64,000 bases of DNA, taken from a bacterium (lineage in GTDB: Bacteria > Verrucomicrobiota > Verrucomicrobiia > Limisphaerales > UBA11358). Each line of letters opens with the position of its first letter. Positions within the stretch are counted from its first letter, which is position 1. The DNA lies in contig JAJXXW010000044.1 in NCBI GenBank assembly GCA_021780905.1, positions 1 through 64,000 on the forward strand, written 5' to 3'. Both the position numbers and the translations under genes were made by a program. The notes below the pieces were generated by a model, which ran no database searches, was not told the DNA's origin, and saw only the letters and a list, made by a program, of their open reading frames with translations. This document shows, in pieces, positions 1 through 64,000 of the stretch.

Positions 1-90
1 ACGATGGGTTCGACGCTGACCTCACGCAAACCGAATCAACTGCTGGCCGAAGCCGCCTTCAAGGTGTTGGCCTACACCCTCCGCCGTTAG
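1..90 (+). CDS. C-terminal fragment of an unrecognised protein
   Basis: Frame 1 is open from the window edge to a TAG at 88-90 and gives 29 residues ending in AFKVLAYTLRR. The start and most of the gene lie outside the window. No motif is recognisable in so short a tail, so no function is offered. The next 158 bases to the convergent gene ending at 249 show no obvious terminator. It could also be a chance open frame. Confidence 0.3.
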   Translation, partial: TMGSTLTSRKPNQLLAEAAFKVLAYTLRR

Positions 91-248
91 GCAAACCATG
101 CAGTCATAGATGTATTCAACAGAGCAAGGCGGGATATATTTTTTGCTCATGGTTCATGTGACGTTGAATTCAGGAAAAAGCCACCGGAGAAACTGGCCTT
201 GCCTCGATTTGGTGGACAGTGTTTTGGTGGTGATTAGTCGAAGGCATA

Positions 249-893
249 TCAGCCATTTTGCTTGAACCAGTCAATGAACAGGGACCCCTGGGCTTTCACC
301 AGCTCGAAGCCGCCGTGCGTGAGCCAGAAAACGACCACCAGCAGCAGCGCGAAAAAAATCCAGGCCAGCGCCATGCGGACATAGGGCAGCCTGCCGAAGT
401 TGGTGAGCGTTGTGAGCGGGCCGAGGTCGAGTGAGCGCGGCGTCATCTTGGCCAACTGGAAATCCGGGCCGGCGCGGAAGAAGCTTTCGCGCATCGCGTC
501 CACGAATTCCCGTGGCCAGGGGCCGGGCCGGAGAAACTGGTCCTGCCATTTGCCCGGCATGTCGGCGAGCAGCAGCGCCAGACGGCCGCGGGTGGAGAGC
601 GTCTGCTCGCTGCCGATGGGCGAGGTTTGCAGCACTTCGCCAAACCAGTCGGTGACAATGCGGTCCATTTCCTCGGCGGCGATCTCGGTGGCGGAGCGGT
701 TGGGTTCGGCCGGCGCGCGGCGCTGGGCGCGTTCCAGCACGCGCAGCACGAGCTGGCCGAGCAGCGGCTTGTTGCGGATGCGCAACGCGTGAAAGTAATT
801 TTCCACCTTCACGTAGGCCGCGTTCCATTCCTCCAGCGAACGCCCGGCGATCTCACCGGAAACGTCCGGCAAAATTTTCAGGGCGGGCTCCAT
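249..893 (-). CDS. C-terminally membrane-anchored protein coupled to opgG
   Basis: A 214-residue protein I do not recognise. The chosen ATG at 893 overlaps the end of the upstream opgG-like gene by 16 bases, which suggests translational coupling. Residues 1-165 are soluble and charged, with few clues. A hydrophobic helix near residues 180-200 (segment MALAWIFFALLLVVVFWL) is followed by a short tail ending DWFKQNG, so it is probably anchored in the inner membrane by its C-terminus. In proteobacteria opgG is normally followed by the glucosyltransferase opgH. This protein has none of the length, multiple helices or glycosyltransferase motifs of OpgH. It may be an accessory subunit, or a remnant of the N-terminal cytosolic part of an OpgH-like protein. 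The gene is likely real because of the overlap and the clear membrane segment; its role is unknown. Confidence 0.6.
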   Translation of the reverse strand: MEPALKILPDVSGEIAGRSLEEWNAAYVKVENYFHALRIRNKPLLGQLVLRVLERAQRRAPAEPNRSATEIAAEEMDRIVTDWFGEVLQTSPIGSEQTLSTRGRLALLLADMPGKWQDQFLRPGPWPREFVDAMRESFFRAGPDFQLAKMTPRSLDLGPLTTLTNFGRLPYVRMALAWIFFALLLVVVFWLTHGGFELVKAQGSLFIDWFKQNG

Positions 894-2449
894 TGGTAAA
901 CCCAGGTTTCGCTGACGGCGTTCGTGCCCTGATGCAAGGTGCAGCGCAGGTCGATCGCGTCCGTGCCGCCGGCGGGCGGAACCATTTTCAAATAGACGCG
1001 CCAGGTGCCGAGAAACGGATTGCGGACGACGTAACTGTCCGCGATGTGCGCGCCGTCGCTGCAACTCGCGACGGCCACCGGCGGCTGGTTCTCGGAAATC
1101 GCGTCGAGCTTCGGCCCGTCGAAATCAATCACAAACTGCCGCGCGCCGGCGCACTGCGCGTCCGCCCCGATGCGCGTGGACACGACGCGTTCCAGCGAGC
1201 GCTTCACGTCGGCGTCGCCGCCCTCCCAGTGCAGCGTGTAGCCGAAGCGGAACGGCTGGAGCGGCGCGGGTTTGTTTTTCGGATCCCAGAACGCAACGAC
1301 GTTGTCCAGCCCTTCGTAAGTGGTGTTTAACTCGACGAGATGCAGATCGCCGTCGCCCCAGTTGCCGTCCGGCTCGACCCAGACGCTGGGAACTTGGTGA
1401 TACAAGTTGAACATATCCTGATACGCGGAAAAATTCCGTTCGCGCTGCAGCAGGCCGAAGCCCTTGATGTTCGGCGCGTGAAAAACCTGATGGCGGGTGA
1501 CCGGTGGATTGTCGACCGGCCGCCAGAAAATTTCGCCGTTGCCCATGTGGACGAGCAGGCCGTCGCTGTCGTGGACTTCCGTCCGGTAATCGTCGAATTT
1601 CCGTTCCGTGTTCTTGCCGAACCAGAACATGCTGGTCAACGGCGCGAGGCCGATGGTCTTGATCGGTTTGCGGTCCTTGAGGACGGCGGCGACGGCGTTC
1701 GTTTCGCGGAAATACAAGACCGCCCGGATGCTCGCCGTCGTCGCGTCGCCGGGCCGGATGAAAAATTCATACGCGCCGGCGCAACTCGGGCTGTCGAGCA
1801 GCGCAAACAGCTGCAGCTCGGTGTCGCCGGGGTTCGGCTTGCCGAGCCACCAGTCGGTGAAGATGGGAAACTCCTCGCCGCGGTCGCCCTCGCCGCAATC
1901 CAGCGCCAGACCGCGCGCCGATTCGCCGTAGCGGAGGTTTTTGCCGAGCAGCCGGAAATAGCTCGCGCCAAGGAACGCGCCGAGTTCGTCGAACTGCCCC
2001 GGACGGTTCAACGGATACAGGATGCGAAAGCCGGCATAGCCGGTCTTGGCCGGAATCTGGTTCGCAATGTTCAGCTTCCCGTAGTCGAAAAAATCCTGGA
2101 CGAAGCGGATCGGCTGCGAGTGCGTGGGCGTGAATTCGTTGACGCGCACCGGCTCGGCATAGATGTAGCCCGGATGGAAAAACTCCACGCGGAACGGCAG
2201 GGCGTCCGCCGTCCACAGCGCGTGGTCGCGGCGGAAGCGGATTTCGCGGTATTTGTCGTAGTTGAGATTGTCCGGGCGCAGCACCTTGGGCAGGTCGGCG
2301 CGCGGCGAGTGGAAAGGCGTCCGGGCGCGTTCGAGGGCGCGCTGCGCAACGTAGTCCAGATTGACCTCGACGGACTCCGCCCCAAAACCGGCCGGCGCGG
2401 CCAGCAAACAACCGATGACGAGCAGCAGGCTAATTGGGCGAAACACCAT
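878..2449 (-). CDS. opgG: Periplasmic glucan biosynthesis protein OpgG/MdoG
   Basis: A 523-residue OpgG/MdoG family protein, close to the usual 510-550. The family acts in the periplasm in making osmoregulated periplasmic glucans, linear or branched beta-1,2/beta-1,6 glucans; a glycoside-hydrolase-like action on the backbone has been reported for family members. The start at 2449 gives a signal peptide (VFRPISLLLVIGCLLAAPAGFGAES). An upstream in-frame ATG would add 27 residues before it and is less likely. Family features seen are YDKYREIRFR near residue 65, the beta-sandwich segment EFFHPGYIYAEPV, FGASYFRLLG-like text (here FLGASYFRLLGKN), PLTSMFWFG, and the C-terminal VELNTTYEGLDNVVAFW region. 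The gene after it overlaps by 16 bases, but no opgH glucosyltransferase lies in the window. The family call is firm; whether it makes or trims glucan here is inference. Confidence 0.88.
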   Translation of the reverse strand: MVFRPISLLLVIGCLLAAPAGFGAESVEVNLDYVAQRALERARTPFHSPRADLPKVLRPDNLNYDKYREIRFRRDHALWTADALPFRVEFFHPGYIYAEPVRVNEFTPTHSQPIRFVQDFFDYGKLNIANQIPAKTGYAGFRILYPLNRPGQFDELGAFLGASYFRLLGKNLRYGESARGLALDCGEGDRGEEFPIFTDWWLGKPNPGDTELQLFALLDSPSCAGAYEFFIRPGDATTASIRAVLYFRETNAVAAVLKDRKPIKTIGLAPLTSMFWFGKNTERKFDDYRTEVHDSDGLLVHMGNGEIFWRPVDNPPVTRHQVFHAPNIKGFGLLQRERNFSAYQDMFNLYHQVPSVWVEPDGNWGDGDLHLVELNTTYEGLDNVVAFWDPKNKPAPLQPFRFGYTLHWEGGDADVKRSLERVVSTRIGADAQCAGARQFVIDFDGPKLDAISENQPPVAVASCSDGAHIADSYVVRNPFLGTWRVYLKMVPPAGGTDAIDLRCTLHQGTNAVSETWVYQWSPP

Positions 2450-2638
2450 GGGACAAGGAATAACCAAACCGCCCGAATTTGCAAGCGCGGCTTGTGGCCA
2501 AACGCGGAACGCCGGCGGGAACATTGACAATCCAAAATTTGCGGTCGTCAGAACGCCGGGTGCATCTTGACACTGTCCCTGCCATTTAAGAAGCGGGTCA
2601 AGATGCCCCCCAGCGTGGATTGCGCAAGGCGTTTGAGC

Positions 2639-2667
2639 TTGACGCGGGTTGGCGGATTGCCTAATTT
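2639..2667 (+). promoter_or_regulatory. Possible sigma-70 promoter for the nusA operon
   Basis: TTGACG at 2639-2644 and TAATTT at 2662-2667 are separated by 17 bases and lie about 110 bases before the nusA start. This is a match by eye to the housekeeping consensus. The leader would be long enough for regulation, but no clear structure was worked out. Confidence 0.35.
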
Positions 2668-2777
2668 GACATCACAAAGCGGTTTAATGGCTGGCCAGCG
2701 TGCGAAAGTCGGAGACACAAGTCTTTCCGGCTTTTTTGTTCGCCGGATGTCGCCGTTCAGTGCGCCGCCAACTAGTT

Positions 2778-4058
2778 ATGAATGCCGATTTTATTGCCGG
2801 TTTGGAGTTTTGGGAACGCGAAAAGGGCGTCAGCCGTGAAGTCCTCATGGCTGCCGTCCAGGAGGCGTTGTTGCAGGCCGCCAAAAAGGCCGTCGGCCCC
2901 GCTCGCGAACTGCGCGTGGAGATGAATTCCAAAAACGGCGACATCAAGGCGTTCGCCAAGCTCATCGTCGCGGAAAAAGTCATTTCGCAGCACGATCAAA
3001 TCTCCCTGTTCGACGCGCGCCGGCTCAAGGCCGACGCCAAGGTGGGTGACGAAATCGAAAAGGAGGTCACGCCGCAGGGTTTCGGCCGCATCGCCGCGCA
3101 ATACGCCAAGCAGGCGCTAATGCAAAAGGTCCGGCAGGCGGAAAAGGCCATGTTGCTCACGGAATACAAGGACCGCGTCGGCGACATCGTCAGCGGCACC
3201 GTGCGCCGGTTCGACCGCTCGGACGTGATTCTCGACCTCGGCAAATACGAGGCCATCATGCCCAACAAGGAGCGCGTCCCGACGGAGGAATATCAGGTCG
3301 GCGAACGTATCCGCTGCCTCATCAAGGCCGTGCAGGAAGGCGAACGCGGCCCGGAAATCATTTTGTCCCGCGCGGACACCAAGTTCATCGTGAAGCTGTT
3401 TCAGGTGGAAGTCTCCGAGATCAACGACGGCACCATTGAGATCAAGGGCATCGCGCGCGAACCCGGTTTCCGCACGAAGATGGCCGTTTATTCCCGCGAC
3501 TCGAAGGTTGACCCGGTCGGCGCTTGCGTCGGCCTGCGCGGCCAGCGGGTGAAAAACATCGTCCGCGAGCTGAACAACGAAAAGGTGGACGTGATCCCGT
3601 GGTCGTCCGACATCAAGGCTTTCGTCACGAAAGCCCTGGAGCCGGCGAAAATCCGCAGCATCGAGGCCGACGAGAGCAAGAAGCGTTTGCACGTCCTCGT
3701 GGCGGAAGACCAGCTTTCACTCGCCATCGGCAAGCGCGGCCAGAACGCGCGGCTGACGGCACGGTTGACCGGCTGGGAGGTGGATATTGACGCCGAACAC
3801 ATCGTTACCAAAGGATTTGACGAGAAGGTGGCGGAAACCGTCGCGCAGTTTGCGGCCATTCCGGGCATCACCCGCGAGCAGGCCGATGCGCTGGTCCATG
3901 CCGGCGTGTTGCGTCTGGAAGACTTGGCGCAGGCGGAACCGGGCGACATCGCGGACATTCCCGGTGTCGGCGAGAGTGCCGCCGCAATTTTGGAAGCCGC
4001 GCGCGCCGAAGTGGGCCGCCGCCAGCCGGATGGCGGCGGCGAGACCGTCGGCCATTGA
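2778..4058 (+). CDS. nusA: Transcription termination/antitermination protein NusA
   Basis: A 426-residue NusA. The protein binds RNA polymerase and nascent RNA and modulates pausing, termination and antitermination. The N-terminal polymerase-binding domain spans about 1-125, followed by an S1 domain near 130-200 (VGDIVSGTVRRFDRSDVILDLG) and two KH domains around 225-345 (DPVGACVGLRGQRVKNIV and LAIGKRGQNARL). A helix-hairpin-helix C-terminal repeat follows near 360-415 (IPGITREQADALV, DIPGVGESAAAIL). The start at 2778 matches the family N-terminus; the open frame extends 26 codons further upstream without similarity. rimP, often just before nusA, is not found here. infB begins 94 bases downstream on the same strand, so this is the usual nusA-infB arrangement. 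Confidence 0.96.
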   Translation: MNADFIAGLEFWEREKGVSREVLMAAVQEALLQAAKKAVGPARELRVEMNSKNGDIKAFAKLIVAEKVISQHDQISLFDARRLKADAKVGDEIEKEVTPQGFGRIAAQYAKQALMQKVRQAEKAMLLTEYKDRVGDIVSGTVRRFDRSDVILDLGKYEAIMPNKERVPTEEYQVGERIRCLIKAVQEGERGPEIILSRADTKFIVKLFQVEVSEINDGTIEIKGIAREPGFRTKMAVYSRDSKVDPVGACVGLRGQRVKNIVRELNNEKVDVIPWSSDIKAFVTKALEPAKIRSIEADESKKRLHVLVAEDQLSLAIGKRGQNARLTARLTGWEVDIDAEHIVTKGFDEKVAETVAQFAAIPGITREQADALVHAGVLRLEDLAQAEPGDIADIPGVGESAAAILEAARAEVGRRQPDGGGETVGH

Positions 4059-4152
4059 GATTTTATGGTGCGGACCGGAGAAAATTTTATTTTTGCGATT
4101 TGAGCCATGCCGGCGCAGCGCACATTCTGGTCGGCCTCGGTTAAAGAAATTT

Positions 4153-6564
4153 ATGCCTCGTCGGATTTACGACATCTCGAAGAAGCTTGGCTTGGACAAC
4201 AAAGTGATCCTGGCCAAAGCCAAGTCGCTTAACATCACCACCGCCAAGGTTCCGTCCAGCTCGATTGACAACATCAGCGCCGACTACCTCGAAGAGGAGC
4301 TGATCAAAGAACATCCCGAAGTCGCCGCGCGCTTCGCCCCCAAACCGGTCGAGGAAAAACCCAAACCGGTGCCCGTCGAGGAAAAAATTCAGATCATCCA
4401 CGCGCCGGAACCGCCGCCGGCGCCCACCGAGGTCATCCCGCCGGAACCGGTGGCCGCCGTCCCGCCGATGACGGCGGATTTGCCGCCGCCCCAGCTGGTG
4501 ATTCCGCCCGCACCGCCGAAACCGCAGACGGGCGAGAAGGTTGGCTTCATTCAATTGTCTCCGCGTCCCGGTTCGGCCCGTCCCGGCGAACGCGGCGGCG
4601 ATCGTGGTGCCGTTTCGCCGCGGACACAGTCCGGCGGGCGCTCCAGCCAACCGCCGCAACGCGGTGACGGCCGCAGTCAATTTGCCCAGCGCGGACGCGA
4701 CGGACGGCCGTTGCCTGGCGTGCAATCCGCCCGGCCCGCCGCGCCCGCCGCCCCGAAAGTTTCGCTGCCGTCCGACGCGCAAGTCATCACGCTCAAGCCG
4801 CCGATTGTCGTCCGCGCGCTGGCCGATGCGATGAAGCTCAAGCCGTTTTCCATCATCGCCGAGCTGATGAAGCAAAAGGTCATGGCCACGGTCAACCAGA
4901 CGATTGACGAAAAGGTGGCGGCGCAGGTTTGCGCCCATTTCGGCTTCAAGCTCGAAACGGAAAAACGGAACAAGGAGCACGTCCAGATCGTCACCGAAAA
5001 GAAGGTGGAACTCGACGTGGACGACAAGCCGGAAGATTTGAAGCCGCGCGCGCCCGTCGTCACCATCATGGGCCACGTTGACCACGGCAAAACCTCGCTG
5101 CTCGACGTCATCCGCAAGGCGAACGTCGTCGCGGGCGAAGCCGGCGGCATCACGCAGCACATCGGCGCCTACACGATTGCCGTGCCGCATCCCGAACGCA
5201 AAAAAGAACTCGCGCAGATTACATTTCTCGACACACCCGGCCATGCGGCGTTCAGTTCCATGCGTGCGCGCGGCGCGAACGTCACGGACATCGTCGTGCT
5301 GGTCGTGGCAGCGAACGACGGTGTGATGCCGCAGACTTTGGAAGCGCTCGCGCATGCCAAGGCGGCGAAGGTGCCGATTCTCGTCGCGGTCAATAAAATT
5401 GATCATCCGAATGCGAACCCACTGAAAGTCCGCCAGCAGTTGCAGGAAAAGGGCCTCGTGCCGGACGATTGGGGCGGCGACACGATTTTCGTCGAGTGTT
5501 CCGCGCTGACGAAGCAGGGCATAGACAAGCTGCTTGAAATGATTCTGCTCCAGGCCGATTTGCTGGAGTTGAAGGCCAATCCCGACCGCAACGCCAAGGG
5601 CAACGTCATCGAATCCGGCGTTTCGCCCGGCGGCCCGACGGCGACCGTGCTGGTGCGCAAGGGCACGTTGCATCTCGGTGACGTCGTGATCTGCGGCGAA
5701 TTTTACGGCAAGGTGCGCGCGCTCATCAACGAGGAAGGCCAGCGGCTCAAAGAAGCCGGCCCGTCCGTGGCGGTCAGTGTGCTCGGCTTGAACGGCGTGC
5801 CGGAAGCCGGCTGGGAATTCAGCTCGGTGGACGACGAAAAAGCCGCCCGCGCCCTCGCCGAGGAACGCGAGCAGGCGGCCAAAAGTGAAGCGCTAGAAAA
5901 CCGGTCGAAAGTCACGTTGGAAAATCTGTTCGCCTCGCTGGAAGCCGCGCAGAGCAAGGTGCTCAAGGTGGTGGTCAAGGCGGACACGCAGGGTTCCGTC
6001 GAGGCGATTGTCGAGGCGCTCAAGAAAATCGAATCCGACAAGGTGTCGCTCGAAATTTTGCACAGCGATGTCGGCACGATCACGGAAAACGACGTGGCGC
6101 TGGCGGCGGCCTCGAAGGCGGTCATCCTCGGCTTCCACACGCGGCTCGACAGCACCGCTTCCGAGAAGGCCAAACACGCCGGCGTGCAGATCAAGCTTTA
6201 CGCGATCATCTATGAATTGATTGATCAGGTGAAGGATTCGATGGCCGGCCTGCTCGATCCCGACCTCAAGGAATCCGTGGTCGGCTCGGCGGAAGTGCGG
6301 CAGATTTTCGAGTTGTCCAAGGGCATTCCCGTCGCCGGCTGCATGGTCAGCAGCGGGCGCATCGTGCGCGGCAAAGTCCGCGTGCGCCGCAAGAAGGAGG
6401 TCATTTACGAAGGCGTCACGCAGTCGTTGCGCCGCTTTCAGGACGAAGTCAATGAGGTCCGCTCTGGCATGGAATGCGGCATCCGGATCGAAGGCTTCGG
6501 TGATTTCGAGGTCGGCGACGCCATCGAATGTTACGCGGTCGAGAAAGTCGCGGCGAAACTTTGA
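4153..6564 (+). CDS. infB: Translation initiation factor IF-2
   Basis: An 803-residue IF-2, the GTPase that places initiator fMet-tRNA on the 30S subunit and promotes subunit joining. The start at 4153 gives the expected IF2_N helical domain ([20 protein letters not shown]) at residues 1-60. A long Pro/Arg-rich linker runs to about 225 and a second IF2_N-like segment ([17 protein letters not shown]) lies near 235-260. The G domain begins near 305 with GHVDHGKTS (G1), then [10 protein letters not shown] (G3) and [11 protein letters not shown] (G4). The C-terminal domains II-IV follow, including [16 protein letters not shown] and [12 protein letters not shown]. The frame stays open far upstream inside nusA, but only this ATG fits the family. 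It is co-directional with nusA and rbfA. Confidence 0.96.
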
Positions 6565-6566
6565 CT

Positions 6567-6599
6567 GGTTGAATCGTTGAACCGGCGGATGATTCAACC
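6567..6599 (+). repeat. Inverted repeat between infB and rbfA
   Basis: A perfect 9-bp stem pairs GGTTGAATC at 6567-6575 with GATTCAACC at 6591-6599 around a 15-base loop. It starts just after the infB stop. No T-run follows, so a simple terminator is unlikely. The motif resembles the TTGAATCGTTGAA-type repeat between dxs and xseB. Confidence 0.55.
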
Positions 6600-6637
6600 G
6601 GTTCGCGATTCCATGAATTAGCCATTTAACCAAGACC

Positions 6638-7018
6638 ATGCCCAATCTCCGACATGAGCGAGTGCGCGAGTTGTTGAAACGCGCGATTGGCGAGGCCATC
6701 CGCCGCGAGTTTCACGTCAGCGACGTCGGCCTGGTAACAGTTAATGAAGTTGAGGTAGGTGGCGATCTGAGGTCCGCCGTCGTCTTCATCACCATTCTCG
6801 GCAATCCCACGCAGCAGAAGCACGGCCTGCAGGTGCTGGAGGAAAACCGGGTCCGCCTGCAAGGTCTGGTGGCCAAGTCGGTCGTTTTGAAATACACGCC
6901 GACGCTGAAATTCATCGTGGACGATTCCATCGTGCGCGGCAACCGCGTCCTGCAAATCCTTGAGGAACTGGAAAAAAACTCGCCGGTTGACAGCGGCCCC
7001 ACCGAAGAGCCCGCGTGA
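6638..7018 (+). CDS. rbfA: Ribosome-binding factor A
   Basis: A 126-residue RbfA, a KH-fold protein that binds the 30S subunit and helps mature the 5' end of 16S rRNA, important in the cold. Seen are the N-terminal RHERVRELLKRAIGEAIRREF helix region, the strand VEVGGDLRSAVVFITILG and the late LKYTPTLKFIVDDSIVRGNRV segment typical of the family. The start at 6638 is the natural family start. The stop overlaps the GTG start of the next gene by four bases. The position after infB is the classic one. Confidence 0.93.
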   Translation: MPNLRHERVRELLKRAIGEAIRREFHVSDVGLVTVNEVEVGGDLRSAVVFITILGNPTQQKHGLQVLEENRVRLQGLVAKSVVLKYTPTLKFIVDDSIVRGNRVLQILEELEKNSPVDSGPTEEPA

Positions 7019-7998
7019 AAAGCTATTCCAAAATCATTGATCGGATTCTGGAAATCATCTGCGAGCACAAGACGTTTTGCATCGTCGGCCATGTCCGGCC
7101 GGACGGCGACTGTATCGGCTCGCAGCTAGGCCTCGCGCTCGCGTTGCGCGGCGAAGGCAAACGCGTCACCGTCTGGAACCAGGATGCCATCCCCCTGAAA
7201 TATAAATTCTTGGTCGGCGACGGCTTGATTGAAAAGCCCCGGCGCGGCGAGAAATTCGACTGTGTCATCGCCACCGACTGCGCGAGCTTCGAGCGCCTGG
7301 GCCGCGCGGGCGAATGCATTGCCGACCGCAAGATTTTCATCAACATTGACCATCACGAGAGCAACACGCGCTACGCCGACGTGAACTGGGTTTCGCCGCG
7401 CGAACCGTCCACCGGTGAATTGATTTACCGGCTGATGAAAGTGGCGCGCTGGCCGATCACCAAACCCATCGCGGATCTGCTCTTCACCGCCATCTCGACC
7501 GACACCGGCTCGTTTCAGTATCCGACCACGCGGCCCGGCACGTTCCACGCCGGCGCGGAACTCGTCACGCGTGGCGCCAACCTCGCGAAGATTTGCGACG
7601 AAGTTTACCAGTCGTATCCGCTTTCCCGCGCGAAACTGCTCAAGCACGTTTACAGCAAATTCCGCCTGACCGATGGCGACCGCATCGCGTGGCTGTGGCT
7701 GAAGAAAAAAGATTTCACCCGCACCGGTGCCGAAACCGATGATACCGAGGGATTGATTGACCATCTGCGCGCAATTGAGCCGGTGGTCGTCGCCTGCGTG
7801 TTTGAGGAAATCGAGCCGGAAATGACGCGCATCAGTCTGCGTTCAAAAAATCCGCAGGTGAATGTCAGCGAAATCTGCGGCCAGTTCGGCGGCGGCGGCC
7901 ATCCGGCGGCGGCCGGCGCGCGCGTCCCCGGCAGGCCGCTGGCGGTGCAGCGCAAAGTCATCGCCGCCATCAAACGCGCGTTGAAAGCCGCGCAGTAA
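7015..7998 (+). CDS. nrnA: DHH-family phosphoesterase, NrnA-type (nanoRNase / pAp phosphatase)
   Basis: A 327-residue DHH/DHHA1 phosphoesterase. NrnA-type enzymes degrade very short RNAs and dephosphorylate 3'-phosphoadenosine 5'-phosphate using two Mn ions. Motifs seen are VRPDGDCIGSQ near residues 25-35, ATDCASFERLG near 84, the DHH signature in INIDHHESNTRY near 112, TDTGSFQYPTT near 162, and the C-terminal DHHA1 motif FGGGGHPAAAG near 292. The start is GTG at 7015, overlapping the rbfA stop. The rbfA-nrnA-truB-ribF order is conserved in many bacteria. NrnA is favoured over a RecJ-type exonuclease by the short length. Confidence 0.9.
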   Translation: MKSYSKIIDRILEIICEHKTFCIVGHVRPDGDCIGSQLGLALALRGEGKRVTVWNQDAIPLKYKFLVGDGLIEKPRRGEKFDCVIATDCASFERLGRAGECIADRKIFINIDHHESNTRYADVNWVSPREPSTGELIYRLMKVARWPITKPIADLLFTAISTDTGSFQYPTTRPGTFHAGAELVTRGANLAKICDEVYQSYPLSRAKLLKHVYSKFRLTDGDRIAWLWLKKKDFTRTGAETDDTEGLIDHLRAIEPVVVACVFEEIEPEMTRISLRSKNPQVNVSEICGQFGGGGHPAAAGARVPGRPLAVQRKVIAAIKRALKAAQ

Positions 7999-8010
7999 CT
8001 TTCATTTTTC

Positions 8011-8727
8011 ATGCAAGATTTTACCGCCCTTGACGGGGCCATACTCGTGGACAAACCGGCCGGCCCGACGTCGCACGACGTGGTGGACGCCATCCGCCGC
8101 CAGTTCGGCATCAAGAAGGTCGGCCACTGCGGCACGCTGGACCCGAATGCCACGGGCCTGCTCATCATCGTGCTCGGTCGCGGCACGAAATTGTCCGAGC
8201 GTTTGATGGGCGACGACAAGGTTTACGAAGGCACGATCAAATTTGGCGAGGCGACGGATAGCTATGATTGCGACGGCGAAATCACGGCGTCGCTGCCGGT
8301 GCCGATGCTGACACTCGACCAGTTGAACGAGGAAGCGGCGACGTTTATCGGCGACCAGATGCAGATGCCGCCGATGGTTTCCGCGATCAAGAAGGACGGC
8401 GTGCCGCTCTACAAACTCGCCCGCAAGGGCATCGAGGTGGAGCGCGAACCGCGTTTGATTCACATCTACAATTATCGTTTCACGGAATACGCCGAGCCGC
8501 TGGGTAAATTTCGCGTGGCCTGCACCAAGGGCACTTACATCCGCAGCATCGCGCACGACCTCGGCCAGAAACTCGGCTGCGGGGCGCATCTGACCACGTT
8601 GCGGCGCAGCGCATCGGGAAAATTCGATGTGGCGGACGCGCTGCCGCTGGATGCGATTTTGAAACTAACGACGGCGGAACTGGAAAAACGAGTGATGCCG
8701 TTTCTCAAGCTCGCCGCTAATGCGTAG
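8011..8727 (+). CDS. truB: tRNA pseudouridine(55) synthase TruB
   Basis: A 238-residue TruB, which isomerises U55 to pseudouridine in the T-arm of tRNAs. The N-terminal motif GAILVDKPAGPTSHDVV is followed by the catalytic motif HCGTLDPNATG with Asp44. KVYEGTIKFGEATDSYD and the later CTKGTYIRSIAHDLG are also family hallmarks. The length is at the short end of the family because the C-terminal PUA-like region is reduced. The TAG stop at 8725-8727 is part of a REP-like repeat (GTAG foot), suggesting that the element defines the end of the gene. The gene starts 12 bases after nrnA. Confidence 0.95.
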   Translation: MQDFTALDGAILVDKPAGPTSHDVVDAIRRQFGIKKVGHCGTLDPNATGLLIIVLGRGTKLSERLMGDDKVYEGTIKFGEATDSYDCDGEITASLPVPMLTLDQLNEEAATFIGDQMQMPPMVSAIKKDGVPLYKLARKGIEVEREPRLIHIYNYRFTEYAEPLGKFRVACTKGTYIRSIAHDLGQKLGCGAHLTTLRRSASGKFDVADALPLDAILKLTTAELEKRVMPFLKLAANA

Positions 8728-8790
8728 CGGCAGCCCGGCGGAGCGCCGCCAATCAAAATAAAGGCGGCACTCTGCCGGGGCGCCGCTACA
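8724..8790. repeat. REP-like palindrome between truB and ribF
   Basis: Two arms of about 27 bases, 8724-8750 and 8764-8790, are imperfect reverse complements of one another around an A-rich spacer. The left arm begins GTAGCGGC and the right arm ends GCCGCTAC, so a GTAG or TGTAG foot occurs at both ends. This matches the general design of REP elements mobilised by RAYT proteins. The element supplies the truB stop codon. It may also act as an intergenic hairpin. Confidence 0.6.
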
Positions 8791-8798
8791 ATTTCCCC

Positions 8799-9719
8799 AT
8801 GAAAATCATCCGCGCCGCGCACGAGTTGGGCAACGGCAGCCGCAAGGTCTGCCTGGCCATCGGCGTGTTTGACGGCGTGCATCTGGGTCATCAGCAGATC
8901 ATCCGGCAGACGGTTTCCGACGCGCGGCAGCACGACGCCGTTGCGCTGGTGGTGACGTTTGACCGGCATCCCAATGTGATTGTGGCACCGGACAAAGCGC
9001 CGTTACAGATTTTTTCCCGTTCGCAAAAAATCCATGCCATCGCCGCGCTGGGGGTGGATGCGTTGCTGGAAGTTCCCTTCGACAAAGCATTCAGCGAAAG
9101 ATCCGGCGACGATTTTGTCCGCTCACTGGCAGGTGGTTTGGGAAAAATTTACAGCATCTGTGTCGGGGCGGATTTTGTTTTTGGCCATAAACGCAGTGGC
9201 AATGTGGATTTGCTCCGGCGGCTTGGCGCGGAGCTGAGCTTTCAGGTTCATGGCCATGCGGCGGTCGCGTTGGATGGTGAAACGGTCAGCAGCACGCGGA
9301 TTCGCGAAGCCATCCGCTCGGGTAATCTTGACGCCGCGAGCCAGATGCTCAGCCGGCCGTATGCGGTTTGCGGGCGGGTCGTGAGGGGCGACCAAATCGG
9401 TTCGCAGCTTGGTTTCCCGACGGCGAATCTCGAGGTGGCCGGTTTGATCCTGCCGCCGAACGGGGTTTACGCGGCCAGCACCCATTTCCAGGGCCGGTTT
9501 TATCGTGCGGCGCTCAACGTTGGGACGCGTCCAACCGTGTCGGCGAAACCGGAGTTACGCGTGGAGGCGCACCTGCTTGATTTCGCGGGTTCGCTTTACG
9601 GCGTGGAGTTGGAATTGGAAATTGGGTCGAAATTGCGCCCGGAGCGACGGTTTCAATCCGCAGTGGAGCTGCGGGAACAAATTGGCCGGGACGTGGCGGC
9701 TGTCCGGGAAATGGCCTGA
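8799..9719 (+). CDS. ribF: Bifunctional riboflavin kinase / FAD synthetase RibF
   Basis: A 306-residue RibF that phosphorylates riboflavin to FMN and adenylylates FMN to FAD. The N-terminal nucleotidyl-transferase domain (1-175) shows AIGVFDGVHLGHQ near 20-32 and SSTRIREAI near 164-173. The C-terminal flavokinase domain (185-306) shows GDQIGSQLGFPTANL and VYAASTHF. The start at 8799 follows the REP-like element. Sharing an operon with truB is a common arrangement. Confidence 0.95.
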   Translation: MKIIRAAHELGNGSRKVCLAIGVFDGVHLGHQQIIRQTVSDARQHDAVALVVTFDRHPNVIVAPDKAPLQIFSRSQKIHAIAALGVDALLEVPFDKAFSERSGDDFVRSLAGGLGKIYSICVGADFVFGHKRSGNVDLLRRLGAELSFQVHGHAAVALDGETVSSTRIREAIRSGNLDAASQMLSRPYAVCGRVVRGDQIGSQLGFPTANLEVAGLILPPNGVYAASTHFQGRFYRAALNVGTRPTVSAKPELRVEAHLLDFAGSLYGVELELEIGSKLRPERRFQSAVELREQIGRDVAAVREMA

Positions 9720-9804
9720 TAAAGAAATCGCAATCATTTTGCATTGAACAGTTTATATCCTAGTTGCGGCGATTGCGTGCGTTTTTCAGGAGCGAAGATT
9801 ATCC

Positions 9805-9832
9805 TTGTATTTTCCAGCAAAAAGGCTAGTAT
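9805..9832 (+). promoter_or_regulatory. Possible promoter for rpoD
   Basis: TTGTAT at 9805-9810 and TAGTAT at 9827-9832 are spaced by 16 bases, about 140 bases upstream of rpoD. The match to the housekeeping consensus is partial. The 251-base gap between ribF and rpoD makes a promoter here likely, but the exact site is a guess. Confidence 0.25.
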
Positions 9833-9970
9833 TGACCTGCGTCAGTCTTCTGGTGTTCGCAGTTCCAGCTTCACGGCCATGAACGCGGGGTTTTGTCAGA
9901 AGCCGTATTTTTAGAACGGTCAATCGCAAGTTTTGCTGAACCGGCGCGCAATTTTTTAGTCTCATAATTT

Positions 9971-11851
<1,881 letters not shown>

Positions 11852-11868
11852 GAAATTAAATTCAAAAA

Positions 11869-11901
11869 CCACCCGCGCTTATTGGCGCGGGTGGCTTCGT
11901 T
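11869..11901 (+). terminator. Intrinsic terminator after rpoD
   Basis: A perfect 10-bp GC-rich stem, CCACCCGCGC paired with GCGCGGGTGG, surrounds a TTATTG loop and is followed by CTTCGTTT. It begins 18 bases after the rpoD stop. The T-tract is modest, but the stem is strong. Confidence 0.8.
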
Positions 11902-12084
11902 TCGAGACAAAGCAGAACCAACGTAGAGGCTGTCCGGTTTTAAGGAGATTCCTTCCCGGATATTTCATAGTGGGATTGAACAAAGAAGCGGTGAGCGGGT
12001 CAGAAGGCTTGAAAACACAGGGCCCAATGAAAACGCCACGGACCGCTGCTGCGCCGACAGACTGTCGAGAACTGCCCTGGCTCT

Positions 12085-12254
12085 TGCCAGACCTCGGTTT
12101 CTGAAAAGTCGCGGGCGACGGCGGGCAGTGTCCGGGTCAAGCTGTTGAAAGTGGCGGGCCAAGTGCGCGTGAGGGTGCGCCGGGTCAATGTGCCGTTGAG
12201 CCGCGCCTACCCGCTGCCAGCAGCGACGCAAACCGCTGGCTCCCGCCAGCGGTT
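12085..12254 (+). pseudogene. Decayed C-terminus of a DDE transposase (IS1380-like)
   Basis: Translating the plus strand here gives a stretch reading SVRVKLLKVAGQVRVRV followed by RRVNVPLSRAYPLP. This resembles the basic C-terminal end of IS1380-type DDE transposases, where a run such as LLKIGA...RRVR...LSSAYPY is usual. No start codon or catalytic domain is attached. A perfect 10-bp hairpin (12231-12240 with 12245-12254, followed by a run of seven Ts) closes the fragment. The match is by memory of the family and is tentative. Confidence 0.35.
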
Positions 12255-12473
12255 GAGGCCGGTTTTTTTCTGGAAAGCAAAGTCCCCCTGCCGGAGGTGT
12301 CGCCAAACACTGCCAGCGGCGAGCCTTTCGGCGTCACAACGGTCATTGGGCTTCCCATTTTTCCCCAACCAGCCGGCGGAGGCCGCCTCCGCACCGCCTT
12401 TTCCCAAAATCAAATACCACTATGAAATAACCGGGTTAGGGCAACTTTCCAACCGTCATCATTGTCTCCGCTG

Positions 12474-12636
12474 GCAGTGTGCATGATGTCAACATCCTTG
12501 ACCAACTCGTCTGCAACCCGGCTCGTTCCACATCATGGTTCGCGGGCTAAGACTCCATTTATCGGCAGCGTTGCATCAGATGGTCATTGACACTCCCGAA
12601 GGCGCGGGATTAAAACAAGCCATTGCCAAATCATGA
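12474..12636 (+). pseudogene. Frameshifted IS4-type transposase fragment
   Basis: One frame reads VHDVNILDQLV and a neighbouring frame continues with FHIMVRG and then ALHQMVIDTPEGAGLKQAIA, ending in TGA. The order HDVNILDQL, then FYIMDRG, then ALHQ is the hallmark of the core of IS4-family DDE transposases. Here the catalytic Asp of MDRG appears as Val and at least one frameshift is needed, so it is a dead fragment. Nothing else is seen in the 0.8 kb between rpoD and the histidine kinase at 12668 except this and the fragment at 12085. Confidence 0.5.
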
Positions 12637-12667
12637 GTCCAATAATTCTTTCCACCTGAGGGTTTAA

Positions 12668-14785
12668 ATGAGCAACAGTTTCAGAAGCTTAACTGCCGCC
12701 CTATTTCACGGCCGTTTCGGTCTGAAGACGATGGCGATGTTCGTTTTGGTGTTGTGCCTTGCCCTACAGATAAGCTTGAGTCGGGCAGAGGAATTACGCA
12801 CGGCCGAGTCAGTGCGGGCGTTGAAAACGGAACAGGCACCGAAAACGCTGCGGGTGCGTCTGCGAGGCGTGGTGACTTTTTTCGATGAGCAGCTGTATTC
12901 CCGATTCATTCAGGACGACACGGCAGGCATCTATCTGCAGGCTTCAAACAATACACCCGCACTTTTTCCCGGGCAGTTGGTGGAAATTGAGGGTGTGACC
13001 AGCCCTGGCGAATATGCGCCCGTGGTATTGGTCGACCACGTGCAGGTCTTGGGCGAGGCTCCGTTGCCTCCGCCCAAGCCGGTGAATTACGAGCAACTGG
13101 CCACCGGTATTGAAGATAGCCAGTTCGTGGAAGTTACCGGCATTGTCCGATCGGTTCGGCCCTTGGAAAAAACCCCGTATTTTATGATTGAAATTGTCAC
13201 GGGCGGCGGGCGACTGCTGGTTTACGCGAAAAGCCTGCCAGTGAAGAAGGTTGAGGAATTGCCAGATAGCACCGTGCGCGTGCGCGGCGTTTGCTCGACG
13301 CAGTTCAATCATCAGCGCCAACTTTTCGCCATCCGCCTTATGGTGCCTCGTCCGGACGATTTCACAATCGAGGCGCCCGCCGACAATCATCCCTTCACGG
13401 CGGCGGCACATCCGATCGGCAGCTTGTTGCAATTTGCCCCGCAGAAAAGCTATGGCCACCGTGTTAAACTGGTAGGCGCGGTGATTTATTTTGATCCCGG
13501 CACAGCCTTGTTTCTTCAGGAGAACAACCACGGGGTGGAGATTCAAACGGAAGAAAATGTTCCGCTGGCCCTGGGGGATCGAGTGGAAGCGCTGGGATTC
13601 GTCGGCCAGGGCGACTATACACCGTGGCTGCAAGATGCGGTTTACCGAAAGATTTCTTCAGGACAAGCGTTGGCCCCACTGCCACTAACCACCGACGGCG
13701 CGTTGAAAGGCGACCACGATTGCCAGTTGATTCAGGTTACCGGCCGACTGATTGACCGCACCCAGCACGCCAATGAAGAATTCCTGATCTTGCAGGAAAG
13801 CAATGTTATTTTTCAGGCCAGTCTCAAACAAACCGACGGCCGCGATAATTTTATCCGGCTGGCCAACGGCAGCCGTGTGGCGGTGACGGGCGTCTGTCGG
13901 ATTGAACCTGGCAAGTGGGAAGCGGGGGAAAATTGGCGGGCAAAATCATTCAGCATCCTGCTGCGTTCGCCGGACGATGTGGTTTTGCTGCAGGCTCCAT
14001 CTTGGTGGACCCTGAAAAAGATGTTGTGGATTGCCGGTGTGTTTGCCGCAGCCACCCTGGCCGCCTTCGGCTGGATTGCGGTATTGCGTCGGCAGGTGGC
14101 AGAGCGGACGCGTGAACTGGAAATCCAAATTCAGAGGCGCCAGCTAGCCGAGCGCCGGCGCGAAATCGAGCAGGAGCGCGCGCGTGTGGCCCACGATCTG
14201 CACGATGACCTCGGTTCCCGGTTGACTGAGGTGAACATGCTTGCCTCGCTGGCCAGAAGTTCCATTACTTCGGCGACGGAAAAGGACAATTATTTGACGG
14301 AACTGAGAGAGACCGCACGGCAGATGGTGACCTCGCTGGATGAGATCGTCTGGGCGGTAAATCCACGCAACGACACCATAGCCTCATTGTCGAGCTATTT
14401 TGGTTCCTATGCGCAACGGCTATTGGATCTGGCTGGCATCGCTTGCGGCCTTGATATTGCGGAAGATTTGCCGGAGCGTTCCCTAGGAACCAAATTCCGG
14501 CAGGAGGTTTTTCTCGCTTTCAAGGAGGCGCTGAACAATATCATCCGCCATGCGGGAGCGACGCAGGTTTGGCTGCGCATTTCCGTGCGGGCCGGGAATT
14601 TGGTGGTTGAGGTGGCGGACAACGGTCGGGGATTCACTTTATTGGCCCAGACCACTGGCGGCGACGGCCTGGCCAACATGCGAGAACGCTTGAAAAGCCT
14701 GGCCGGCGGGTGCGAAGTCGTCGCCAACACGCCCAACGGAACCATCGTTCGTTTTACGGCGCCGTTGCCGGAAAGCATTCTATGA
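12668..14785 (+). CDS. Membrane sensor histidine kinase with OB-fold-like periplasmic repeats (NarL/UhpB type)
   Basis: A 705-residue sensor kinase. An N-terminal hydrophobic segment (TMAMFVLVLCLALQISLSRA) at about 22-42 leads to a periplasmic region of about 400 residues. That region contains repeated OB-fold-like units: VRLRGVVTFFDEQLYSRFIQ, then VEVTGIVRSV, then VKLVGAVIYFDPGTALFLQE, then IQVTGRLIDRT. A transmembrane helix at about 460-482 is followed by a short coiled coil. A HisKA_3 dimerisation domain carries the phospho-acceptor in VAHDLHDDLGSRL (His509). The ATPase has EALNNIIRHAG, VADNGRGF and GGDGLANMRERL. The gene overlaps the response regulator by four bases (ATGA). Being first in the glucan block, it probably senses glucan fragments; the ligand is inference. 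Confidence 0.9.
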   Translation: MSNSFRSLTAALFHGRFGLKTMAMFVLVLCLALQISLSRAEELRTAESVRALKTEQAPKTLRVRLRGVVTFFDEQLYSRFIQDDTAGIYLQASNNTPALFPGQLVEIEGVTSPGEYAPVVLVDHVQVLGEAPLPPPKPVNYEQLATGIEDSQFVEVTGIVRSVRPLEKTPYFMIEIVTGGGRLLVYAKSLPVKKVEELPDSTVRVRGVCSTQFNHQRQLFAIRLMVPRPDDFTIEAPADNHPFTAAAHPIGSLLQFAPQKSYGHRVKLVGAVIYFDPGTALFLQENNHGVEIQTEENVPLALGDRVEALGFVGQGDYTPWLQDAVYRKISSGQALAPLPLTTDGALKGDHDCQLIQVTGRLIDRTQHANEEFLILQESNVIFQASLKQTDGRDNFIRLANGSRVAVTGVCRIEPGKWEAGENWRAKSFSILLRSPDDVVLLQAPSWWTLKKMLWIAGVFAAATLAAFGWIAVLRRQVAERTRELEIQIQRRQLAERRREIEQERARVAHDLHDDLGSRLTEVNMLASLARSSITSATEKDNYLTELRETARQMVTSLDEIVWAVNPRNDTIASLSSYFGSYAQRLLDLAGIACGLDIAEDLPERSLGTKFRQEVFLAFKEALNNIIRHAGATQVWLRISVRAGNLVVEVADNGRGFTLLAQTTGGDGLANMRERLKSLAGGCEVVANTPNGTIVRFTAPLPESIL

Positions 14786-15414
14786 TTAAAGTCGCCATCG
14801 TGGAGGACAACAAAACCGTGCGCGAGGGGTTTGAAACCATGCTTAGCCGCACGGTCGGCTTTGAATGTGTCTGCACCTGCGGCACGGTGGCGGAGGCGCT
14901 GAAAAAAATTCCCAAGGCGGCGCCGGACGTGGTGCTGATGGACATCCAGTTGCCGGATTCCACCGGCGTGGAATGCACGGCCAAACTGAAGGAGCAGATG
15001 CCGTCGGTGCACATCGTCATCGTCACGGTGTATGAGGATTCCGAGCGGATTTTTCAGGCGTTGCGCGCCGGGGCCTGCGGCTATCTGCTCAAGCGGGCGC
15101 AACCGGAAAAGGTCATTGAAGCCGTCAAGGAAGCCAAGGAAGGCGGCGTGCCGATGACGCCCGAAATCGCCCGCAAGGTCATCGGCCAGTTTCGCGGCCA
15201 GGCGATGGCGGCGCAGCAAATGGAAGATCTTTCCGACCGCGAGCGCGAGGTGCTGGAGTTGGTGATGCACGGCTTGGGCAACAAGGCGATTGCCGAGCGG
15301 CTGGGCGTGACGGTGGCGGCGGTGAAATTTCATTTGCAGCACATTTACGAAAAGCTGCACGTGCATTCGCGCACGGAAGCCGCGCTGAAATTCAAGCAGG
15401 GGCAGGGCGCGTAA
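14782..15414 (+). CDS. LuxR/NarL-family response regulator
   Basis: A 210-residue response regulator and the obvious partner of the overlapping kinase. The receiver domain at 1-120 has the acidic pair VEDN, phospho-acceptor Asp54 in VVLMDIQLPDS, the switch Thr in VIVTVYED and Lys in YLLKRAQPEKV. The C-terminal GerE helix-turn-helix at about 145-205 reads LSDREREVLELVMHGLGNKA and then IAERLGVTVAAVKFHLQHIY. The start at 14782 gives the four-base overlap with the kinase stop. It likely controls the downstream glucan genes; no operator was identified. Confidence 0.92.
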   Translation: MIKVAIVEDNKTVREGFETMLSRTVGFECVCTCGTVAEALKKIPKAAPDVVLMDIQLPDSTGVECTAKLKEQMPSVHIVIVTVYEDSERIFQALRAGACGYLLKRAQPEKVIEAVKEAKEGGVPMTPEIARKVIGQFRGQAMAAQQMEDLSDREREVLELVMHGLGNKAIAERLGVTVAAVKFHLQHIYEKLHVHSRTEAALKFKQGQGA

Positions 15415-15612
15415 AACTAGCCGCTCGGCTAGCTGGGCAGGCGGACAAATTGGGGTAGAGTAATGGGCGTATCCAGTGAACGCAAACCTCAAACTAAACG
15501 CATGAATGCCCTTAAATTGATCCGCCGCCAGAGCGTGCCGTTGCCCGCCGGCCCATCCTTGAACCTCACCGGTTCAAATTTTTTACTCGTTCCCACCCCC
15601 AACCTAAAAATC

Positions 15613-18600
15613 ATGAAAAGACTCATTGCACGCATTGCCCTCCTCACCCTCATCGCGCTGGCGACGACCAACGCTCCGGCCGCGCTCCAGTGTTACGAGC
15701 CGTATAATTACACTTTAGGCACGCTGCCGACATCCGTGTCCGGCACTCCCAGCCAAACCACGGGTGGCGGTTTTAGCAGCGCCTATAACGGCGGCGCCGG
15801 GAGCCGGACGACGGTTGCTGGTCTGACATATCCCGGCCTGGGAGTGAACAATAACGCGTTGCAAATAAGCGGTGGCTACATCGGTGAGAATGTGGCCAGC
15901 CCAATTTCCAGCGGCACATACTACATCAGCTTTCTGATGAATATGCCGGCGACACCCACCGCCGCTTTGTCGGGTCTGGAAATGAACACCGGTGGCAATG
16001 GTGTGTTTGTGGGAATCACCGCCCTGACCAACACCACCCAGGGAGCCTTGGGCGTCAATCAACAAATCGGCTACGGTGACGGGAATGCGCTTTCCGGTTC
16101 GCCTACGACGGCGCTGGTTTATGGCAGCACCTATTTCGTCGTGCTCAAGCTGGTGGGCACTGGTTCTGGCTGGACCGCCACCTTGTGGGTGAATCCGACG
16201 GCGGGCACGGCCACGGAACCGTCGTCGCCGTGGGCTTCCTTCTCGGTGCCCCAATTTACCATCAGCGCGTGTTCCATTGTGAATCCCGGCGGTGGTAACA
16301 TGCAATTCGATGAATTGCGGATCGGCACTTCCTGGGCCGATGCCGTTGATTACAACATTTCCGCCCCAAGCGCTCCCACCGGTCTGGCGGCGGTTCCGGG
16401 GGCAAATTCTGTCAATTTGAGCTGGGTCGCTGCGAGCGGCAGCCCGGCAAGCTACAATGTGAAACGTTCGACCACGAGCGGGTCCGGCTATGTCACGGTC
16501 TCCACGGCAGGCGCCGTCACGGGAACCAACTACACTGACAATGTGGCGGGCGGCGTGACTTATTACTATGTGGTTTCGGCGGTAAATGCGGGCGGGGAGA
16601 GCCCCAATAGCTTGGAAGTTTCCGCGACGCCCACGCTCGCCGCGCCGGCGGCGCCCACGGGTTTGGTGGCGAATGCCAGCGACGGGCAGGTGTCTTTGAG
16701 CTGGGCTGCCAGCGTTGCCGCCACCGGTTACAACATCAAGCGTTCCACCAGCAGCGGAGCGGAAGTCACCATTGCCAGTGCGGGCACGACTAGCTTTACC
16801 GATTTGAACGCGGCCAATGGCACGACCTACTACTATGTGGTCTCGGCGACGAACAGCGTTGGCGAAGGGGCAAATTCTTCCGAAGTCAGCGCTTCGCCGG
16901 TCGCCTACGTTTCGGTTTACGAGCCGTTTAACTATCCGCTGGGTAATCTTACCAATAACACCCCGGGCACCGGCGCCGGTGAATCCGGCAATTGGGTGAT
17001 TGGTAATCCTGCTGCCATGCCCACGATCGTGAGTCCGGGCTTGACTTATTCCGGTCTGACGACGGGCAATAATGCTTATCACCACACGGCCACCGGCAAT
17101 CAGAATTATATCAATCTCGCCCCCGCCAGCCAATTATCGAGCGGCACCAAATACATCAGCTTCCTGATGCAGAGCAGCGGCAATTCCGGCGGCGATACGG
17201 TGGGCGTCTATTTCAAAGGCAACAATGCCACCAGTCTGTTCGCCGGTTTCCATGTTCCCTACAGCGCCGATCTGACCGGCTTCTCGTTGGGCAGCGTCAA
17301 CAGCACCAGCCTGGGTGCCGCCACCACCCTGGGGAGCATCATTAATATCAGCAACACCGTGGTGCATCTGATTTTGATTAGAATTGATTTCAACACGTCC
17401 GGCGTCAACGACACGGTCAGTCTCTGGGTTGATCCGCCGGCCGGCACCAATTCACCCGGAGCGGCCGCCAACAGCATCGTAAGCACTTTTGATGTGGGAA
17501 CCATCACGGCATTCGGCGTTAATGTCACCGGCGGCTATGCGGCCAAGGTGGACGAGTTTCGCACTGGCAACACCTATGGCAGCGTCGTGAGTGCGCCCAA
17601 TCCGACGGTGGTGACCACGGTGGCTGTTTCCACCAATCTGGCCACCACGGTAAGTTGGACGGCCTACAGCACCAATGTCTATCAGGTGCAAAGTTCACCC
17701 GACAACGCCACTTGGAGCAACGTGGGCAGCCAGATTATGGGTGGCACTCCCAACTCGATTGTTGATCCTGCGAATGCTCCTGATTACCGGGTTTTGGAAT
17801 ACTACCCGGTCATTACAGAAGTGGTCGCCAATGGCGGGTTTGATTTTGACACAGGTTTGACGCCCGACACGGCGCAGAACTGGCTCAGCGTGCAAAGCCA
17901 GCCGCCGGTGTGGATCAACACCGATGGCCACACCGCTCCGGGCTGTATGGATTTGGCGGTGACGAATGCAACGGCCACGGCCAACGGCTCGGAAATCCAA
18001 CAGAACACCCTGCTCCAAGGGAATCCCGTGACGCCCGGGGAGAGCTACAACTTTTCCTTCTGGGCCAAGCAAATCAGGATGGTCGGCGGCTATGTCCAGC
18101 AATACAATGTTCAATGGTTGTCTAACTCGGTGTTTTTGAGCCAGAGCGGTGTCACAAGCTTCACCGGCGGCAGTGGCACCTGGGCGCAAATTACGCAGAA
18201 CGGTCTCGTGGCACCGGCCGGTGCCAACACCGCCTTGATTCAAATTCTGGGTGTCACCGGCGCGACGGCGGGCGATGCGGGCGAGGTGCTCATTGACGAC
18301 GTATCGCTTTCCAACACCTCATTGACTGGGGGACCCAATATCCTGGTGCCGGCGGTTCAAAAAAGCATGACCTTCACGGCGACGATTCTGACCAACGGGA
18401 TCACCGCCGCCGCCTCTACCGGAACCGTCACCTTCAAGACCAATAGCATGCAGTTGAGCGTGAATTCAGTGGTCAGCGGCGTTACCAGCAGTCTCGGCAC
18501 GAGCATCAACCCGCCTTACACCGTAACCGCCGTCTATTCCGGTGACGGCACTTACCTCGGCAGCACCGGCACCTTGACGGTCGGCGGCATCAGTCCGAGC

Positions 18601-18822
18601 GGCCCGGGAACCATCACCAACAGCGTGTCTGGCAGCACCCTGACCCTCACCTGGCCGGCAGGCCAAGGCTGGCGACTCGTGGCCCAGACCAACAGCCTGT
18701 CCACGGGGCTGAATCCCAGCCCCAGTGCCTGGTTCACGGTGCCGGGCGGAACGGATGGCAGCAACAGCATTGTGGTTGACAAGAACAACGCGAACGTGTT
18801 TTACCGGCTGGTTTCGCCGTAA
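15613..18822 (+). CDS. Large secreted protein with LamG-like and fibronectin type III domains
   Basis: A 1069-residue exported protein. The start at 15613 gives a good signal peptide (KRLIARIALLTLIALATTNAPA) and the open frame above it carries no signal. Two LamG-like halves begin YEPYNYTLGTL (near 30) and YEPFNYPLGNL (near 435). Between them lie two FN3 domains at about 255-345 and 345-430 (PTGLAAVPGANSVNLSW, YYYVVSATNSVGEGANSSE). The C-terminal part has another sandwich domain, a Big3-like repeat (YTVTAVYSGDGTYLGSTG), and a tail ending NANVFYRLVSP that recurs in other exported proteins of this window. It is probably a cell-surface glucan-binding or scaffold protein, inferred from its place in the locus. 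No catalytic motif was seen. Confidence 0.85.
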   Translation: MKRLIARIALLTLIALATTNAPAALQCYEPYNYTLGTLPTSVSGTPSQTTGGGFSSAYNGGAGSRTTVAGLTYPGLGVNNNALQISGGYIGENVASPISSGTYYISFLMNMPATPTAALSGLEMNTGGNGVFVGITALTNTTQGALGVNQQIGYGDGNALSGSPTTALVYGSTYFVVLKLVGTGSGWTATLWVNPTAGTATEPSSPWASFSVPQFTISACSIVNPGGGNMQFDELRIGTSWADAVDYNISAPSAPTGLAAVPGANSVNLSWVAASGSPASYNVKRSTTSGSGYVTVSTAGAVTGTNYTDNVAGGVTYYYVVSAVNAGGESPNSLEVSATPTLAAPAAPTGLVANASDGQVSLSWAASVAATGYNIKRSTSSGAEVTIASAGTTSFTDLNAANGTTYYYVVSATNSVGEGANSSEVSASPVAYVSVYEPFNYPLGNLTNNTPGTGAGESGNWVIGNPAAMPTIVSPGLTYSGLTTGNNAYHHTATGNQNYINLAPASQLSSGTKYISFLMQSSGNSGGDTVGVYFKGNNATSLFAGFHVPYSADLTGFSLGSVNSTSLGAATTLGSIINISNTVVHLILIRIDFNTSGVNDTVSLWVDPPAGTNSPGAAANSIVSTFDVGTITAFGVNVTGGYAAKVDEFRTGNTYGSVVSAPNPTVVTTVAVSTNLATTVSWTAYSTNVYQVQSSPDNATWSNVGSQIMGGTPNSIVDPANAPDYRVLEYYPVITEVVANGGFDFDTGLTPDTAQNWLSVQSQPPVWINTDGHTAPGCMDLAVTNATATANGSEIQQNTLLQGNPVTPGESYNFSFWAKQIRMVGGYVQQYNVQWLSNSVFLSQSGVTSFTGGSGTWAQITQNGLVAPAGANTALIQILGVTGATAGDAGEVLIDDVSLSNTSLTGGPNILVPAVQKSMTFTATILTNGITAAASTGTVTFKTNSMQLSVNSVVSGVTSSLGTSINPPYTVTAVYSGDGTYLGSTGTLTVGGISPSGPGTITNSVSGSTLTLTWPAGQGWRLVAQTNSLSTGLNPSPSAWFTVPGGTDGSNSIVVDKNNANVFYRLVSP

Positions 18823-18866
18823 CCACCAAATTGAATTGGCTCGCTTCGGCTTGATGATGTTCGGCG

Positions 18867-18892
18867 GAGCCGGCTCAAACCTGGGCCGGCTC
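18867..18892 (+). promoter_or_regulatory. Hairpin just before the prepilin-like gene
   Basis: GAGCCGGC at 18867-18874 pairs with GCCGGCTC at 18885-18892 around a 10-base loop. It ends two bases before an ATG at 18895, so translation from that ATG would be hindered. This favours the in-frame ATG at 18922. It may also serve as a weak terminator for the preceding gene. Confidence 0.4.
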
Positions 18893-18921
18893 CAATGAAA
18901 ACGAAAACAAAAATCCCGAAT

Positions 18922-19746
18922 ATGAAATTTAAAACCAATGCCAGCCGGGGATTCACCTTGATTGAATTGCTCGTGGTCATTGCCATCATTGCCATACTCG
19001 CCGCGATGCTTTTGCCGGCTTTAGGCAAGGCCAAGGCCAAGGCGCTGGGTATCAGTTGCATGAGCAACCTGAAACAACTCCAACTCGGCTGGACCATGTA
19101 TTCGGGTGATAATGAAGATAAACTGGTTCGTAACGGACAGGAGCCGGGAGGGGCCACCGTTCCGATTAATGCCTCATTCCTTTCCGGTGGCGCCAATGCC
19201 GGCTGGGTGCTCGGGCGGGTGGACGCGGCGGCAGGCAACTCGGCCACCAACATGGCGCTCATTCAAAACGGACTGCTCTATCCGATGGTGAACAGTTTTA
19301 AAGTCTATAAATGTCCAGCGGATCACAAACAGTTTAAAGGCAGCGATACGGTTCGCAGCATGTCCATGAATGCCTGGCTGAATTCCATCACAAGTTGGAA
19401 TGACATTATGGGTTACAACGGTGCCACGCGGTTGCGCGACTTTCGTAAACAGGGTGATATCAATAATCCCTCCCCCTCATTGTGCTGGGTTTTTATCGAT
19501 GAGAACCCCAACACCATCAATGACGGCTGGTTTGTGGCGGACCCGAACAAACCGAACCTGTGGTGGGATTGTCCGGCCAGCTATCATAACAATGCCGGCG
19601 GACTTTCTTTTGCCGATGGTCACGCGGAAATAAAAGTCTGGCGGGATGCGAACATGATAAAAGCCACCGCCAACGATGTTCCCCGGGATCCCAGTTCGGA
19701 TGATTTGTCCTGGTTGACATCCCGCAGCACGTCGCTGATGCAATAA
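18922..19746 (+). CDS. Prepilin-like secreted protein with H-X9-DG domain
   Basis: A 274-residue protein with a type IV prepilin N-terminus: a short basic leader ([10 protein letters not shown]) and then [20 protein letters not shown], with cleavage expected between Gly and Phe. The rest matches the DUF1559-like family abundant in Planctomycetes and Verrucomicrobia. The C-terminal H-X9-DG signature is present ([12 protein letters not shown] near residue 228). The start at 18922 gives the normal leader length; an ATG at 18895 would add nine residues and sits right behind a hairpin. Such proteins are exported and form pseudopilus-like structures. Its presence among glucan enzymes suggests a surface role, which is inference. 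A paralogue lies at 54694-55560. Confidence 0.88.
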
Positions 19747-19901
19747 CTTGCCGCCTCTGACCGACGCATCTGGGATTGGGTTCTATTTGAATAACCGCCG
19801 GAAACAATTTTTAAACGGCGGGATCGCCTTGGGCCATACCCAACCCGGCTGCCCGGCCCGGCTGGGGCTGAAGAGGACGTTGTGGACAGCCGGAAATATT
19901 T

Positions 19902-20516
19902 ATGCAAACCAAACATCATTTAATCCGCAGCCTGGTCGCCGGATGCGTCCTGGTTGGCTTTGGCCCCAGTCTCCAGCCGCTCTGCGCGGAAGGAATGCCG
20001 CCCGCCACCACCGTTAAATTGCCTTTCATTGTTTTCGACGAAAAAGGCGGTTCCAACCATCACTACATTCCTTCTGGCTGGATGGGCAACTCCAAGGCCA
20101 TCAAAATGGACGACGGCTGCACCACTAATCCGCATGGCGGCAATACTTGTCTGCGCTTTGAATACTCCGCCACGGACAATTGGGCCGGCATCGTCTGGCA
20201 GGACCCCGCCAACGATTGGGGCGATCAAAACGGAGGCTGGAATCTCACCGGCACGAAAAAACTGAAATTCTGGGCGCGTGGCGAAAAGGGCGATGAGGTG
20301 GTCAGTTTTAAGTTTGGCATCCTCGGCTCGGATAAAAAATTCTCCGATAGCGCGAACGGCGAAATGGCAGATGTCAAACTCACGAAAAATTGGACGGAAT
20401 ACTCCATTGATTTGGCCGGTAAAGACTTGTCTCGCATCAAGACTGGTTTCTGCTGGTCGCTCGCCGGCCAAGGCTCACCGGTGGTATTTTATCTCGACGA
20501 CATCCGGTTTGAATAA
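19902..20516 (+). CDS. Secreted stand-alone carbohydrate-binding-like protein
   Basis: A 204-residue exported protein. The signal peptide covers about 1-29 (LIRSLVAGCVLVGFGPSLQPLCAEG). The mature part is one jelly-roll-like domain containing NHHYIPSGWMGNSKAIKMDD, GIVWQDPANDWGDQNGGWN, LKFWARGEKGDEVVSFKFG and a C-terminal FYLDDIRFE. The same module forms the C-terminus of the next gene (20543-22351), so the two belong together. The aromatic-rich GW and WNLTG motifs suggest sugar binding, as in galactose-binding-like CBMs. No catalytic residues are apparent. A substrate of beta-1,3-glucan is inferred from the neighbours. Confidence 0.8.
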   Translation: MQTKHHLIRSLVAGCVLVGFGPSLQPLCAEGMPPATTVKLPFIVFDEKGGSNHHYIPSGWMGNSKAIKMDDGCTTNPHGGNTCLRFEYSATDNWAGIVWQDPANDWGDQNGGWNLTGTKKLKFWARGEKGDEVVSFKFGILGSDKKFSDSANGEMADVKLTKNWTEYSIDLAGKDLSRIKTGFCWSLAGQGSPVVFYLDDIRFE

Positions 20517-20542
20517 AAGTTGTCCAAGCTGGTTTACAAACA

Positions 20543-22351
20543 ATGAAACCCTTTTTGGCGGTCGTAAAAACCATTCTGGCTTGCGGACTGGCCGTGCTGG
20601 CACTGCCTGCTCTGGCCGCGCCGGTCAAGGTGGAACTGGTTCGCACCGCCGATGGCTGGCAGCTGCACCGCGATGGCAAACCGTTTTTTGTGAAAGGCGC
20701 GGGCGGCACTGAGCGGCTGGATTTGCTCGCCGCGGCCGGCGCGAATTCCGTCCGCACCTGGGGCGCCGATGGCCTTGCGCCGCTGCTCGACGAGGCGCAC
20801 AAAAACGGACTCACCGTCACGGTCGGCATCTGGCTGCACCACGAAGGCGGCCCGGAAAAATTCAGTTACGATAATCCCGAGCTGCTGAAGCAGCAGTTGG
20901 ATGCCGTGCGTCAAACGGTTTTGCGTTACAAAGATCACCCCGCCGTTTTAATGTGGGGCATCGGCAACGAAATGGAAGGTTACCGGGATGGCGGCAAAAA
21001 GGCGATTTGGAATAACGTCAACGACGCCGCCAAGCTCGCCAAGGCACTGGACCCGAATCATCCCGTGATGACGGTGATTGCCGAAATTGGCGCCAAACGC
21101 ATCCCGAGCATTAACCAGTTTTGTCCCGATGTGGACATCGTTGGCATCAACAGCTACGCCGGTGCGTCCAGCATCGGGACGCGCTACGCGGCGCTGAATC
21201 CACAAAAGCCTTACATCATCACCGAATTTGGGCCGCCCGGGGCGTGGGAGGGCGACAATTCAGCATGGGGCGCGCCCATCGAGCCGACCAGCCCGGAAAA
21301 AGCGGGCTGGTATCGCCGCGCTTATCTCGGTTCCATTGATCACAAACCGTGGTGTCTCGGCTCCTACGCTTTCTTGTGGGGTCACAAGCAGGAGGCTACC
21401 GCCACCTGGTTCGGTATGTTTTTGCCTGACGGAACAAAAGTTAACGCGGTTGATACCATGACCGAACTCTGGTCTGGCCAGCCGGCAAAAAATCTTTGCC
21501 CGGCCATCGAAAGCCTCAAGTTCGAAGGCGCGAACGATCTCAGGCCGGGGCAAACCCTCAAGGTCAATTTGGCAACCCGCGATCCGGTTGGTCGTCCCGT
21601 CAAAGTGCGCTGGGTGGTGCAGCCGGAGCAAATTAAAACCGGCATCGGCGGCCAGGAAGAACCGGTCTTGCCGGAGTTGCCGGCGGCCATCGTCGGCAGC
21701 GACGACCTGCATTGCGAAATCACCGCCCCGAAAAACGAAGGCGGCTATCGCGTGTTCGCCTACGTCAACAACGGCGTTGGTTCCAGCGTGGCGAATGTGC
21801 CGTTTCATGTGCATCTACAGGATGAACAAGTGCCGCCCGGCAAAGCGGCCGCGCTGCCGTTTTGCATTTACGAAAACGGCTCCAGCCCCCAAAACCATTA
21901 CATTCCGTCCGGCTGGATGGGCAAAACGTCCGCCATCAAAATGAATTTGGGCTGGGTGGAAAATCCGCACAGCGCGCCGAGCTGCATGCAGTTTCAATTC
22001 AACTCCGCCGCCGACTGGGGCGGTATCGTCTGGCAGGATCCGGCGGATGACTGGGGCGATCGCGATGGCGGTTGGAATCTTACCGGGGCAAAGAAACTGG
22101 TTTTCTGGGCGCGCGGCGAGCAGGGCGGCGAAGTGGTTTCGTTCAAATTCGGCGTGCTCGGCCGCGAGAAGAATTTTTTTGATTCCGCCAGCGGCGGACT
22201 CGCAGGCGTCACGCTCACGAAGACATGGAAGGAATATACCATTGACCTGACGAACCAAAATCTGGCGCGCATCAAGACCGGCTTCGGCTGGTCCCTCGCC
22301 GGCCAGGGCCACCCGGTCAGGTTTTATCTGGACGACATCCGCTTTGAATAA
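20543..22351 (+). CDS. Secreted clan GH-A glycoside hydrolase with C-terminal binding module
   Basis: A 602-residue exported hydrolase. After a signal peptide (LAVVKTILACGLAVLALPALA), residues 30-325 form a TIM barrel of the GH2-C/GH5 type. The candidate acid/base is Glu143 in GIGNEME and the nucleophile Glu228 in IITEFGPPG, both placed as in clan GH-A. PFFVKGAGG near the start and SYAFLWG near the end are also typical. An Ig-like domain (about 330-430) and a jelly-roll module (about 440-602) follow. The module repeats that of the preceding gene: NHYIPSGWMG, IVWQDPADDWGD, FYLDDIRFE. The exact GH family is uncertain; GH5-like or GH158-like endo-beta-1,3-glucanase activity would suit the locus. 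The next gene starts three bases after the stop. Confidence 0.82.
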   Translation: MKPFLAVVKTILACGLAVLALPALAAPVKVELVRTADGWQLHRDGKPFFVKGAGGTERLDLLAAAGANSVRTWGADGLAPLLDEAHKNGLTVTVGIWLHHEGGPEKFSYDNPELLKQQLDAVRQTVLRYKDHPAVLMWGIGNEMEGYRDGGKKAIWNNVNDAAKLAKALDPNHPVMTVIAEIGAKRIPSINQFCPDVDIVGINSYAGASSIGTRYAALNPQKPYIITEFGPPGAWEGDNSAWGAPIEPTSPEKAGWYRRAYLGSIDHKPWCLGSYAFLWGHKQEATATWFGMFLPDGTKVNAVDTMTELWSGQPAKNLCPAIESLKFEGANDLRPGQTLKVNLATRDPVGRPVKVRWVVQPEQIKTGIGGQEEPVLPELPAAIVGSDDLHCEITAPKNEGGYRVFAYVNNGVGSSVANVPFHVHLQDEQVPPGKAAALPFCIYENGSSPQNHYIPSGWMGKTSAIKMNLGWVENPHSAPSCMQFQFNSAADWGGIVWQDPADDWGDRDGGWNLTGAKKLVFWARGEQGGEVVSFKFGVLGREKNFFDSASGGLAGVTLTKTWKEYTIDLTNQNLARIKTGFGWSLAGQGHPVRFYLDDIRFE

Positions 22352-22353
22352 AA

Positions 22354-25300
22354 TTGCAACGACACGAAAATCCAGTGCTGGCGACGAATGAATCGAGATC
22401 CGTTTTCATCGGCGGGCGTCCTTTGTCTGCCGCGCCGGATAAGGCTGAATCCACATCGGTCGTGATCAACGGTGAAATGTTCGTCGGCATCCGCAATGTT
22501 AGCGCCATGCCGCCGTTCCTGATGAGCATTGTCAGCAACGGCGACCTCTGGCTCTTTGCCGGCAGCAATTCGCCGTTCACCGCCGGCCGGGGCGACGCGG
22601 ATCACGCGATTTTTCCGTATCGCACCGCCGACAAAATCCTGAGCCAGTCCGGCGGCAGCGGCGTGCAGAGCATTTTTCTCGTCGAACGCGAAGAGGGTTG
22701 GGCGCTCTGGGAACCGTGGACGGGCGCGGCCGGTGCTTATCGGCTTCAGCGCAACCTTTTCAAAAGTGAATTCGGCACGAGCGTTATTTTTGAGGAAATC
22801 AACCAGGACCTCGGCTTGCGTTTCGCTTGGACTCTGACGACCTCCGAAGTTTTTGGCTTGGTTCGATTTTGCACGTTGGAAAATCTGAACCCGGACACGG
22901 TGGCCGTCCGCTATCTGGATGGCTGGAATCAGATCATCCCTGCCGGTGTCGGCCAGGATTTGTTTGAGAAATACAGCTATCTCGCCGCCGCCTATATGCG
23001 TCACGAAAATCAGGGCGGACTGGGCCTCTTCACGCTGAACTCCGGCATTACGGATCGCGCCGAGCCTTGTGAGTCACTGCGTGTCGCGACCGCCTGGTCG
23101 CTTGGCCATGGCAATCCGACCGTGCTGCTGTGCGAACGCCAGGTGGAAAACTTTCGTCGTGGCCAGCCGATGAAAAACGAAACCGAAGTGCGCGGCGTCT
23201 TTGGCGCTTATTTCGTTTGCGACTCCGCTGAAATCAAGTCCGGCGGCACTCACGAATGGATTACAGTTGCCGACACCGGTCTCGACCACGCCGCGTTGGC
23301 CAGCCTACAAAAACAGTTGGCGTCGCCCACCGCGCTGAAATGTGCCTTGGCTGCCGATGTCGCTGCCACGCGCGCGGGTCTCCAGCAGCGCATCGCTGCG
23401 GCGGATGGTTTGCAGCAGACCGCCAACAGCGCCGGGAGCGTCCATCATTTTGCCAACGTGCTTTTCAATTGCATGCGCGGTGGCACGTTGCCGGACGGCT
23501 ACCGGTTCCCCAAGTCGGATTTCGCCGGATTTTTGCGGAGCCGCAATGCCACGCTGCCCGCGCGGCACGCGTCCTGGCTGGAACAATTGCCGGTGCAGAT
23601 GGATTTGCCAACCCTGCGCGACCGGGCCGGTGCCACCAACGATCCCCAGTTAATCCGGCTCGCACGCGAATATTTACCGCTGACGTTCAGCCGTCGTCAC
23701 GGCGATCCCAGCCGGCCGTGGAACCGTTTTTCCATTCGCACCCGTGATGAGCACGGCCAGACCATTTACGATTACCAGGGCAACTGGCGCGACATTTTCC
23801 AGAATTGGGAAAGTCTCGCGCAGAGCTATCCGGCGTGCTTGGAGTCCATGATTGCCATTTTCCTGAACGCTTCGACCGCCGACGGCTACAATCCCTACCG
23901 CATCACGCGCGGCGGGATTGAGTGGGAAGTAGAAGACCCGCACGATCCGTGGAGCCACATCGGTTACTGGGGCGACCACCAGATCATTTACCTGCTGCGC
24001 TTGCTGGAATCCTACGAACGCTTTGAGCCTGGCAAACTCGCGCGCAGCCTGAACGAAGGCCGTTTTGCCTACGCCAGGGTTCCCTACGAAATCAAAAACT
24101 TTGCGGAACTGTTGCGCGACCCGCGCCACTCGATTCATTTCAACGCCACGCTGCATAAGGAGCTTCTGGCCCGTGCCGGGGAAATTGGCAACGACGGCAA
24201 GCTTCAGGCCGCACCAGATGGCGGGGTGCTGCTGGTGTCGCTCGCGGAAAAACTGCTCGTGCCGCTGCTGGCCAAATTGAGCAATTTGATTCCCGGCGGC
24301 GGTATCTGGCTGAACACGCAGCGCCCGGAATGGAACGATGCCAACAACGCCCTGGCGGGTTGGGGACTTTCGCTCGTCACGGTCGCCTATCTGCGGCGTT
24401 ACCTGCATTTCCTCGATCAGATGTTCGCGGCGGCCGGCGACTCGGTGCTGCTCTCGGCGGAAGTTGCCCGGTTCGCCAAGGCGATTTCTACGGTTTTGAG
24501 GCGCGCCGACGGCGCCGCCGCCCCCACCCGGTTTGAAATTCTTGCCGCCCTGGGCAGGGCGGGTGAGCAGCACCGCCAAGCCGTTTATCGGGGTGAACTC
24601 GGCGTGCCAACGGCCGTTCCCACTCCGGAAGTTCGCCAGCTGATTGCCGCCGCCACCCGTGTCGTAGATGCAACGCTGCGTGCGAATCGGCGTGGGGATG
24701 GCTTGTTCCACAGTTACAACCTGCTGAATCTTTCCGGCTCGCAGGCATCCGTCGGATATTTGGATCTGATGCTCGAAGGCCAGGTTGCGGTGTTGAGCAG
24801 CGGTCTGCTCGAACCCGCCGAAGCGTTGTCGCTCCTGCACGCTCTCCGTCATAGCAATTTGTTCCGCGCCGACCAGCACAGTTACCTGCTATATCCCGAC
24901 CGTGAAGTCACACCATTTCTGTCCCGCAACACACTGCCGGCTGGCTGGGAGAAGCAGGTGCCCGCCCTGGCGCTGCTGGTCAAAGGCGGTTGGCGGGAAA
25001 TCATGGTGTTGGCCGAGGACGGCAGCGCGCATTTTCAGGCGGATTTGGCCAACGCCGCCAGCCTGTCGGCCCGGCTCGATCGGTTGGCGGGCGAAAAGCA
25101 TTGGCGGCAGGCCATCTCGCAAGATCGCGCGGCGCTGTTGGAATTGTGGGAAGCGGTTTTCCACCACGGCGCCTTCACCGGCCGCAGCGGCTCCATGTTT
25201 GCCTTTGAAGGTTTGGGGAGCATTTATTGGCACATGATCGCCAAGCTGCTGCTGGCGGCGGAGGAAAATCATCGCCGCGCCGTCGCCGTTGCCGCCCCGG

Positions 25301-25830
25301 CGGAAATTGTCACCGGCTTGCGGGCCGCTTACTATGATATCCGGCGCGGGCTGGGCTTCACCAAGTCGCCCGCAGTGTATGGTGCCTTTCCGACTGATCC
25401 CTATTCGCACACGCCGCGCCACCTTGGTGCGCAGCAGCCGGGCATGACGGGACAGGTGAAAGAGGAAATTCTTGCTCGCTGGGCCGAGCTGGGAATTCAA
25501 GTGAACGACGGCACGCTGTCCTTTGAGCCGAAATTGCTGCGCCGGAGCGAATTCTTTGCGGAGCCGCCGGAGTTCACCTATATCGCTGCCAATGGCAACC
25601 GGCAAATTTGGCGGTTGCCGGCTGAAAGTCTGGCTTTCACCTATTGTCAGGTTCCCATTTGCTACCGGCTGACGGAAAGGGCTTCCATCACCCTAGAAAC
25701 CAGCTTTGGCGGCACCAAAAACATCGCCGGGCAGAAATTATCCCAAGCCGACAGCAAGGAAATCTTTTCCCGCAGCGGCGTGATTGCGCGGCTGTCGGTC
25801 GGGATTCCGCGCGACAGCGTGGGCGACTGA
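22354..25830 (+). CDS. Large inverting sugar phosphorylase (GH94/GH149/GH161 type), likely beta-1,3-oligoglucan phosphorylase
   Basis: A 1158-residue cytosolic enzyme with no signal peptide. It has the plan of the GH94-like phosphorylases: an N-terminal beta-sandwich region, an (alpha/alpha)6 barrel and a C-terminal sheet. Barrel motifs include YDYQGNWRDIFQNWE near 470, DPWSHIGYWGDHQIIYLLR near 540 and IWLNTQRPEWNDANNALAGW near 652. The last carries the candidate general acid Asp662, corresponding to the WND motif of GH94. At about 1150 residues it is longer than cellobiose phosphorylases (about 800) and fits the size of GH149/GH161 beta-1,3-glucan phosphorylases, which make glucose 1-phosphate. 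The start is a TTG three bases after the previous stop; no better start was found nearby. The family assignment among the three is inference from size and context. Confidence 0.8.
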   Translation: MQRHENPVLATNESRSVFIGGRPLSAAPDKAESTSVVINGEMFVGIRNVSAMPPFLMSIVSNGDLWLFAGSNSPFTAGRGDADHAIFPYRTADKILSQSGGSGVQSIFLVEREEGWALWEPWTGAAGAYRLQRNLFKSEFGTSVIFEEINQDLGLRFAWTLTTSEVFGLVRFCTLENLNPDTVAVRYLDGWNQIIPAGVGQDLFEKYSYLAAAYMRHENQGGLGLFTLNSGITDRAEPCESLRVATAWSLGHGNPTVLLCERQVENFRRGQPMKNETEVRGVFGAYFVCDSAEIKSGGTHEWITVADTGLDHAALASLQKQLASPTALKCALAADVAATRAGLQQRIAAADGLQQTANSAGSVHHFANVLFNCMRGGTLPDGYRFPKSDFAGFLRSRNATLPARHASWLEQLPVQMDLPTLRDRAGATNDPQLIRLAREYLPLTFSRRHGDPSRPWNRFSIRTRDEHGQTIYDYQGNWRDIFQNWESLAQSYPACLESMIAIFLNASTADGYNPYRITRGGIEWEVEDPHDPWSHIGYWGDHQIIYLLRLLESYERFEPGKLARSLNEGRFAYARVPYEIKNFAELLRDPRHSIHFNATLHKELLARAGEIGNDGKLQAAPDGGVLLVSLAEKLLVPLLAKLSNLIPGGGIWLNTQRPEWNDANNALAGWGLSLVTVAYLRRYLHFLDQMFAAAGDSVLLSAEVARFAKAISTVLRRADGAAAPTRFEILAALGRAGEQHRQAVYRGELGVPTAVPTPEVRQLIAAATRVVDATLRANRRGDGLFHSYNLLNLSGSQASVGYLDLMLEGQVAVLSSGLLEPAEALSLLHALRHSNLFRADQHSYLLYPDREVTPFLSRNTLPAGWEKQVPALALLVKGGWREIMVLAEDGSAHFQADLANAASLSARLDRLAGEKHWRQAISQDRAALLELWEAVFHHGAFTGRSGSMFAFEGLGSIYWHMIAKLLLAAEENHRRAVAVAAPAEIVTGLRAAYYDIRRGLGFTKSPAVYGAFPTDPYSHTPRHLGAQQPGMTGQVKEEILARWAELGIQVNDGTLSFEPKLLRRSEFFAEPPEFTYIAANGNRQIWRLPAESLAFTYCQVPICYRLTERASITLETSFGGTKNIAGQKLSQADSKEIFSRSGVIARLSVGIPRDSVGD

Positions 25831-25850
25831 ACTCAAAAATTACCAACGCT

Positions 25851-27275
25851 ATGAACACCGCAACCAAAGTCATGAAATTGTCCTTCGCCGAGAAATTCGG
25901 CTATGGGCTGGGGGACACGGCAAGTAATTTCGTCTGGGCGCTAATGATGAATTTCATCATGTTTTACTACACGGACATTTTTGGCATCACGGCCGCCGCC
26001 GCCGGCACGATGCTCTTGTTTGCGCGCAGCACGGACGGCGTGGTGGACTTTTTTATCGGCGCGATGGCGGATCGCACAAAATCAAAGTGGGGCCGGTTCC
26101 GTCCGTATCTCGTCTGGCTGTGCGTGCCGCTGGCGGTGGTGTTTGTGCTCGCATTCACGACGCCGGCGGTCAGTCCGGCGGGAAAAATCGTCTGGGCCTG
26201 GGTCACTTACAATCTGATGATGTTGCTTTATTCCGCGATCAACATTCCCTACGGCGCACTGTCGGGCGTGATGACCGACGATCCATTGGAGCGCACGAGT
26301 TTGAATTCCTACCGTATGTCACTGGCGCAAATCGGCGGCATTGTGGCCAATTCCAGCTTCATGGTGCTGATTGTCAAATTCGGCGGCGCCAACCAGCAGC
26401 TTGGTGCGCAGCGGACGGTGCTGCTGTTCAGCGCCATGGCCATCGTGCTGTTTCTCATTTCATTTTTAACCACAAAAGAGCGCATTCATCCCCCGGCGAA
26501 CCAGCACACCAGACTGACCCAGGATTTGAAAACCCTCTTCCTCAATCGTCACTGGATCATGATGTTTGTCATCGGTATCGTGAATATCACCCTGGCCGTC
26601 GTGCGCGGCACGGCAGGAATTTATTACCTCAAAAATTATCTGAATTGGGACGGCGGCCAGATCGGCACCTGGTTTTTGGTCAGCGGACTGGCGATGATCT
26701 TGGGCGCGATGATGACGCGGTTTGCCGTGGAAGCCATCGGCAAAAAGGCGGCGTTCATGACGAGCATGGTGGCGGTGGCGCTGACGGCAATTCCATTTTA
26801 CTGGCTTCAACCGGATCAGACCGCTTGGATATTCATGTTTCTGATTCTCGGCATGATCAGCGCGGGTATCAACGCGACGCTGTTCTGGGCGCTGGTGGCC
26901 GACACGGCGGATTTTCAAGAGTGGAAATACCGGACCCGCACAACGGGCGTCGTGTTTTCCGCGACGACTTGCGCGCAAAAAGCCGGCATGGGCATTGGCG
27001 CGGCGTTTGCGGGTTTTCTGATTTCGGCCTTTGGCTATGTGCCCAATGCCGCGCAATCCACCGAAGCCATCCGCGGCATTTTACTGCTCAACAGCCTGAT
27101 TCCGGCCGCTGGATTACTGGTGTTGGCGGCCATTTTCAGCCTCTACGGCTTGGATGAGAAGATTTGTAAAACCATGCGCGAAGACTTGGCGCAACGCCGC
27201 GAACAACCGTTGCCAAGCTCACCCTCCCCTGAATCCATCCCGGCTACCGGAGCGGAATCGCTGGCGGGCGCTTAA
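25851..27275 (+). CDS. GPH-family (MelB-like) sugar:cation symporter
   Basis: A 474-residue inner-membrane transporter with about 12 helices. The start at 25851 begins a typical N-terminus (KLSFAEKFGYGLGDTASNF). The family signature between helices 2 and 3 is clear: MADRTKSKWGRFRPYLVW near 70-87. FWALVADTADFQEWKYRTRT near 340-360 is another GPH hallmark. The Asp residues of DGVVDFF and MADRT are those used for cation and sugar binding in MelB. In this locus it would import glucan oligosaccharides for the cytosolic phosphorylase just upstream. The substrate is inference. A basic/Pro-rich C-terminal tail of about 35 residues is unremarkable. Confidence 0.9.
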   Translation: MNTATKVMKLSFAEKFGYGLGDTASNFVWALMMNFIMFYYTDIFGITAAAAGTMLLFARSTDGVVDFFIGAMADRTKSKWGRFRPYLVWLCVPLAVVFVLAFTTPAVSPAGKIVWAWVTYNLMMLLYSAINIPYGALSGVMTDDPLERTSLNSYRMSLAQIGGIVANSSFMVLIVKFGGANQQLGAQRTVLLFSAMAIVLFLISFLTTKERIHPPANQHTRLTQDLKTLFLNRHWIMMFVIGIVNITLAVVRGTAGIYYLKNYLNWDGGQIGTWFLVSGLAMILGAMMTRFAVEAIGKKAAFMTSMVAVALTAIPFYWLQPDQTAWIFMFLILGMISAGINATLFWALVADTADFQEWKYRTRTTGVVFSATTCAQKAGMGIGAAFAGFLISAFGYVPNAAQSTEAIRGILLLNSLIPAAGLLVLAAIFSLYGLDEKICKTMREDLAQRREQPLPSSPSPESIPATGAESLAGA

Positions 27276-27284
27276 AATACTTCG

Positions 27285-28358
27285 ATGAAAAATTATCAAG
27301 CCGCCTCAAGCTGGCGAATGCTCGTTGGCATCGCCGCGGTCTGGCTGGGGGGATGGGTCTGCCAGGCATCCGCAACCAGCCCATCCGCTGAGCCCCGCGT
27401 TTCTCTCCAGCAGCAAAAATCGGATCTGTTGGCGGGCTTGTCGCGCGGCCTTTGCTATTCCGGCTTTCGTCATGGCCAGCATCCTGATCGTGGCGGCGGC
27501 GCGGTGAATCCAACTGACCAGCAGATTTTTGAAGACCTGCAGCTTTTAAAGCGGGATGGGAATTTCCAAATGATCCGGCTCTATGATTCGCGGACGAATT
27601 CGGAAGTCATCCTGCGCCTGATCCGTGAGCACCATCTGAAATTAAAAGTTCTTCTCGGTGCGTGGTTGAGCGCGGAAATGAGCAATCCCAATTGCACCTG
27701 GCTACAGCCGATTCCGGCGGAAACACTGGCAGCAAATCGTCGCTTGAACGCGATCGAAGTGCAAAACCTCATCCGGTTGGCGAATGAGTATCGGGATACA
27801 GTGGTGGCCGTCGCCGTTGGCAATGAGGCCTTGGTCAGCTGGAACGATCACCTGGTGCCGGTGGCCGCAGTGATCGCGTATGTTCGGGAGGTCAAGTCAG
27901 CGGTGAGGCAGCCGGTGACGGTTTGTGACAATTATGACTGGTGGTCGCATCACGGTGCGGCGCTGGCATCGGAATTGGATTTTATTTCTGTGCACACCTA
28001 TCCGCAATGGGAGAAGAAGGACATTGACGAGGCGATGGCCTATACGATTGCGAATTTGCAAGCCGTCCATCAGGCTTTGCCCCACAGTCGCATCGTAATC
28101 ACCGAAGCTGGCTGGGCGACGGTCGCCCGGGAATTTGGCCGCCGGGCCAGCGAGGAAAACCAGCGCAAGTATTATCACGACTTGTTTGCCTGGACGGAAA
28201 AGATGAATCTCACGACTTTCTTTTTCGAGGCCTTCGACGAAGATTGGAAGGGGGATGGCGGCGACCCCCTGGGTGCCGAAAAACATTGGGGTCTGTTCAC
28301 GGTGGATCGAAAGGCCAAGTTGGCCATGCAGAAGGGGTATCCCGATTTGAAAAACTAA
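27285..28358 (+). CDS. Secreted GH17 beta-1,3-glucanase/glucanosyltransferase
   Basis: A 357-residue exported protein. The signal peptide ends near residue 30 (GIAAVWLGGWVCQASA). The remainder is a GH17 TIM barrel: GLCYSGFRHGQHP near 54, FQMIRLYDSR near 94, VAVAVGNEAL with the acid/base Glu181, ISVHTYPQWE near 234, and the nucleophile Glu274 in IVITEAGWAT. GH17 enzymes cleave or transglycosylate beta-1,3-glucans with retention. The length is that of bacterial GH17 proteins. The gene follows the transporter by nine bases, so it is likely in the same operon. Confidence 0.9.
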   Translation: MKNYQAASSWRMLVGIAAVWLGGWVCQASATSPSAEPRVSLQQQKSDLLAGLSRGLCYSGFRHGQHPDRGGGAVNPTDQQIFEDLQLLKRDGNFQMIRLYDSRTNSEVILRLIREHHLKLKVLLGAWLSAEMSNPNCTWLQPIPAETLAANRRLNAIEVQNLIRLANEYRDTVVAVAVGNEALVSWNDHLVPVAAVIAYVREVKSAVRQPVTVCDNYDWWSHHGAALASELDFISVHTYPQWEKKDIDEAMAYTIANLQAVHQALPHSRIVITEAGWATVAREFGRRASEENQRKYYHDLFAWTEKMNLTTFFFEAFDEDWKGDGGDPLGAEKHWGLFTVDRKAKLAMQKGYPDLKN

Positions 28359-28370
28359 AAACTAGACTAT

Positions 28371-29768
28371 ATGAAAAATAAATATGCCACGTTACTGATG
28401 TTTGCTTCGCTGGGTGTTTGCGGAGGCTGGTTGCCTTTGCTGGCGGCGGATGAACCATTAATCACCACGGTGGCCGAGATCCGCGCTTTGTCCGCGACGG
28501 ACGCGGCGAAGCATCATCCCGTCAAGTTGCGCGGCGTGGTCACGTTTTACGATGACGGACTGTTTTCGCGCTTCCTGCAGGATGAGACGGGCGGGATTTA
28601 CCTGCAGGCAACCAATACCCTCGCATTGCAAGCGGGACAAATGGTCGAGGTGGAGGGCGTGACCAGCTCGGGCGAGTTTGCACCCGTTGTGGTGGCGGTC
28701 TCGGTGAAAGTCACAGGCGAGGGAAAAATCCCCGCCGCCAAACCAGTCAGTCTCGAACGCCTTTTAAGCGGCGCGGAAGACAGCCAAATGGTCGAAATTA
28801 CCGGCAATGTCCGGGCCGCACGTTTTGAGGCGTTGTCGGGAAATCATTTCATCGACATCGTAGCCGCCGGCGAGCGTTTCACCGTGATCACGAAACAACT
28901 GCCGGTGGCCAGGCCGGACGATCTTTTGGACGCCACGGTGCGGGTTCGTGGTGTCTGCTCGACCCTGTTCAACCACCAGCGCCAGTTGTTCGGTTTCCGG
29001 CTGCTGGTCCCCACTGCCGACGGATTGATTGTTGAGCAGGCCGCCCCCCAAAATCCCTTTGCGGTTGCCGCGCAGCCGATGGACTGCCTGTTGCAATTTA
29101 CACCGCAGGGCAACTTGGGGCATCGCGTGAAAGTGACTGGCACCGTGGTGTATTTTCAACCGGGCAGCGCTGTTTTTATTCAGGACGGAAACCATGGACT
29201 CCGTTGTCAAACCTTGCTGCGTGAGCCTGTGCAGTTGGGGGATCAGATGGAAGTCCTTGGCACGCCGGCCAAAGGTGAATACACCCCGATTTTGGAAGAC
29301 GCGATTTATCGGAAAGTTGGCGCCGGCGCGGAGCCGAAGGCGGACGTGGTGGATCTCAATGACATGTTAACCGGTGTGTATGACTGCCGTCTGGTTCAGA
29401 TTTCTGCGAAAGTGCTGGAGCGGGTGGATCGCGGGGTTAATCAATTCCTCCTGCTGGAGGCTGGCGATTTTATTTTTCAAGCGTATTTGCCGCAGGGAGC
29501 CATTGGTGACCGGCTCACCGGACTGGTGAACGGCAGCCAAGTCATGGTCACGGGAATTTGCCTGATTGAGCGCGGCAACAGTTGGCAGGCCGGCAAGGAC
29601 TGGCGGGCGAAATCGTTCCGTCTGCTGATGCGCTCGCCCCAGGACATTGTGCTCGTGCAGGCACCGTCCCAATGGTCCTATGAAATGCTGTTGGGCATCG
29701 CGGGGGCGATTGAAGTGGTTGTCCTGGTGGTGATTCTTGGTGTCTGGCGGAAAAAAACGCAACTCTAG
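28371..29768 (+). CDS. Kinase-less paralogue of the glucan-locus sensor (OB-fold-like repeats plus one membrane helix)
   Basis: A 465-residue protein that matches the periplasmic part of the histidine kinase at 12668 along its whole length. Compare VKLRGVVTFYDDGLFSRFLQ, VRVRGVCSTLFNHQRQLFGF, VKVTGTVVYFQPGSAVFIQD and EYTPILEDAIYRK. A signal peptide (LMFASLGVCGGWLPLLAADE) is present, and a single C-terminal helix (MLLGIAGAIEVVVLVVILGVW) is followed only by RKKTQL. No HisKA or ATPase domain follows in any frame; the next 97 bases lead to a different secreted protein. It is a clean protein rather than a visible frameshift product. It could bind the same ligand and modulate or titrate the kinase. 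Function is inference; family membership is seen directly. Confidence 0.85.
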   Translation: MKNKYATLLMFASLGVCGGWLPLLAADEPLITTVAEIRALSATDAAKHHPVKLRGVVTFYDDGLFSRFLQDETGGIYLQATNTLALQAGQMVEVEGVTSSGEFAPVVVAVSVKVTGEGKIPAAKPVSLERLLSGAEDSQMVEITGNVRAARFEALSGNHFIDIVAAGERFTVITKQLPVARPDDLLDATVRVRGVCSTLFNHQRQLFGFRLLVPTADGLIVEQAAPQNPFAVAAQPMDCLLQFTPQGNLGHRVKVTGTVVYFQPGSAVFIQDGNHGLRCQTLLREPVQLGDQMEVLGTPAKGEYTPILEDAIYRKVGAGAEPKADVVDLNDMLTGVYDCRLVQISAKVLERVDRGVNQFLLLEAGDFIFQAYLPQGAIGDRLTGLVNGSQVMVTGICLIERGNSWQAGKDWRAKSFRLLMRSPQDIVLVQAPSQWSYEMLLGIAGAIEVVVLVVILGVWRKKTQL

Positions 29769-29865
29769 CAAATGGCCAAGGTTGCCAGCCCATGAAAGAC
29801 AAATCCGCTTTCCGGCTGTGGCGGATTGTCAGCGCGTCGTTGCCCGGTCGGAAAGACCAATAGCC

Positions 29866-31413
29866 ATGTCACGCCATCCCTCCTCAACCAACGGCAGGGT
29901 GGGCCATCTCGCCATTGCACTGATGGTTGTGGCTTTCGCCGCGTTGTCCAATCTCTGCCATGCGAGCCTGAATGCTTACGAGCCGTTTAATTACTCCTCG
30001 CTCGCCAACGGCACCAACGCTACCGCCGCTGGCTTCACCGGCCAATGGACGTGTGGGTCAACTCCTTCGGTCGTCTCCGGGCTGACCTACACCGGCCTGC
30101 CGGTGGCGGACAGCGCTTTAAGTTCGGGCAGTGCCCGGCAATTCGTGAGTCTCGCAAACTCGCTCTCCACGGGCACCAAGTGGATCAGCTTTCTGTTTAA
30201 AACCAGCGCCGCCGATCCCGGCGCAAATATTAACGGTGTTTACTTTCCCAATGGTGGCACCGGTCTCTGGTTTGGCTTCGGGTTGAGTCCCTACTCTCCG
30301 ACTCAGGGACAGTTGGGTATCGGCTCCATGAACACCGCTGGCACCGCTGCTCTGGGAGCCGCCAGCCTCGCGCAATTGGGCTTGGGAACCTATGGCACTA
30401 CTTATTTGGTCGCAATCCAAATCCAATTCAACACCTCGGGCACCAACGATACCGTCACCGTTTATTTGAATCCGGTGGCCAATCAAGCCACGCCCGGGGT
30501 GGCCGCCGCCGGCTCCGCTGCTGCCTTTGATGTCGGAACCATTACCGGAGTGGGGCTGAATGTTCAAGGTGCTGGGAGTATCATGGTGGATGAGATTCGC
30601 GTCGGTGACACCTACGGTGATGTCGTCGGCTATGTCAATATACCTCCGAACGCTCCCACTGGACTGAATGCCACGTCGGGGACAAATCTGGTTTCCTTAA
30701 GTTGGACTGCCGCCACCGGCAGTCCGACCGGCTACAACGTGAAGCGTTCCACCGTCACCGGTGGTCCTTATACGAACATAGGCATAGCCGCCGCTTCGAG
30801 CGTGAACTACAACGATTCCGTCCTGGGAGGCCAGACGTATTATTATGTGGTTTCCGCAGTGAACGGAGCCGGCGAGAGCACCGATAGTTTGCCGGTTTCA
30901 GCCACGCCAATTTTGGGATCACCGGCCGCCCCCGCCGGTTTGGCGACAACCGCCGGCAACGCGCAGGTGACTTTGAGCTGGGCTGCCAGTCCCTTTGCGA
31001 CCAGCTACACCGTGAAACGTGCCACCGTTTTCGCCGGACCCTACTCCCCGGTCGGCGCTACGACCGCTCCCACGGTGACATACATCGATTCCAGCGGACT
31101 CAACAACGGCACGACCTACTATTATGTCGTCTCGGCGACGGGCGCGGGTGGCCCCAGTGCTGACAGTTCGCCGGTAAGCGCCACCCCCGTCGGTCCTCTG
31201 CCGTTTTTCATCAGTATCACACCCGGGGTGAACATAACTTGGTTTGCCAGCAACGGTGTCACCTATCAGGTTCAATGGGCCAGCGCGCTGTCCGGCCCCA
31301 ACGCCATCTGGAATAACTTGGGCGGTGCCATCACCGGCAATGGCAGCACCAACTCGGTGTTCGATCCCGTTGGGACCCCACATAATTTTTTTCACGTTTT
31401 GTCGATCCAATGA
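29866..31413 (+). CDS. Secreted LamG-like/FN3 protein
   Basis: A 515-residue exported protein related to the large protein at 15613. The start at 29866 leads into a signal peptide (HLAIALMVVAFAALSNLCHA); the frame above it is spurious. Residues 35-245 form a LamG-like sandwich starting YEPFNYSSLANG. Two FN3 domains follow at about 250-340 and 340-430 (PTGLNATSGTNLVSLSW, AGLATTAGNAQVTLSW). The last 60 residues are the same tail module seen on GH81 (TYQVQWASA, then GNGSTNSVFDPVG, then NFFHVLSIQ). No catalytic motif is visible. It probably binds polysaccharide or the cell surface. Its stop overlaps the GH81 start by four bases. Confidence 0.85.
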   Translation: MSRHPSSTNGRVGHLAIALMVVAFAALSNLCHASLNAYEPFNYSSLANGTNATAAGFTGQWTCGSTPSVVSGLTYTGLPVADSALSSGSARQFVSLANSLSTGTKWISFLFKTSAADPGANINGVYFPNGGTGLWFGFGLSPYSPTQGQLGIGSMNTAGTAALGAASLAQLGLGTYGTTYLVAIQIQFNTSGTNDTVTVYLNPVANQATPGVAAAGSAAAFDVGTITGVGLNVQGAGSIMVDEIRVGDTYGDVVGYVNIPPNAPTGLNATSGTNLVSLSWTAATGSPTGYNVKRSTVTGGPYTNIGIAAASSVNYNDSVLGGQTYYYVVSAVNGAGESTDSLPVSATPILGSPAAPAGLATTAGNAQVTLSWAASPFATSYTVKRATVFAGPYSPVGATTAPTVTYIDSSGLNNGTTYYYVVSATGAGGPSADSSPVSATPVGPLPFFISITPGVNITWFASNGVTYQVQWASALSGPNAIWNNLGGAITGNGSTNSVFDPVGTPHNFFHVLSIQ

Positions 31414-33977
31414 TCGGGTGGAATAACAATATGAAAATCCTTGTCTCTATTTTGGCCGTAATCCTCGTGGTGGAATGGGCTTCCGCACAATCGGTTGTCC
31501 CCGTCGGCGCCGGTTCGTATGCGTCGTTTCCTCCGTCCCAAGCCAACGCCGGGTCCCTGCCGACGACGCCGCCCACTTATGTGGTCACAAACTACGGTCA
31601 GCCGATGCCGAGTAATAAATGGTGGACCGACCTGATCAACAGCCAATACGCCGGCAATATGTGGGCCCAGCCGTTGACCGTTTCCGCAGATGCCCAGGGT
31701 ATCAACCTTTACAATCCCAACAGTTGGGTTCCCTCCGGGACCAATCCACAAATGCCTCTGGACAGTCCCGTCACAATTCATGGCCAGGGCTTTTCTCCGG
31801 CGGATGCGCGGGCTTTAAGTTGGGGCGATTGGACGGTGGCCTTTCGTATGCAGCAAGCCGCGAATACCTTCATGGATGTCACGTTCGGTCACGGCTTACC
31901 TTCCGTGTGGGTCGAATTCACCGGCGTGCAACCCCAAATCGCGTTTCCTTCCGGTGGGGCCACTTTCTTCGATGACAACGGGAGCAGCGTCTCATTTCCG
32001 CTGACGGGCAACCATTTTGGCGTGGCCTACGGTTCGGGTCGCTACTGGGGTGTATTTGCGCCGGACGGGACGCAGTTCACTCTTAGTAACGGCGTGGTAA
32101 ATGTAACCTTTGCCAGCACGAATACTTACCTCGTCGTGAGCGCTTTGCCGGCCAAGACCAACCTTGCGTATTTCGCCCAATATGCCTACGCCGTGCCCCG
32201 TGGCAGTCAGATGAACTGGGTCTATGATCCGGCGGCGGGTAATGTCACGACGATCTGGCATCTGGCGACGCAAATTTTGAAAGGCACCGAACCGCGCGTC
32301 ATTCAGGGTTGGCTCGCGCATCATTGGCGCGACACGACGAATAATCTGGTGTTCAACGGAATGAATTATTCGAGTGTGCGCGGCTCCCTGAAATGCGCCA
32401 CCGGCACGGACTTTGAATTTACTTACCCATTCAGCGGCTTCCCGCCCACTTTGCCCCCGCCCGTCCCGACGGGCCGCTCGAACGATTACGTTCCGGCGCG
32501 CATGAATGCCTATCTCACCAGCGTGGCGGCCAACACCAACATTGCGGTGGATACCTACTGGGGTGGCAAAGACCTGCTGCGCTACGCCCAGCACATGGCC
32601 ATGGCGCATGACATGGGCCGGCCGGAATTCACCACGCTGCATAATACGCTGGCGGCGGGACTGCAGAACTGGTTTACCTACACCCCCGGCGAATCCAGCT
32701 ACTATTTTGCCGCGTATCCGGCTTGGAAGGCGCTCGTGGGTTTCCAAGCCAGCTATGGTTCCCAACAATTCAACGACCAGCATTTCCACTACGGCTATAT
32801 CATCCATGCCGCCGCACTGCTGGGGTTGTATGACACTAATTTCCTGACTAATTACGGGGCGATGGCCAAACTGGTGGCCAAGGATTTCGCGAACTGGGAC
32901 CGGAACGACACGAACTTTGCTTATTTCCGGACGTTTGACATTTGGGCCGGACACTCCCAGGCGAGCGGTTACCCCGACGCCAACCGGGGTGGCAACCAGG
33001 AATCCAGCAGCGAAGCCATGAATTCCTGGGTGGGACTCTTCTTGCTGGGCGCTGCGCTGGGTGACGCCCCGATGCGGGCGGCGGGGGCGATGGGTTATGT
33101 GATGGAATCGGCGGCCGTGCGGGAATACTGGTTCAACGAGCACGCCGATGTCTGGCCTGCGGTTTACACCCGTTCCTGCGTCGGTATCCTGTGGGATAAT
33201 GGCCAGGATTTTCAAACCTACTTCGGCCTTAATCCGATTTATGTCCACGGAATTCAGTGGTTGCCCATTTCCCCGGGGATGAGCTATCTCGCGCAAAATC
33301 CCGTTTTTGCCCAGCAACAGTTTAACAATATGCTCGCCGAACAGTTGTCCGTCGTGGGAAGTAATTCCATCAGTTCGATGGGTTCGCAGTGGGGCAATTA
33401 TGCGCTTTGGTATGCGCTCCAGTTCAATCCTGACTATGTGGCCGCGCAGATGGATCAGTTATATGCCAGCAATGATCCCGTCGCCACCGATCCGATATAC
33501 GCGGGCTCGACTTACTATTTCACTCACGCCTACCGAAATCTCGGCGCGATTCAATGGCAGTTTCATTTGAGCGTGCCCACCAGTGCCGTCTATTACAACA
33601 CCAACACCGCGCAGTTTACCTTGGTTGCCTACAACCCGCTGAACACCACCCAGCTTGCGACCATCTATAGCAACAACGTCGCTGTCGGCAGCATGACTTT
33701 GACGCCCAGCGGTCTGACTACCCAAAACCTGGCGACCATCAACCCCGTGACCCAAGTCACAAATCTTGTTCCGTCCCAAGTGGAGCGTGGCGTGGCGATT
33801 GCCTGGCCCACGATGCCCAACAGCAATTACACCGTTCAAGTGGCCGCTAACTTGGCGGGGTCGGCCTCGTGGACAAACTGGGTTGCTCCGATCGTGGGTG
33901 ACGGGACGACCAACCATCTATTTGATCCGACAGGGAGCAATTGGCAGAAATTTTACCGTGTCCAGCAGACACCATAG
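31410..33977 (+). CDS. Secreted GH81 endo-beta-1,3-glucanase
   Basis: An 855-residue exported GH81 enzyme that hydrolyses internal beta-1,3-glucosidic bonds with inversion. The ATG at 31410 overlaps the previous stop. A second ATG at 31431 starts exactly at the signal peptide (MKILVSILAVILVVEWASAQ) with GGTGG upstream and may be the true start. Family motifs are PMPSNKWWTDLI near 67, DVTFGHGLPSVWVEF near 155, FNDQHFHYGYII near 452 with the presumed acid Asp, and GGNQESSSEAMNSW near 528 with the catalytic Glu pair. The C-terminus (about 795-855) carries the YTVQVAANL/WQKFYRVQQTP tail module shared with neighbouring proteins. This gene makes the beta-1,3-glucan assignment of the locus strong. 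Confidence 0.93.
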   Translation: MIGWNNNMKILVSILAVILVVEWASAQSVVPVGAGSYASFPPSQANAGSLPTTPPTYVVTNYGQPMPSNKWWTDLINSQYAGNMWAQPLTVSADAQGINLYNPNSWVPSGTNPQMPLDSPVTIHGQGFSPADARALSWGDWTVAFRMQQAANTFMDVTFGHGLPSVWVEFTGVQPQIAFPSGGATFFDDNGSSVSFPLTGNHFGVAYGSGRYWGVFAPDGTQFTLSNGVVNVTFASTNTYLVVSALPAKTNLAYFAQYAYAVPRGSQMNWVYDPAAGNVTTIWHLATQILKGTEPRVIQGWLAHHWRDTTNNLVFNGMNYSSVRGSLKCATGTDFEFTYPFSGFPPTLPPPVPTGRSNDYVPARMNAYLTSVAANTNIAVDTYWGGKDLLRYAQHMAMAHDMGRPEFTTLHNTLAAGLQNWFTYTPGESSYYFAAYPAWKALVGFQASYGSQQFNDQHFHYGYIIHAAALLGLYDTNFLTNYGAMAKLVAKDFANWDRNDTNFAYFRTFDIWAGHSQASGYPDANRGGNQESSSEAMNSWVGLFLLGAALGDAPMRAAGAMGYVMESAAVREYWFNEHADVWPAVYTRSCVGILWDNGQDFQTYFGLNPIYVHGIQWLPISPGMSYLAQNPVFAQQQFNNMLAEQLSVVGSNSISSMGSQWGNYALWYALQFNPDYVAAQMDQLYASNDPVATDPIYAGSTYYFTHAYRNLGAIQWQFHLSVPTSAVYYNTNTAQFTLVAYNPLNTTQLATIYSNNVAVGSMTLTPSGLTTQNLATINPVTQVTNLVPSQVERGVAIAWPTMPNSNYTVQVAANLAGSASWTNWVAPIVGDGTTNHLFDPTGSNWQKFYRVQQTP

Positions 33978-33993
33978 GTGGCTGCATAAGGTT

Positions 33994-34020
33994 CAACCCC
34001 GTCCGGGTTGGTTTTCATTT
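33994..34020 (+). terminator. Probable terminator after GH81
   Basis: CAACCC at 33994-33999 pairs with GGGTTG at 34005-34010 over a five-base loop, followed by GTTTTCATTTT. It lies 17 bases after the GH81 stop and would end the glucan block. The stem is short. Confidence 0.5.
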
Positions 34021-34030
34021 TGTGCGATTT

Positions 34031-34095
34031 ACCCGGCGTGGGCCGATTTCACCGGCCCACATCGGGCTGAGTGATTGAATCCCTTCGGGATTTTT
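34031..34095 (+). repeat. Hairpin cluster between GH81 and hemB
   Basis: Two further hairpins follow the terminator at 33994. TGGGCCG pairs with CGGCCCA around 34039-34059. AATCCC at 34078-34083 pairs with GGGATT around a TTCG loop and is followed by TTTTT, another good terminator. Closely spaced hairpins of this type are typical of dispersed intergenic repeats, so the stretch may be one element as well as a terminator pair. Confidence 0.5.
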
Positions 34096-34200
34096 CAACC
34101 TCTGCCGCCCCGGCGGGCCCCATTTAATTTTGTTCGTAAAACCTTGCGGGCTATTTTCAATCGGCGCGGGCTGCGGACGACAGCGGGAGGGCGTTTCGGA

Positions 34201-35187
34201 TCAGGAGACTTTCAGCCACTTCGCCACATCCATCGCGGCGTAGGTGATGAGGAGGTCCGCGCCGGCGCGGCGCATGGCGAGCAGGCTTTCCAGCGTCACG
34301 GCGCGCTCGTCAATCCAGCCGTTCGCGGCGGCGGCCTTGATCATGGCGTGTTCGCCGCTCACGGCGTAGGCGGCGGTCGGCAGGCCGAATTCCTGTTTCA
34401 CCCGGCGGATGATGTCGAGATACGCGAGCGCCGGCTTGACCATCACCATGTCTGCGCCTTCCTGGATGTCCAAGGCGACTTCGCGCAACGCCTCGTTGCC
34501 GTTCGCCGCGTCCATCTGGTAACTCCGGCGGTCGCCGAAACTGGGCGCGGATTCCGCGACTTCACGGAACGGGCCATAAAACGCCGAGGCGAATTTCGCC
34601 GCGTAGCTCAGGATCGGCGTGTCGAAAAATCCTTCGTTGTCCAGTTCGGCGCGGATGGCGCGGACGCGGCCATCCATCATGTCGCTCGGCGCCACGATGT
34701 CCGCGCCGGCCTCGGCGTGGCTGGCGGCGGTGCGCGCGAGCAGTTTCAGCGTCGGGTCGTTCAGGATTTTTCCGCCATGCACAATGCCGCAATGGCCGTG
34801 CGCCATGTATTCGCAGAGGCAGACATCCGTGATGACGAGCAGCGACGGCAGTTCCTTTTTCAGCCGCCGCGTGACTTGCTGCACGATGCCGTTCCTGGCG
34901 TAAGCGCCGGAAGCTTTTTCATCCTTCTTGTCGGGAATGCCAAAAAGCAAAACGGCGGGAACGCCGAGTTCGCAAACCTTCGTGGCCTCGCGCAGAATTT
35001 CATCGGGCGAAAGCTGAAACACGCCCGGCATGGCGGTCACGGGGCGGCGGAGCTTCCTGCCGCTGCGCGCGAAGAGCGGCAGGACGAGCTGCGAAGTATG
35101 GAGCTGCGTTTCGGCGACGAGCCGGCGCAGGGCCGGCGACGCGCGCAACCGGCGCGGGCGGACGACGGGAAATCCGGGCGAATTCAT
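34201..35187 (-). CDS. hemB: Porphobilinogen synthase (delta-aminolevulinic acid dehydratase)
   Basis: A 328-residue HemB that condenses two 5-aminolevulinate molecules to porphobilinogen in haem synthesis. The zinc-ligand cysteines are present in DVCLCEYMAHGHCG near 120-133. The two active-site lysines lie in SYAAKFASAFYGPFR near 200 and in MVMVKPALAYLD near 252. RRSYQMDAANGNEAL near 223-237 is also conserved. The zinc-type cluster shows it is the Zn-dependent form. It stands alone between the glucan locus and a hypothetical gene on the same strand. Confidence 0.96.
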   Translation of the reverse strand: MNSPGFPVVRPRRLRASPALRRLVAETQLHTSQLVLPLFARSGRKLRRPVTAMPGVFQLSPDEILREATKVCELGVPAVLLFGIPDKKDEKASGAYARNGIVQQVTRRLKKELPSLLVITDVCLCEYMAHGHCGIVHGGKILNDPTLKLLARTAASHAEAGADIVAPSDMMDGRVRAIRAELDNEGFFDTPILSYAAKFASAFYGPFREVAESAPSFGDRRSYQMDAANGNEALREVALDIQEGADMVMVKPALAYLDIIRRVKQEFGLPTAAYAVSGEHAMIKAAAANGWIDERAVTLESLLAMRRAGADLLITYAAMDVAKWLKVS

Positions 35188-35299
35188 GGCGGCAGTCTAG
35201 GTTTTGCGAGGCGCGGGCAAAAGGGGAAAGTTATTCAACCATGGATGGACAAAATGAACACGGATTACGGAATGGCGAGGCGATTTGGGTCGCAGCCCT

Positions 35300-36010
35300 C
35301 TAATTCCTCGGTTTGATAATGACCACGCCGGAGGCGGTCTCTTTGATGATGGCCAAATCATAAGCCACGCATAGCGCGACGAGGGCTTGTTTTGCGGTGA
35401 GATTCTCCCACACAAGAGAGACCATGGGGGCGCTATGGAATTGGTTGGCCGTCTGGTCATCGGGGTCAACATAGTCTGACACCTTGGGGTCAAGCACGAC
35501 GTCAAGGTGATCTATTTCGATGAGCTGCTTCAGCGCCACATCCATCGGCACACATGAAAAACGAAACCGTGGAATCACCCCGTTTGCCACCTGCGCCACC
35601 GGGTTGGTGCTGACCAGCAAGCTTGCATCCACGACGTTCGCGACATGATTCGTGCCGGAGATGAGTGCGACGGTGGAGAATTTATCCCGAACCATGATCA
35701 GGTTGTTTTCCCGGAGCACCCGGGCAAGGGCGTCGGCAGCGCTGATATTCGTCCAGGTCAACGTCAGCGAAGCTTCGCGCATCCCATTTTTATTGGAACC
35801 GCCGGGTGGCGCAAACAGCTTGGGGTCAAACAGGAAGTTCAGCTGCGCCATTCGCGCAAGATTTTTGATGGCCGTGGAAACGGGAACATTGCTGAAGTTA
35901 ATCATTGGAAGCTTACTGTCTGTCTGGCAATTGGCTGACGGCGGCACGCCAGCGAACAGGGTTATAGCTAGAGCGATGAAAAGCCAGAGGTGAGCTTGGG
36001 CGGATTTCAT
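35300..36010 (-). CDS. Exported protein with two STN-like (secretin/TonB short N-terminal) domains
   Basis: A 236-residue protein. The ATG at 36010 gives a signal peptide (HLWLFIALAITLFAGVPPSA); the frame is open upstream but without signal. Two repeats follow the STN plan. The first (about 35-110) reads INFSNVPVSTAIKNLARMAQ and ALARVLRENNLIMV. The second (about 140-236) reads FSCVPMDVALKQLIEIDHLD and QALVALCVAYDLAIIKE. STN domains usually sit at the N-terminus of secretins or TonB receptors; here they stand alone with no channel attached. It may be a periplasmic adaptor. Function unknown. Confidence 0.75.
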   Translation of the reverse strand: MKSAQAHLWLFIALAITLFAGVPPSANCQTDSKLPMINFSNVPVSTAIKNLARMAQLNFLFDPKLFAPPGGSNKNGMREASLTLTWTNISAADALARVLRENNLIMVRDKFSTVALISGTNHVANVVDASLLVSTNPVAQVANGVIPRFRFSCVPMDVALKQLIEIDHLDVVLDPKVSDYVDPDDQTANQFHSAPMVSLVWENLTAKQALVALCVAYDLAIIKETASGVVIIKPRN

Positions 36011-36298
36011 GCCGTTGACTTTGCCCCCAGCCAAAATATTTGTCCAGCCAAAGCGGCGTAGCGGGGCGGCAGCCAGCATCCCGCCGCTTTTCCCGGAGCG
36101 CGGCTTGTCCCCAGACGCCATTCCCTTTCTAAACGTCTCCAGCCGATCATGCGCTGCAAGTTGGGGCAACTCGCGCCCCGGGTTTTGGCCGGGATGGCAT
36201 GGGTTTTCACCGCTTAAATTCGTCCTAATTCGCGCAGTTCGCGTCAAAAATTCTTGGTTCCCGCTTTGCAATTTGCCGGAAGGGATTACATTCCGGCC

Positions 36299-36877
36299 AT
36301 GCGGCAAATTCGCAATTTCATCTGGACGCTCACGGCGGTCGTCGTGCTGGCGCTGGCGTTCTATCTCACCTTCACCGCCGCGCGCTGGCTCAACCACGGC
36401 GGCAGCCGGTTTTTCTGGAACACCACCACGGTTGTCCATGAGGTGCAGACGCTGTCTGACTTGGTCACGGTGAAATTCGTGTTGAACAAGGTCGTCGTGC
36501 TGGAGGACGTGAAATGGTATGGCGAAAATCGCGTGCTGCTCCTCGCGCAAGGCGTGGTGAAAGCGGGCATAGACCTGAAACGCCTGAAACCGGAGGACGT
36601 TTCCATCGCCGGCAAAAAAATTTCCCTGCGCCTGCCGCCGCCGTCCATCACCGACGCGTATCTGGACGACGCGGCGAGCCAGGTGATTGACCACACGACC
36701 GGCCTGCTCCGCGCCTTCGACAAGAATCTCGAACAGACAGCGCGCCAGAACGCCGTGGACGATATCGCCCGGGCCGCCCGCAACGCGGGGATTCTGGACG
36801 AGGCCGGCCAACGCGGCCGCGCCGAACTGACGAATTTTCTCAAGCAGGCCGGGTTTGAATCGGTCGAGTTCCGCTGA
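36299..36877 (+). CDS. DUF4230 membrane-anchored protein
   Basis: A 192-residue protein of the DUF4230 family. The start at 36299 puts an N-terminal helix (FIWTLTAVVVLALAFYLTFT) right at the start. The body shows the family pattern VVHEVQTLSDLVTVKFVLNK, VLLLAQGVVKAGIDLKRL and ISLRLPPPSITDAYLD, ending in a helical segment (DDIARAARNAGILDEAGQRG). The family is uncharacterised; the fold suggests a membrane-anchored extracytoplasmic domain. It is divergent from the STN-domain gene at 35300-36010. The 254 bases to mpl hold no recognisable feature. Confidence 0.8.
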   Translation: MRQIRNFIWTLTAVVVLALAFYLTFTAARWLNHGGSRFFWNTTTVVHEVQTLSDLVTVKFVLNKVVVLEDVKWYGENRVLLLAQGVVKAGIDLKRLKPEDVSIAGKKISLRLPPPSITDAYLDDAASQVIDHTTGLLRAFDKNLEQTARQNAVDDIARAARNAGILDEAGQRGRAELTNFLKQAGFESVEFR

Positions 36878-37131
36878 CCGCACTGCCCACATTCTGGAAG
36901 GCCTGTCTAATAATCACCGGCTTTGGGGCCTCGTGAAACATCGCGACCGGCAGGCGGCGGCGAACCGGCGGGACTTTTCGGCCGCGCGGCTGCACGCGGG
37001 GTCCGACCAGATGAACCATTGCCATCCGCAAATTCATTTCGGCGAGTTGCGCCACCGCCCGGGAGCTTGGAGGAACCTGAAATTTTCTAGCCACGCGGAA
37101 ATTGTTGCAACTCGTGTGCCAGAATTTGGCG

Positions 37132-38529
37132 TCACTTTTTGCCGAGTCGCGCCAGCAATTTGCCATGAATGCCGTCGAAGCCGCCGTTGCTGAAAACGCA
37201 GACCACATCGCCGCCCTGCGCGTGCTGCGCCAGATGCGCGACGATGGCGTTGGCGTCCGGCAAATAAACCGCCGCTTTGCCGGAAGCCTGGATATCGGCC
37301 ATCAGTTTTCCGGGATGCAGCCGCTCGTCCGCCGGCAGTTGCTCCAGCCGCGCCACCTCGGCAACGATGACCGCGTTCGCCTCGGCAAAAGATTCTGCCA
37401 GTTCCTGCTGAAACACGTTTCGGCGCGTGGTGTTTGACCGCGGCTCGAAAACCGCCCAGATTTTATCATTTGCGTAGCGCAGCCGCAGTGCTTTGAGCGT
37501 CTCGCGAATCGCCGTCGGGTGATGGCCGAAATCGTCAATCACCGTCACGCCGCCGGCGATGCCCTTCACTTCCAGCCGCCGCTTGATGCCCTTGAACGTG
37601 TCGAACGCGCTTTGAATCTGCTTGTTCGACAGGCCGCAATGTTTTGCCGCGCCGATGACGGCGAGCGCGTTGCGCACATTGAGTTCGCCGACGAGATTCA
37701 AATGGAACTTGAAGCTGGGAATCTCAAACTCCGTCGCCGTCGGGCCGAAGCGCAGATTAAAGCCATGCACCGCGTTGTCCGCGCCGAGGCCGAAGCGTTT
37801 TACCGGGCAATGCGTCACATCCAGCAGCGGTGCGAGGTTCGCGTCATCGCCGTTGCCGAGCAAGAGCCCGTTGCGCGGCACGAGCCGGATGAGATGGCCG
37901 AATGTTTTCTTCACCGCGTCGAGATTTTCAAAAATGTCGGCGTGGTCGAATTCAAGATTGTTGACGATGGCGACTTCCGGCAGGTAATGGATGAACTTGC
38001 TGCGCTTGTCGAAAAACGCGCTGTCGTATTCGTCGCCCTCGATGAGGAACCACTCGCTGTCCGTGAACCGCGCGCCTTGCGAAAGATTATTCGGGATGCC
38101 GCCGATGAGATAGCCCGGGTTCAGTCCGTTGTGCTCAAACACCCACGTCAGCAGGCTCGTCGTCGTCGTCTTGCCATGCGTGCCGGCGACGACGATGGAG
38201 CGTTTGCCGCGGATGAAAAATTCCGCCAGCAGCGCCGGCAGCGAGCAATAGCGCAGCTTGTGGTCGAGGACGTGTTCCGCCTCCGGGTTGCCGCGGGAAA
38301 TGGCGTTTCCAATGACGACGAGGTCGGGCTTGTGCGCGAGGTTGCGTTCGTCATAGCCATTCATCACCGGGATTTTTTTGCCGGCAAGAAACGACGCCAT
38401 CGGCTCATAGACATTCTGATCGGAACCGGTGACGGTAAAACCTTTGTCCAACATCGCGGCGGCGGCGGACGCCATCGCCGTGCCGCCGATGCCGGTGAAA
38501 TGGACGGAGTTGATTGCGGTTGAAAACAT
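37132..38529 (-). CDS. mpl: UDP-N-acetylmuramate:L-Ala-gamma-D-Glu-meso-DAP ligase (Mpl)
   Basis: A 465-residue Mur-ligase-family enzyme. Mpl attaches the recycled tripeptide L-Ala-gamma-D-Glu-meso-DAP to UDP-MurNAc in cell-wall recycling. The N-terminal HFTGIGGTAMASAA, the ATP loop VVAGTHGKTTTTSLL near 110, and FLIEGDEYDSAFFDKRSKF near 160-178 are seen. The C-terminal DDFGHHPTAI and EPRSNTTRRNVFQ separate Mpl from MurC, where the latter reads differently. The stop is 254 bases from the neighbouring DUF4230 gene. The start is two bases from the dxs stop, so the two are transcribed together. Confidence 0.92.
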   Translation of the reverse strand: MFSTAINSVHFTGIGGTAMASAAAAMLDKGFTVTGSDQNVYEPMASFLAGKKIPVMNGYDERNLAHKPDLVVIGNAISRGNPEAEHVLDHKLRYCSLPALLAEFFIRGKRSIVVAGTHGKTTTTSLLTWVFEHNGLNPGYLIGGIPNNLSQGARFTDSEWFLIEGDEYDSAFFDKRSKFIHYLPEVAIVNNLEFDHADIFENLDAVKKTFGHLIRLVPRNGLLLGNGDDANLAPLLDVTHCPVKRFGLGADNAVHGFNLRFGPTATEFEIPSFKFHLNLVGELNVRNALAVIGAAKHCGLSNKQIQSAFDTFKGIKRRLEVKGIAGGVTVIDDFGHHPTAIRETLKALRLRYANDKIWAVFEPRSNTTRRNVFQQELAESFAEANAVIVAEVARLEQLPADERLHPGKLMADIQASGKAAVYLPDANAIVAHLAQHAQGGDVVCVFSNGGFDGIHGKLLARLGKK

Positions 38530-38531
38530 TG

Positions 38532-40517
38532 TTACGCCCCGCCCACCAGTTTCGTCGCAGAAACCGTGTCGCCGAAATGGGCTTTCACCCTGGCGACGGT
38601 GTTCGCGACGGACAAGCCGTATTTCGCGCGGAGTTCGTCCTGCGTGGTGGCGTGCTCGATGAATTGATCCGGCCAGCCGATGCGCACGACGGGCGTGGTC
38701 ACCGACTTTTCGCTCAACAGTTCCAGCACCGCCGAGCCGTAGCCGCCCATCAGCACATGGTCTTCCAGCGTCGCAATCAAATCCGCCTCCCGGCCGAACT
38801 GCTCATGCACCGCCGCGTCAATCGGCTTGGTGAAGCGCGGATTGATGACCGCGACATCGTAGCCGTCCGCCGTGAGCTGCGCGGCGGCCTTTTTGGCGAT
38901 GGCGTTCATCGGGCCGAGTCCGAACAGCGCGACTTTGCGCCCGCCGTTGTTCGCGAAATTTGATTGCACGACGGCTTTGCCGACTTCGATGAGCGCCGGT
39001 TCATCCTTCACCACCACACCTTCCGCCGCGCCGCGCGGGTAGCGGATGAACGTCGGATGATTCACGGTGGTGGCGGTGAACATCATGTCCGCGAGTTCGT
39101 CCTCGTTCGCCGGGGCCATCGCGATGACGTTCGGGAAACAGCGCAGATACGAGATGTCAAAAATGCCGTGATGCGTCGGGCCGTCGTTCGCCGAAAGGCC
39201 GGCGCGGTCCATGCAGAAAATCACCGGCAAATCCTGCAAACAAACGTCGTGGTGAATGCAATCGTAGGCGCGCTGGAGGAAACTGGAATAAATCGCCACC
39301 ACCGGGCGCAAACCCATCGTCGCCATGCCGGCGGCGAAGATGACGCCGTGCTCCTCGGCAATGCCAACGTCGTAGTAGCGCTCCGGCATCGCTTTTTCGA
39401 GATGCTTCATGCCGGTGCCGCTGGGCATGGCGGCGGTGAGGCCGACGACCGCTTCGTTTTTCTTCGCGAGCTTCACGCAGGTTTGACCCATCACGTCCTG
39501 ATACATCGGCGGCGTGCCGGCTTTGGCCGGGGCGGTTTCGCCGGTGGTGGCGTTGTAAGGTCCGAGGCCGTGGAATTTCTCCGGCTGTTTCAGCGCGGCT
39601 TCAAAACCTTTGCCCTTTTGCGTCAAAACGTGGATGACAATCGGATGGTCGCAGGTCTTGGCAAATTCCAGCGTGCTGATGAGCAGCGGCAAATCGTGGC
39701 CGTCAATCGGGCCAAGATAGCGCATGCCCATTTCCTCGAACAAGACCGGCGAGCCGTGCCCGCCGCGGCCGTCAGATTCCACGAGACTGGTGGTGGGCTT
39801 GAGTCCGACGCCGGTCAACGCGCCTTTGAGTCCCCCTTCGGCGCGGTGCGCGAGTTGCAGCGCGAGTTCGCCCTTGGGCAGTTTGCGCACGAAATTTTCA
39901 AAATCCTTCGCGAGCTGGTTGTAACGTGGGTTGGTGATGAGCTTGTTGAGGTAGCCGGAGATCGCGCCGACGTTTTTGGCGATGCTCCACTCGTTGTCGT
40001 TGAGGATGCCGATGAATTTCTTCGTCGTGTGCGCGACGTTGTTCATCGCCTCAAACGAAATGCCGTTCGTCAGCGCCGCGTCGCCAAAGATGCAGACGAC
40101 ATTTTCGTTGGAACCGCGCTTGTCGCGCGCCGCCGCCATGCCGAGCGCGGCGGACAACGCCGTGCCCGCGTGGCCCGCGCCGAAGCAGTCGTGCTCGCTC
40201 TCGGTGCGCAGCGCGAAGCCGTTCAAACCGTCCGTCTGGCGGATGGTGCGGAAGCGGTTTTTCCGCCCGGTCAAAATCTTGTGGACATAAACCTGGTGGC
40301 TCACGTCCCAGACGAATTTATCCTTCGGCGTGGTGAACACCTTGTGCAGCGCGATGGACAATTCCACCACGCCGAGGTTCGGGCCGAGATGCCCGCCGCC
40401 CTTGGCGAGGCCCTCGATCAGCTCGGTGCGGATTTCTGCGGCGAGTTCCTGCAATTGCGGCACCGTCAATTTCTTGACGTGCTCCGGCCCGTCCACCATG
40501 TCCAAGTATCGGCTCAT
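38532..40517 (-). CDS. dxs: 1-deoxy-D-xylulose-5-phosphate synthase
   Basis: A 661-residue DXS that makes 1-deoxyxylulose 5-phosphate from pyruvate and glyceraldehyde 3-phosphate, the first step of the MEP isoprenoid pathway. The start at 40517 (SRYLDMVDGPEHVKKL) is chosen because the frame above it is AT-rich intergenic DNA with the inverted repeat. Seen are GGGHLGPNLGVVELSIAL near 38, the thiamine diphosphate motif GDAALTNGISFEAMNN near 148, IGILNDNEWSIAKNVG, and the central EEHGVIFAAGMATMG in the transketolase pyrimidine domain. The C-terminal domain (about 530-655) is complete. It precedes mpl by two bases. Confidence 0.96.
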   Translation of the reverse strand: MSRYLDMVDGPEHVKKLTVPQLQELAAEIRTELIEGLAKGGGHLGPNLGVVELSIALHKVFTTPKDKFVWDVSHQVYVHKILTGRKNRFRTIRQTDGLNGFALRTESEHDCFGAGHAGTALSAALGMAAARDKRGSNENVVCIFGDAALTNGISFEAMNNVAHTTKKFIGILNDNEWSIAKNVGAISGYLNKLITNPRYNQLAKDFENFVRKLPKGELALQLAHRAEGGLKGALTGVGLKPTTSLVESDGRGGHGSPVLFEEMGMRYLGPIDGHDLPLLISTLEFAKTCDHPIVIHVLTQKGKGFEAALKQPEKFHGLGPYNATTGETAPAKAGTPPMYQDVMGQTCVKLAKKNEAVVGLTAAMPSGTGMKHLEKAMPERYYDVGIAEEHGVIFAAGMATMGLRPVVAIYSSFLQRAYDCIHHDVCLQDLPVIFCMDRAGLSANDGPTHHGIFDISYLRCFPNVIAMAPANEDELADMMFTATTVNHPTFIRYPRGAAEGVVVKDEPALIEVGKAVVQSNFANNGGRKVALFGLGPMNAIAKKAAAQLTADGYDVAVINPRFTKPIDAAVHEQFGREADLIATLEDHVLMGGYGSAVLELLSEKSVTTPVVRIGWPDQFIEHATTQDELRAKYGLSVANTVARVKAHFGDTVSATKLVGGA

Positions 40518-40543
40518 ATTTTGTTTTAAAACGTAAAATTGTG

Positions 40544-40591
40544 AAATCGTTGAATCAAAAATTGCGGGTCCCGCTTGCGATTCAACGATTT
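40544..40591. repeat. Nested inverted repeat between xseB and dxs
   Basis: AAATCGTTGAATC at 40544-40556 and GATTCAACGATTT at 40579-40591 form a perfect 13-bp stem. Inside it GCGGG and CCCGC pair around one base. It separates the xseB stop from the dxs start and shares TTGAATC/GATTCAA with the hairpin after infB. It may be a dispersed element or bidirectional terminator. Confidence 0.6.
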
Positions 40592-40605
40592 GACAATTCA
40601 ACGCC

Positions 40606-40872
40606 TCATGCTTCCGGGTTCGTTTCAAACGGCTTCAGTTTCAGTTCGCCGGCCGCCGATTTTTCAAGCCGCTGGATTTTGACCTCCGCCTCGGCCAGTT
40701 TTTCCTGGCAGATCTTGACCAGCCGCGCGCCTTCCTCGTATTGGGCGAGGAGCGTTTCCAGCGGCAAATCATCCGCCTCCATGGCGTTCACAACGCTCTC
40801 AAGTTTTTGGAGCGCCGCTTCAAACGGCACGCCCTCTTTGGCCGCGTCACCGGCCCTGGCTGGTTTTGACAT
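40606..40872 (-). CDS. xseB: Exodeoxyribonuclease VII small subunit
   Basis: An 88-residue XseB, the small subunit that coats the XseA catalytic subunit of exonuclease VII. The family core FEAALQKLESVVNAMEADDL and LETLLAQYEEGARLVKICQE is evident at residues 17-60. The start at 40872 follows the family; 30 codons upstream are open but overlap xseA and look spurious. xseA lies 52 bases upstream on the same strand, the usual pair in reversed order. Confidence 0.93.
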   Translation of the reverse strand: MSKPARAGDAAKEGVPFEAALQKLESVVNAMEADDLPLETLLAQYEEGARLVKICQEKLAEAEVKIQRLEKSAAGELKLKPFETNPEA

Positions 40873-40924
40873 GGGGAAAAAATAGGGAAAAACCCCGGCC
40901 GCGTCCAGTGTGGAACGACGCCGG

Positions 40925-42289
40925 CTATTGCTCCGCGCGACTAAAAATTTCGCCTTTGGCAAGCCGTGTTTTCAACTTTTGCCCCGGCCTGACCAGGGTG
41001 GCCGCGCGCAACACTTTTCCCGTCGCCGCGTCCGTGGTGAGGGAATAGCCGCGCGCCAGCACCTGCTCCGGGCCGAGCGAATGCAGTCTTTTTTCGAGCT
41101 GATGCAAGGTTTCCCGCCGCAGTTTCAAAGCGTGCGCCGGCTGCGCCCGCCAATATCGGCCCGCCAGATTTTCAAAGACCAAACTCCGCGCGCGCGCCGC
41201 TGATTTCAAACCGCGCAGCAGGCCCGACTGCGCATCATCCAGCCGCTGCAACGAGTCGTTCAGCTTCCGGCGCGGATGCAGCCGCGTGAGCCGGCCCGCC
41301 AGCGATTGAAAGTCCTCGGTCTCATTTTCCCATCGCCGCCGCGCCCGCTGCCGCATCAGGTCCATCGCCCCGGCCACAAATTCGCGGCTGGCAAACACGT
41401 CTTCGGTGATGATTTCCGCCGCCGCGCTGGGTGTGGCCGCGCGGATGTCCGCCACGAAATCCGCGATGGTGAAATCAATCTCGTGCCCGACCGCCGAGAC
41501 GATGGGAAGCTGTGATTCAAAAATCGCCCGGGCCGTAGCCTCCTCGTTGAACGCCCACAAATCCTCCAGCGATCCGCCGCCGCGCGTGACGAGAATCAGG
41601 TCCAATCCCAAACCGGCAGGGACGGCACGCTGCGCCGTCCGCTCACCACAGCGCGATGACCCCACCTCATTTAGCAATTTTATCGCCTCCGCGATTTCCT
41701 TCGCCGCGCCGTCGCCTTGCACGCGGCAGGGAGCCAGGATGATTTCCAGCGCCGGATTCCGCCGCTGCACCACGTGCAGCACATCGCGGATGGCCGCGCC
41801 GGTCGGCGAAGTGACGAGGCCGATGCGCTGCGGAAAGCGGGGCAGGGGACGCTTCCGTTCCGGCGCGAACAGCCCTTCCGCCGCCAGTTTCTGCTTCAGC
41901 TTTTCAAACGCGATTTGCAGCGCGCCGACCCCCTGCAATTCCACGGCCCGGACGATGAGCTGATACTGGCCGCGCGCTTCATAAACGGTTACGTCGCCTT
42001 GCAGTAAAACTTTCTGCCCATCCGCCAGCCAGCTTTTCTGCGCCGCCGCCGTGCCGCGAAACAGCACGCAGCTCAGCTGCGCCGCCGCGTCCTTGAGCGT
42101 GAAATAAACGTGGCCGGAGCTTTGCGCGCGAAGATTGGTGATCTCGCCGCCGACCCAGACCGCGCCGATCTGTTTCTCCAGCAGCCGCTTGATGTCCGCC
42201 GTGAGTTCCCAGACGGACAAAACTTTCCGCGTTTCCGCCGGCGGAAACAGTTCGCCGAAGTCCCACTGCGATTTGGATTGCTTGCTCAC
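40925..42289 (-). CDS. xseA: Exodeoxyribonuclease VII large subunit
   Basis: A 454-residue XseA that degrades single-stranded DNA from both ends into oligonucleotides in repair and recombination. The N-terminal OB domain reads VWVGGEITNLRAQSSGHVYF and LKDAAAQLSCVLFRG at about 40-75. The catalytic domain has IGLVTSPTGAAIRDVLHVVQ near 155, VTRGGGSLEDLWAFNEE near 230-246 and VSAVGHEIDFTIADFVADIRAATPS-like text near 257-281. The C-terminal basic helical region ends in LARGYSLTTDAATGKVLR. Length is normal. xseB follows 52 bases later. Confidence 0.95.
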   Translation of the reverse strand: MSKQSKSQWDFGELFPPAETRKVLSVWELTADIKRLLEKQIGAVWVGGEITNLRAQSSGHVYFTLKDAAAQLSCVLFRGTAAAQKSWLADGQKVLLQGDVTVYEARGQYQLIVRAVELQGVGALQIAFEKLKQKLAAEGLFAPERKRPLPRFPQRIGLVTSPTGAAIRDVLHVVQRRNPALEIILAPCRVQGDGAAKEIAEAIKLLNEVGSSRCGERTAQRAVPAGLGLDLILVTRGGGSLEDLWAFNEEATARAIFESQLPIVSAVGHEIDFTIADFVADIRAATPSAAAEIITEDVFASREFVAGAMDLMRQRARRRWENETEDFQSLAGRLTRLHPRRKLNDSLQRLDDAQSGLLRGLKSAARARSLVFENLAGRYWRAQPAHALKLRRETLHQLEKRLHSLGPEQVLARGYSLTTDAATGKVLRAATLVRPGQKLKTRLAKGEIFSRAEQ

Positions 42290-42333
42290 GCCGGAAATTT
42301 AACCATGAATGCACACTGATTTACACGGTTATT

Positions 42334-42633
42334 ATGAATGCCAAACCCATCACCGTTATCGCCACATTCCAGGCCAGGCCCGGCAAGGAGGCGGAATTGA
42401 AAAACGCCCTGATCGGTCTGGTCACGCCGACGCGCAAAGAGGCGGGCTGTCTCAACTACGATTTGCATCAGTTACCCGAAAACCCGGCGCGGTTTCTCTT
42501 CCACGAAAACTGGACCAGCAAGGCGCACCTCGACGCGCACCTGCAATCCGCGCACATCAAAGCCTTGCTGCCCCGAGTGGGCGACCTCGCCCTGGGTCTG
42601 CCGGAAATCCAGATCTGGGAAAAGATCGCCTAG
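42334..42633 (+). CDS. Antibiotic-biosynthesis-monooxygenase (ABM) domain protein, YgiN-like
   Basis: A 99-residue ferredoxin-like ABM-domain protein. The pattern ITVIATFQARPGKEAELKNA, GCLNYDLHQLPENPARFLFH and ENWTSKAHLDAHLQS is the standard form of small quinol monooxygenase-like proteins related to YgiN. These act as dimers on quinols or unknown small molecules. It is divergent from xseA and convergent with fabF. Substrate unknown. Confidence 0.85.
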   Translation: MNAKPITVIATFQARPGKEAELKNALIGLVTPTRKEAGCLNYDLHQLPENPARFLFHENWTSKAHLDAHLQSAHIKALLPRVGDLALGLPEIQIWEKIA

Positions 42634-42867
42634 CGCGAAATGCCGTCCCGGGCGAGCGATGCCGGCGCCATTTGCCTCGCGGAAATTTTAAACGCAGTTT
42701 TAGCCGGCCCGTCGCCGATTTCTTGGCCAAGCAAATCGTGGTCAAAAAGATTGGCGCACTCGGTTTCTCTGCCGCGCCAATCCGAGGAAATCAGCCAGTT
42801 TTCAAATTGAACCAGCGTGCGCCCAGGCAAACGGTATGGGTGGGTCAGGCGCGCGTTCGCGGTTTTT

Positions 42868-44127
42868 TCAGCCGTTGAACTTTTTCGCCGCGATGGTCGA
42901 GTTGTGGCCGCCGAAGCCGAAGGAGTTGTTGACGATGACGTTCACCGGCATTTCGCGCGCGGTGTTCGGCACATAATCCAAATCGCACTCGGGATCCGGC
43001 GTCTGGTAATTGATGGTCGGCGGCACGAGGCTGTTTTTGATGGCCAGCACGCAGGCGGCCATTTCCACCGCGCCGGCCGCGCCGAGCATGTGCCCGGTGG
43101 CGCCCTTGGTGGAGCTGACGACAAGTTTTTTCGCGTGGTCGCCGAAAACCGTTTTGACCGCCTGCGTTTCGCAGACGTCGCCCTGCGGCGTGGCGGTGCC
43201 GTGGGCGTTGATGTAATTCACGTCGGTCAGGTTCAGCCCGCCGGTGCGGAGCGCCATCTTCATGCAGCGGGCTGCGCCCTCGCCACCGGGCGACGGTGCG
43301 GTGAGATGATGCGCGTCGGCGGTGTTGCCGTAGCCGGCGATTTCGCAATAGATTTTCGCGCCGCGCTTTTGGGCGTGGGCCAATTCTTCGAGGACAATGA
43401 TGCCCGCGCCTTCGCCCATGACGAAGCCGTCGCGGTCCTTGTCAAACGGGCGGGAGGCGTGTTTCGGATCGTCGTTGCGCGTGCTCATGGCGCGCATGGC
43501 GCAGAAGCCGCCGATGCCGATGGGAATGACCGCCGCCTCGGAACCGCCGGCGAACATCACCGACGCATCGCCGGCCTTGATGGTGCGCCAGGCCTCGCCG
43601 ATGGCGTGGTTGGCCGTCGCGCAGGCGGAACAGGTGGCGAAGTTCGGGCCGCGCAGATTGAAATACATCGAGATGAGGCCGGACGCCATGTTGCCGATGA
43701 GCATCGGGATGGTGAACGGCGACATCCGGCCGGGGCCGCGTTCAAGGAGCGTTTTGTGCTGCTCGGTGGTGGTGGCCAGCCCGCCGATGCCGGAGCCGAC
43801 AAAGACGCCGATTTCATCCAAATTTTCCTGGTCGAGTTCGAGGCCGGAATCTTTCAGCGCGCTCCACGCGGCGTAGATGCCGAATTGCGAGTAGCGGTCG
43901 GTGCGGCGGATTTCCTTGGGCGACGGAAAGGCGGGCGTCGGGTCAAAGTTTTTCACCTCGCCGGCGATCTGCGTGGCGTAAGCCGAGGCGTCGAAGGCGG
44001 AGATTTTGTCAATGCCGCACTGCCCGGTGACGAGATTTTGCCAGAACGTGTTCAGGTCGTGGCCCAGCGGCGTGACGACACCCATGCCGGTGACGACCAC
44101 GCGGCGGTCGGAATAGTTGTATGCCAT
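42868..44127 (-). CDS. fabF: 3-oxoacyl-[acyl-carrier-protein] synthase II
   Basis: A 419-residue FabF that elongates acyl-ACP with malonyl-ACP in fatty-acid synthesis. The start VVVTGMGVVTPLGHDLNTFW is typical. The catalytic Cys lies in CSACATANHAIGEA near 165. The two His residues are in NYINAHGTATPQGD near 306 and NNSFGFGGHNSTI near 405, and a Lys sits in VVSSTKGATGHMLGA. It is the third gene of a minus-strand fabG-acpP-fabF operon, 66 bases after acpP. Confidence 0.96.
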   Translation of the reverse strand: MAYNYSDRRVVVTGMGVVTPLGHDLNTFWQNLVTGQCGIDKISAFDASAYATQIAGEVKNFDPTPAFPSPKEIRRTDRYSQFGIYAAWSALKDSGLELDQENLDEIGVFVGSGIGGLATTTEQHKTLLERGPGRMSPFTIPMLIGNMASGLISMYFNLRGPNFATCSACATANHAIGEAWRTIKAGDASVMFAGGSEAAVIPIGIGGFCAMRAMSTRNDDPKHASRPFDKDRDGFVMGEGAGIIVLEELAHAQKRGAKIYCEIAGYGNTADAHHLTAPSPGGEGAARCMKMALRTGGLNLTDVNYINAHGTATPQGDVCETQAVKTVFGDHAKKLVVSSTKGATGHMLGAAGAVEMAACVLAIKNSLVPPTINYQTPDPECDLDYVPNTAREMPVNVIVNNSFGFGGHNSTIAAKKFNG

Positions 44128-44193
44128 GGCAAAATCAAACGGGGCAGTTCGGGCCGTGTCCAGCCAAAACTGCCCCGGTGGTTCAAGTTCAAA

Positions 44194-44436
44194 TTACTTT
44201 TGGGCTTCCTCGACGTATTTGATGACGTCGCCGACGCTCTGGAGCTTCTCGGCCTGCTCATCCGGCACCTCGATGCCGAACTCCTCCTCCAGCGCCATGA
44301 CCAGTTCGACGGTGTCGAGCGAGTCCGCCCCGAGATCCTCGATGAATTTGGCCGCCGGCACAACCTGGTCGGGTTTGACGCCGAGTTGTTCCACGATGAT
44401 GTCCTTTACACGCTGTTCAATAGGTTTGTCTGACAT
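44194..44436 (-). CDS. acpP: Acyl carrier protein
   Basis: An 80-residue acyl carrier protein. The phosphopantetheine attachment site is Ser39 in the conserved [20 protein letters not shown]. The acidic helix II ([14 protein letters not shown]) and short length are standard. Placed between fabG and fabF, it is the carrier for their acyl intermediates. Confidence 0.96.
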
Positions 44437-44579
44437 AATTAGGCTGTCTTTCTAGCTTGCAACCGCCGCCGTCGTCAAGCCTCGATTTGCATTTTATTTC
44501 TGCGGAAAATGATTTGCCTGCCGCCGGGCTCCCCGTTCGCCCCTTTAAAAGGATTGAACCATTCACGCTGTGACCACGA

Positions 44580-45326
44580 TCACATCACCATGCCGCCGTC
44601 CACCGTCAGCACCTGCCCGGTAACGTAGCGCGCCGCCGGGCTGGCCAGATAAAGCGCCGCGCCCGCGATGTCCTCGGCCTCGCCGAAACTGCCAAGCGGA
44701 ATCTGCTTGAGCAAGGCCGCCTTCATTTCCTCTTTCAGTTCCGAAGTCATGTCCGTCTGGATGAAGCCCGGCGCAATGGCGTTGACCGTGATGCCGCGCC
44801 CCGCGAGTTCCTTGGCGCACGCTTGCGTGAAGCCGATCAGGCCCGCCTTGCTCGCCGCGTAATTGCACTGGCCCGCGTTGCCGATAAGGCCGATGACCGA
44901 CGAAATGTTGATGATGCGGCCGCTGCGCGCCTTGATCATCGCGCGGCTGAACGCCTTGGTGACGAGGAAAGCGCCCTTCAAATTCGTGTCCAGCACCGCG
45001 TCCCAGTCGGCGTCGCTCATGCGCATCAGCAGGCCGTCGCGCGTGACGCCGGCGTTGTTGACAAGGATGTCCACCTTGCCGGCTTCGGCGAGAATCTTCT
45101 CGGCGGCGGCGTTCACGGCGGCGGCATCGGCCACGTCCACGGCAAACGCCCAGGACTTGCGGCCGAGCGCGCGGATTTCCGCCGCGACCTTCTCGGAATT
45201 CTCCTGCGTGCGCGAGATAACGACGACCTCCGCCCCTTCTTGGGCGTATTTCAATGCGATGCCGCGGCCGATGCCGCGACCCGCGCCGGTGATCACGGCA
45301 ATTTTTTGGGCAAGCTGATTCATCAT
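44580..45326 (-). CDS. fabG: 3-oxoacyl-[acyl-carrier-protein] reductase
   Basis: A 248-residue short-chain dehydrogenase that reduces 3-oxoacyl-ACP with NADPH. The nucleotide motif AVITGAGRGIGRGIAL is near residue 10 and NNAGVTRDGLLMRM near 90. The catalytic Ser lies in INISSVIGLIG and the Tyr/Lys in YAASKAGLIGFTQ. IAPGFIQTDMT follows. Two consecutive ATGs begin the gene; the first is used here. The 143-base gap to acpP shows no strong terminator, so co-transcription with acpP and fabF is likely. Confidence 0.95.
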   Translation of the reverse strand: MMNQLAQKIAVITGAGRGIGRGIALKYAQEGAEVVVISRTQENSEKVAAEIRALGRKSWAFAVDVADAAAVNAAAEKILAEAGKVDILVNNAGVTRDGLLMRMSDADWDAVLDTNLKGAFLVTKAFSRAMIKARSGRIINISSVIGLIGNAGQCNYAASKAGLIGFTQACAKELAGRGITVNAIAPGFIQTDMTSELKEEMKAALLKQIPLGSFGEAEDIAGAALYLASPAARYVTGQVLTVDGGMVM

Positions 45327-45473
45327 GTGGCCGCGATGTTAAACCGCAAGGGCAGGCAAATGCACATGAAAAATGACGAAGGATGAGTGCCGCCACCCGG
45401 TTGCCCCGAGCAGGTCGATTTTTTAAGATTGCTTTGAAGCGGCCGACTGGTATGCTGTCCCGCTCTTTATTGA

Positions 45474-45728
45474 ATGAACGCTGAACTTTGCAAAAAAGCT
45501 CTGGAAAAGGTGGGCAACCCCAACGTGCTCGTCAACATTGTCTCGCGCCGCGTGCGCCAGCTCAACCAGGGCGGCGGTGGCTTGGGCCGACCGCTGGTGG
45601 AGGTGCCGGCCAGCATGGGTCTGGCCGACATCGCGCTGACGGAAATCATCGAGGAAAAAATGGGCTGGGAAATGCCGGAGGAAAAAGCCGCCGTCCGGCC
45701 CGTGGCCAAGAAGCGCAAAAAGCACTGA
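45474..45728 (+). CDS. rpoZ: DNA-directed RNA polymerase omega subunit
   Basis: An 84-residue omega subunit that assists RNA polymerase assembly by clamping beta-prime. The N-terminal part reads PNVLVNIVSRRVRQLNQG and the later part VEVPASMGLADIALTEIIEE, matching the omega fold in the Planctomycetes/Verrucomicrobia form. The C-terminal tail is basic (KKRKKH). It is divergent from fabG, and a strong terminator follows. Confidence 0.85.
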   Translation: MNAELCKKALEKVGNPNVLVNIVSRRVRQLNQGGGGLGRPLVEVPASMGLADIALTEIIEEKMGWEMPEEKAAVRPVAKKRKKH

Positions 45729-45789
45729 AGGCAAATCAAGAATGCAGCAGGATGAATGTCGCAGTCGTTCATCCGTCTGCAAAAATTTC

Positions 45790-45827
45790 ATGCTTCGTTC
45801 ATTCGGTTGAACGGAGCATTTTTGTTT
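45790..45827 (+). terminator. Intrinsic terminator after rpoZ
   Basis: ATGCTTCGTTCA at 45790-45801 pairs with TGAACGGAGCAT at 45808-45819 with one G-T pair, followed by TTTTGTTT. It lies between rpoZ and smpB and would separate their transcription. Confidence 0.8.
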
Positions 45828-45863
45828 CTACATTCTGCCGGCTTCCTTCTACCTTGTTCTGAA

Positions 45864-46319
45864 ATGGCCGACATCGTGACCAACCACAAAGCCCGGCGCG
45901 ATTACCACATCCTTGAAACGTTCGAGGCGGGCATCGTGCTGCACGGCACCGAGGTCAAGTCGTTGCGCGCCGGCAAGGGGCAGATCGCGGACGCCTTCGC
46001 GCGCGTGGAGAAAGGCGAGGTCTGGCTCTACAACGCGCACATTGACGAGTATTCGCACGGCAACCTCCAGAACCACGAGACCAAGGCACCGCGCAAATTG
46101 CTCCTGCATAAATCGGAGATTCGCAAACTGTTTGCACTGGCGGCGGTGAAGGGCAACGCGCTGTTCCCGCTGGCGTTCTACTGGAAGCACGGCAAGGTGA
46201 AGGTTTCGCTCGGCGTCGGCAAGGGCAAACAAAGCTTCGACAAGCGCGAGGATTTAAAAAAGCGCGATGACGACCGCGAAATGAAACGCGCGACGATGAA
46301 GTTTGCCAAAGGGCGCTAA
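45864..46319 (+). CDS. smpB: SsrA-binding protein SmpB
   Basis: A 151-residue SmpB that binds tmRNA and brings it to stalled ribosomes for trans-translation. The start at 45864 matches the family (ADIVTNHKARRDYHILETFE). GIVLHGTEVKSLRAGKGQIA near 25-44 and the C-terminal basic tail DDREMKRATMKFAKGR are hallmarks. The 36 codons of open frame above the start cross the rpoZ terminator and are not coding. The tmRNA gene itself was not found in the window. Confidence 0.95.
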   Translation: MADIVTNHKARRDYHILETFEAGIVLHGTEVKSLRAGKGQIADAFARVEKGEVWLYNAHIDEYSHGNLQNHETKAPRKLLLHKSEIRKLFALAAVKGNALFPLAFYWKHGKVKVSLGVGKGKQSFDKREDLKKRDDDREMKRATMKFAKGR

Positions 46320-46529
46320 TCCATTCACCCATTTGGTTGGGGCCGGTGTCTTTCCGTCAATCATCAGGTTGTGCAATTCTTTCAGGCTAACCGTGTGGAG
46401 GCTTCCGTTGTCGGCAACATAAATGGTTTTGGCATCGTGTGTTTTCACAACCATAAATACTTGCCCCCGGACAAAATCTAAACCGGCAATGGAGATTTGC
46501 CTGTTTTGCGTCTGGCCGATTGGTGCCAC
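46254..46529 (-). CDS. Small unrecognised reading frame after tRNA-Arg, possibly a gene remnant
   Basis: A 91-codon frame starting at a GTG. Residues 1-70 look protein-like (LDFVRGQVFMVVKTHDAKTI, VSLKELHNLMIDGKTPAPTK) rather than the Arg-rich text of antisense frames. The last 21 codons run antisense through the smpB 3' end, which suggests a truncated or chance C-terminus. It lies downstream of the tRNA-Arg gene, a common landing site for integrative elements. No family is recognised. Confidence 0.28.
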   Translation of the reverse strand: MAPIGQTQNRQISIAGLDFVRGQVFMVVKTHDAKTIYVADNGSLHTVSLKELHNLMIDGKTPAPTKWVNGLAPFGKLHRRAFHFAVVIALF

Positions 46530-46729
46530 CCTCGTAAATCGTCGTGGCGACTCTCCGGCGGACGGTTATTGCCGCCCCAAAGCGTGGCTCATTACGTCTT
46601 GGCGTTCGACCAATTCGCACATCGCAAAGTTCGCCTGGCGGTTTTGTCGGCCAACCGAATAAAACAGGCGGATTCCCCCCAAACGATTGATTCCATTGAT
46701 TATTTCCAACGAAAACCAGAAAAAAGCAA

Positions 46730-46806
46730 TGGTGCGCGCGGCGGGGGTCGAACCCACAACCTTCAGCTTCGGAGGCTGACGCTCTATCCAATTGAGCTAC
46801 GCGCGC
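46730..46806 (-). tRNA. tRNA-Arg (anticodon CCG)
   Basis: The minus strand folds as a full cloverleaf. The acceptor GCGCGCG pairs with CGCGCGC, the D-arm reads GCTCAATTGGATAGAGC, the anticodon stem TCAGC/GCTGA encloses loop CTCCGAA with anticodon CCG, and the T-arm contains GGTTCGACCCC. The 3' CCA is encoded (46730-46732). It lies between smpB and prfC. Confidence 0.93.
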
Positions 46807-46941
46807 AAACCGCCCCGTCATTATGCGCGGTTTGTGCCGCGCGGCAAGCACGATTGGAGCCGGCGGATTTTCGGTGACTGCCCCCCCCGCGCCTCCCGGC
46901 TTGTCGGCGCGGGGTTCTCTGCTATCCTCCGCGACTCGTTT

Positions 46942-48543
46942 GTGAACATCGCCAAAGAAATCTCGAGACGCCGCACGTTCGCCATTATCTCGCATCCGGA
47001 CGCGGGCAAGACCACGCTCACGGAAAAGCTGCTGCTTTACGGTGGCGCGGTGCAGCTTGCCGGCTCCGTGACCGCGCGCAAAAATCAGCGCGCCACCACC
47101 TCCGACTGGATGGAGCTGGAAAAGAAACGCGGCATCTCCATCAGCTCGACCGTGCTGCAATTTGATTACGACGGCTACCGCCTCAACCTGCTCGACACCC
47201 CCGGCCACAAGGATTTTTCCGAGGACACCTACCGCGTGCTTACCGCCGTGGACGCGGTGGTGATGGTGATTGATTCCGCCAAAGGCATCGAACCGCAGAC
47301 GCGCAAGCTCTTTGAGGTCTGCCGCCAGCGCGGCGTGCCGATCTTCACGTTCATGAACAAGTGCGACCGGCCGATGAAAAATCCGCTGGAGCTGATTGAT
47401 GAACTGGAGCGCGTGCTGGGCATCGGCGCGTTTCCGGTGAATTGGCCCATCGGCAACGGCCCGGAATTCCAGGGCATCTACGACCGCAAGACGAAGATGA
47501 TGCACACGTTTGAGCGCGTCGTCGGCGGCAAACATCGCGCGCCCGTCAGCGTCGGCGGCCTGCACGATCCGGCGGTGCGCGGCAACTTGAGCGACGCGGA
47601 ATTCGCCCGGACGGTCGAGGAACTGGAAATGCTCGAACTCGCCGGCGAGGAATTTGACGAGGCCGGCGTGCTCGCCGGAAAAATCACGCCGGTGTTTTTC
47701 GGCAGCGGCGTGAACAATTTCGGCGTGCAGCTGTTGCTCGATGGGTTTTTGAAACATTCGCCCGCGCCGAAACCGCGCGTGATGGGCGGCATTGAAATTT
47801 CGCCGGAAAATCCCGCGTTCTCCGGTTTCATCTTCAAGATCCAGGCGAACATGGATCCGAAGCACCGCGACCGCATCGCGTTCCTCCGCGTTTGCTCCGG
47901 CAAATTCGAGCGCGACATGACGGTCCAGCACGCGCAGACGGGCAAAAAAATCCGCCTGTCCAGTTCGCATAAATTATTCGGCAACGAGCGCGAGACGGTG
48001 GACGAGGCTTATCCCGGCGATGTCATCGGCCTGGTCGGCCACGACGGTTTCGGCATCGGCGACACGCTCACGACGGATGCCCAAATCCTCTACAAGGAAA
48101 TTCCGCGCTTCACGCCCGAAGCCTTCAGCTATTTGCACAATCCGAACACGGCGAAATACAAGCAATTCCGCCAGGGCCTCGACCAGCTGTTGCAGGAAGG
48201 CGTGATCCAGGCGCTCTATCTGCGCAATTCGTCCATCAAGACGCCGCTGCTCGCCGCCGTCGGGCCGCTGCAATTCGAGGTCGTGCAATTCCGCCTCGAA
48301 AGCGAATACGGCGCGGAGTCGCGCCTCGAAGCCGCGCCGTGGCATGTCGTCCGCTGGCTGCCCCCGGCCATCACCGAGGACGCGCTGGACGCTTTGACGT
48401 TGCCCACCGGCGCGAAGCTGGCCTGCGACATCGGCAAAAATCCCGTCATCCTGTTCCAAAACGAGTGGTCGGCGAACTATTTCAACGAGACGAATAAAAA
48501 CACGCCGCTGTCCGCGCTGCCGGTGCCGACCGCCAAGGAATAA
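46942..48543 (+). CDS. prfC: Peptide chain release factor 3
   Basis: A 533-residue RF3, the GTPase that removes RF1/RF2 from the ribosome after peptide release. The start is taken as GTG at 46942 (VNIAKEISRRRTFAIISHPD), giving the usual length of about 530. The frame is open for 50 codons further but that part overlaps the tRNA region. G1 is HPDAGKTTLTEKLL, the switch-II region is LLDTPGHKDFSEDTYR and G4 is FMNKCDRP. The later GVNNFGVQLLLDGFLKHSP and GPLQFEVVQFRLESEYG mark RF3 rather than EF-G. Confidence 0.94.
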   Translation: MNIAKEISRRRTFAIISHPDAGKTTLTEKLLLYGGAVQLAGSVTARKNQRATTSDWMELEKKRGISISSTVLQFDYDGYRLNLLDTPGHKDFSEDTYRVLTAVDAVVMVIDSAKGIEPQTRKLFEVCRQRGVPIFTFMNKCDRPMKNPLELIDELERVLGIGAFPVNWPIGNGPEFQGIYDRKTKMMHTFERVVGGKHRAPVSVGGLHDPAVRGNLSDAEFARTVEELEMLELAGEEFDEAGVLAGKITPVFFGSGVNNFGVQLLLDGFLKHSPAPKPRVMGGIEISPENPAFSGFIFKIQANMDPKHRDRIAFLRVCSGKFERDMTVQHAQTGKKIRLSSSHKLFGNERETVDEAYPGDVIGLVGHDGFGIGDTLTTDAQILYKEIPRFTPEAFSYLHNPNTAKYKQFRQGLDQLLQEGVIQALYLRNSSIKTPLLAAVGPLQFEVVQFRLESEYGAESRLEAAPWHVVRWLPPAITEDALDALTLPTGAKLACDIGKNPVILFQNEWSANYFNETNKNTPLSALPVPTAKE

Positions 48544-48545
48544 AA

Positions 48546-48632
48546 ACCACAGATGCACACCGATGAAACACAGATTTTGACGGGCGAAAAGATTTTTTAT
48601 CTGTGTTCAATCTGTGTTTCATCTGTGGCTAA
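48546..48632. repeat. Inverted repeat between prfC and the ABC-F gene
   Basis: The two arms begin CCACAGATG and end CATCTGTGG. Between them are repeated ATGAAACACAGAT-type words on one arm and their complements on the other. The arms match imperfectly over about 29 bases. It has the look of a dispersed intergenic element; no T-tract terminator is evident. Confidence 0.5.
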
Positions 48633-48638
48633 ATAATC

Positions 48639-50555
48639 ATGTCCACCCTCATTTCCGCTTCCGAAGTTTCCGTCCATTACGGCCCGCTGGCCGTGCTCGA
48701 CGAAGTCACGCTCGGCATCCAGGACACCGACCGCCTCGGTCTCGTCGGCCGCAACGGCGCCGGCAAGACAACCTTTCTGCGCGTGCTCGCCGGTTTGCAG
48801 GCGCCGGACAGCGGCGCGGTGGACCGCCAGCGCGGCCTCGTGGTCAGCTATCTGCCGCAGGATTTCATGCTGGACGACACGAAGAACGTTTTTGAAAACG
48901 TCCGCGACGGCGCGCAGCATGTCTTCCAGTTGATCGCCGAGTTTGAATCCCTGCCGCACGACTCCCGGCGCCACGAGGAATTGGAGCAGCGCATCCAGAC
49001 GCTCGAAGGCTGGACCGTGGATCGCCGCATCGAAATCGCCCTGTCCCACCTGAATTGTCCCGCCGCCGACCGGCGCGTGGCGTCGTTGTCCGGCGGCGAG
49101 AAACGCCGCGTGGCCCTGGCGCGGGCCATCGTGTCGCGCCCGGATTTCCTGATGCTGGACGAGCCGACGAATCATCTCGACCCCGAATCCATCGAGTGGG
49201 TCGCGGAGTTTCTCGAGAATTTCGGCGGCTCCTTCCTGGTCGTCACCCACGACCGCTATTTCCTCGACCGCGTCACCTCGACGATTCTGGAATTGAGCAA
49301 CGGCAAGTTCTTTTCGCACGCCGGCAATTACACCGATTACCTGCTCGCCAAGGCGGAACGCCAGGAGGCCGACGCGACCATCGAGCACAAGCGCCAGATG
49401 TTCCTGAAAAAGGAACTCGCGTGGGTCCGCCAGGGTCCGCGCGCCCAGCGCAGCAAGCAGAAAGACCGCTTCGAGCGCTACTACCACGAGGCCGCCCAGG
49501 ACGGCCCGGTGATCGAGGAGGACGTGGAGCTCGTCATCCCGCCGCCGCCGCAGTTGGGCAATCGCACGGTGGAGGTCGCCGGTCTCGGCATGGAGCTGGG
49601 CGGCAAGCAATTATTTTCCGGCTTTAATTACACGTTCGAAAACGGCCACCGCGTCGGCATCTGCGGGCGCAACGGCCTCGGCAAATCCACCTTGCTCAAA
49701 ATCATCCTCGGCCAGCTCGCGCCGACGGCCGGCACGGTGAAAATCGGCCAGCTCACCAAGTTCAACTACGTGGATCAGGCGCGCTTGCAGCTCAACGAGG
49801 AGAACACCGTCATGGACGAAGTGGCGCAGGGCCGCGAATTTGTGGAGTGGGGCGACGCCCGGATTTCCGTGCGCTCGTATCTCAAGCGGTTCCTGTTCGC
49901 GGACGACCGCCTCCTCACCCCGGTGAAAAAACTCTCCGGCGGCGAACGCAGCCGCCTCCTGCTGGCGCGCATCCTCAAGAGCGGCGGCAACTTCCTCATC
50001 CTCGACGAGCCGACCAACGACCTCGATTTGCCGACCCTCCGCGTGCTGGAGGAGGCGTTGATCGCGTTCCCCGGCGTGACCTGCGTGGTCAGCCACGACC
50101 GCTATTTTCTCAACCGTGTCTGCACGGACATTTTGGCGTTTGAAGGCGACGGCCGGATCCATCACCACGTCGGCGACTACGATTATTACCTGGAGAAAAA
50201 ACAGCAGGCGGCCGTGGCGGCGGCCCGGCACAGCGCCGCCTGGCTTGCCGCCCACCCAGCCGCGGCCCCGGCCCGGACCGGTGGCCGTCCACCCGGTGGC
50301 CGTCCGCCAGGACCCCGCAAACTATCGTTCAAGGAGCAGCGCGAACTCGCGGGCATGGAGGCGCAAATCCACGCCGTCGAGGCCGAAATCGCCCGCATCG
50401 AGGGTTTGTTTGCCGACCCGGAATTTTTCCGCCGGCAGGGCGCGCAGGTCAACCAGCTCACGCAGGAGCTGGAGGCGGCGAAGGAAAAACTCCCTCAACT
50501 CTACACCCGCTGGGAGGAACTCGAAGCCCTCCGACTGACGAAGGTTGAAAGCTGA
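48639..50555 (+). CDS. ABC-F family ATPase (Uup-type)
   Basis: A 638-residue protein with two ATP-binding cassettes and no membrane domain, as in ABC-F proteins that act on the ribosome or DNA repair. First cassette: GRNGAGKTTFLR, LSGGEKRRVALARAI and LMLDEPTNHLD. Second: GRNGLGKSTLLKI, LSGGERSRLLLARIL and LILDEPTNDLD. The linker FLKKELAWVRQGPRAQRSKQ is typical of Uup. A Pro/Gly-rich spacer at about 535-560 leads to a C-terminal coiled coil (MEAQIHAVEAEIARIEGLF), again as in Uup. The gene ends just before the REP array. Confidence 0.93.
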   Translation: MSTLISASEVSVHYGPLAVLDEVTLGIQDTDRLGLVGRNGAGKTTFLRVLAGLQAPDSGAVDRQRGLVVSYLPQDFMLDDTKNVFENVRDGAQHVFQLIAEFESLPHDSRRHEELEQRIQTLEGWTVDRRIEIALSHLNCPAADRRVASLSGGEKRRVALARAIVSRPDFLMLDEPTNHLDPESIEWVAEFLENFGGSFLVVTHDRYFLDRVTSTILELSNGKFFSHAGNYTDYLLAKAERQEADATIEHKRQMFLKKELAWVRQGPRAQRSKQKDRFERYYHEAAQDGPVIEEDVELVIPPPPQLGNRTVEVAGLGMELGGKQLFSGFNYTFENGHRVGICGRNGLGKSTLLKIILGQLAPTAGTVKIGQLTKFNYVDQARLQLNEENTVMDEVAQGREFVEWGDARISVRSYLKRFLFADDRLLTPVKKLSGGERSRLLLARILKSGGNFLILDEPTNDLDLPTLRVLEEALIAFPGVTCVVSHDRYFLNRVCTDILAFEGDGRIHHHVGDYDYYLEKKQQAAVAAARHSAAWLAAHPAAAPARTGGRPPGGRPPGPRKLSFKEQRELAGMEAQIHAVEAEIARIEGLFADPEFFRRQGAQVNQLTQELEAAKEKLPQLYTRWEELEALRLTKVES

Positions 50556-50559
50556 ATCA

Positions 50560-51155
50560 GGTAGGGCGGTCAGTCCCCTGACCGCCGAGAGCGTGGATTG
50601 CGACTGGAGCGGCGCGCCCGGAGTGACGCGCCCTACCCACCGCTGGTAGGGCGGTCAGTCCCCTGACCGCCGATAGCGTGGATTGCAAACGGGAGCGGCG
50701 CGCACGGAGTGACGCGCCCTACCCACCGCCGGTAGGGCGGTCAGTCCTCTGACCGCCGAGGCGTGGATTGCAAACGAGAGCGGCGCGCACGGAGTGACGC
50801 GCCCCACCCGCCGCCGGTAGGGCGGTCAGTCCTCTGACCGCCGAGGCGTGGATTGCAAACGAGAGCGGCGCGCACGGAGTGACGCGCCCCACCCACCGCC
50901 GGTAGGGCGGTCAGTCCTCTGACCGCCGAGGCATGGATTGCAAACGAGAGCGGCGCGCACGGAGTAACGCGCCCTACCTACCGCCGGTAGGGCGGTCAGT
51001 CCCCTGACCGCCGAGGGCGTGGATTGCGAACGAGAGCGGCGCGCACGGAGTGACGCGCCCCACCCACCGCCGGTAGGGCGGTCAGTCCCCTGACCGCCGA
51101 GGGCGTGGATTGCGAACGAGAGCGGCGCACACGGAGTGACGCGCCCTACCTACCG
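50560..51155. repeat. Array of seven 85-bp REP/BIME units, left of the RAYT gene
   Basis: Seven head-to-tail units start at about 50560, 50645, 50731, 50816, 50901, 50986 and 51072, a period of 85-86 bp. Each begins GGTAGGGCGGTCAG, forms a perfect 9-bp hairpin (GGCGGTCAG with CTGACCGCC, 4-base loop) after a GTAG foot, and ends with a second hairpin (GGCGCG with CGCGCC) whose foot on the other strand is GTAG or GTGG. So each unit is a pair of inverted REPs. Units differ by single bases only. The last unit overlaps the 3' end of the RAYT gene. Confidence 0.95.
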
Positions 51156-51619
51156 TCCAGCAACGGAGGCGGTCGGTCGTTCGGACGATAAACCCAAACC
51201 CAATCTTCCCTCCGTTCGCACAGGCCTTTGCGGACGGGGTTCATCAGGATGTATTCCGTCTTCTCCTGCAACTGTTGCTGGTCGCGCAGGCGGTGATCGA
51301 AAAAATCCCGCTGCCAGTCCACCCCGAACCTGGCCGCCACAAATTTTTTCCAGTGGGGCACCAGGGTCGTCATGCCCGGCTCGCGCGGAAAGGCGATGAT
51401 GGCGTGCAGATGATCGGGCATGAGCAGGCAAAGGCGGCAATGCCAGACGAGCTTTTCATGGTTGTGCGCCATCGCCGCCAGCACGGCGTCGCCGACGCCG
51501 GCCTGGCAAAGCTGGTTTTTGCCCGGCGGCAGGCATTTGAGGGTGATAAAAAATGAGCTGCCTTCAGGCACCCATTGCGGGACGGTATGCGGCAGCTTTT
51601 TACGGACAGGCAAGTCCAT
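51146..51619 (-). CDS. REP-associated tyrosine transposase (RAYT, Y1-HUH)
   Basis: A 157-residue Y1 transposase of the RAYT type, single-strand DNA nucleases that act on REP hairpins. The HUH motif is LMPDHLHAII with His70 and His72, and the catalytic Tyr is Tyr123 in EYILMNPVRKGL. WRCRLCL-like text (here WHCRLCLLMPDH) precedes HUH as in the family. Its TAG stop lies in the GTAG foot of a REP unit. It sits between two arrays of the same REP, which is strong evidence that these repeats are its substrates. Only one transposase copy of this type is present here. Confidence 0.92.
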   Translation of the reverse strand: MDLPVRKKLPHTVPQWVPEGSSFFITLKCLPPGKNQLCQAGVGDAVLAAMAHNHEKLVWHCRLCLLMPDHLHAIIAFPREPGMTTLVPHWKKFVAARFGVDWQRDFFDHRLRDQQQLQEKTEYILMNPVRKGLCERREDWVWVYRPNDRPPPLLDGR

Positions 51620-51659
51620 GGCCGGATGATAATAAATTCCGCGTCGGAAAAAAGCCCAA

Positions 51660-52215
51660 AGGTAGGGCGGTCAGTCCTCTGACCGCCGAGGGCGAGCAAA
51701 ACAGGTAGGGCGGTCAGTCCTCTGACCGCCGAGGCATGGATTGCGAACGAGAGCGGCGCGCACGGAGTGACGCGCCCCACCCACCGCCGGTAGGGCGGTC
51801 AGTCCTCTGACCGCCGAGGCGTGAATTGCAAACGAGAGCGGCGCGCACGGAGTGACGCGCCCCACCCGCCGCCGGTAGGGCGGTCAGTCCTCTGACCGCC
51901 GAGGGCGTGGATTGCAAACGAGAGCGGCGCGCCCGGAGTGACGCGCCCTACCCACCGCCGGTAGGGCGGTCAGTCCCCTGACCGCCGTGGCGTGGATTGC
52001 AAACGGGAGCGGCGCGCACGGAGTGACGCGCCCTACCCACTGCCGGTAGGGCGGTCAGTCCTCTGACCGCCGAGGCGTGGATTGCAAACGAGAGCGGCGC
52101 GCACGGAGTGACGCGCCCCACCCGCCGCCGGTAGGGCGGTCAGTCCTCTGACCGCCGCGGGCGTGGATTGCAAACGAGAGCGGCGCGCACGGAGTGGCGC
52201 GCCCTACCCACTGCA
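51660..52215. repeat. Array of REP/BIME units, right of the RAYT gene
   Basis: A truncated unit (51661-51703, first hairpin only) is followed by six complete 85-bp units starting at about 51704, 51789, 51874, 51960, 52045 and 52130. They have the same orientation and sequence as the array on the other side of the RAYT gene. Most carry TCCT in the first loop, where several left-array units have TCCC. About 200 bases without a gene follow, A-rich just before the promoter at 52346. Confidence 0.95.
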
Positions 52216-52345
52216 AAAAAAAATAAAAAAATGCCGGCTGCCGGACCGGCCGGGGGCGGCCCCTGGCGATAAAGGGCTTGAAACCAACGCGTTGAACGGC
52301 CTGGAGGCGGGGAATAAAAATGTTCAAAAAAAAACTAAAAAAATG

Positions 52346-52374
52346 TTGACGGGTGGCCCGATGTTTGAGAGATT
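52346..52374 (+). promoter_or_regulatory. Possible promoter for the AT-rich secreted-protein pair
   Basis: TTGACG at 52346-52351 and GAGATT at 52369-52374 are 17 bases apart, 42 bases before the ATG at 52417. An A-rich tract lies just upstream. The minus-10 match is poor, so this is tentative. Confidence 0.3.
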
Positions 52375-52416
52375 GTCACCACACACGGTAACAACCGCAC
52401 TACAACAACACAAAAA

Positions 52417-53100
52417 ATGAAAACAAAAACACTACTGATGGCCGCGGCTACACTGGCTGCCGGCGTCATTGTCTCCCAAGCGCAGGTCTATTCCCAAAAC
52501 ATCGTTGGGTATGTCAACATCCCATTAGTTAATGGTTACAACATGGTTTCTGTTCCGTTAGATTCCGATGGCACCGGGACAAATAACACTGTTATAAGTG
52601 TTTTGAGCACCAATGTTTTGGCCAATAACAGCAAAGTTCTGATTTGGACTGGCAGCAGCTTTGGAACAACAGTGACGTATGGTATTCCGGTTCACCAAAC
52701 TGTTGCGGTATGGAATGCTCCGAATACGCCCATAAATCCAGGGCAAGGTTTTTTTATTTACAACGCTGGTCCATCGACAAATCTCACAGTTGTTGGTCAG
52801 GCTCTTGTTGGGACTAATTTAAATAGATACATCACAAGTGCTGGATACAATAGTGTGGCTTCGGTGACTCCACTTGGCGGCTATATTTCCACCAACTTGC
52901 AATATACAGCTACTCTAAATGACAAGATTTTGACATGGGATCCGGTTGGTCAGAATTATGTCACATACAATTATGGTATTCCTGTGCATCAAACACTTCC
53001 GGTCTGGACACCAAGCCAGCCGCAATTGAACGTGGGTCAAGGTTTCTTCATTGAATCAACCAACACTAGTGTTAATTGGACTCAAATTCTCAACCCCTAA
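52417..53100 (+). CDS. Secreted protein with two similar domains, function unknown
   Basis: A 227-residue exported protein. The signal peptide is TKTLLMAAATLAAGVIVSQA at residues 3-22. The mature part consists of two related halves: one has YGIPVHQTVAVWNAPNTPIN and GQGFFIYNA, the other has YGIPVHQTLPVWTPSQPQLN and GQGFFIEST. The text YSQNIVGYVNIPL at its start recurs in secreted proteins I associate with Verrucomicrobia. No catalytic residues stand out. Codon usage is visibly AT-richer than in neighbouring genes. It is followed by a PEP-CTERM protein 50 bases away. Confidence 0.82.
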   Translation: MKTKTLLMAAATLAAGVIVSQAQVYSQNIVGYVNIPLVNGYNMVSVPLDSDGTGTNNTVISVLSTNVLANNSKVLIWTGSSFGTTVTYGIPVHQTVAVWNAPNTPINPGQGFFIYNAGPSTNLTVVGQALVGTNLNRYITSAGYNSVASVTPLGGYISTNLQYTATLNDKILTWDPVGQNYVTYNYGIPVHQTLPVWTPSQPQLNVGQGFFIESTNTSVNWTQILNP

Positions 53101-53150
53101 AACTAGAAAAAAACAACAAAAACAACGAATCAAACCAAGCCAAATAAAAT

Positions 53151-53846
53151 ATGAAAAAAATAATTATAATTACTGCGATAACAGGATTGTCGTTGGCCTC
53201 CTACGCTCAAGGAAATGTTGCATTTCAGAACGAGTCTCCTGATATGCTGGGGTTGATTGACATATCGTCCGCTACAGCAGCAAATACAACGGCTGCCACG
53301 CTGGCAAATGCGAGTGCATTTACGGTTGCTCTTTTTTATGGTAGTCCGGCTAGCGTTACCCCACTGGCATCGGATGCATATGGTCAAATCTCATATTCTC
53401 AATTCCAAGGTGCAGGTTTGTCATTGGCGGCTACTGCTGTGAAAGACTCACTAGGTGTGAATGGTCAGTTTAATGGTGGTAATGTTACATTGGGTGTCGC
53501 CGGTGGTTATTCTGGTGGTAGTTATACTGTAAACGATGTCATGGCAGTTGCTGCTTGGACAGGTAATTATTCAACTCTTGCCTTGGCAGTAGCTGGCGGT
53601 GCGAGTTACGGTATTATTACATTTGTCAATCCAGTTGGACCTGGTGGAACGTCAGTCAATATTCCTGATATGACTGGTTGGAATTCATTGACTGCAACAC
53701 CTGCTGTAACTGCCTTGTATGGCAATACAGGCAACTATCCTGATTTGGTAATGTATGCTCAACCTGTCCCAGAACCCGGCATTTTGGCCTTGGCTGGTCT
53801 GGGCGGTTTCGGAATGCTGATGGCGCTCCGCCGCAAAAAAGCCTGA
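53151..53846 (+). CDS. PEP-CTERM sorted exported protein
   Basis: A 231-residue exported protein. It has a signal peptide (KKIIIITAITGLSLASYAQG) and a classical PEP-CTERM tail: VPEPGILALAGLGGFGMLMA and then LRRKKA. Such tails are recognised by an exosortase that removes them at the inner membrane, in organisms making exopolysaccharide. The middle is Gly/Ala/Ser/Thr-rich with no recognised domain. It is AT-rich like the gene before it, and a strong terminator follows. Its function is unknown. Confidence 0.88.
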   Translation: MKKIIIITAITGLSLASYAQGNVAFQNESPDMLGLIDISSATAANTTAATLANASAFTVALFYGSPASVTPLASDAYGQISYSQFQGAGLSLAATAVKDSLGVNGQFNGGNVTLGVAGGYSGGSYTVNDVMAVAAWTGNYSTLALAVAGGASYGIITFVNPVGPGGTSVNIPDMTGWNSLTATPAVTALYGNTGNYPDLVMYAQPVPEPGILALAGLGGFGMLMALRRKKA

Positions 53847-53864
53847 TTTAGTTTAAGTTACATC

Positions 53865-53898
53865 AACCCCGCTCCTGCAATGCAGGGGCGGGGTTTTT
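53865..53898 (+). terminator. Intrinsic terminator after the PEP-CTERM gene
   Basis: AACCCCGC pairs with GCGGGGTT and CCTGC with GCAGG in one long hairpin, followed by TTTTT. It starts 18 bases after the stop codon. Confidence 0.85.
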
Positions 53899-53935
53899 AA
53901 CTTAAAAACAGCGTGGAAAATTTTGGAAAGCGGTC

Positions 53936-54190
53936 ATGAAGTTCACGGATTATTTTCAAGCCATGCGTCAGCGCCCGGATTGCGCGGGCACAATGACATT
54001 GGCACAGGTAGGGCGCGTCACTCCGTGCGCGCCGCCGTTTGCAAACCGACGCGTTCGGCGGGCAGCGGACTGCCCGCCCTACCAGCCACCGATTTTCCGA
54101 TTGTGCCAATGTTACTTGGAACTGCGATATCTTGCTGCCGGATGGTGAAACCGGGCATCACGCATTTTTGACCGGAGATTCAAACCATGA
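53936..54190 (+). pseudogene. Disrupted DUF4258-type (toxin-like) gene
   Basis: The first codons read MKFTDYFQAMRQRPD and the last, after an interruption, read LLPDGETGHHAF. With one base restored in a T-run the end continues to DRRFKP and a stop overlapping the ATG of the next gene (ATGA). This is the start and end of small DUF4258-like proteins that commonly precede DUF2283 genes. The middle has been replaced by the inverted-repeat element at 53996-54112. Two lesions, an insertion and a frameshift, make it dead. Confidence 0.6.
53996..54112. mobile_element. 117-bp inverted-repeat element containing a REP half
   Basis: The ends are perfect 11-bp inverted repeats, ACATTGGCACA at 53996-54006 and TGTGCCAATGT at 54102-54112. 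Inside, 54007-54050 matches the inverted second half of the 85-bp REP unit (GTAGGGCGCGTCACTCCGTG), and a further hairpin GGGCAG-CGGA-CTGCCC ends in CCCTACC. It interrupts the DUF4258-like gene. It may be a MITE-like or REP-derived insertion. Confidence 0.55.
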
Positions 54191-54384
54191 AAATCAAATA
54201 TTTTCCACAAACCGACAGCTTGCATATCGAGTTCAAGGCGGCTGACGTTGCTGAAACACAGGATTTGGACGAGAACACCATTCTGGATTTGGACCGGCAA
54301 GGAAACATTTGCGGCATCACCATCGAGCACGCCCAATCGCGGACGGAGATTCCGCAGTTTTCGTTCGAGCAAGTCACCGCTTGA
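54187..54384 (+). CDS. DUF2283 protein
   Basis: A 65-residue DUF2283 protein: MKIKYFPQTDSLHIEFK, then VAETQDLDENTILDLDRQGN and IEHAQSRTEIPQFSFEQV. The family is small and uncharacterised, and often paired with DUF4258-like genes in a toxin-antitoxin-like layout. Here the partner is broken, so this gene may be an orphan antitoxin-like survivor. The start codon overlaps the ancestral stop of the disrupted gene. Confidence 0.82.
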   Translation: MKIKYFPQTDSLHIEFKAADVAETQDLDENTILDLDRQGNICGITIEHAQSRTEIPQFSFEQVTA

Positions 54385-54402
54385 GCTTGCTTGAGTTGCC
54401 TC

Positions 54403-54472
54403 GGCACGCTGGCCTTGGCCGGACTGGGCGGCATTCGGAATGCTGCTGGCGCTCCGCCGCAAGCAAGCCTGA
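54403..54472 (+). pseudogene. Frameshifted PEP-CTERM tail remnant
   Basis: One frame reads GTLALAGLGG and, one base shifted, the next reads FGMLLALRRKQA before TGA. Together they are the end of a PEP-CTERM tail much like that of the gene at 53151. The body of the protein is missing. A terminator follows at 54500. Confidence 0.65.
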
Positions 54473-54499
54473 TAAAATTCAGGGCACAATTTTCAGAGA

Positions 54500-54526
54500 G
54501 CCGCTCTTCGGAGCGGTTCTTTTTTA
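54500..54526 (+). terminator. Intrinsic terminator after the PEP-CTERM remnant
   Basis: GCCGCTC pairs with GAGCGGT around TTCG (first pair G-T) and is followed by TCTTTTTTATTTTTT. It may be the surviving terminator of the lost PEP-CTERM gene. The 170 bases from here to the convergent gene ending at 54694 show nothing else. Confidence 0.75.
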
Positions 54527-54693
54527 TTTTTTGGTAGAAACAGGGCGACGGCCTCGTTCAGTTGACACATTCCCGTCCTTGGTGCAGCCATAGCCAAAGG
54601 CAGTCAGCGGCTGAAAACCAGGAAACGCCGGCAGACAGCGCATCGCTTCATCACCTGGGTAAGACGGACTGGCGAGTATTTTACAGGCAAAAG

Positions 54694-55560
54694 TCATTTC
54701 AGGACGCTGGCGTGTTGCTGGAGCCATTTCAAATCCTCGTTGCCGCTGCCGGAGATGAACCGCAGGTGGTCGCCATCGCCGCCGCTGGAATAGTTCCAGG
54801 TGGGGTCGGGTGACGGGCCGGTCACGCGGGTGGTGTGGGCCAACTGCCAGGTCTGCGGGTTGGTCCAGCGATGCGACTCCGCATGGCCGTCGGCAAAGGT
54901 CACGTTGCCCAGGCGGTTGTGCTCGATGGAGGGCCGGTGGAAAAAGACAAATGAAACCATCGGCACTTCGAACGCCGGGAAGCAGACGCTGACCGGGGAG
55001 GTGTCAATGAAGGTGAACAGTTCCGTGGGATTGTGGGCGGCGATATCCGAACTTTTATGAAAATTGATGCTGGCCGGATTATTGTTGTTGATGCTGCCGT
55101 AGGTCCAGTTGCAATAGGAGTTCAAGGCATAGGTGCGGATGCGCGCTTGGAACGTGCCGTTGAGATTCAGGAAACTCGGGTCGGCCGGGCAGCGATAGCT
55201 GGCGGCGGTTTTGAGGGAGTCGGCGAAGAGGGCGTAATGCGGGTCGGTCAGGAGGCTTGGATTGCCAAAGGCGGGAAGGTCCGTGTGCTCGTCGCCGGCC
55301 ACCCAGGTGGGTTGGTTGGTGTTGATCCCGTAGCCGTTGGGAACCAGATGATCGGTATTGTCGCCGGAATAAAGCTGCCAGGCCAGCGAGAGCTGCCGGA
55401 GGTTGCCAAGGCATTGAATGCGGTAGGCCTGGGCCTTGGCGCGGGACAGCGCCGGCAGCAACAGCGCCGACAGAATGGCGATGATGGCCAGCACCACCAA
55501 GAGCTCAATGAGAGTGAACGCCGTGCGCGGCGGCGGACGATGTTTGGCCGGGGATGACAT
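54694..55560 (-). CDS. Prepilin-like secreted protein with H-X9-DG domain
   Basis: A 288-residue paralogue of the gene at 18922. The start at 55560 gives a basic leader ([13 protein letters not shown]) before [20 protein letters not shown], the type IV prepilin signal, although the residue before Phe is Ala rather than the usual Gly. The H-X9-DG signature is [12 protein letters not shown] near residue 228. The middle contains the conserved [15 protein letters not shown]. Such proteins are exported and probably form surface or pseudopilus structures; the role here is unknown. It stands alone on the minus strand in the accessory region. Confidence 0.87.
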
Positions 55561-55731
55561 CGCAATTTCAGGGCAGTCTAACACCGGAACCGCCGCTGTC
55601 CAAGCCCGGAAATACGGCTAACCCTTGGCCGCAGATTTTGACCGATGAAATTCAGATGGAAATTCAGACCGACCCGGATCCCCCCCGATGATCACGGAAG
55701 CTGGCGGGGATAGCGTCCGCGCGATCCAAGG

Positions 55732-55953
55732 GGGCAGGCTTTCGAGCCTGCCGGTCAGGCGGCTTTCCAGCCGCCCGTTTCAACCCCGCCAACGCGGAAC
55801 TGGAAAGTTCCGCTCACCCGCAGACAGGAATGTCTGCGCGACACTCCATTGCGCTTGCTTCAATCCGCCGAACCGGTCATGAATTGTTCATGCCGCGTCC
55901 ATTTCTCAACGCAAAGCCGGATCGTCTGGTGTCCGGCTTTCATGCCCGCGGCA
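55732..55953. repeat. 222-bp direct repeat, copy A (REP hairpins plus RAYT 5' end)
   Basis: The first part holds four consecutive perfect hairpins with four-base loops: GGCAGGCT-TTCG-AGCCTGCC, GGCGGCT-TTCC-AGCCGCC, GCGGAACT-GGAA-AGTTCCGC and CAGACA-GGAA-TGTCTG. The last 64 bases are the start of the RAYT gene at 55890. A nearly identical copy lies at 56546-56768. The 170 bases between this copy and the prepilin gene start at 55560 show nothing recognisable. Confidence 0.9.
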
Positions 55954-56546
55954 CACTGCCGCATCTCAAACGGGAGGGCGGCACTTATTTTGTCACCTTC
56001 CGGTTGGCGGGGACGTTGCCCGGGCCGGTGCTGGTCCGGCTGAAGGCCGAGCGTGAAAACATCGTGCAGCAGGCGTTCGCAGCAAAACGACCGCTGACCT
56101 GGCATGAGCAGGAGGAATTGTTCCGGTGGTATTCGGCACGGGTGGACAAATATCTGGATGCCGGCCCCGGTGACTGCTGGTTGAGACAACCGGCCATCGC
56201 CCGGCTGGTGGCGGACGCCCTGGTTTTCCATCAGGGCAGCCGCTTTGAACTGCAAGCCTGGTGCGTGATGCCCAACCATGTTCATGCCGTGTTGCGACCG
56301 CAGCCGGATTGGACATTGTCGCGGGTTCTGAAAGGCTGGAAAGGGTTCACCGGCAAAAAAGCAAACGCGCTGTTGCAACGAACCGGGAAACCGTTCTGGC
56401 AGGCGGAGTCGTTTGACCATCTGATCCGGGATGAAACCGATTGGCACCGCTGCTGTCGTTATACGGTCATGAATCCGGTTGACGCCGGCTTTTGCCGTTG
56501 TCCGGAAGATTGGGAATGGAGCAGCGCTCACCGCCCGGTGAAGTAG
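55890..56546 (+). CDS. REP-associated tyrosine transposase (RAYT), second type
   Basis: A 218-residue RAYT. The start at 55890 (PRPFLNAKPDRLVSGFHARG) lies in the repeated segment; an ATG 20 codons upstream would run through a hairpin. YFVTFRLAGTLPG near 33-45 is the family start, the HUH motif is WCVMPNHVHAVL with His130 and His132, and the catalytic Tyr191 lies in CCRYTVMNPVDAG. TGKPFWQAESFDHLIRD is also typical. It differs from the RAYT at 51146 in length and sequence and is flanked by a different REP family, so it is an independent system. The TAG stop belongs to the GTAG foot of the next REP. Confidence 0.93.
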   Translation: MPRPFLNAKPDRLVSGFHARGTLPHLKREGGTYFVTFRLAGTLPGPVLVRLKAERENIVQQAFAAKRPLTWHEQEELFRWYSARVDKYLDAGPGDCWLRQPAIARLVADALVFHQGSRFELQAWCVMPNHVHAVLRPQPDWTLSRVLKGWKGFTGKKANALLQRTGKPFWQAESFDHLIRDETDWHRCCRYTVMNPVDAGFCRCPEDWEWSSAHRPVK

Positions 56547-56768
56547 GGCAGGCTTTCGAGCCTGCCGGTCGGGCGGCTTTCCAGCCGCCCGTTCCAACCC
56601 CCGCCAACGCGGAACTGGAAAGTTCCGCTCCCCCGCAGACAGGAATGTCTGCGCGACACTCCATTGCGCTTGCTTCAATCCGCCGAACCCGTCATCAATG
56701 ATTCATGCCGCGTCCATTTCTCAACGCAAAGCCGGATCGTCTGGTGTCCGGCTTTCATGCCCGCGGCA
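56546..56768. repeat. 222-bp direct repeat, copy B
   Basis: Matches copy A (55732-55953) at almost every base, with the same four hairpins in the same order. Its first hairpin has a GTAG foot overlapping the RAYT stop codon. Its last 64 bases repeat the RAYT start. Together with copy A it brackets one full RAYT gene, as after a tandem duplication that lost most of the second gene. Confidence 0.9.
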
Positions 56769-56836
56769 GCCGAGCTTTGCCGCCGGCCAGGCTGCTGCGC
56801 GGGGAATTTTGGCGTGCCGGACATCCGCCCGGATGA
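56705..56836 (+). pseudogene. 5' remnant of a second RAYT copy
   Basis: An ATG at 56705 starts the same 21 codons as the intact RAYT (PRPFLNAKPDRLVSGFHARG). It then runs into unrelated sequence and stops at 56836. No HUH or Tyr motif is present. The remaining 69 bases to the gene at 56906 are simple intergenic DNA. Confidence 0.7.
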
Positions 56837-56905
56837 ATCCTGAAATTTCCCTTGCAACTTTGACCGGGGGCTGGTGTTTTTCTTGGCATCCGGTATATTG
56901 AATTC

Positions 56906-57700
56906 ATGAATTGGCGGCGCACCATTTGCTTTGGGCTGTTCACGGCCGGCTGGCTGGCCGGGCCGCCGCTGTTCGCGGCCGCCGCACCCGGCGAAATGCC
57001 CTACACGCCCATCGTCGAGCGCAACGTCTTCGGGTTGGTGCCCATTCCTGTCGCCCCGCCGCCGGTGGATCCGGCGTCGCTGGTGCCGCCGCCCAAGATC
57101 ACGCCCACCGGCATCATGACGTTGTTTGGCAAGTTGCAGGTGTTGTTCAAGGTGGCGGGCGTGACCAAGCCCGGCCAGCCGCCCAAGGACGAATCCTATG
57201 TGATGTGTGTCGGCGACCGGCAGGACGATATTGAGGTGCAAAAGGTTGACGAGAAGGCCGCCGTGATCACGTTCAACAATCACGGCGTGGTGCAGGAACT
57301 GCCCTTGGTGGCGGCCACGACCGCCAGCAGCACCCCGGCACCCACCGGCCGGGTGCCGATGCCGCGCCTGCCCCTGCCGGCGGCCGCTCCCGCCGATGGC
57401 GGTGCTGTCCCCGTTGATTTTGGCACCCGGTTGAGCCGCGGCCAGAAAGTGACGACCGGCGGCAATCCCGATGCCGGCAATACGCCGGGATTTGGCGGGG
57501 CGGCCTCGACAACCAGCAGCGATCAACCCCAAGCTCCGATGTCTGTCGAACAGCAGGTCCTCATGATTGAAGCCCAACGGCTCAAAGCCATTCAGGAGGG
57601 CGACCCCATTGCAACCATACTTCCGCCCACCGAACTCACCTCGCAGGTCACGGGCAATCCGGCTGATGGAATACCAACAGACCCGGCACCGCCACCGTAA
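56906..57700 (+). CDS. Exported Pro/Ala-rich protein, GspC-like
   Basis: A 264-residue protein with a signal peptide (TICFGLFTAGWLAGPPLFAAA). Residues 30-130 read YTPIVERNVFGLVPI, ITPTGIMTLFGKLQVLFKV and then YVMCVGDRQDDIEVQKVDEK and ITFNNHGVVQELPL. This pattern (RNVFGL, then a small beta domain with GDR..D.I.V...D) is like the homology region of GspC and PilP, parts of type II secretion or pilus machines. The C-terminal half is low-complexity Pro/Ala/Gly. It has no secretion genes as neighbours, so the role is uncertain. The gene starts 70 bases after the RAYT remnant. Confidence 0.65.
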   Translation: MNWRRTICFGLFTAGWLAGPPLFAAAAPGEMPYTPIVERNVFGLVPIPVAPPPVDPASLVPPPKITPTGIMTLFGKLQVLFKVAGVTKPGQPPKDESYVMCVGDRQDDIEVQKVDEKAAVITFNNHGVVQELPLVAATTASSTPAPTGRVPMPRLPLPAAAPADGGAVPVDFGTRLSRGQKVTTGGNPDAGNTPGFGGAASTTSSDQPQAPMSVEQQVLMIEAQRLKAIQEGDPIATILPPTELTSQVTGNPADGIPTDPAPPP

Positions 57701-57797
57701 CGTCGCCGGCAATTTAATCAGTCATAAACCGGCTCATGGGTGATTTTTGTCTGGACTTTTGGGCGCAAAAGAGGATTGATGGACTCACATACCAGTC

Positions 57798-58571
57798 ATG
57801 AAAACGGCCGGTCGCTTTTCAGTCCGAGGCTATGGTTGGCAAAGGGATTTGCCGGATCAGCGGGATCATTGTTACGCCGCCCCGGCCCTGGGGCTGGCAC
57901 CGCTGCCGGCGAAAGTGGATTTGCGGCCGCATTGCCCGCCGGTGTATGACCAGGGAGAGCTCGGCAGTTGCACGGCCAACGCCATTGCCGCCGCCATCCA
58001 GTTTGACCGGCGCAAGCAGCAGCTTTCCGATTTTGTCCCGTCGCGGCTGTTCATTTATTACAACGAGCGGGTGATGGAACATTCGGTGGCGGCGGACAGC
58101 GGGGCGCAAATCCGCGACGGCATCAAGAGCGTGGCCCGGCAGGGCGATTGCCCGGAAGTGGAATGGCCTTATGTCATTTCAAAATTCAAAACCAAACCGG
58201 TGGCGGCGTGCTACGCGGATGCCTTGAAATACAAGGTGGTTTCCTACCAGCGCTTGACGCAGTCGCTGGGGCCGTTGAAAAGCTGCCTGGCGGCGGGCTG
58301 GCCGGTGGTGTTCGGCTTCACGGTGTATGAAAGTTTCGAGAGCGTGGCGGTGGCCCGGACCGGCCATGCCGGTTTGCCGGGGGCCGGCGAATCCGTGGTC
58401 GGCGGCCACGCGGTCGTCGGCGTGGGTTACGACGATGTGAAACAGTGGTTTCTGGTGCGCAATTCGTGGGGCGCGGGCTGGGGCCTGAAAGGCTATTTCA
58501 CCCTGCCTTACGCGTATGTGACCGAGGCCAGTCTGGCCAGTGATTTCTGGACAATTCGGGTGGTGCAATAG
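57798..58571 (+). CDS. Papain-like C1 cysteine peptidase without signal or propeptide
   Basis: A 257-residue papain-fold peptidase. Residues 30-65 read VDLRPHCPPVYDQGELGSCT with the oxyanion Gln and catalytic Cys. The His lies in VVGGHAVVGVGYDD and the Asn in WFLVRNSWGAGWGLKGYF, completing the triad. The start at 57798 gives no signal peptide and only about 38 residues before the mature domain, so there is no inhibitory propeptide. A cytosolic or non-classically exported role is possible. The HU-like gene follows 28 bases later. Substrate unknown. Confidence 0.88.
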   Translation: MKTAGRFSVRGYGWQRDLPDQRDHCYAAPALGLAPLPAKVDLRPHCPPVYDQGELGSCTANAIAAAIQFDRRKQQLSDFVPSRLFIYYNERVMEHSVAADSGAQIRDGIKSVARQGDCPEVEWPYVISKFKTKPVAACYADALKYKVVSYQRLTQSLGPLKSCLAAGWPVVFGFTVYESFESVAVARTGHAGLPGAGESVVGGHAVVGVGYDDVKQWFLVRNSWGAGWGLKGYFTLPYAYVTEASLASDFWTIRVVQ

Positions 58572-58599
58572 AAAATGAAAACCGTCAGCGCGCAAAATT

Positions 58600-58899
58600 A
58601 TGACTCTAACCAAACGTGATCTCGTCATCCGCATCAGTGAAGAAACCGGGCTGATCCAGACCCAGGTGTTTGAGGTGGTGCAAAAAACCCTGAACTACAT
58701 CACCGAGGCGCTCGCGAAGGGCGACAAGGTGGAACTGCGCAACTTCGGCGTGTTCGACGTGAAGATCCGCAAGGCGCGCGTCGGCCGCAACCCGAACAAG
58801 CCGGAAACGGACGTGCCGATTCCCGTCCGCGCCATGGTGAAATTCAAGGCCGGCAAGGAAATGCGCGCCGAGGTGCTGAAGCTGACGCCGAAAACGTAA
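58600..58899 (+). CDS. HU/IHF-family DNA-binding protein
   Basis: A 99-residue HU-family histone-like protein. The N-terminal LTKRDLVIRISEETGLIQTQ helical part leads to VELRNFGVFDVKIRKARVGR and NPNKPETDVPIPVRAMVKFK, the DNA-bending arm and core of the family. The NPNKPE text at the arm is the expected position for the intercalating proline. HU or IHF-like function in nucleoid compaction is expected; which one cannot be told. Confidence 0.93.
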   Translation: MTLTKRDLVIRISEETGLIQTQVFEVVQKTLNYITEALAKGDKVELRNFGVFDVKIRKARVGRNPNKPETDVPIPVRAMVKFKAGKEMRAEVLKLTPKT

Positions 58900-58904
58900 A
58901 TACA

Positions 58905-58970
58905 GATTAACCACGGAATACACAAAACACCCGAAAGCGAAAAGGTGTGTTTCGTGGTGGAAATGGCCGT
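58905..58970. repeat. Imperfect inverted repeat between HU and hisS
   Basis: AACCACGGAATACACAAAACACCC on one side is answered by GGTGTGTTTCGTGGTGG on the other around CGAAAGCGAAAA. It resembles the CCACAGATG-type intergenic repeat between prfC and the ABC-F gene in layout. No T-run follows. Confidence 0.4.
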
Positions 58971-59017
58971 CCTGCCTTCCTGCTTTCCTAATTCGTTTTC
59001 TTTCCTAGAATACGGGC

Positions 59018-60256
59018 ATGGAACGACTGCCTGGATTCCGCGATTTTTATCCCGAACCGCTGCCGCACACCGACGTGTGGAGTGCGGACGCGCGCCAATA
59101 TATTTTCGACCAGTGGCGCACCATCGCCAAACGCTACGGCTTTCGCGAATATGACGGTCCGCCGCTGGAACCACTGGAACTGTTCACCACCAAATCCGGC
59201 GAGGAAATCGTCGGGCAGCTCTATAATTTCACCGACAAGGGCGAACGCGCCATCGCGCTGCGCCCGGAGATGACGCCGACGCTGGCGCGCATGGTCGCCG
59301 CGCACGAGCGCAATTACAAAAAGCCCATCAAGTGGTTTGCCATTCCGCAGCTCTTCCGCTATGAGCGCCAGCAGAAAGGGCGGCTGCGCGAGCATTTTCA
59401 GTTCAACGCCGATTTGATTGGCGAAACCGATCCGGCGGCGGACGCGGAACTGATCGCGCTGCTGATTGACACGCTGCGCGCGTTCGGCCTGACGGCGGAG
59501 GATTTCGTCATCCGCTTGAGCAGCCGCAACGCCTGGCAGGAATTTTTTAAGCGCGGCGGCGGCGACCACGCGCACGAATACGCATTTTTCCAGATCATTG
59601 ACAAGCTGGAGCGTTCGTCGGCGGACGAATCGGAAAAGAAACTGGCGGCGCTGAATTTTTCGCTGGCGAAGGTGAATGAATTCATCGCCGCCGGCCAGCC
59701 GACCGCGGAACTGGAGACGATCCTGAAAAATCTCGCCGCGCGCGGGCTGAAGGATTTTGTGAGGATTGATTACCAGGTCATCCGCGGCCTGGCGTATTAC
59801 ACCGGCGTGGTCTTTGAGGCCTTTGACCGCAAGGGCGAGTTCCGCGCCATCGCCGGCGGCGGCCGCTACGACAACCTGGTGAAACTGATCAGCGGCGACA
59901 AGGTCAGCCTGCCGGCGCTCGGCTTCGGCATGGGCGACGTGGTGCTGCTGGAATTGCTCAAGGCGCGCGGCCGGCTGCCGAAATTCGATTCGCACATGGA
60001 CGTGTTTGTGCTGATCGAAGACGAGGCGCTGCGGCCGGTTTCATTGAAGCTCGTCCACGAGCTGCGCGCGGCCGGCTATGCGGTCGAATATCCGCTCACG
60101 CCGACGAAACCGGACAAGCAGTTCAAGCGCGCGCAGGAATTGAAGGTGGCCCACACCGCGCGGCTGGAAAACGACGCCTACGTCCGCATCCGCAATGCCA
60201 GGACGCGCGATGAAATCGTCACCGGCCTGGCCGGCGCGGCGAACCATCTGGGCTGA
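59018..60256 (+). CDS. hisS: Histidine--tRNA ligase
   Basis: A 412-residue class II histidyl-tRNA synthetase. Motif 1 lies near residues 20-60. ALRPEMTPTLARMVA near 83 and the motif 2 region LFRYERQQKGRLREHFQFNA near 112-131 are clear. The HisA loop is GLAYYTGVVFEAF near 257 and motif 3 contains GGGRYDNLVKLI near 285. The C-terminal anticodon-binding domain spans about 325-412 and ends with DEIVTGL. HisZ is unlikely because all synthetase motifs are present and the anticodon domain is kept. Confidence 0.94.
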   Translation: MERLPGFRDFYPEPLPHTDVWSADARQYIFDQWRTIAKRYGFREYDGPPLEPLELFTTKSGEEIVGQLYNFTDKGERAIALRPEMTPTLARMVAAHERNYKKPIKWFAIPQLFRYERQQKGRLREHFQFNADLIGETDPAADAELIALLIDTLRAFGLTAEDFVIRLSSRNAWQEFFKRGGGDHAHEYAFFQIIDKLERSSADESEKKLAALNFSLAKVNEFIAAGQPTAELETILKNLAARGLKDFVRIDYQVIRGLAYYTGVVFEAFDRKGEFRAIAGGGRYDNLVKLISGDKVSLPALGFGMGDVVLLELLKARGRLPKFDSHMDVFVLIEDEALRPVSLKLVHELRAAGYAVEYPLTPTKPDKQFKRAQELKVAHTARLENDAYVRIRNARTRDEIVTGLAGAANHLG

Positions 60257-60454
60257 ACGGCGAAGCACTTCAACGCCAAAACGCCAGGGCGCGAAGGTTG
60301 CGAGCCGTTGTTTTTAGATTTCAGATTTTCGGTTTCACCTTTGTGACTTTGTGCTTGGTTGTTCAAACCACTCCGGTTTTCCCCCTTTTGCGCTTTCTGC
60401 GCATTTTTGCGACCAAGGTTTTCGCTTGCCGCCCACCGCTTTTCCTTTGGCGAC

Positions 60455-60497
60455 TTATTCACCGCCGCCGGTTTGGCCCTGGTTGGGCGGTGAATAA
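60455..60497 (+). terminator. Strong hairpin downstream of hisS
   Basis: TTATTCACCGCC at 60455-60466 and GGCGGTGAATAA at 60486-60497 pair perfectly over 12 bases, followed by TTTATT. It lies 200 bases after hisS. The intervening stretch shows no gene, only simple T- and C-rich DNA. Confidence 0.55.
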
Positions 60498-60719
60498 TTT
60501 ATTGGCGGCCGTGCCGGAAGCCTTGACCTTGCAAAAAAATCTACGTTGTTCGCTGATTCTTCACCGCCGGATTCTGGTGGATAACCGGTGCATATCAATT
60601 GGTGGGCAGAAATGAAATCTCTGCTAGAGTGTTTCCAGTTCATTGAAAGAACGAAGCGGGCAATGGCGAGTAAAATTGAGGTTGTTCGTTTCAGGATAAT
60701 CCCAGGCGACTGGGGAAAA

Positions 60720-61498
60720 GTCGGGTCAGGCTGGTTGACCCGGCTCCTCGGAACCGGAGCGCAAGTTCCGGCGAGGCAGAATTCACCAGTTCCTCTGGCA
60801 TGGTCGCACATGCCAAATGCGAATGAGGGACTTGGCAGCGAGAAGCGATGAGAAGCCGCTTCGAGTTGAGTCAAGTAGCCCGGAGAAGTTTCGGTTCCGG
60901 GCGAATCGCAGTCACCCAGAGGGTGAACAGTTGCTACTGTGCATCAGCACGGTGCGGACGGCTCTGGCGGGTTTGCATAAAATTGAAACCGCCCAAAGAA
61001 AAACGCCGAAAGGCGGACAAAAGGAGCGCCCGCATCGGGAAGAACACGGGAACTCGGCAGGTTCCGTGAAAAACTTCCAAGGCCGGCGATGTTAAAAACG
61101 ACACCGCTGGACTGTGAGATAAAAGGCAGCTTGAGAGAGCAGAGGCGAGACCCGTGGTTCGGGGCGAACGCACCGCCAAAAGCGGTGGCTGACCCGGAAC
61201 CAGTGGTCAAGACGCGAATGAGATTCGCAGGCGTGTCTTGACCTGGTTGGCAGGCCGGTGGCGCAACCACCAGCCGAAGCGAGCTGAAAAGCCTCACTCG
61301 AAATCCGCGCGCTGCAAAGCGCCGGACGGCCCTGCTACGAGGCCGATAACTCCGCTTGCCGTGGAGAATGGCGTCGGGAAGCCGGCAGCCTCCGCGAGGA
61401 GAGCGCCCAATGCCGGTTCGGGAAAGAGCGCATGGCGAACGCCCATCCCCCATTTGTCCCGGTTCGACCGCAAGGTAGGACCGGGACTTATTGTTTTC
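60720..61498 (+). ncRNA. Candidate long structured RNA upstream of cysK
   Basis: No convincing protein frame covers this 0.78 kb, yet it is packed with perfect short hairpins: 60723-60741, 60746-60776, 60797-60814, 60842-60862, a three-way-junction-like block closed by GTAGC/GCTAC (60875-60937), 60939-60950, CGCC-GAAA-GGCG (61004-61015), a two-stage stem GGTCAAGAC/GTCTTGACC enclosing GCGAAT/ATTCGC (61205-61243) and GGTGG/CCACC (61257-61271). The last, GTCCCGGT/ACCGGGAC with an inner ACC-GCAA-GGT (61456-61487), is followed by TTATTGTTTTC and could be a terminator. The motifs of RNase P RNA, tmRNA and SRP RNA were not found. Strand and ends are inferred. Confidence 0.4.
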
Positions 61499-61643
61499 AA
61501 AATCGTCCTCATTCTGATCATCGCAAGCGAGAATCCAACTCAAGGACAAGGCGAGAACGAGGAGGGAAGAAAAAAATCCGCTTGCACTGGTGCCAGTCTC
61601 GTCACAATCTTGGCTTACTAAAACAATTAACCACTTATTATAT

Positions 61644-62627
61644 ATGGGACGCATTTACAACAACATCGTCGAGACCGTCGGCCGCACGCCGCTGGTCAAA
61701 CTGAACAAAGTCACCGCCGGCGTGGACGCCACCATCCTGCTCAAGTGCGAATTCTTCAATCCGCTGGGCAGCGTCAAGGATCGCATCGGCATGGCGATGA
61801 TCGCGGACGCCGAGCAGCGCGGCATTCTCAAAAAAGACACCGTCATCATCGAGCCGACCTCCGGCAACACCGGCATCGCGCTCGCGTTCGTCGCGGCGGC
61901 CAAAGGCTACAAGCTCATTCTCACCATGCCCGAAACGATGTCGCTCGAACGTCGCACCTTGCTGGCGATGCTCGGCGCGAAGTTGGTTTTGACGCCCGGC
62001 GCGGAAGGCATGAAAGGCGCGATTGCCCGTGCCGAAGCGCTGGCGAAAGAAACGCCGAATTCATGGATTCCGCAGCAGTTTGAAAACGGCGCGAATCCGG
62101 CGATTCATTCCAAGACCACGGCGGTTGAACTTTGGGAAGACACGGACGGCAAGATTGATATTTTGATATCCGCCGTCGGCACGGGCGGCACCATCACCGG
62201 CGTCGCGGAATTCATCAAGCCGAAGAAGCCGTCGTTTCAGGCCATCGCCGTGGAGCCGAAAGATTCCCCGGTGATTTCGCAGACGCTCGCCGGCCAGCCG
62301 GTCAAACCCGGTCCGCACAAGATCCAAGGCACCGGCGCCGGTTTCGTCCCGAAAAATTTGCATTTGAAGGACAGCGCGGGCCATCCGCAGATTGTCGAAT
62401 GCGTTCAAGTGACCAATGACGACGCGTTTGCGATGGCCCGGCGGCTCGCGAAGGAAGAAGGCATTCTCGTCGGCATCTCGACCGGCGCGAACGTCATCGC
62501 CGCCATCGAAGTGGCCAAACGCCCGGAAAACAAGGGTAAAATCATCGTGACGATTGCCTGCTCGACCGGCGAACGCTACTTGAGCACCGCGCTGGCGGCC
62601 GAAGCCCGGGCGGAAGTGGGCGGCTGA
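61644..62627 (+). CDS. cysK: Cysteine synthase A (O-acetylserine sulfhydrylase)
   Basis: A 327-residue PLP enzyme that makes cysteine from O-acetylserine and sulfide. The start at 61644 matches the family ([19 protein letters not shown]). The PLP lysine is Lys45 in [14 protein letters not shown]. The substrate loop [12 protein letters not shown] is near 72, the phosphate loop [14 protein letters not shown] near 180 and the late [12 protein letters not shown] near 268. Eighteen open codons upstream belong to the leader. The gene is preceded by the hairpin-rich stretch and followed by rho. Confidence 0.96.
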
Positions 62628-62762
62628 TTTGGGCAATCCGCCGAGGACGCAGGTTTACCGCAGATTACGCCTCTGTGTGAACCAAACGGTGTTCCTCGGC
62701 GAAATCGGCGGATAAAAATACTTGTTGCATTTCGTGCCATTTGCCCGTAAATAAAGGACTGT

Positions 62763-62849
62763 CGAAGGTTCAAGTGGGCGGCTTCTGTGCCGCTGACGTT
62801 TTCCAAAGTTCACTTTTCCAGCAATTTTTCGGAAGGGTTTCAACCTTCG
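62763..62849 (+). promoter_or_regulatory. Possible long-range stem in the rho leader
   Basis: CGAAGGTT at 62763-62770 is the exact reverse complement of AACCTTCG at 62842-62849, which ends 16 bases before the rho start. Rho genes are often autoregulated through their leaders. The function is inference from position alone. Confidence 0.3.
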
Positions 62850-62865
62850 GCCACAGCACATCTTT

Positions 62866-64000
62866 ATGAGCGAAACGCAAGCCAACGGCGATAAAACGCC
62901 CAACGCCAATTACGGTGCCGGCTATCTCGAAATTTCCGAGAAGGGCTTTGGCTTCCTGCGCACGGCGCAAAACCATTTCCATCCCAAGCCGACGGACATT
63001 TTCGTGACGCCGGACACCATCCGCCGGAGCTTCCTGCGGGAGGGCAGCTTTGTGGAGGGCACCACGCAGCCGCCGCATCGCGGCACCAGCCCGCAGCTCA
63101 AGTCGGTGGAGAAGATCAACGACATGGCGTTTCAGGATTACACCAAGGCGGTGCGCTTTGAGAACCTGACGAGCATTGATCCGATTGAGAAATTCAAATT
63201 GGAGACCACGCCGGAACTGATCGAGACGCGCGTGATTGACCTGGTCACGCCCCTCGGCAAAGGCACGCGCGGCATCATTGTCGCGCCGCCGCGCACGGGC
63301 AAGACGACCATCCTCAAGCAGATTTGCAACGCCATCACCACCAACCATCCGGAGGTGCATTCCATGGTGCTGCTGATTGACGAACGTCCGGAGGAAGTCA
63401 CCGATTTTCAGCGCTCGGTGAAGGCCGAGGTCGTCGCGTCCTCAAACGACATGGACTTGGATACGCACGTCCGCCTGTCACGCTTCATGATTGAGCGCTG
63501 CCGCCGCATCGTCGAATCCGGCAAGGATGTTTTTGTGCTGCTCGACTCATTGACCCGGGTCGCCCGCGCTTACAACAGCGTGCATAGCGGCAGCGGCCGC
63601 ACGATGTCTGGCGGAGTGGATGCCCGCGCCTTGGAAATTCCCCGCAAAATGTTCGCCTCCGCGCGCAAAATCGAGAACGGCGGCTCGCTGACGATTCTCG
63701 CGACGGCGCTGGTGGACACCGGTTCGCGCATGGATGAATTGATTTTCCAGGAATTCAAAGGCACGGGCAACATGGAGTTGATTTTGGACCGCAAACTTTC
63801 CGACCGCCGTTTGTATCCGGCGATTGACATACCCAAATCCGGCACGCGCAAGGAGGAAAAACTTTTCCCGGCGAAGAATCTCGAAGCCATCCGCAAGCTG
63901 CGCCGCACCATGGTGGACTTGAACCCCATCGAAGCGATGGAGACGCTCACCGCCGCGCTGAAGAAATTCAAGACCAACGACGAGTTCCTGGCGAAGATGG
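62866..64000 (+). CDS. rho: Transcription termination factor Rho (5' part)
   Basis: The first 378 codons of Rho, an RNA-dependent ATP-driven helicase that ends transcription; the gene continues beyond the window. The RNA-binding cold-shock-like domain starts almost at once (YGAGYLEISEKGFGFLRTAQ at about 16-35, DIFVTPDTIRRSFLREG near 45). The ATPase has the P-loop IVAPPRTGKTTILK near 142, MVLLIDERPEEVTDF near 168, and VFVLLDSLTRVARAYN with the Walker B Asp near 227. The Q and R loops follow (SGGVDARAL, DRKLSDRRLYPAID). The helical Rho_N domain of about 47 residues that precedes the OB fold in E. coli is missing, and no upstream start restores it. Confidence 0.95.
   Translation, partial: MSETQANGDKTPNANYGAGYLEISEKGFGFLRTAQNHFHPKPTDIFVTPDTIRRSFLREGSFVEGTTQPPHRGTSPQLKSVEKINDMAFQDYTKAVRFENLTSIDPIEKFKLETTPELIETRVIDLVTPLGKGTRGIIVAPPRTGKTTILKQICNAITTNHPEVHSMVLLIDERPEEVTDFQRSVKAEVVASSNDMDLDTHVRLSRFMIERCRRIVESGKDVFVLLDSLTRVARAYNSVHSGSGRTMSGGVDARALEIPRKMFASARKIENGGSLTILATALVDTGSRMDELIFQEFKGTGNMELILDRKLSDRRLYPAIDIPKSGTRKEEKLFPAKNLEAIRKLRRTMVDLNPIEAMETLTAALKKFKTNDEFLAKM

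Follow-up and report, generated by a model that had tools for sequence, protein, structure and literature searches.

Among the loci that come closest to the one reported here are the laminarin PULs of marine bacteria and the beta-1,3-glucan PULs of Bacteroides. In the accessible portions of their descriptions (PMC10108472; for the Formosa PULs, PMC6246565), the former share with our locus a GH149 enzyme together with GH17 and sometimes GH158; a Bacteroidota MAG, for example, has a laminarin PUL of the composition GH149-GH0-GH30_1-GH17, and laminarin PULs are described as carrying GH16_3, GH30_1 or GH3 (both PMC10108472). The Bacteroides PULs share a GH158 glucanase and glycan-binding proteins, according to the part of that paper available (PMC7157763). 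The alginate clusters of Verruconatronum, as far as the excerpted account goes (PMC13274419), resemble our locus in lacking SusCD and in including a pseudopilin gene, and differ from it in their substrate, alginate, and in a TonB-dependent system that the organism is said to have. The absence of SusCD from verrucomicrobial glycan loci has already been stated in print, in the accessible text of PMC12175321, and a partially available study calls the Verrucomicrobia known laminarin degraders and assigns the GH149 reads in its data to other phyla (PMC11919646). Among the matches listed in our literature search, which covered titles and abstract starts and few subscription papers, there was no account of the locus type described below, nor of glycan loci with a kinase-less OB-fold sensor.

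The window (the whole stretch of DNA analysed, 64,000 nucleotides) corresponds to contig C59. Its assembly totals 3,886,955 bases over 96 contigs, with a completeness of 90.56% and a contamination of 6.65%. Open reading frames and a start-codon check place twelve genes, all on the plus strand, between positions 12668 and 33977, exactly where a first-pass annotation had put a block of twelve co-directional genes. Judged from homology, the block as a whole very probably serves a Limisphaerales bacterium in the utilisation of beta-1,3-glucan. Its genes are, in order:

12668-14785, plus strand: sensor histidine kinase with a tandem OB-fold-like extracytoplasmic sensor, a TM helix, and HisKA_3 and HATPase_c domains (Pfam; sensor family)
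14782-15414, plus strand: response regulator of the NarL/LuxR type (Response_reg E 2.7e-25, GerE E 1.8e-18)
15613-18822, plus strand: fn3-repeat protein with a CBM_4_9-like stretch below cut-off, likely start 15613 (Pfam; start codon)
18895-19746, plus strand: pseudopilin-like protein, N_methyl (PF07963 E 3.7e-9; TIGR02532 over cut-off)
19902-20516, plus strand: single binding-module-like protein (61% identity to the C-terminal module of the GH158)
20543-22351, plus strand: GH158-type hydrolase with a C-terminal module at about 21827-22348 (9oro E 2.7e-91; 6pal E 1.1e-60)
22354-25830, plus strand: predicted GH149 beta-1,3-glucan phosphorylase, with TTG at 22354 as a tentative start (NF058639; 6hq6)
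25851-27275, plus strand: GPH-family (MFS_2) cation:glycoside symporter, start counted by hand from the translation (PF13347 E 1e-91; TIGR00792 362 bits against 231)
27285-28358, plus strand: GH17 hydrolase or transglycosylase (PF00332 33.6 bits against 28.2; 6fcg E 6e-26; 4wtp E 6e-16)
28371-29768, plus strand: kinase-less sensor with an N-terminal hydrophobic stretch, predicted tandem OB folds, a C-terminal TM helix and a 7-residue basic tail (homology; structural model)
29866-31413, plus strand: fn3-repeat protein, likely start 29866 (Pfam fn3; start codon)
31410-33977, plus strand: GH81 endo-beta-1,3-glucanase-type enzyme (PF17652 E 1e-51; 6fop E 9e-85; 5t4a E 2.5e-64)

The genes are tightly packed: 4-base overlaps join the kinase to the regulator and the second fn3 gene to GH81, gaps of 2-26 bases separate the genes running from the single binding-module-like protein through GH158, GH149, the symporter and GH17 to the kinase-less sensor, and longer gaps of 72-198 bases lie 5' of the first fn3 gene, the pseudopilin gene, the single-module gene and the second fn3 gene. 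Upstream of the block, profile matches identify an FAD synthetase/riboflavin kinase and a sigma-70 factor. We end the block at 33977 because the next gene downstream, ALAD/HemB (34201-35187), is on the minus strand; a frame at 34075-35316 was considered as a further member and rejected, as it overlaps ALAD/HemB on the opposite strand. Elsewhere in the window we noted a full-length MISL RNA (RF03079) at 60694-61443 on the plus strand (598 bits; gathering score 274.6), and, by eye, a protein resembling REP-associated (RAYT-like) transposases at 55830-56546 on the plus strand. Between 52001 and 54000 the G+C content falls to 0.48 after 0.66, and the same stretch encodes two secreted-looking proteins, one with a PEP-CTERM-like tail (by eye).

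The enzyme families proposed in the first-pass annotation were confirmed and in two cases narrowed; the GH81 and GH17 candidates in particular fall into their own families rather than unrelated ones. For GH81, PF17652 scores 176.7 bits against a cut-off of 25.6, solved GH81 enzymes match most of the protein, and the NDxHFHYGY and NQxSSSEAM regions, which are catalytic in GH81, align to both 6fop, whose alignment starts at residue 33, and 5t4a. The N-terminal GH81 model, PF03639, had no match in the genome, but 14 controls gave none either, and a misreading of this gene as GH81 is rejected by the PF17652 and PDB matches. The GH17 match is modest: PF00332 (E 4e-8) aligns over profile positions 222-301 only, in its C-terminal part, while both catalytic glutamates, in VGNEA and ITEAGW, align to 6fcg. 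Since its matches are this solved GH17 and the glucanosyltransferase 4wtp, we name the enzyme a hydrolase or transglycosylase; the GH17 family includes both. What had been described as a clan GH-A hydrolase is a GH158: 9oro aligns over residues 26-423, including the NE and TEFG motifs, whose glutamates are presumably the acid/base and nucleophile, as in clan GH-A. Similarly, the phosphorylase, for which GH94, GH149 and GH161 had all been named, is by sequence a GH149: it scores 1403 bits against the 1150-bit cut-off of the NF058639 equivalog, over profile positions 5-1133 of 1134 (i.e., its full length), and matches the solved GH149 6hq6 at E 8e-294, as opposed to E 7e-13 for a GH161. That the enzyme phosphorolyses beta-1,3-glucan oligosaccharides is a prediction from its family. 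The GPH symporter and the HisKA_3 kinase with its LuxR-type regulator had likewise been read correctly. By eye, the N termini of GH158, GH17 and GH81 look secreted and that of GH149 looks cytosolic.

The proposed beta-1,3-glucan substrate thus gains support from homology, with GH81, GH17, GH158 and GH149 standing together in one co-directional block. One could argue that the true target is a different polymer, perhaps a glucan of mixed linkage or of fungal walls, in which these families attack no more than the beta-1,3 stretches; CAZy families bound a substrate only loosely, and the fn3 and CBM-like proteins have no family assignment. We consider this improbable, because all four enzyme families point to beta-1,3 linkages and a search of the block with family profiles assigned no further glycoside hydrolase family.

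Searches of the whole assembly (91% complete; controls matched) gave no match to SusD, to the TonB-receptor barrel or Plug, or to GH16 and GH30, and one partial match to GH3, in a 327-aa frame on C78. Among further beta-1,3-glucanase families, the search of the assembly covered GH16 and GH30. Because the assembly is 91% complete, and because the PF03639 search shows that a divergent domain can be missed, we treat these absences as suggestive rather than as proof. They agree with the earlier statement that the locus works without SusC/SusD. Its description as complete-looking was overstated in that no outer-membrane importer was identified. The absence of GH16 and GH30 in the presence of GH81 leans toward, and suggests, a substrate that is mainly linear beta-1,3-glucan rather than branched laminarin. 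Compared with the marine laminarin PULs, then, the assembly lacks matches to SusD, TonB receptor, GH16 and GH30, and the window adds GH81 and two-component control with a tandem OB-fold sensor. Compared with the GH158 PULs of Bacteroides, which are reportedly SusCD-type loci, the window has no SusCD, includes a phosphorylase within the block, and belongs to an assembly whose GH3 is only partial.

GH149 turned up in 8 of the 146 genomes sampled from the order and in 12 of 49 genomes of the genus (own genome included in both), and from the 19 genomes with GH149 we compared 18 loci, leaving out a 49-position fragment in G071. Within these 18 loci, several of which are cut by contig ends, a GH158 homologue occurs in 17, the symporter in 11, GH17 in 5, GH81 in 4 and the sensor family in 7. 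We also inspected named GH149 loci, taking the best 80 of at least 569 relatives: the window's GH17 has matches in 42 of these 80, its symporter in 38 (11 at 100 bits or more) and its GH158 in 25 (12 at 100 bits or more), while its GH81 has none within the fetched flanks, and the sensor is found in two, L023 and L090, which we take to be the G113 and G177 loci among the 18 of the order. The beta-1,3-glucan core of the locus is therefore of a known kind, GH149 near GH158 or GH17 being a widespread laminarin-type module.

The block is conserved in two further genomes. In the congener G267 it is kept, with kinase and regulator, on one contig (L134, L208, L143), with several fn3-like matches between regulator and pseudopilin; in G273 its counterparts lie on two separate contigs, the enzymes and kinase-less sensor on one (L130) and the kinase and regulator on the other (L142), with no pseudopilin match in these two contig stretches. 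The four enzymes and the symporter are 75-89% identical in protein sequence between the window and these two genomes, and the kinase is 81% identical in G273 and 69% in G267. The 108 bases 5' of the kinase gene (12560-12667) are strongly alike in the window and G273 only; this stretch may hold regulatory sequence, or it may be the tail of a short gene. The upstream regions that were compared show no obvious common regulator site, and a promoter scan found 7 promoter-like sites where 7.7 were expected by chance. Control of the block by the kinase and regulator is putative.

Glucan binding, which the first-pass annotation ascribed to surface proteins of the block, is putative for the two fn3-repeat proteins and for the single binding-module-like protein. 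The latter matches no Pfam family, has a choice_anch_J match below cut-off, and in a PDB sequence search gave one chance-level match. GH149 loci of Woeseiaceae and Steroidobacteraceae contain a module 41-42% identical to it, either adjacent to a GH158-like gene or as the last part of one (L037, 16450-18270, and L082, 16399-16920, both on the minus strand), and weaker matches occur in flavobacterial GH149 loci. Pseudopilins adjoin kinase-less copies of the sensor in four other loci (L133, L135, L136, L137) and also some sensor kinases (L150, L160, L187, L188). The window encodes another protein that resembles pseudopilins at 54694-55584 on the minus strand; by eye it has a methylation-type motif at the N terminus and an FADGH stretch. 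In Verruconatronum, the available text reports a pulG-like pseudopilin gene among the alginate-cluster genes and a further pseudopilin, outside the cluster, that is over-expressed on alginate (PMC13274419).

The less ordinary part of the locus is the second copy of the kinase's sensor part, which comes without a signalling enzyme; the first-pass annotation mentions neither this feature nor the pseudopilin. The protein encoded at 28371-29768 is 48% identical to the extracytoplasmic half of the kinase, has no Pfam kinase domain, and ends seven residues after its TM helix. In its own genome, where 8 candidates were scored (E 0.001 or better), these two proteins are the only members of the family. 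A model built from four sequences (mean pLDDT 79, pTM 0.61) predicts repeated sets of beta strands followed by a final helix, and the best of the 50 Foldseek matches listed are OB-fold proteins. Because whole-chain TM-scores on the query are low (0.13-0.24), we apply the OB-fold reading to the domains and not to their arrangement. A PDB sequence search found no relative of solved structure.

The sensor family is common in the order, with matches at E 1e-20 or better in at least 149 of 293 sampled genomes (up to 5 candidates scored per genome). For comparison we took copies with their flanks, namely the listed ones down to 415 bits (two at 410-415 bits were left out), three lower-scoring copies added for their short frames (G283:C28, G265:C206, G133:C235), and the L090 kinase, which entered the sample through its GH149. 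Of the resulting 64 copies, 44 are clear kinases, 5 are longer frames that we count as diverged kinases, and 15 have no kinase. One of the 15, L189, was first counted as kinase-less and then dropped, as another frame shows PAS/HisKA-like text, leaving 14. A TM helix followed by a short tail is found in 12 of the 15; L139 and L140 lack the helix, and the remaining copy is L189. The kinase-less copies come from four sampled families of the order (f1, f51, f62, f9).

In a tree of the 64 sensor domains, whose root is undefined, the window's kinase-less copy is one of ten, drawn from families f1, f51 and f62, that form a clade free of kinases (support 100/96); a further kinase-less copy, L135, is from f9. 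The nearest rows outside the ten-copy clade are longer kinases, L149 and L150, in a relative of which we read PAS-like text, and the window's own kinase belongs to a different clade, of shorter kinases. A recent local duplication of the neighbouring kinase, which we considered as the origin of the kinase-less gene, is rejected by this separation into different clades. The labels kinase and kinase-less require at least 5 changes on the tree, L189 included, and the kinase has therefore been lost (or gained, given the undefined root) more than once.

The kinase-less gene is under purifying selection: comparing the window with L130 and L134 gives it a dN/dS of 0.12 and 0.11, ratios that are rough given a dS near 1 (0.5-2 over all these comparisons). 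In the same comparisons the enzymes and symporter give 0.06-0.14 and the second fn3 protein 0.21-0.22, and the kinase, compared with L142 and L143, gives 0.15 and 0.16. We weighed the idea that the protein is what remains of a former kinase, neutral or in decay, since related kinases exist and truncation is a simple event. We find this very hard to credit: decay is rejected by a dN/dS as low as that of the block's enzymes, and the well-supported ten-copy kinase-less clade, which spans three families, speaks against a remnant as well.

Within the sample, kinase-less copies are associated with glycan genes. GH149 or GH158 lies in the flank of 7 of the 14 kinase-less copies, at distances of 0.4-5.2 kb, as compared with 6 of the 49 kinase copies (Fisher p 0.005); counting the three window-type orthologues once gives 5 of 12 (p 0.03). 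Without the hand-picked short frames and L090 the figures are 7 of 12 and 5 of 48 (p 0.001); if the orthologues are again counted once, the kinase-less figure becomes 5 of 10 (p 0.009). Because the copies were chosen by similarity to the window, flanks were unequal and kinship was ignored, we regard the association as a lead only. Viewed from the enzyme side, the seven GH149 loci of the order that contain the sensor family comprise five with a kinase-less copy (G000, G273, G267, G263, G113) and two with a kinase (G177, G302). In L131 a kinase-less sensor is directly beside a GH106 alpha-L-rhamnosidase (8243-11269 and 11354-12772), and L132 encodes a protein whose start resembles that of this GH106; beside the kinase-less copies of L139 and L140 no glycan gene was recognised from the gene starts by eye. 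Given L131, L139 and L140, this type of sensor is not restricted to beta-1,3-glucan. OB-fold kinases are also found 3-8 kb from a match to the window's GH81 in three loci (L166 in G089, L156 in G225, L174 in G281).

What the kinase-less protein does can be approached through known kinase-free partners. UhpB-type HisKA_3 kinases work with a separate receptor, UhpC. VtrA/VtrC is described, in the accessible part of PMC9214523, as a co-component system. By analogy with these pairs, a kinase-free membrane protein could feed a signal to a partner; the window's protein differs from UhpC and from VtrA/VtrC in being a homologue of the kinase's own sensor, and the partnership is putative. The excerpted account of the Verruconatronum alginate clusters mentions no kinase-less sensor (PMC13274419). 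We tentatively favor a role as co-sensor or modulator of the kinase, to which we give a little less than an even chance.

The protein may instead have no part in signalling and, anchored in the membrane, bind glycan in the periplasm and pass oligosaccharides on to the symporter. Its gene has GH17 on one side and the second fn3 gene on the other, near the uptake and enzyme genes and away from the kinase gene, and in L014 and L138 a kinase-less copy is near GH158/GH149 while the stretch fetched there contains no kinase. On the other hand, the protein falls among kinases in the tree, the TM helix and short tail are kept in most copies, and we know of no need of GPH symporters for a binding protein. 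A purely binding role is accordingly possible, if somewhat doubtful to us.

With the kinase-less protein taken as co-sensor or modulator, the locus might work as follows. The exported-looking GH81, GH158 and GH17 would work outside the inner membrane, cutting or reshaping beta-1,3-glucan of a chiefly linear type, with the binding-module-like proteins and possibly a pseudopilin-based apparatus assisting the attack. The GPH symporter would carry short oligosaccharides over the inner membrane, where the cytosolic GH149 is expected, from its family, to split them with phosphate and release glucose-1-phosphate. The tandem OB-fold kinase would read periplasmic glycan and activate the LuxR-type regulator, which would turn the block on, and the kinase-less twin, in the same membrane, would bind either glycan or the kinase's sensor. 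More broadly, Limisphaerales may repeatedly have made split sensors, in which kinase-less OB-fold proteins in glycan loci bind glycan and, within the same membrane, gate a distinct OB-fold kinase of different descent, the two sharing the sensing; we offer this as a conjecture that is rather less likely to be right than wrong.

With its well-supported substrate class, symporter, phosphorylase and dedicated sensors, this compact locus makes the question of glycan import in Verrucomicrobiota testable. The kinase-less sensors lead to the hypothesis that a sensor without a kinase is a repeated, selected part of the glycan loci of this order. If the split-sensor reading is true, it would be a SusCD-free counterpart to the hybrid two-component control of PULs.
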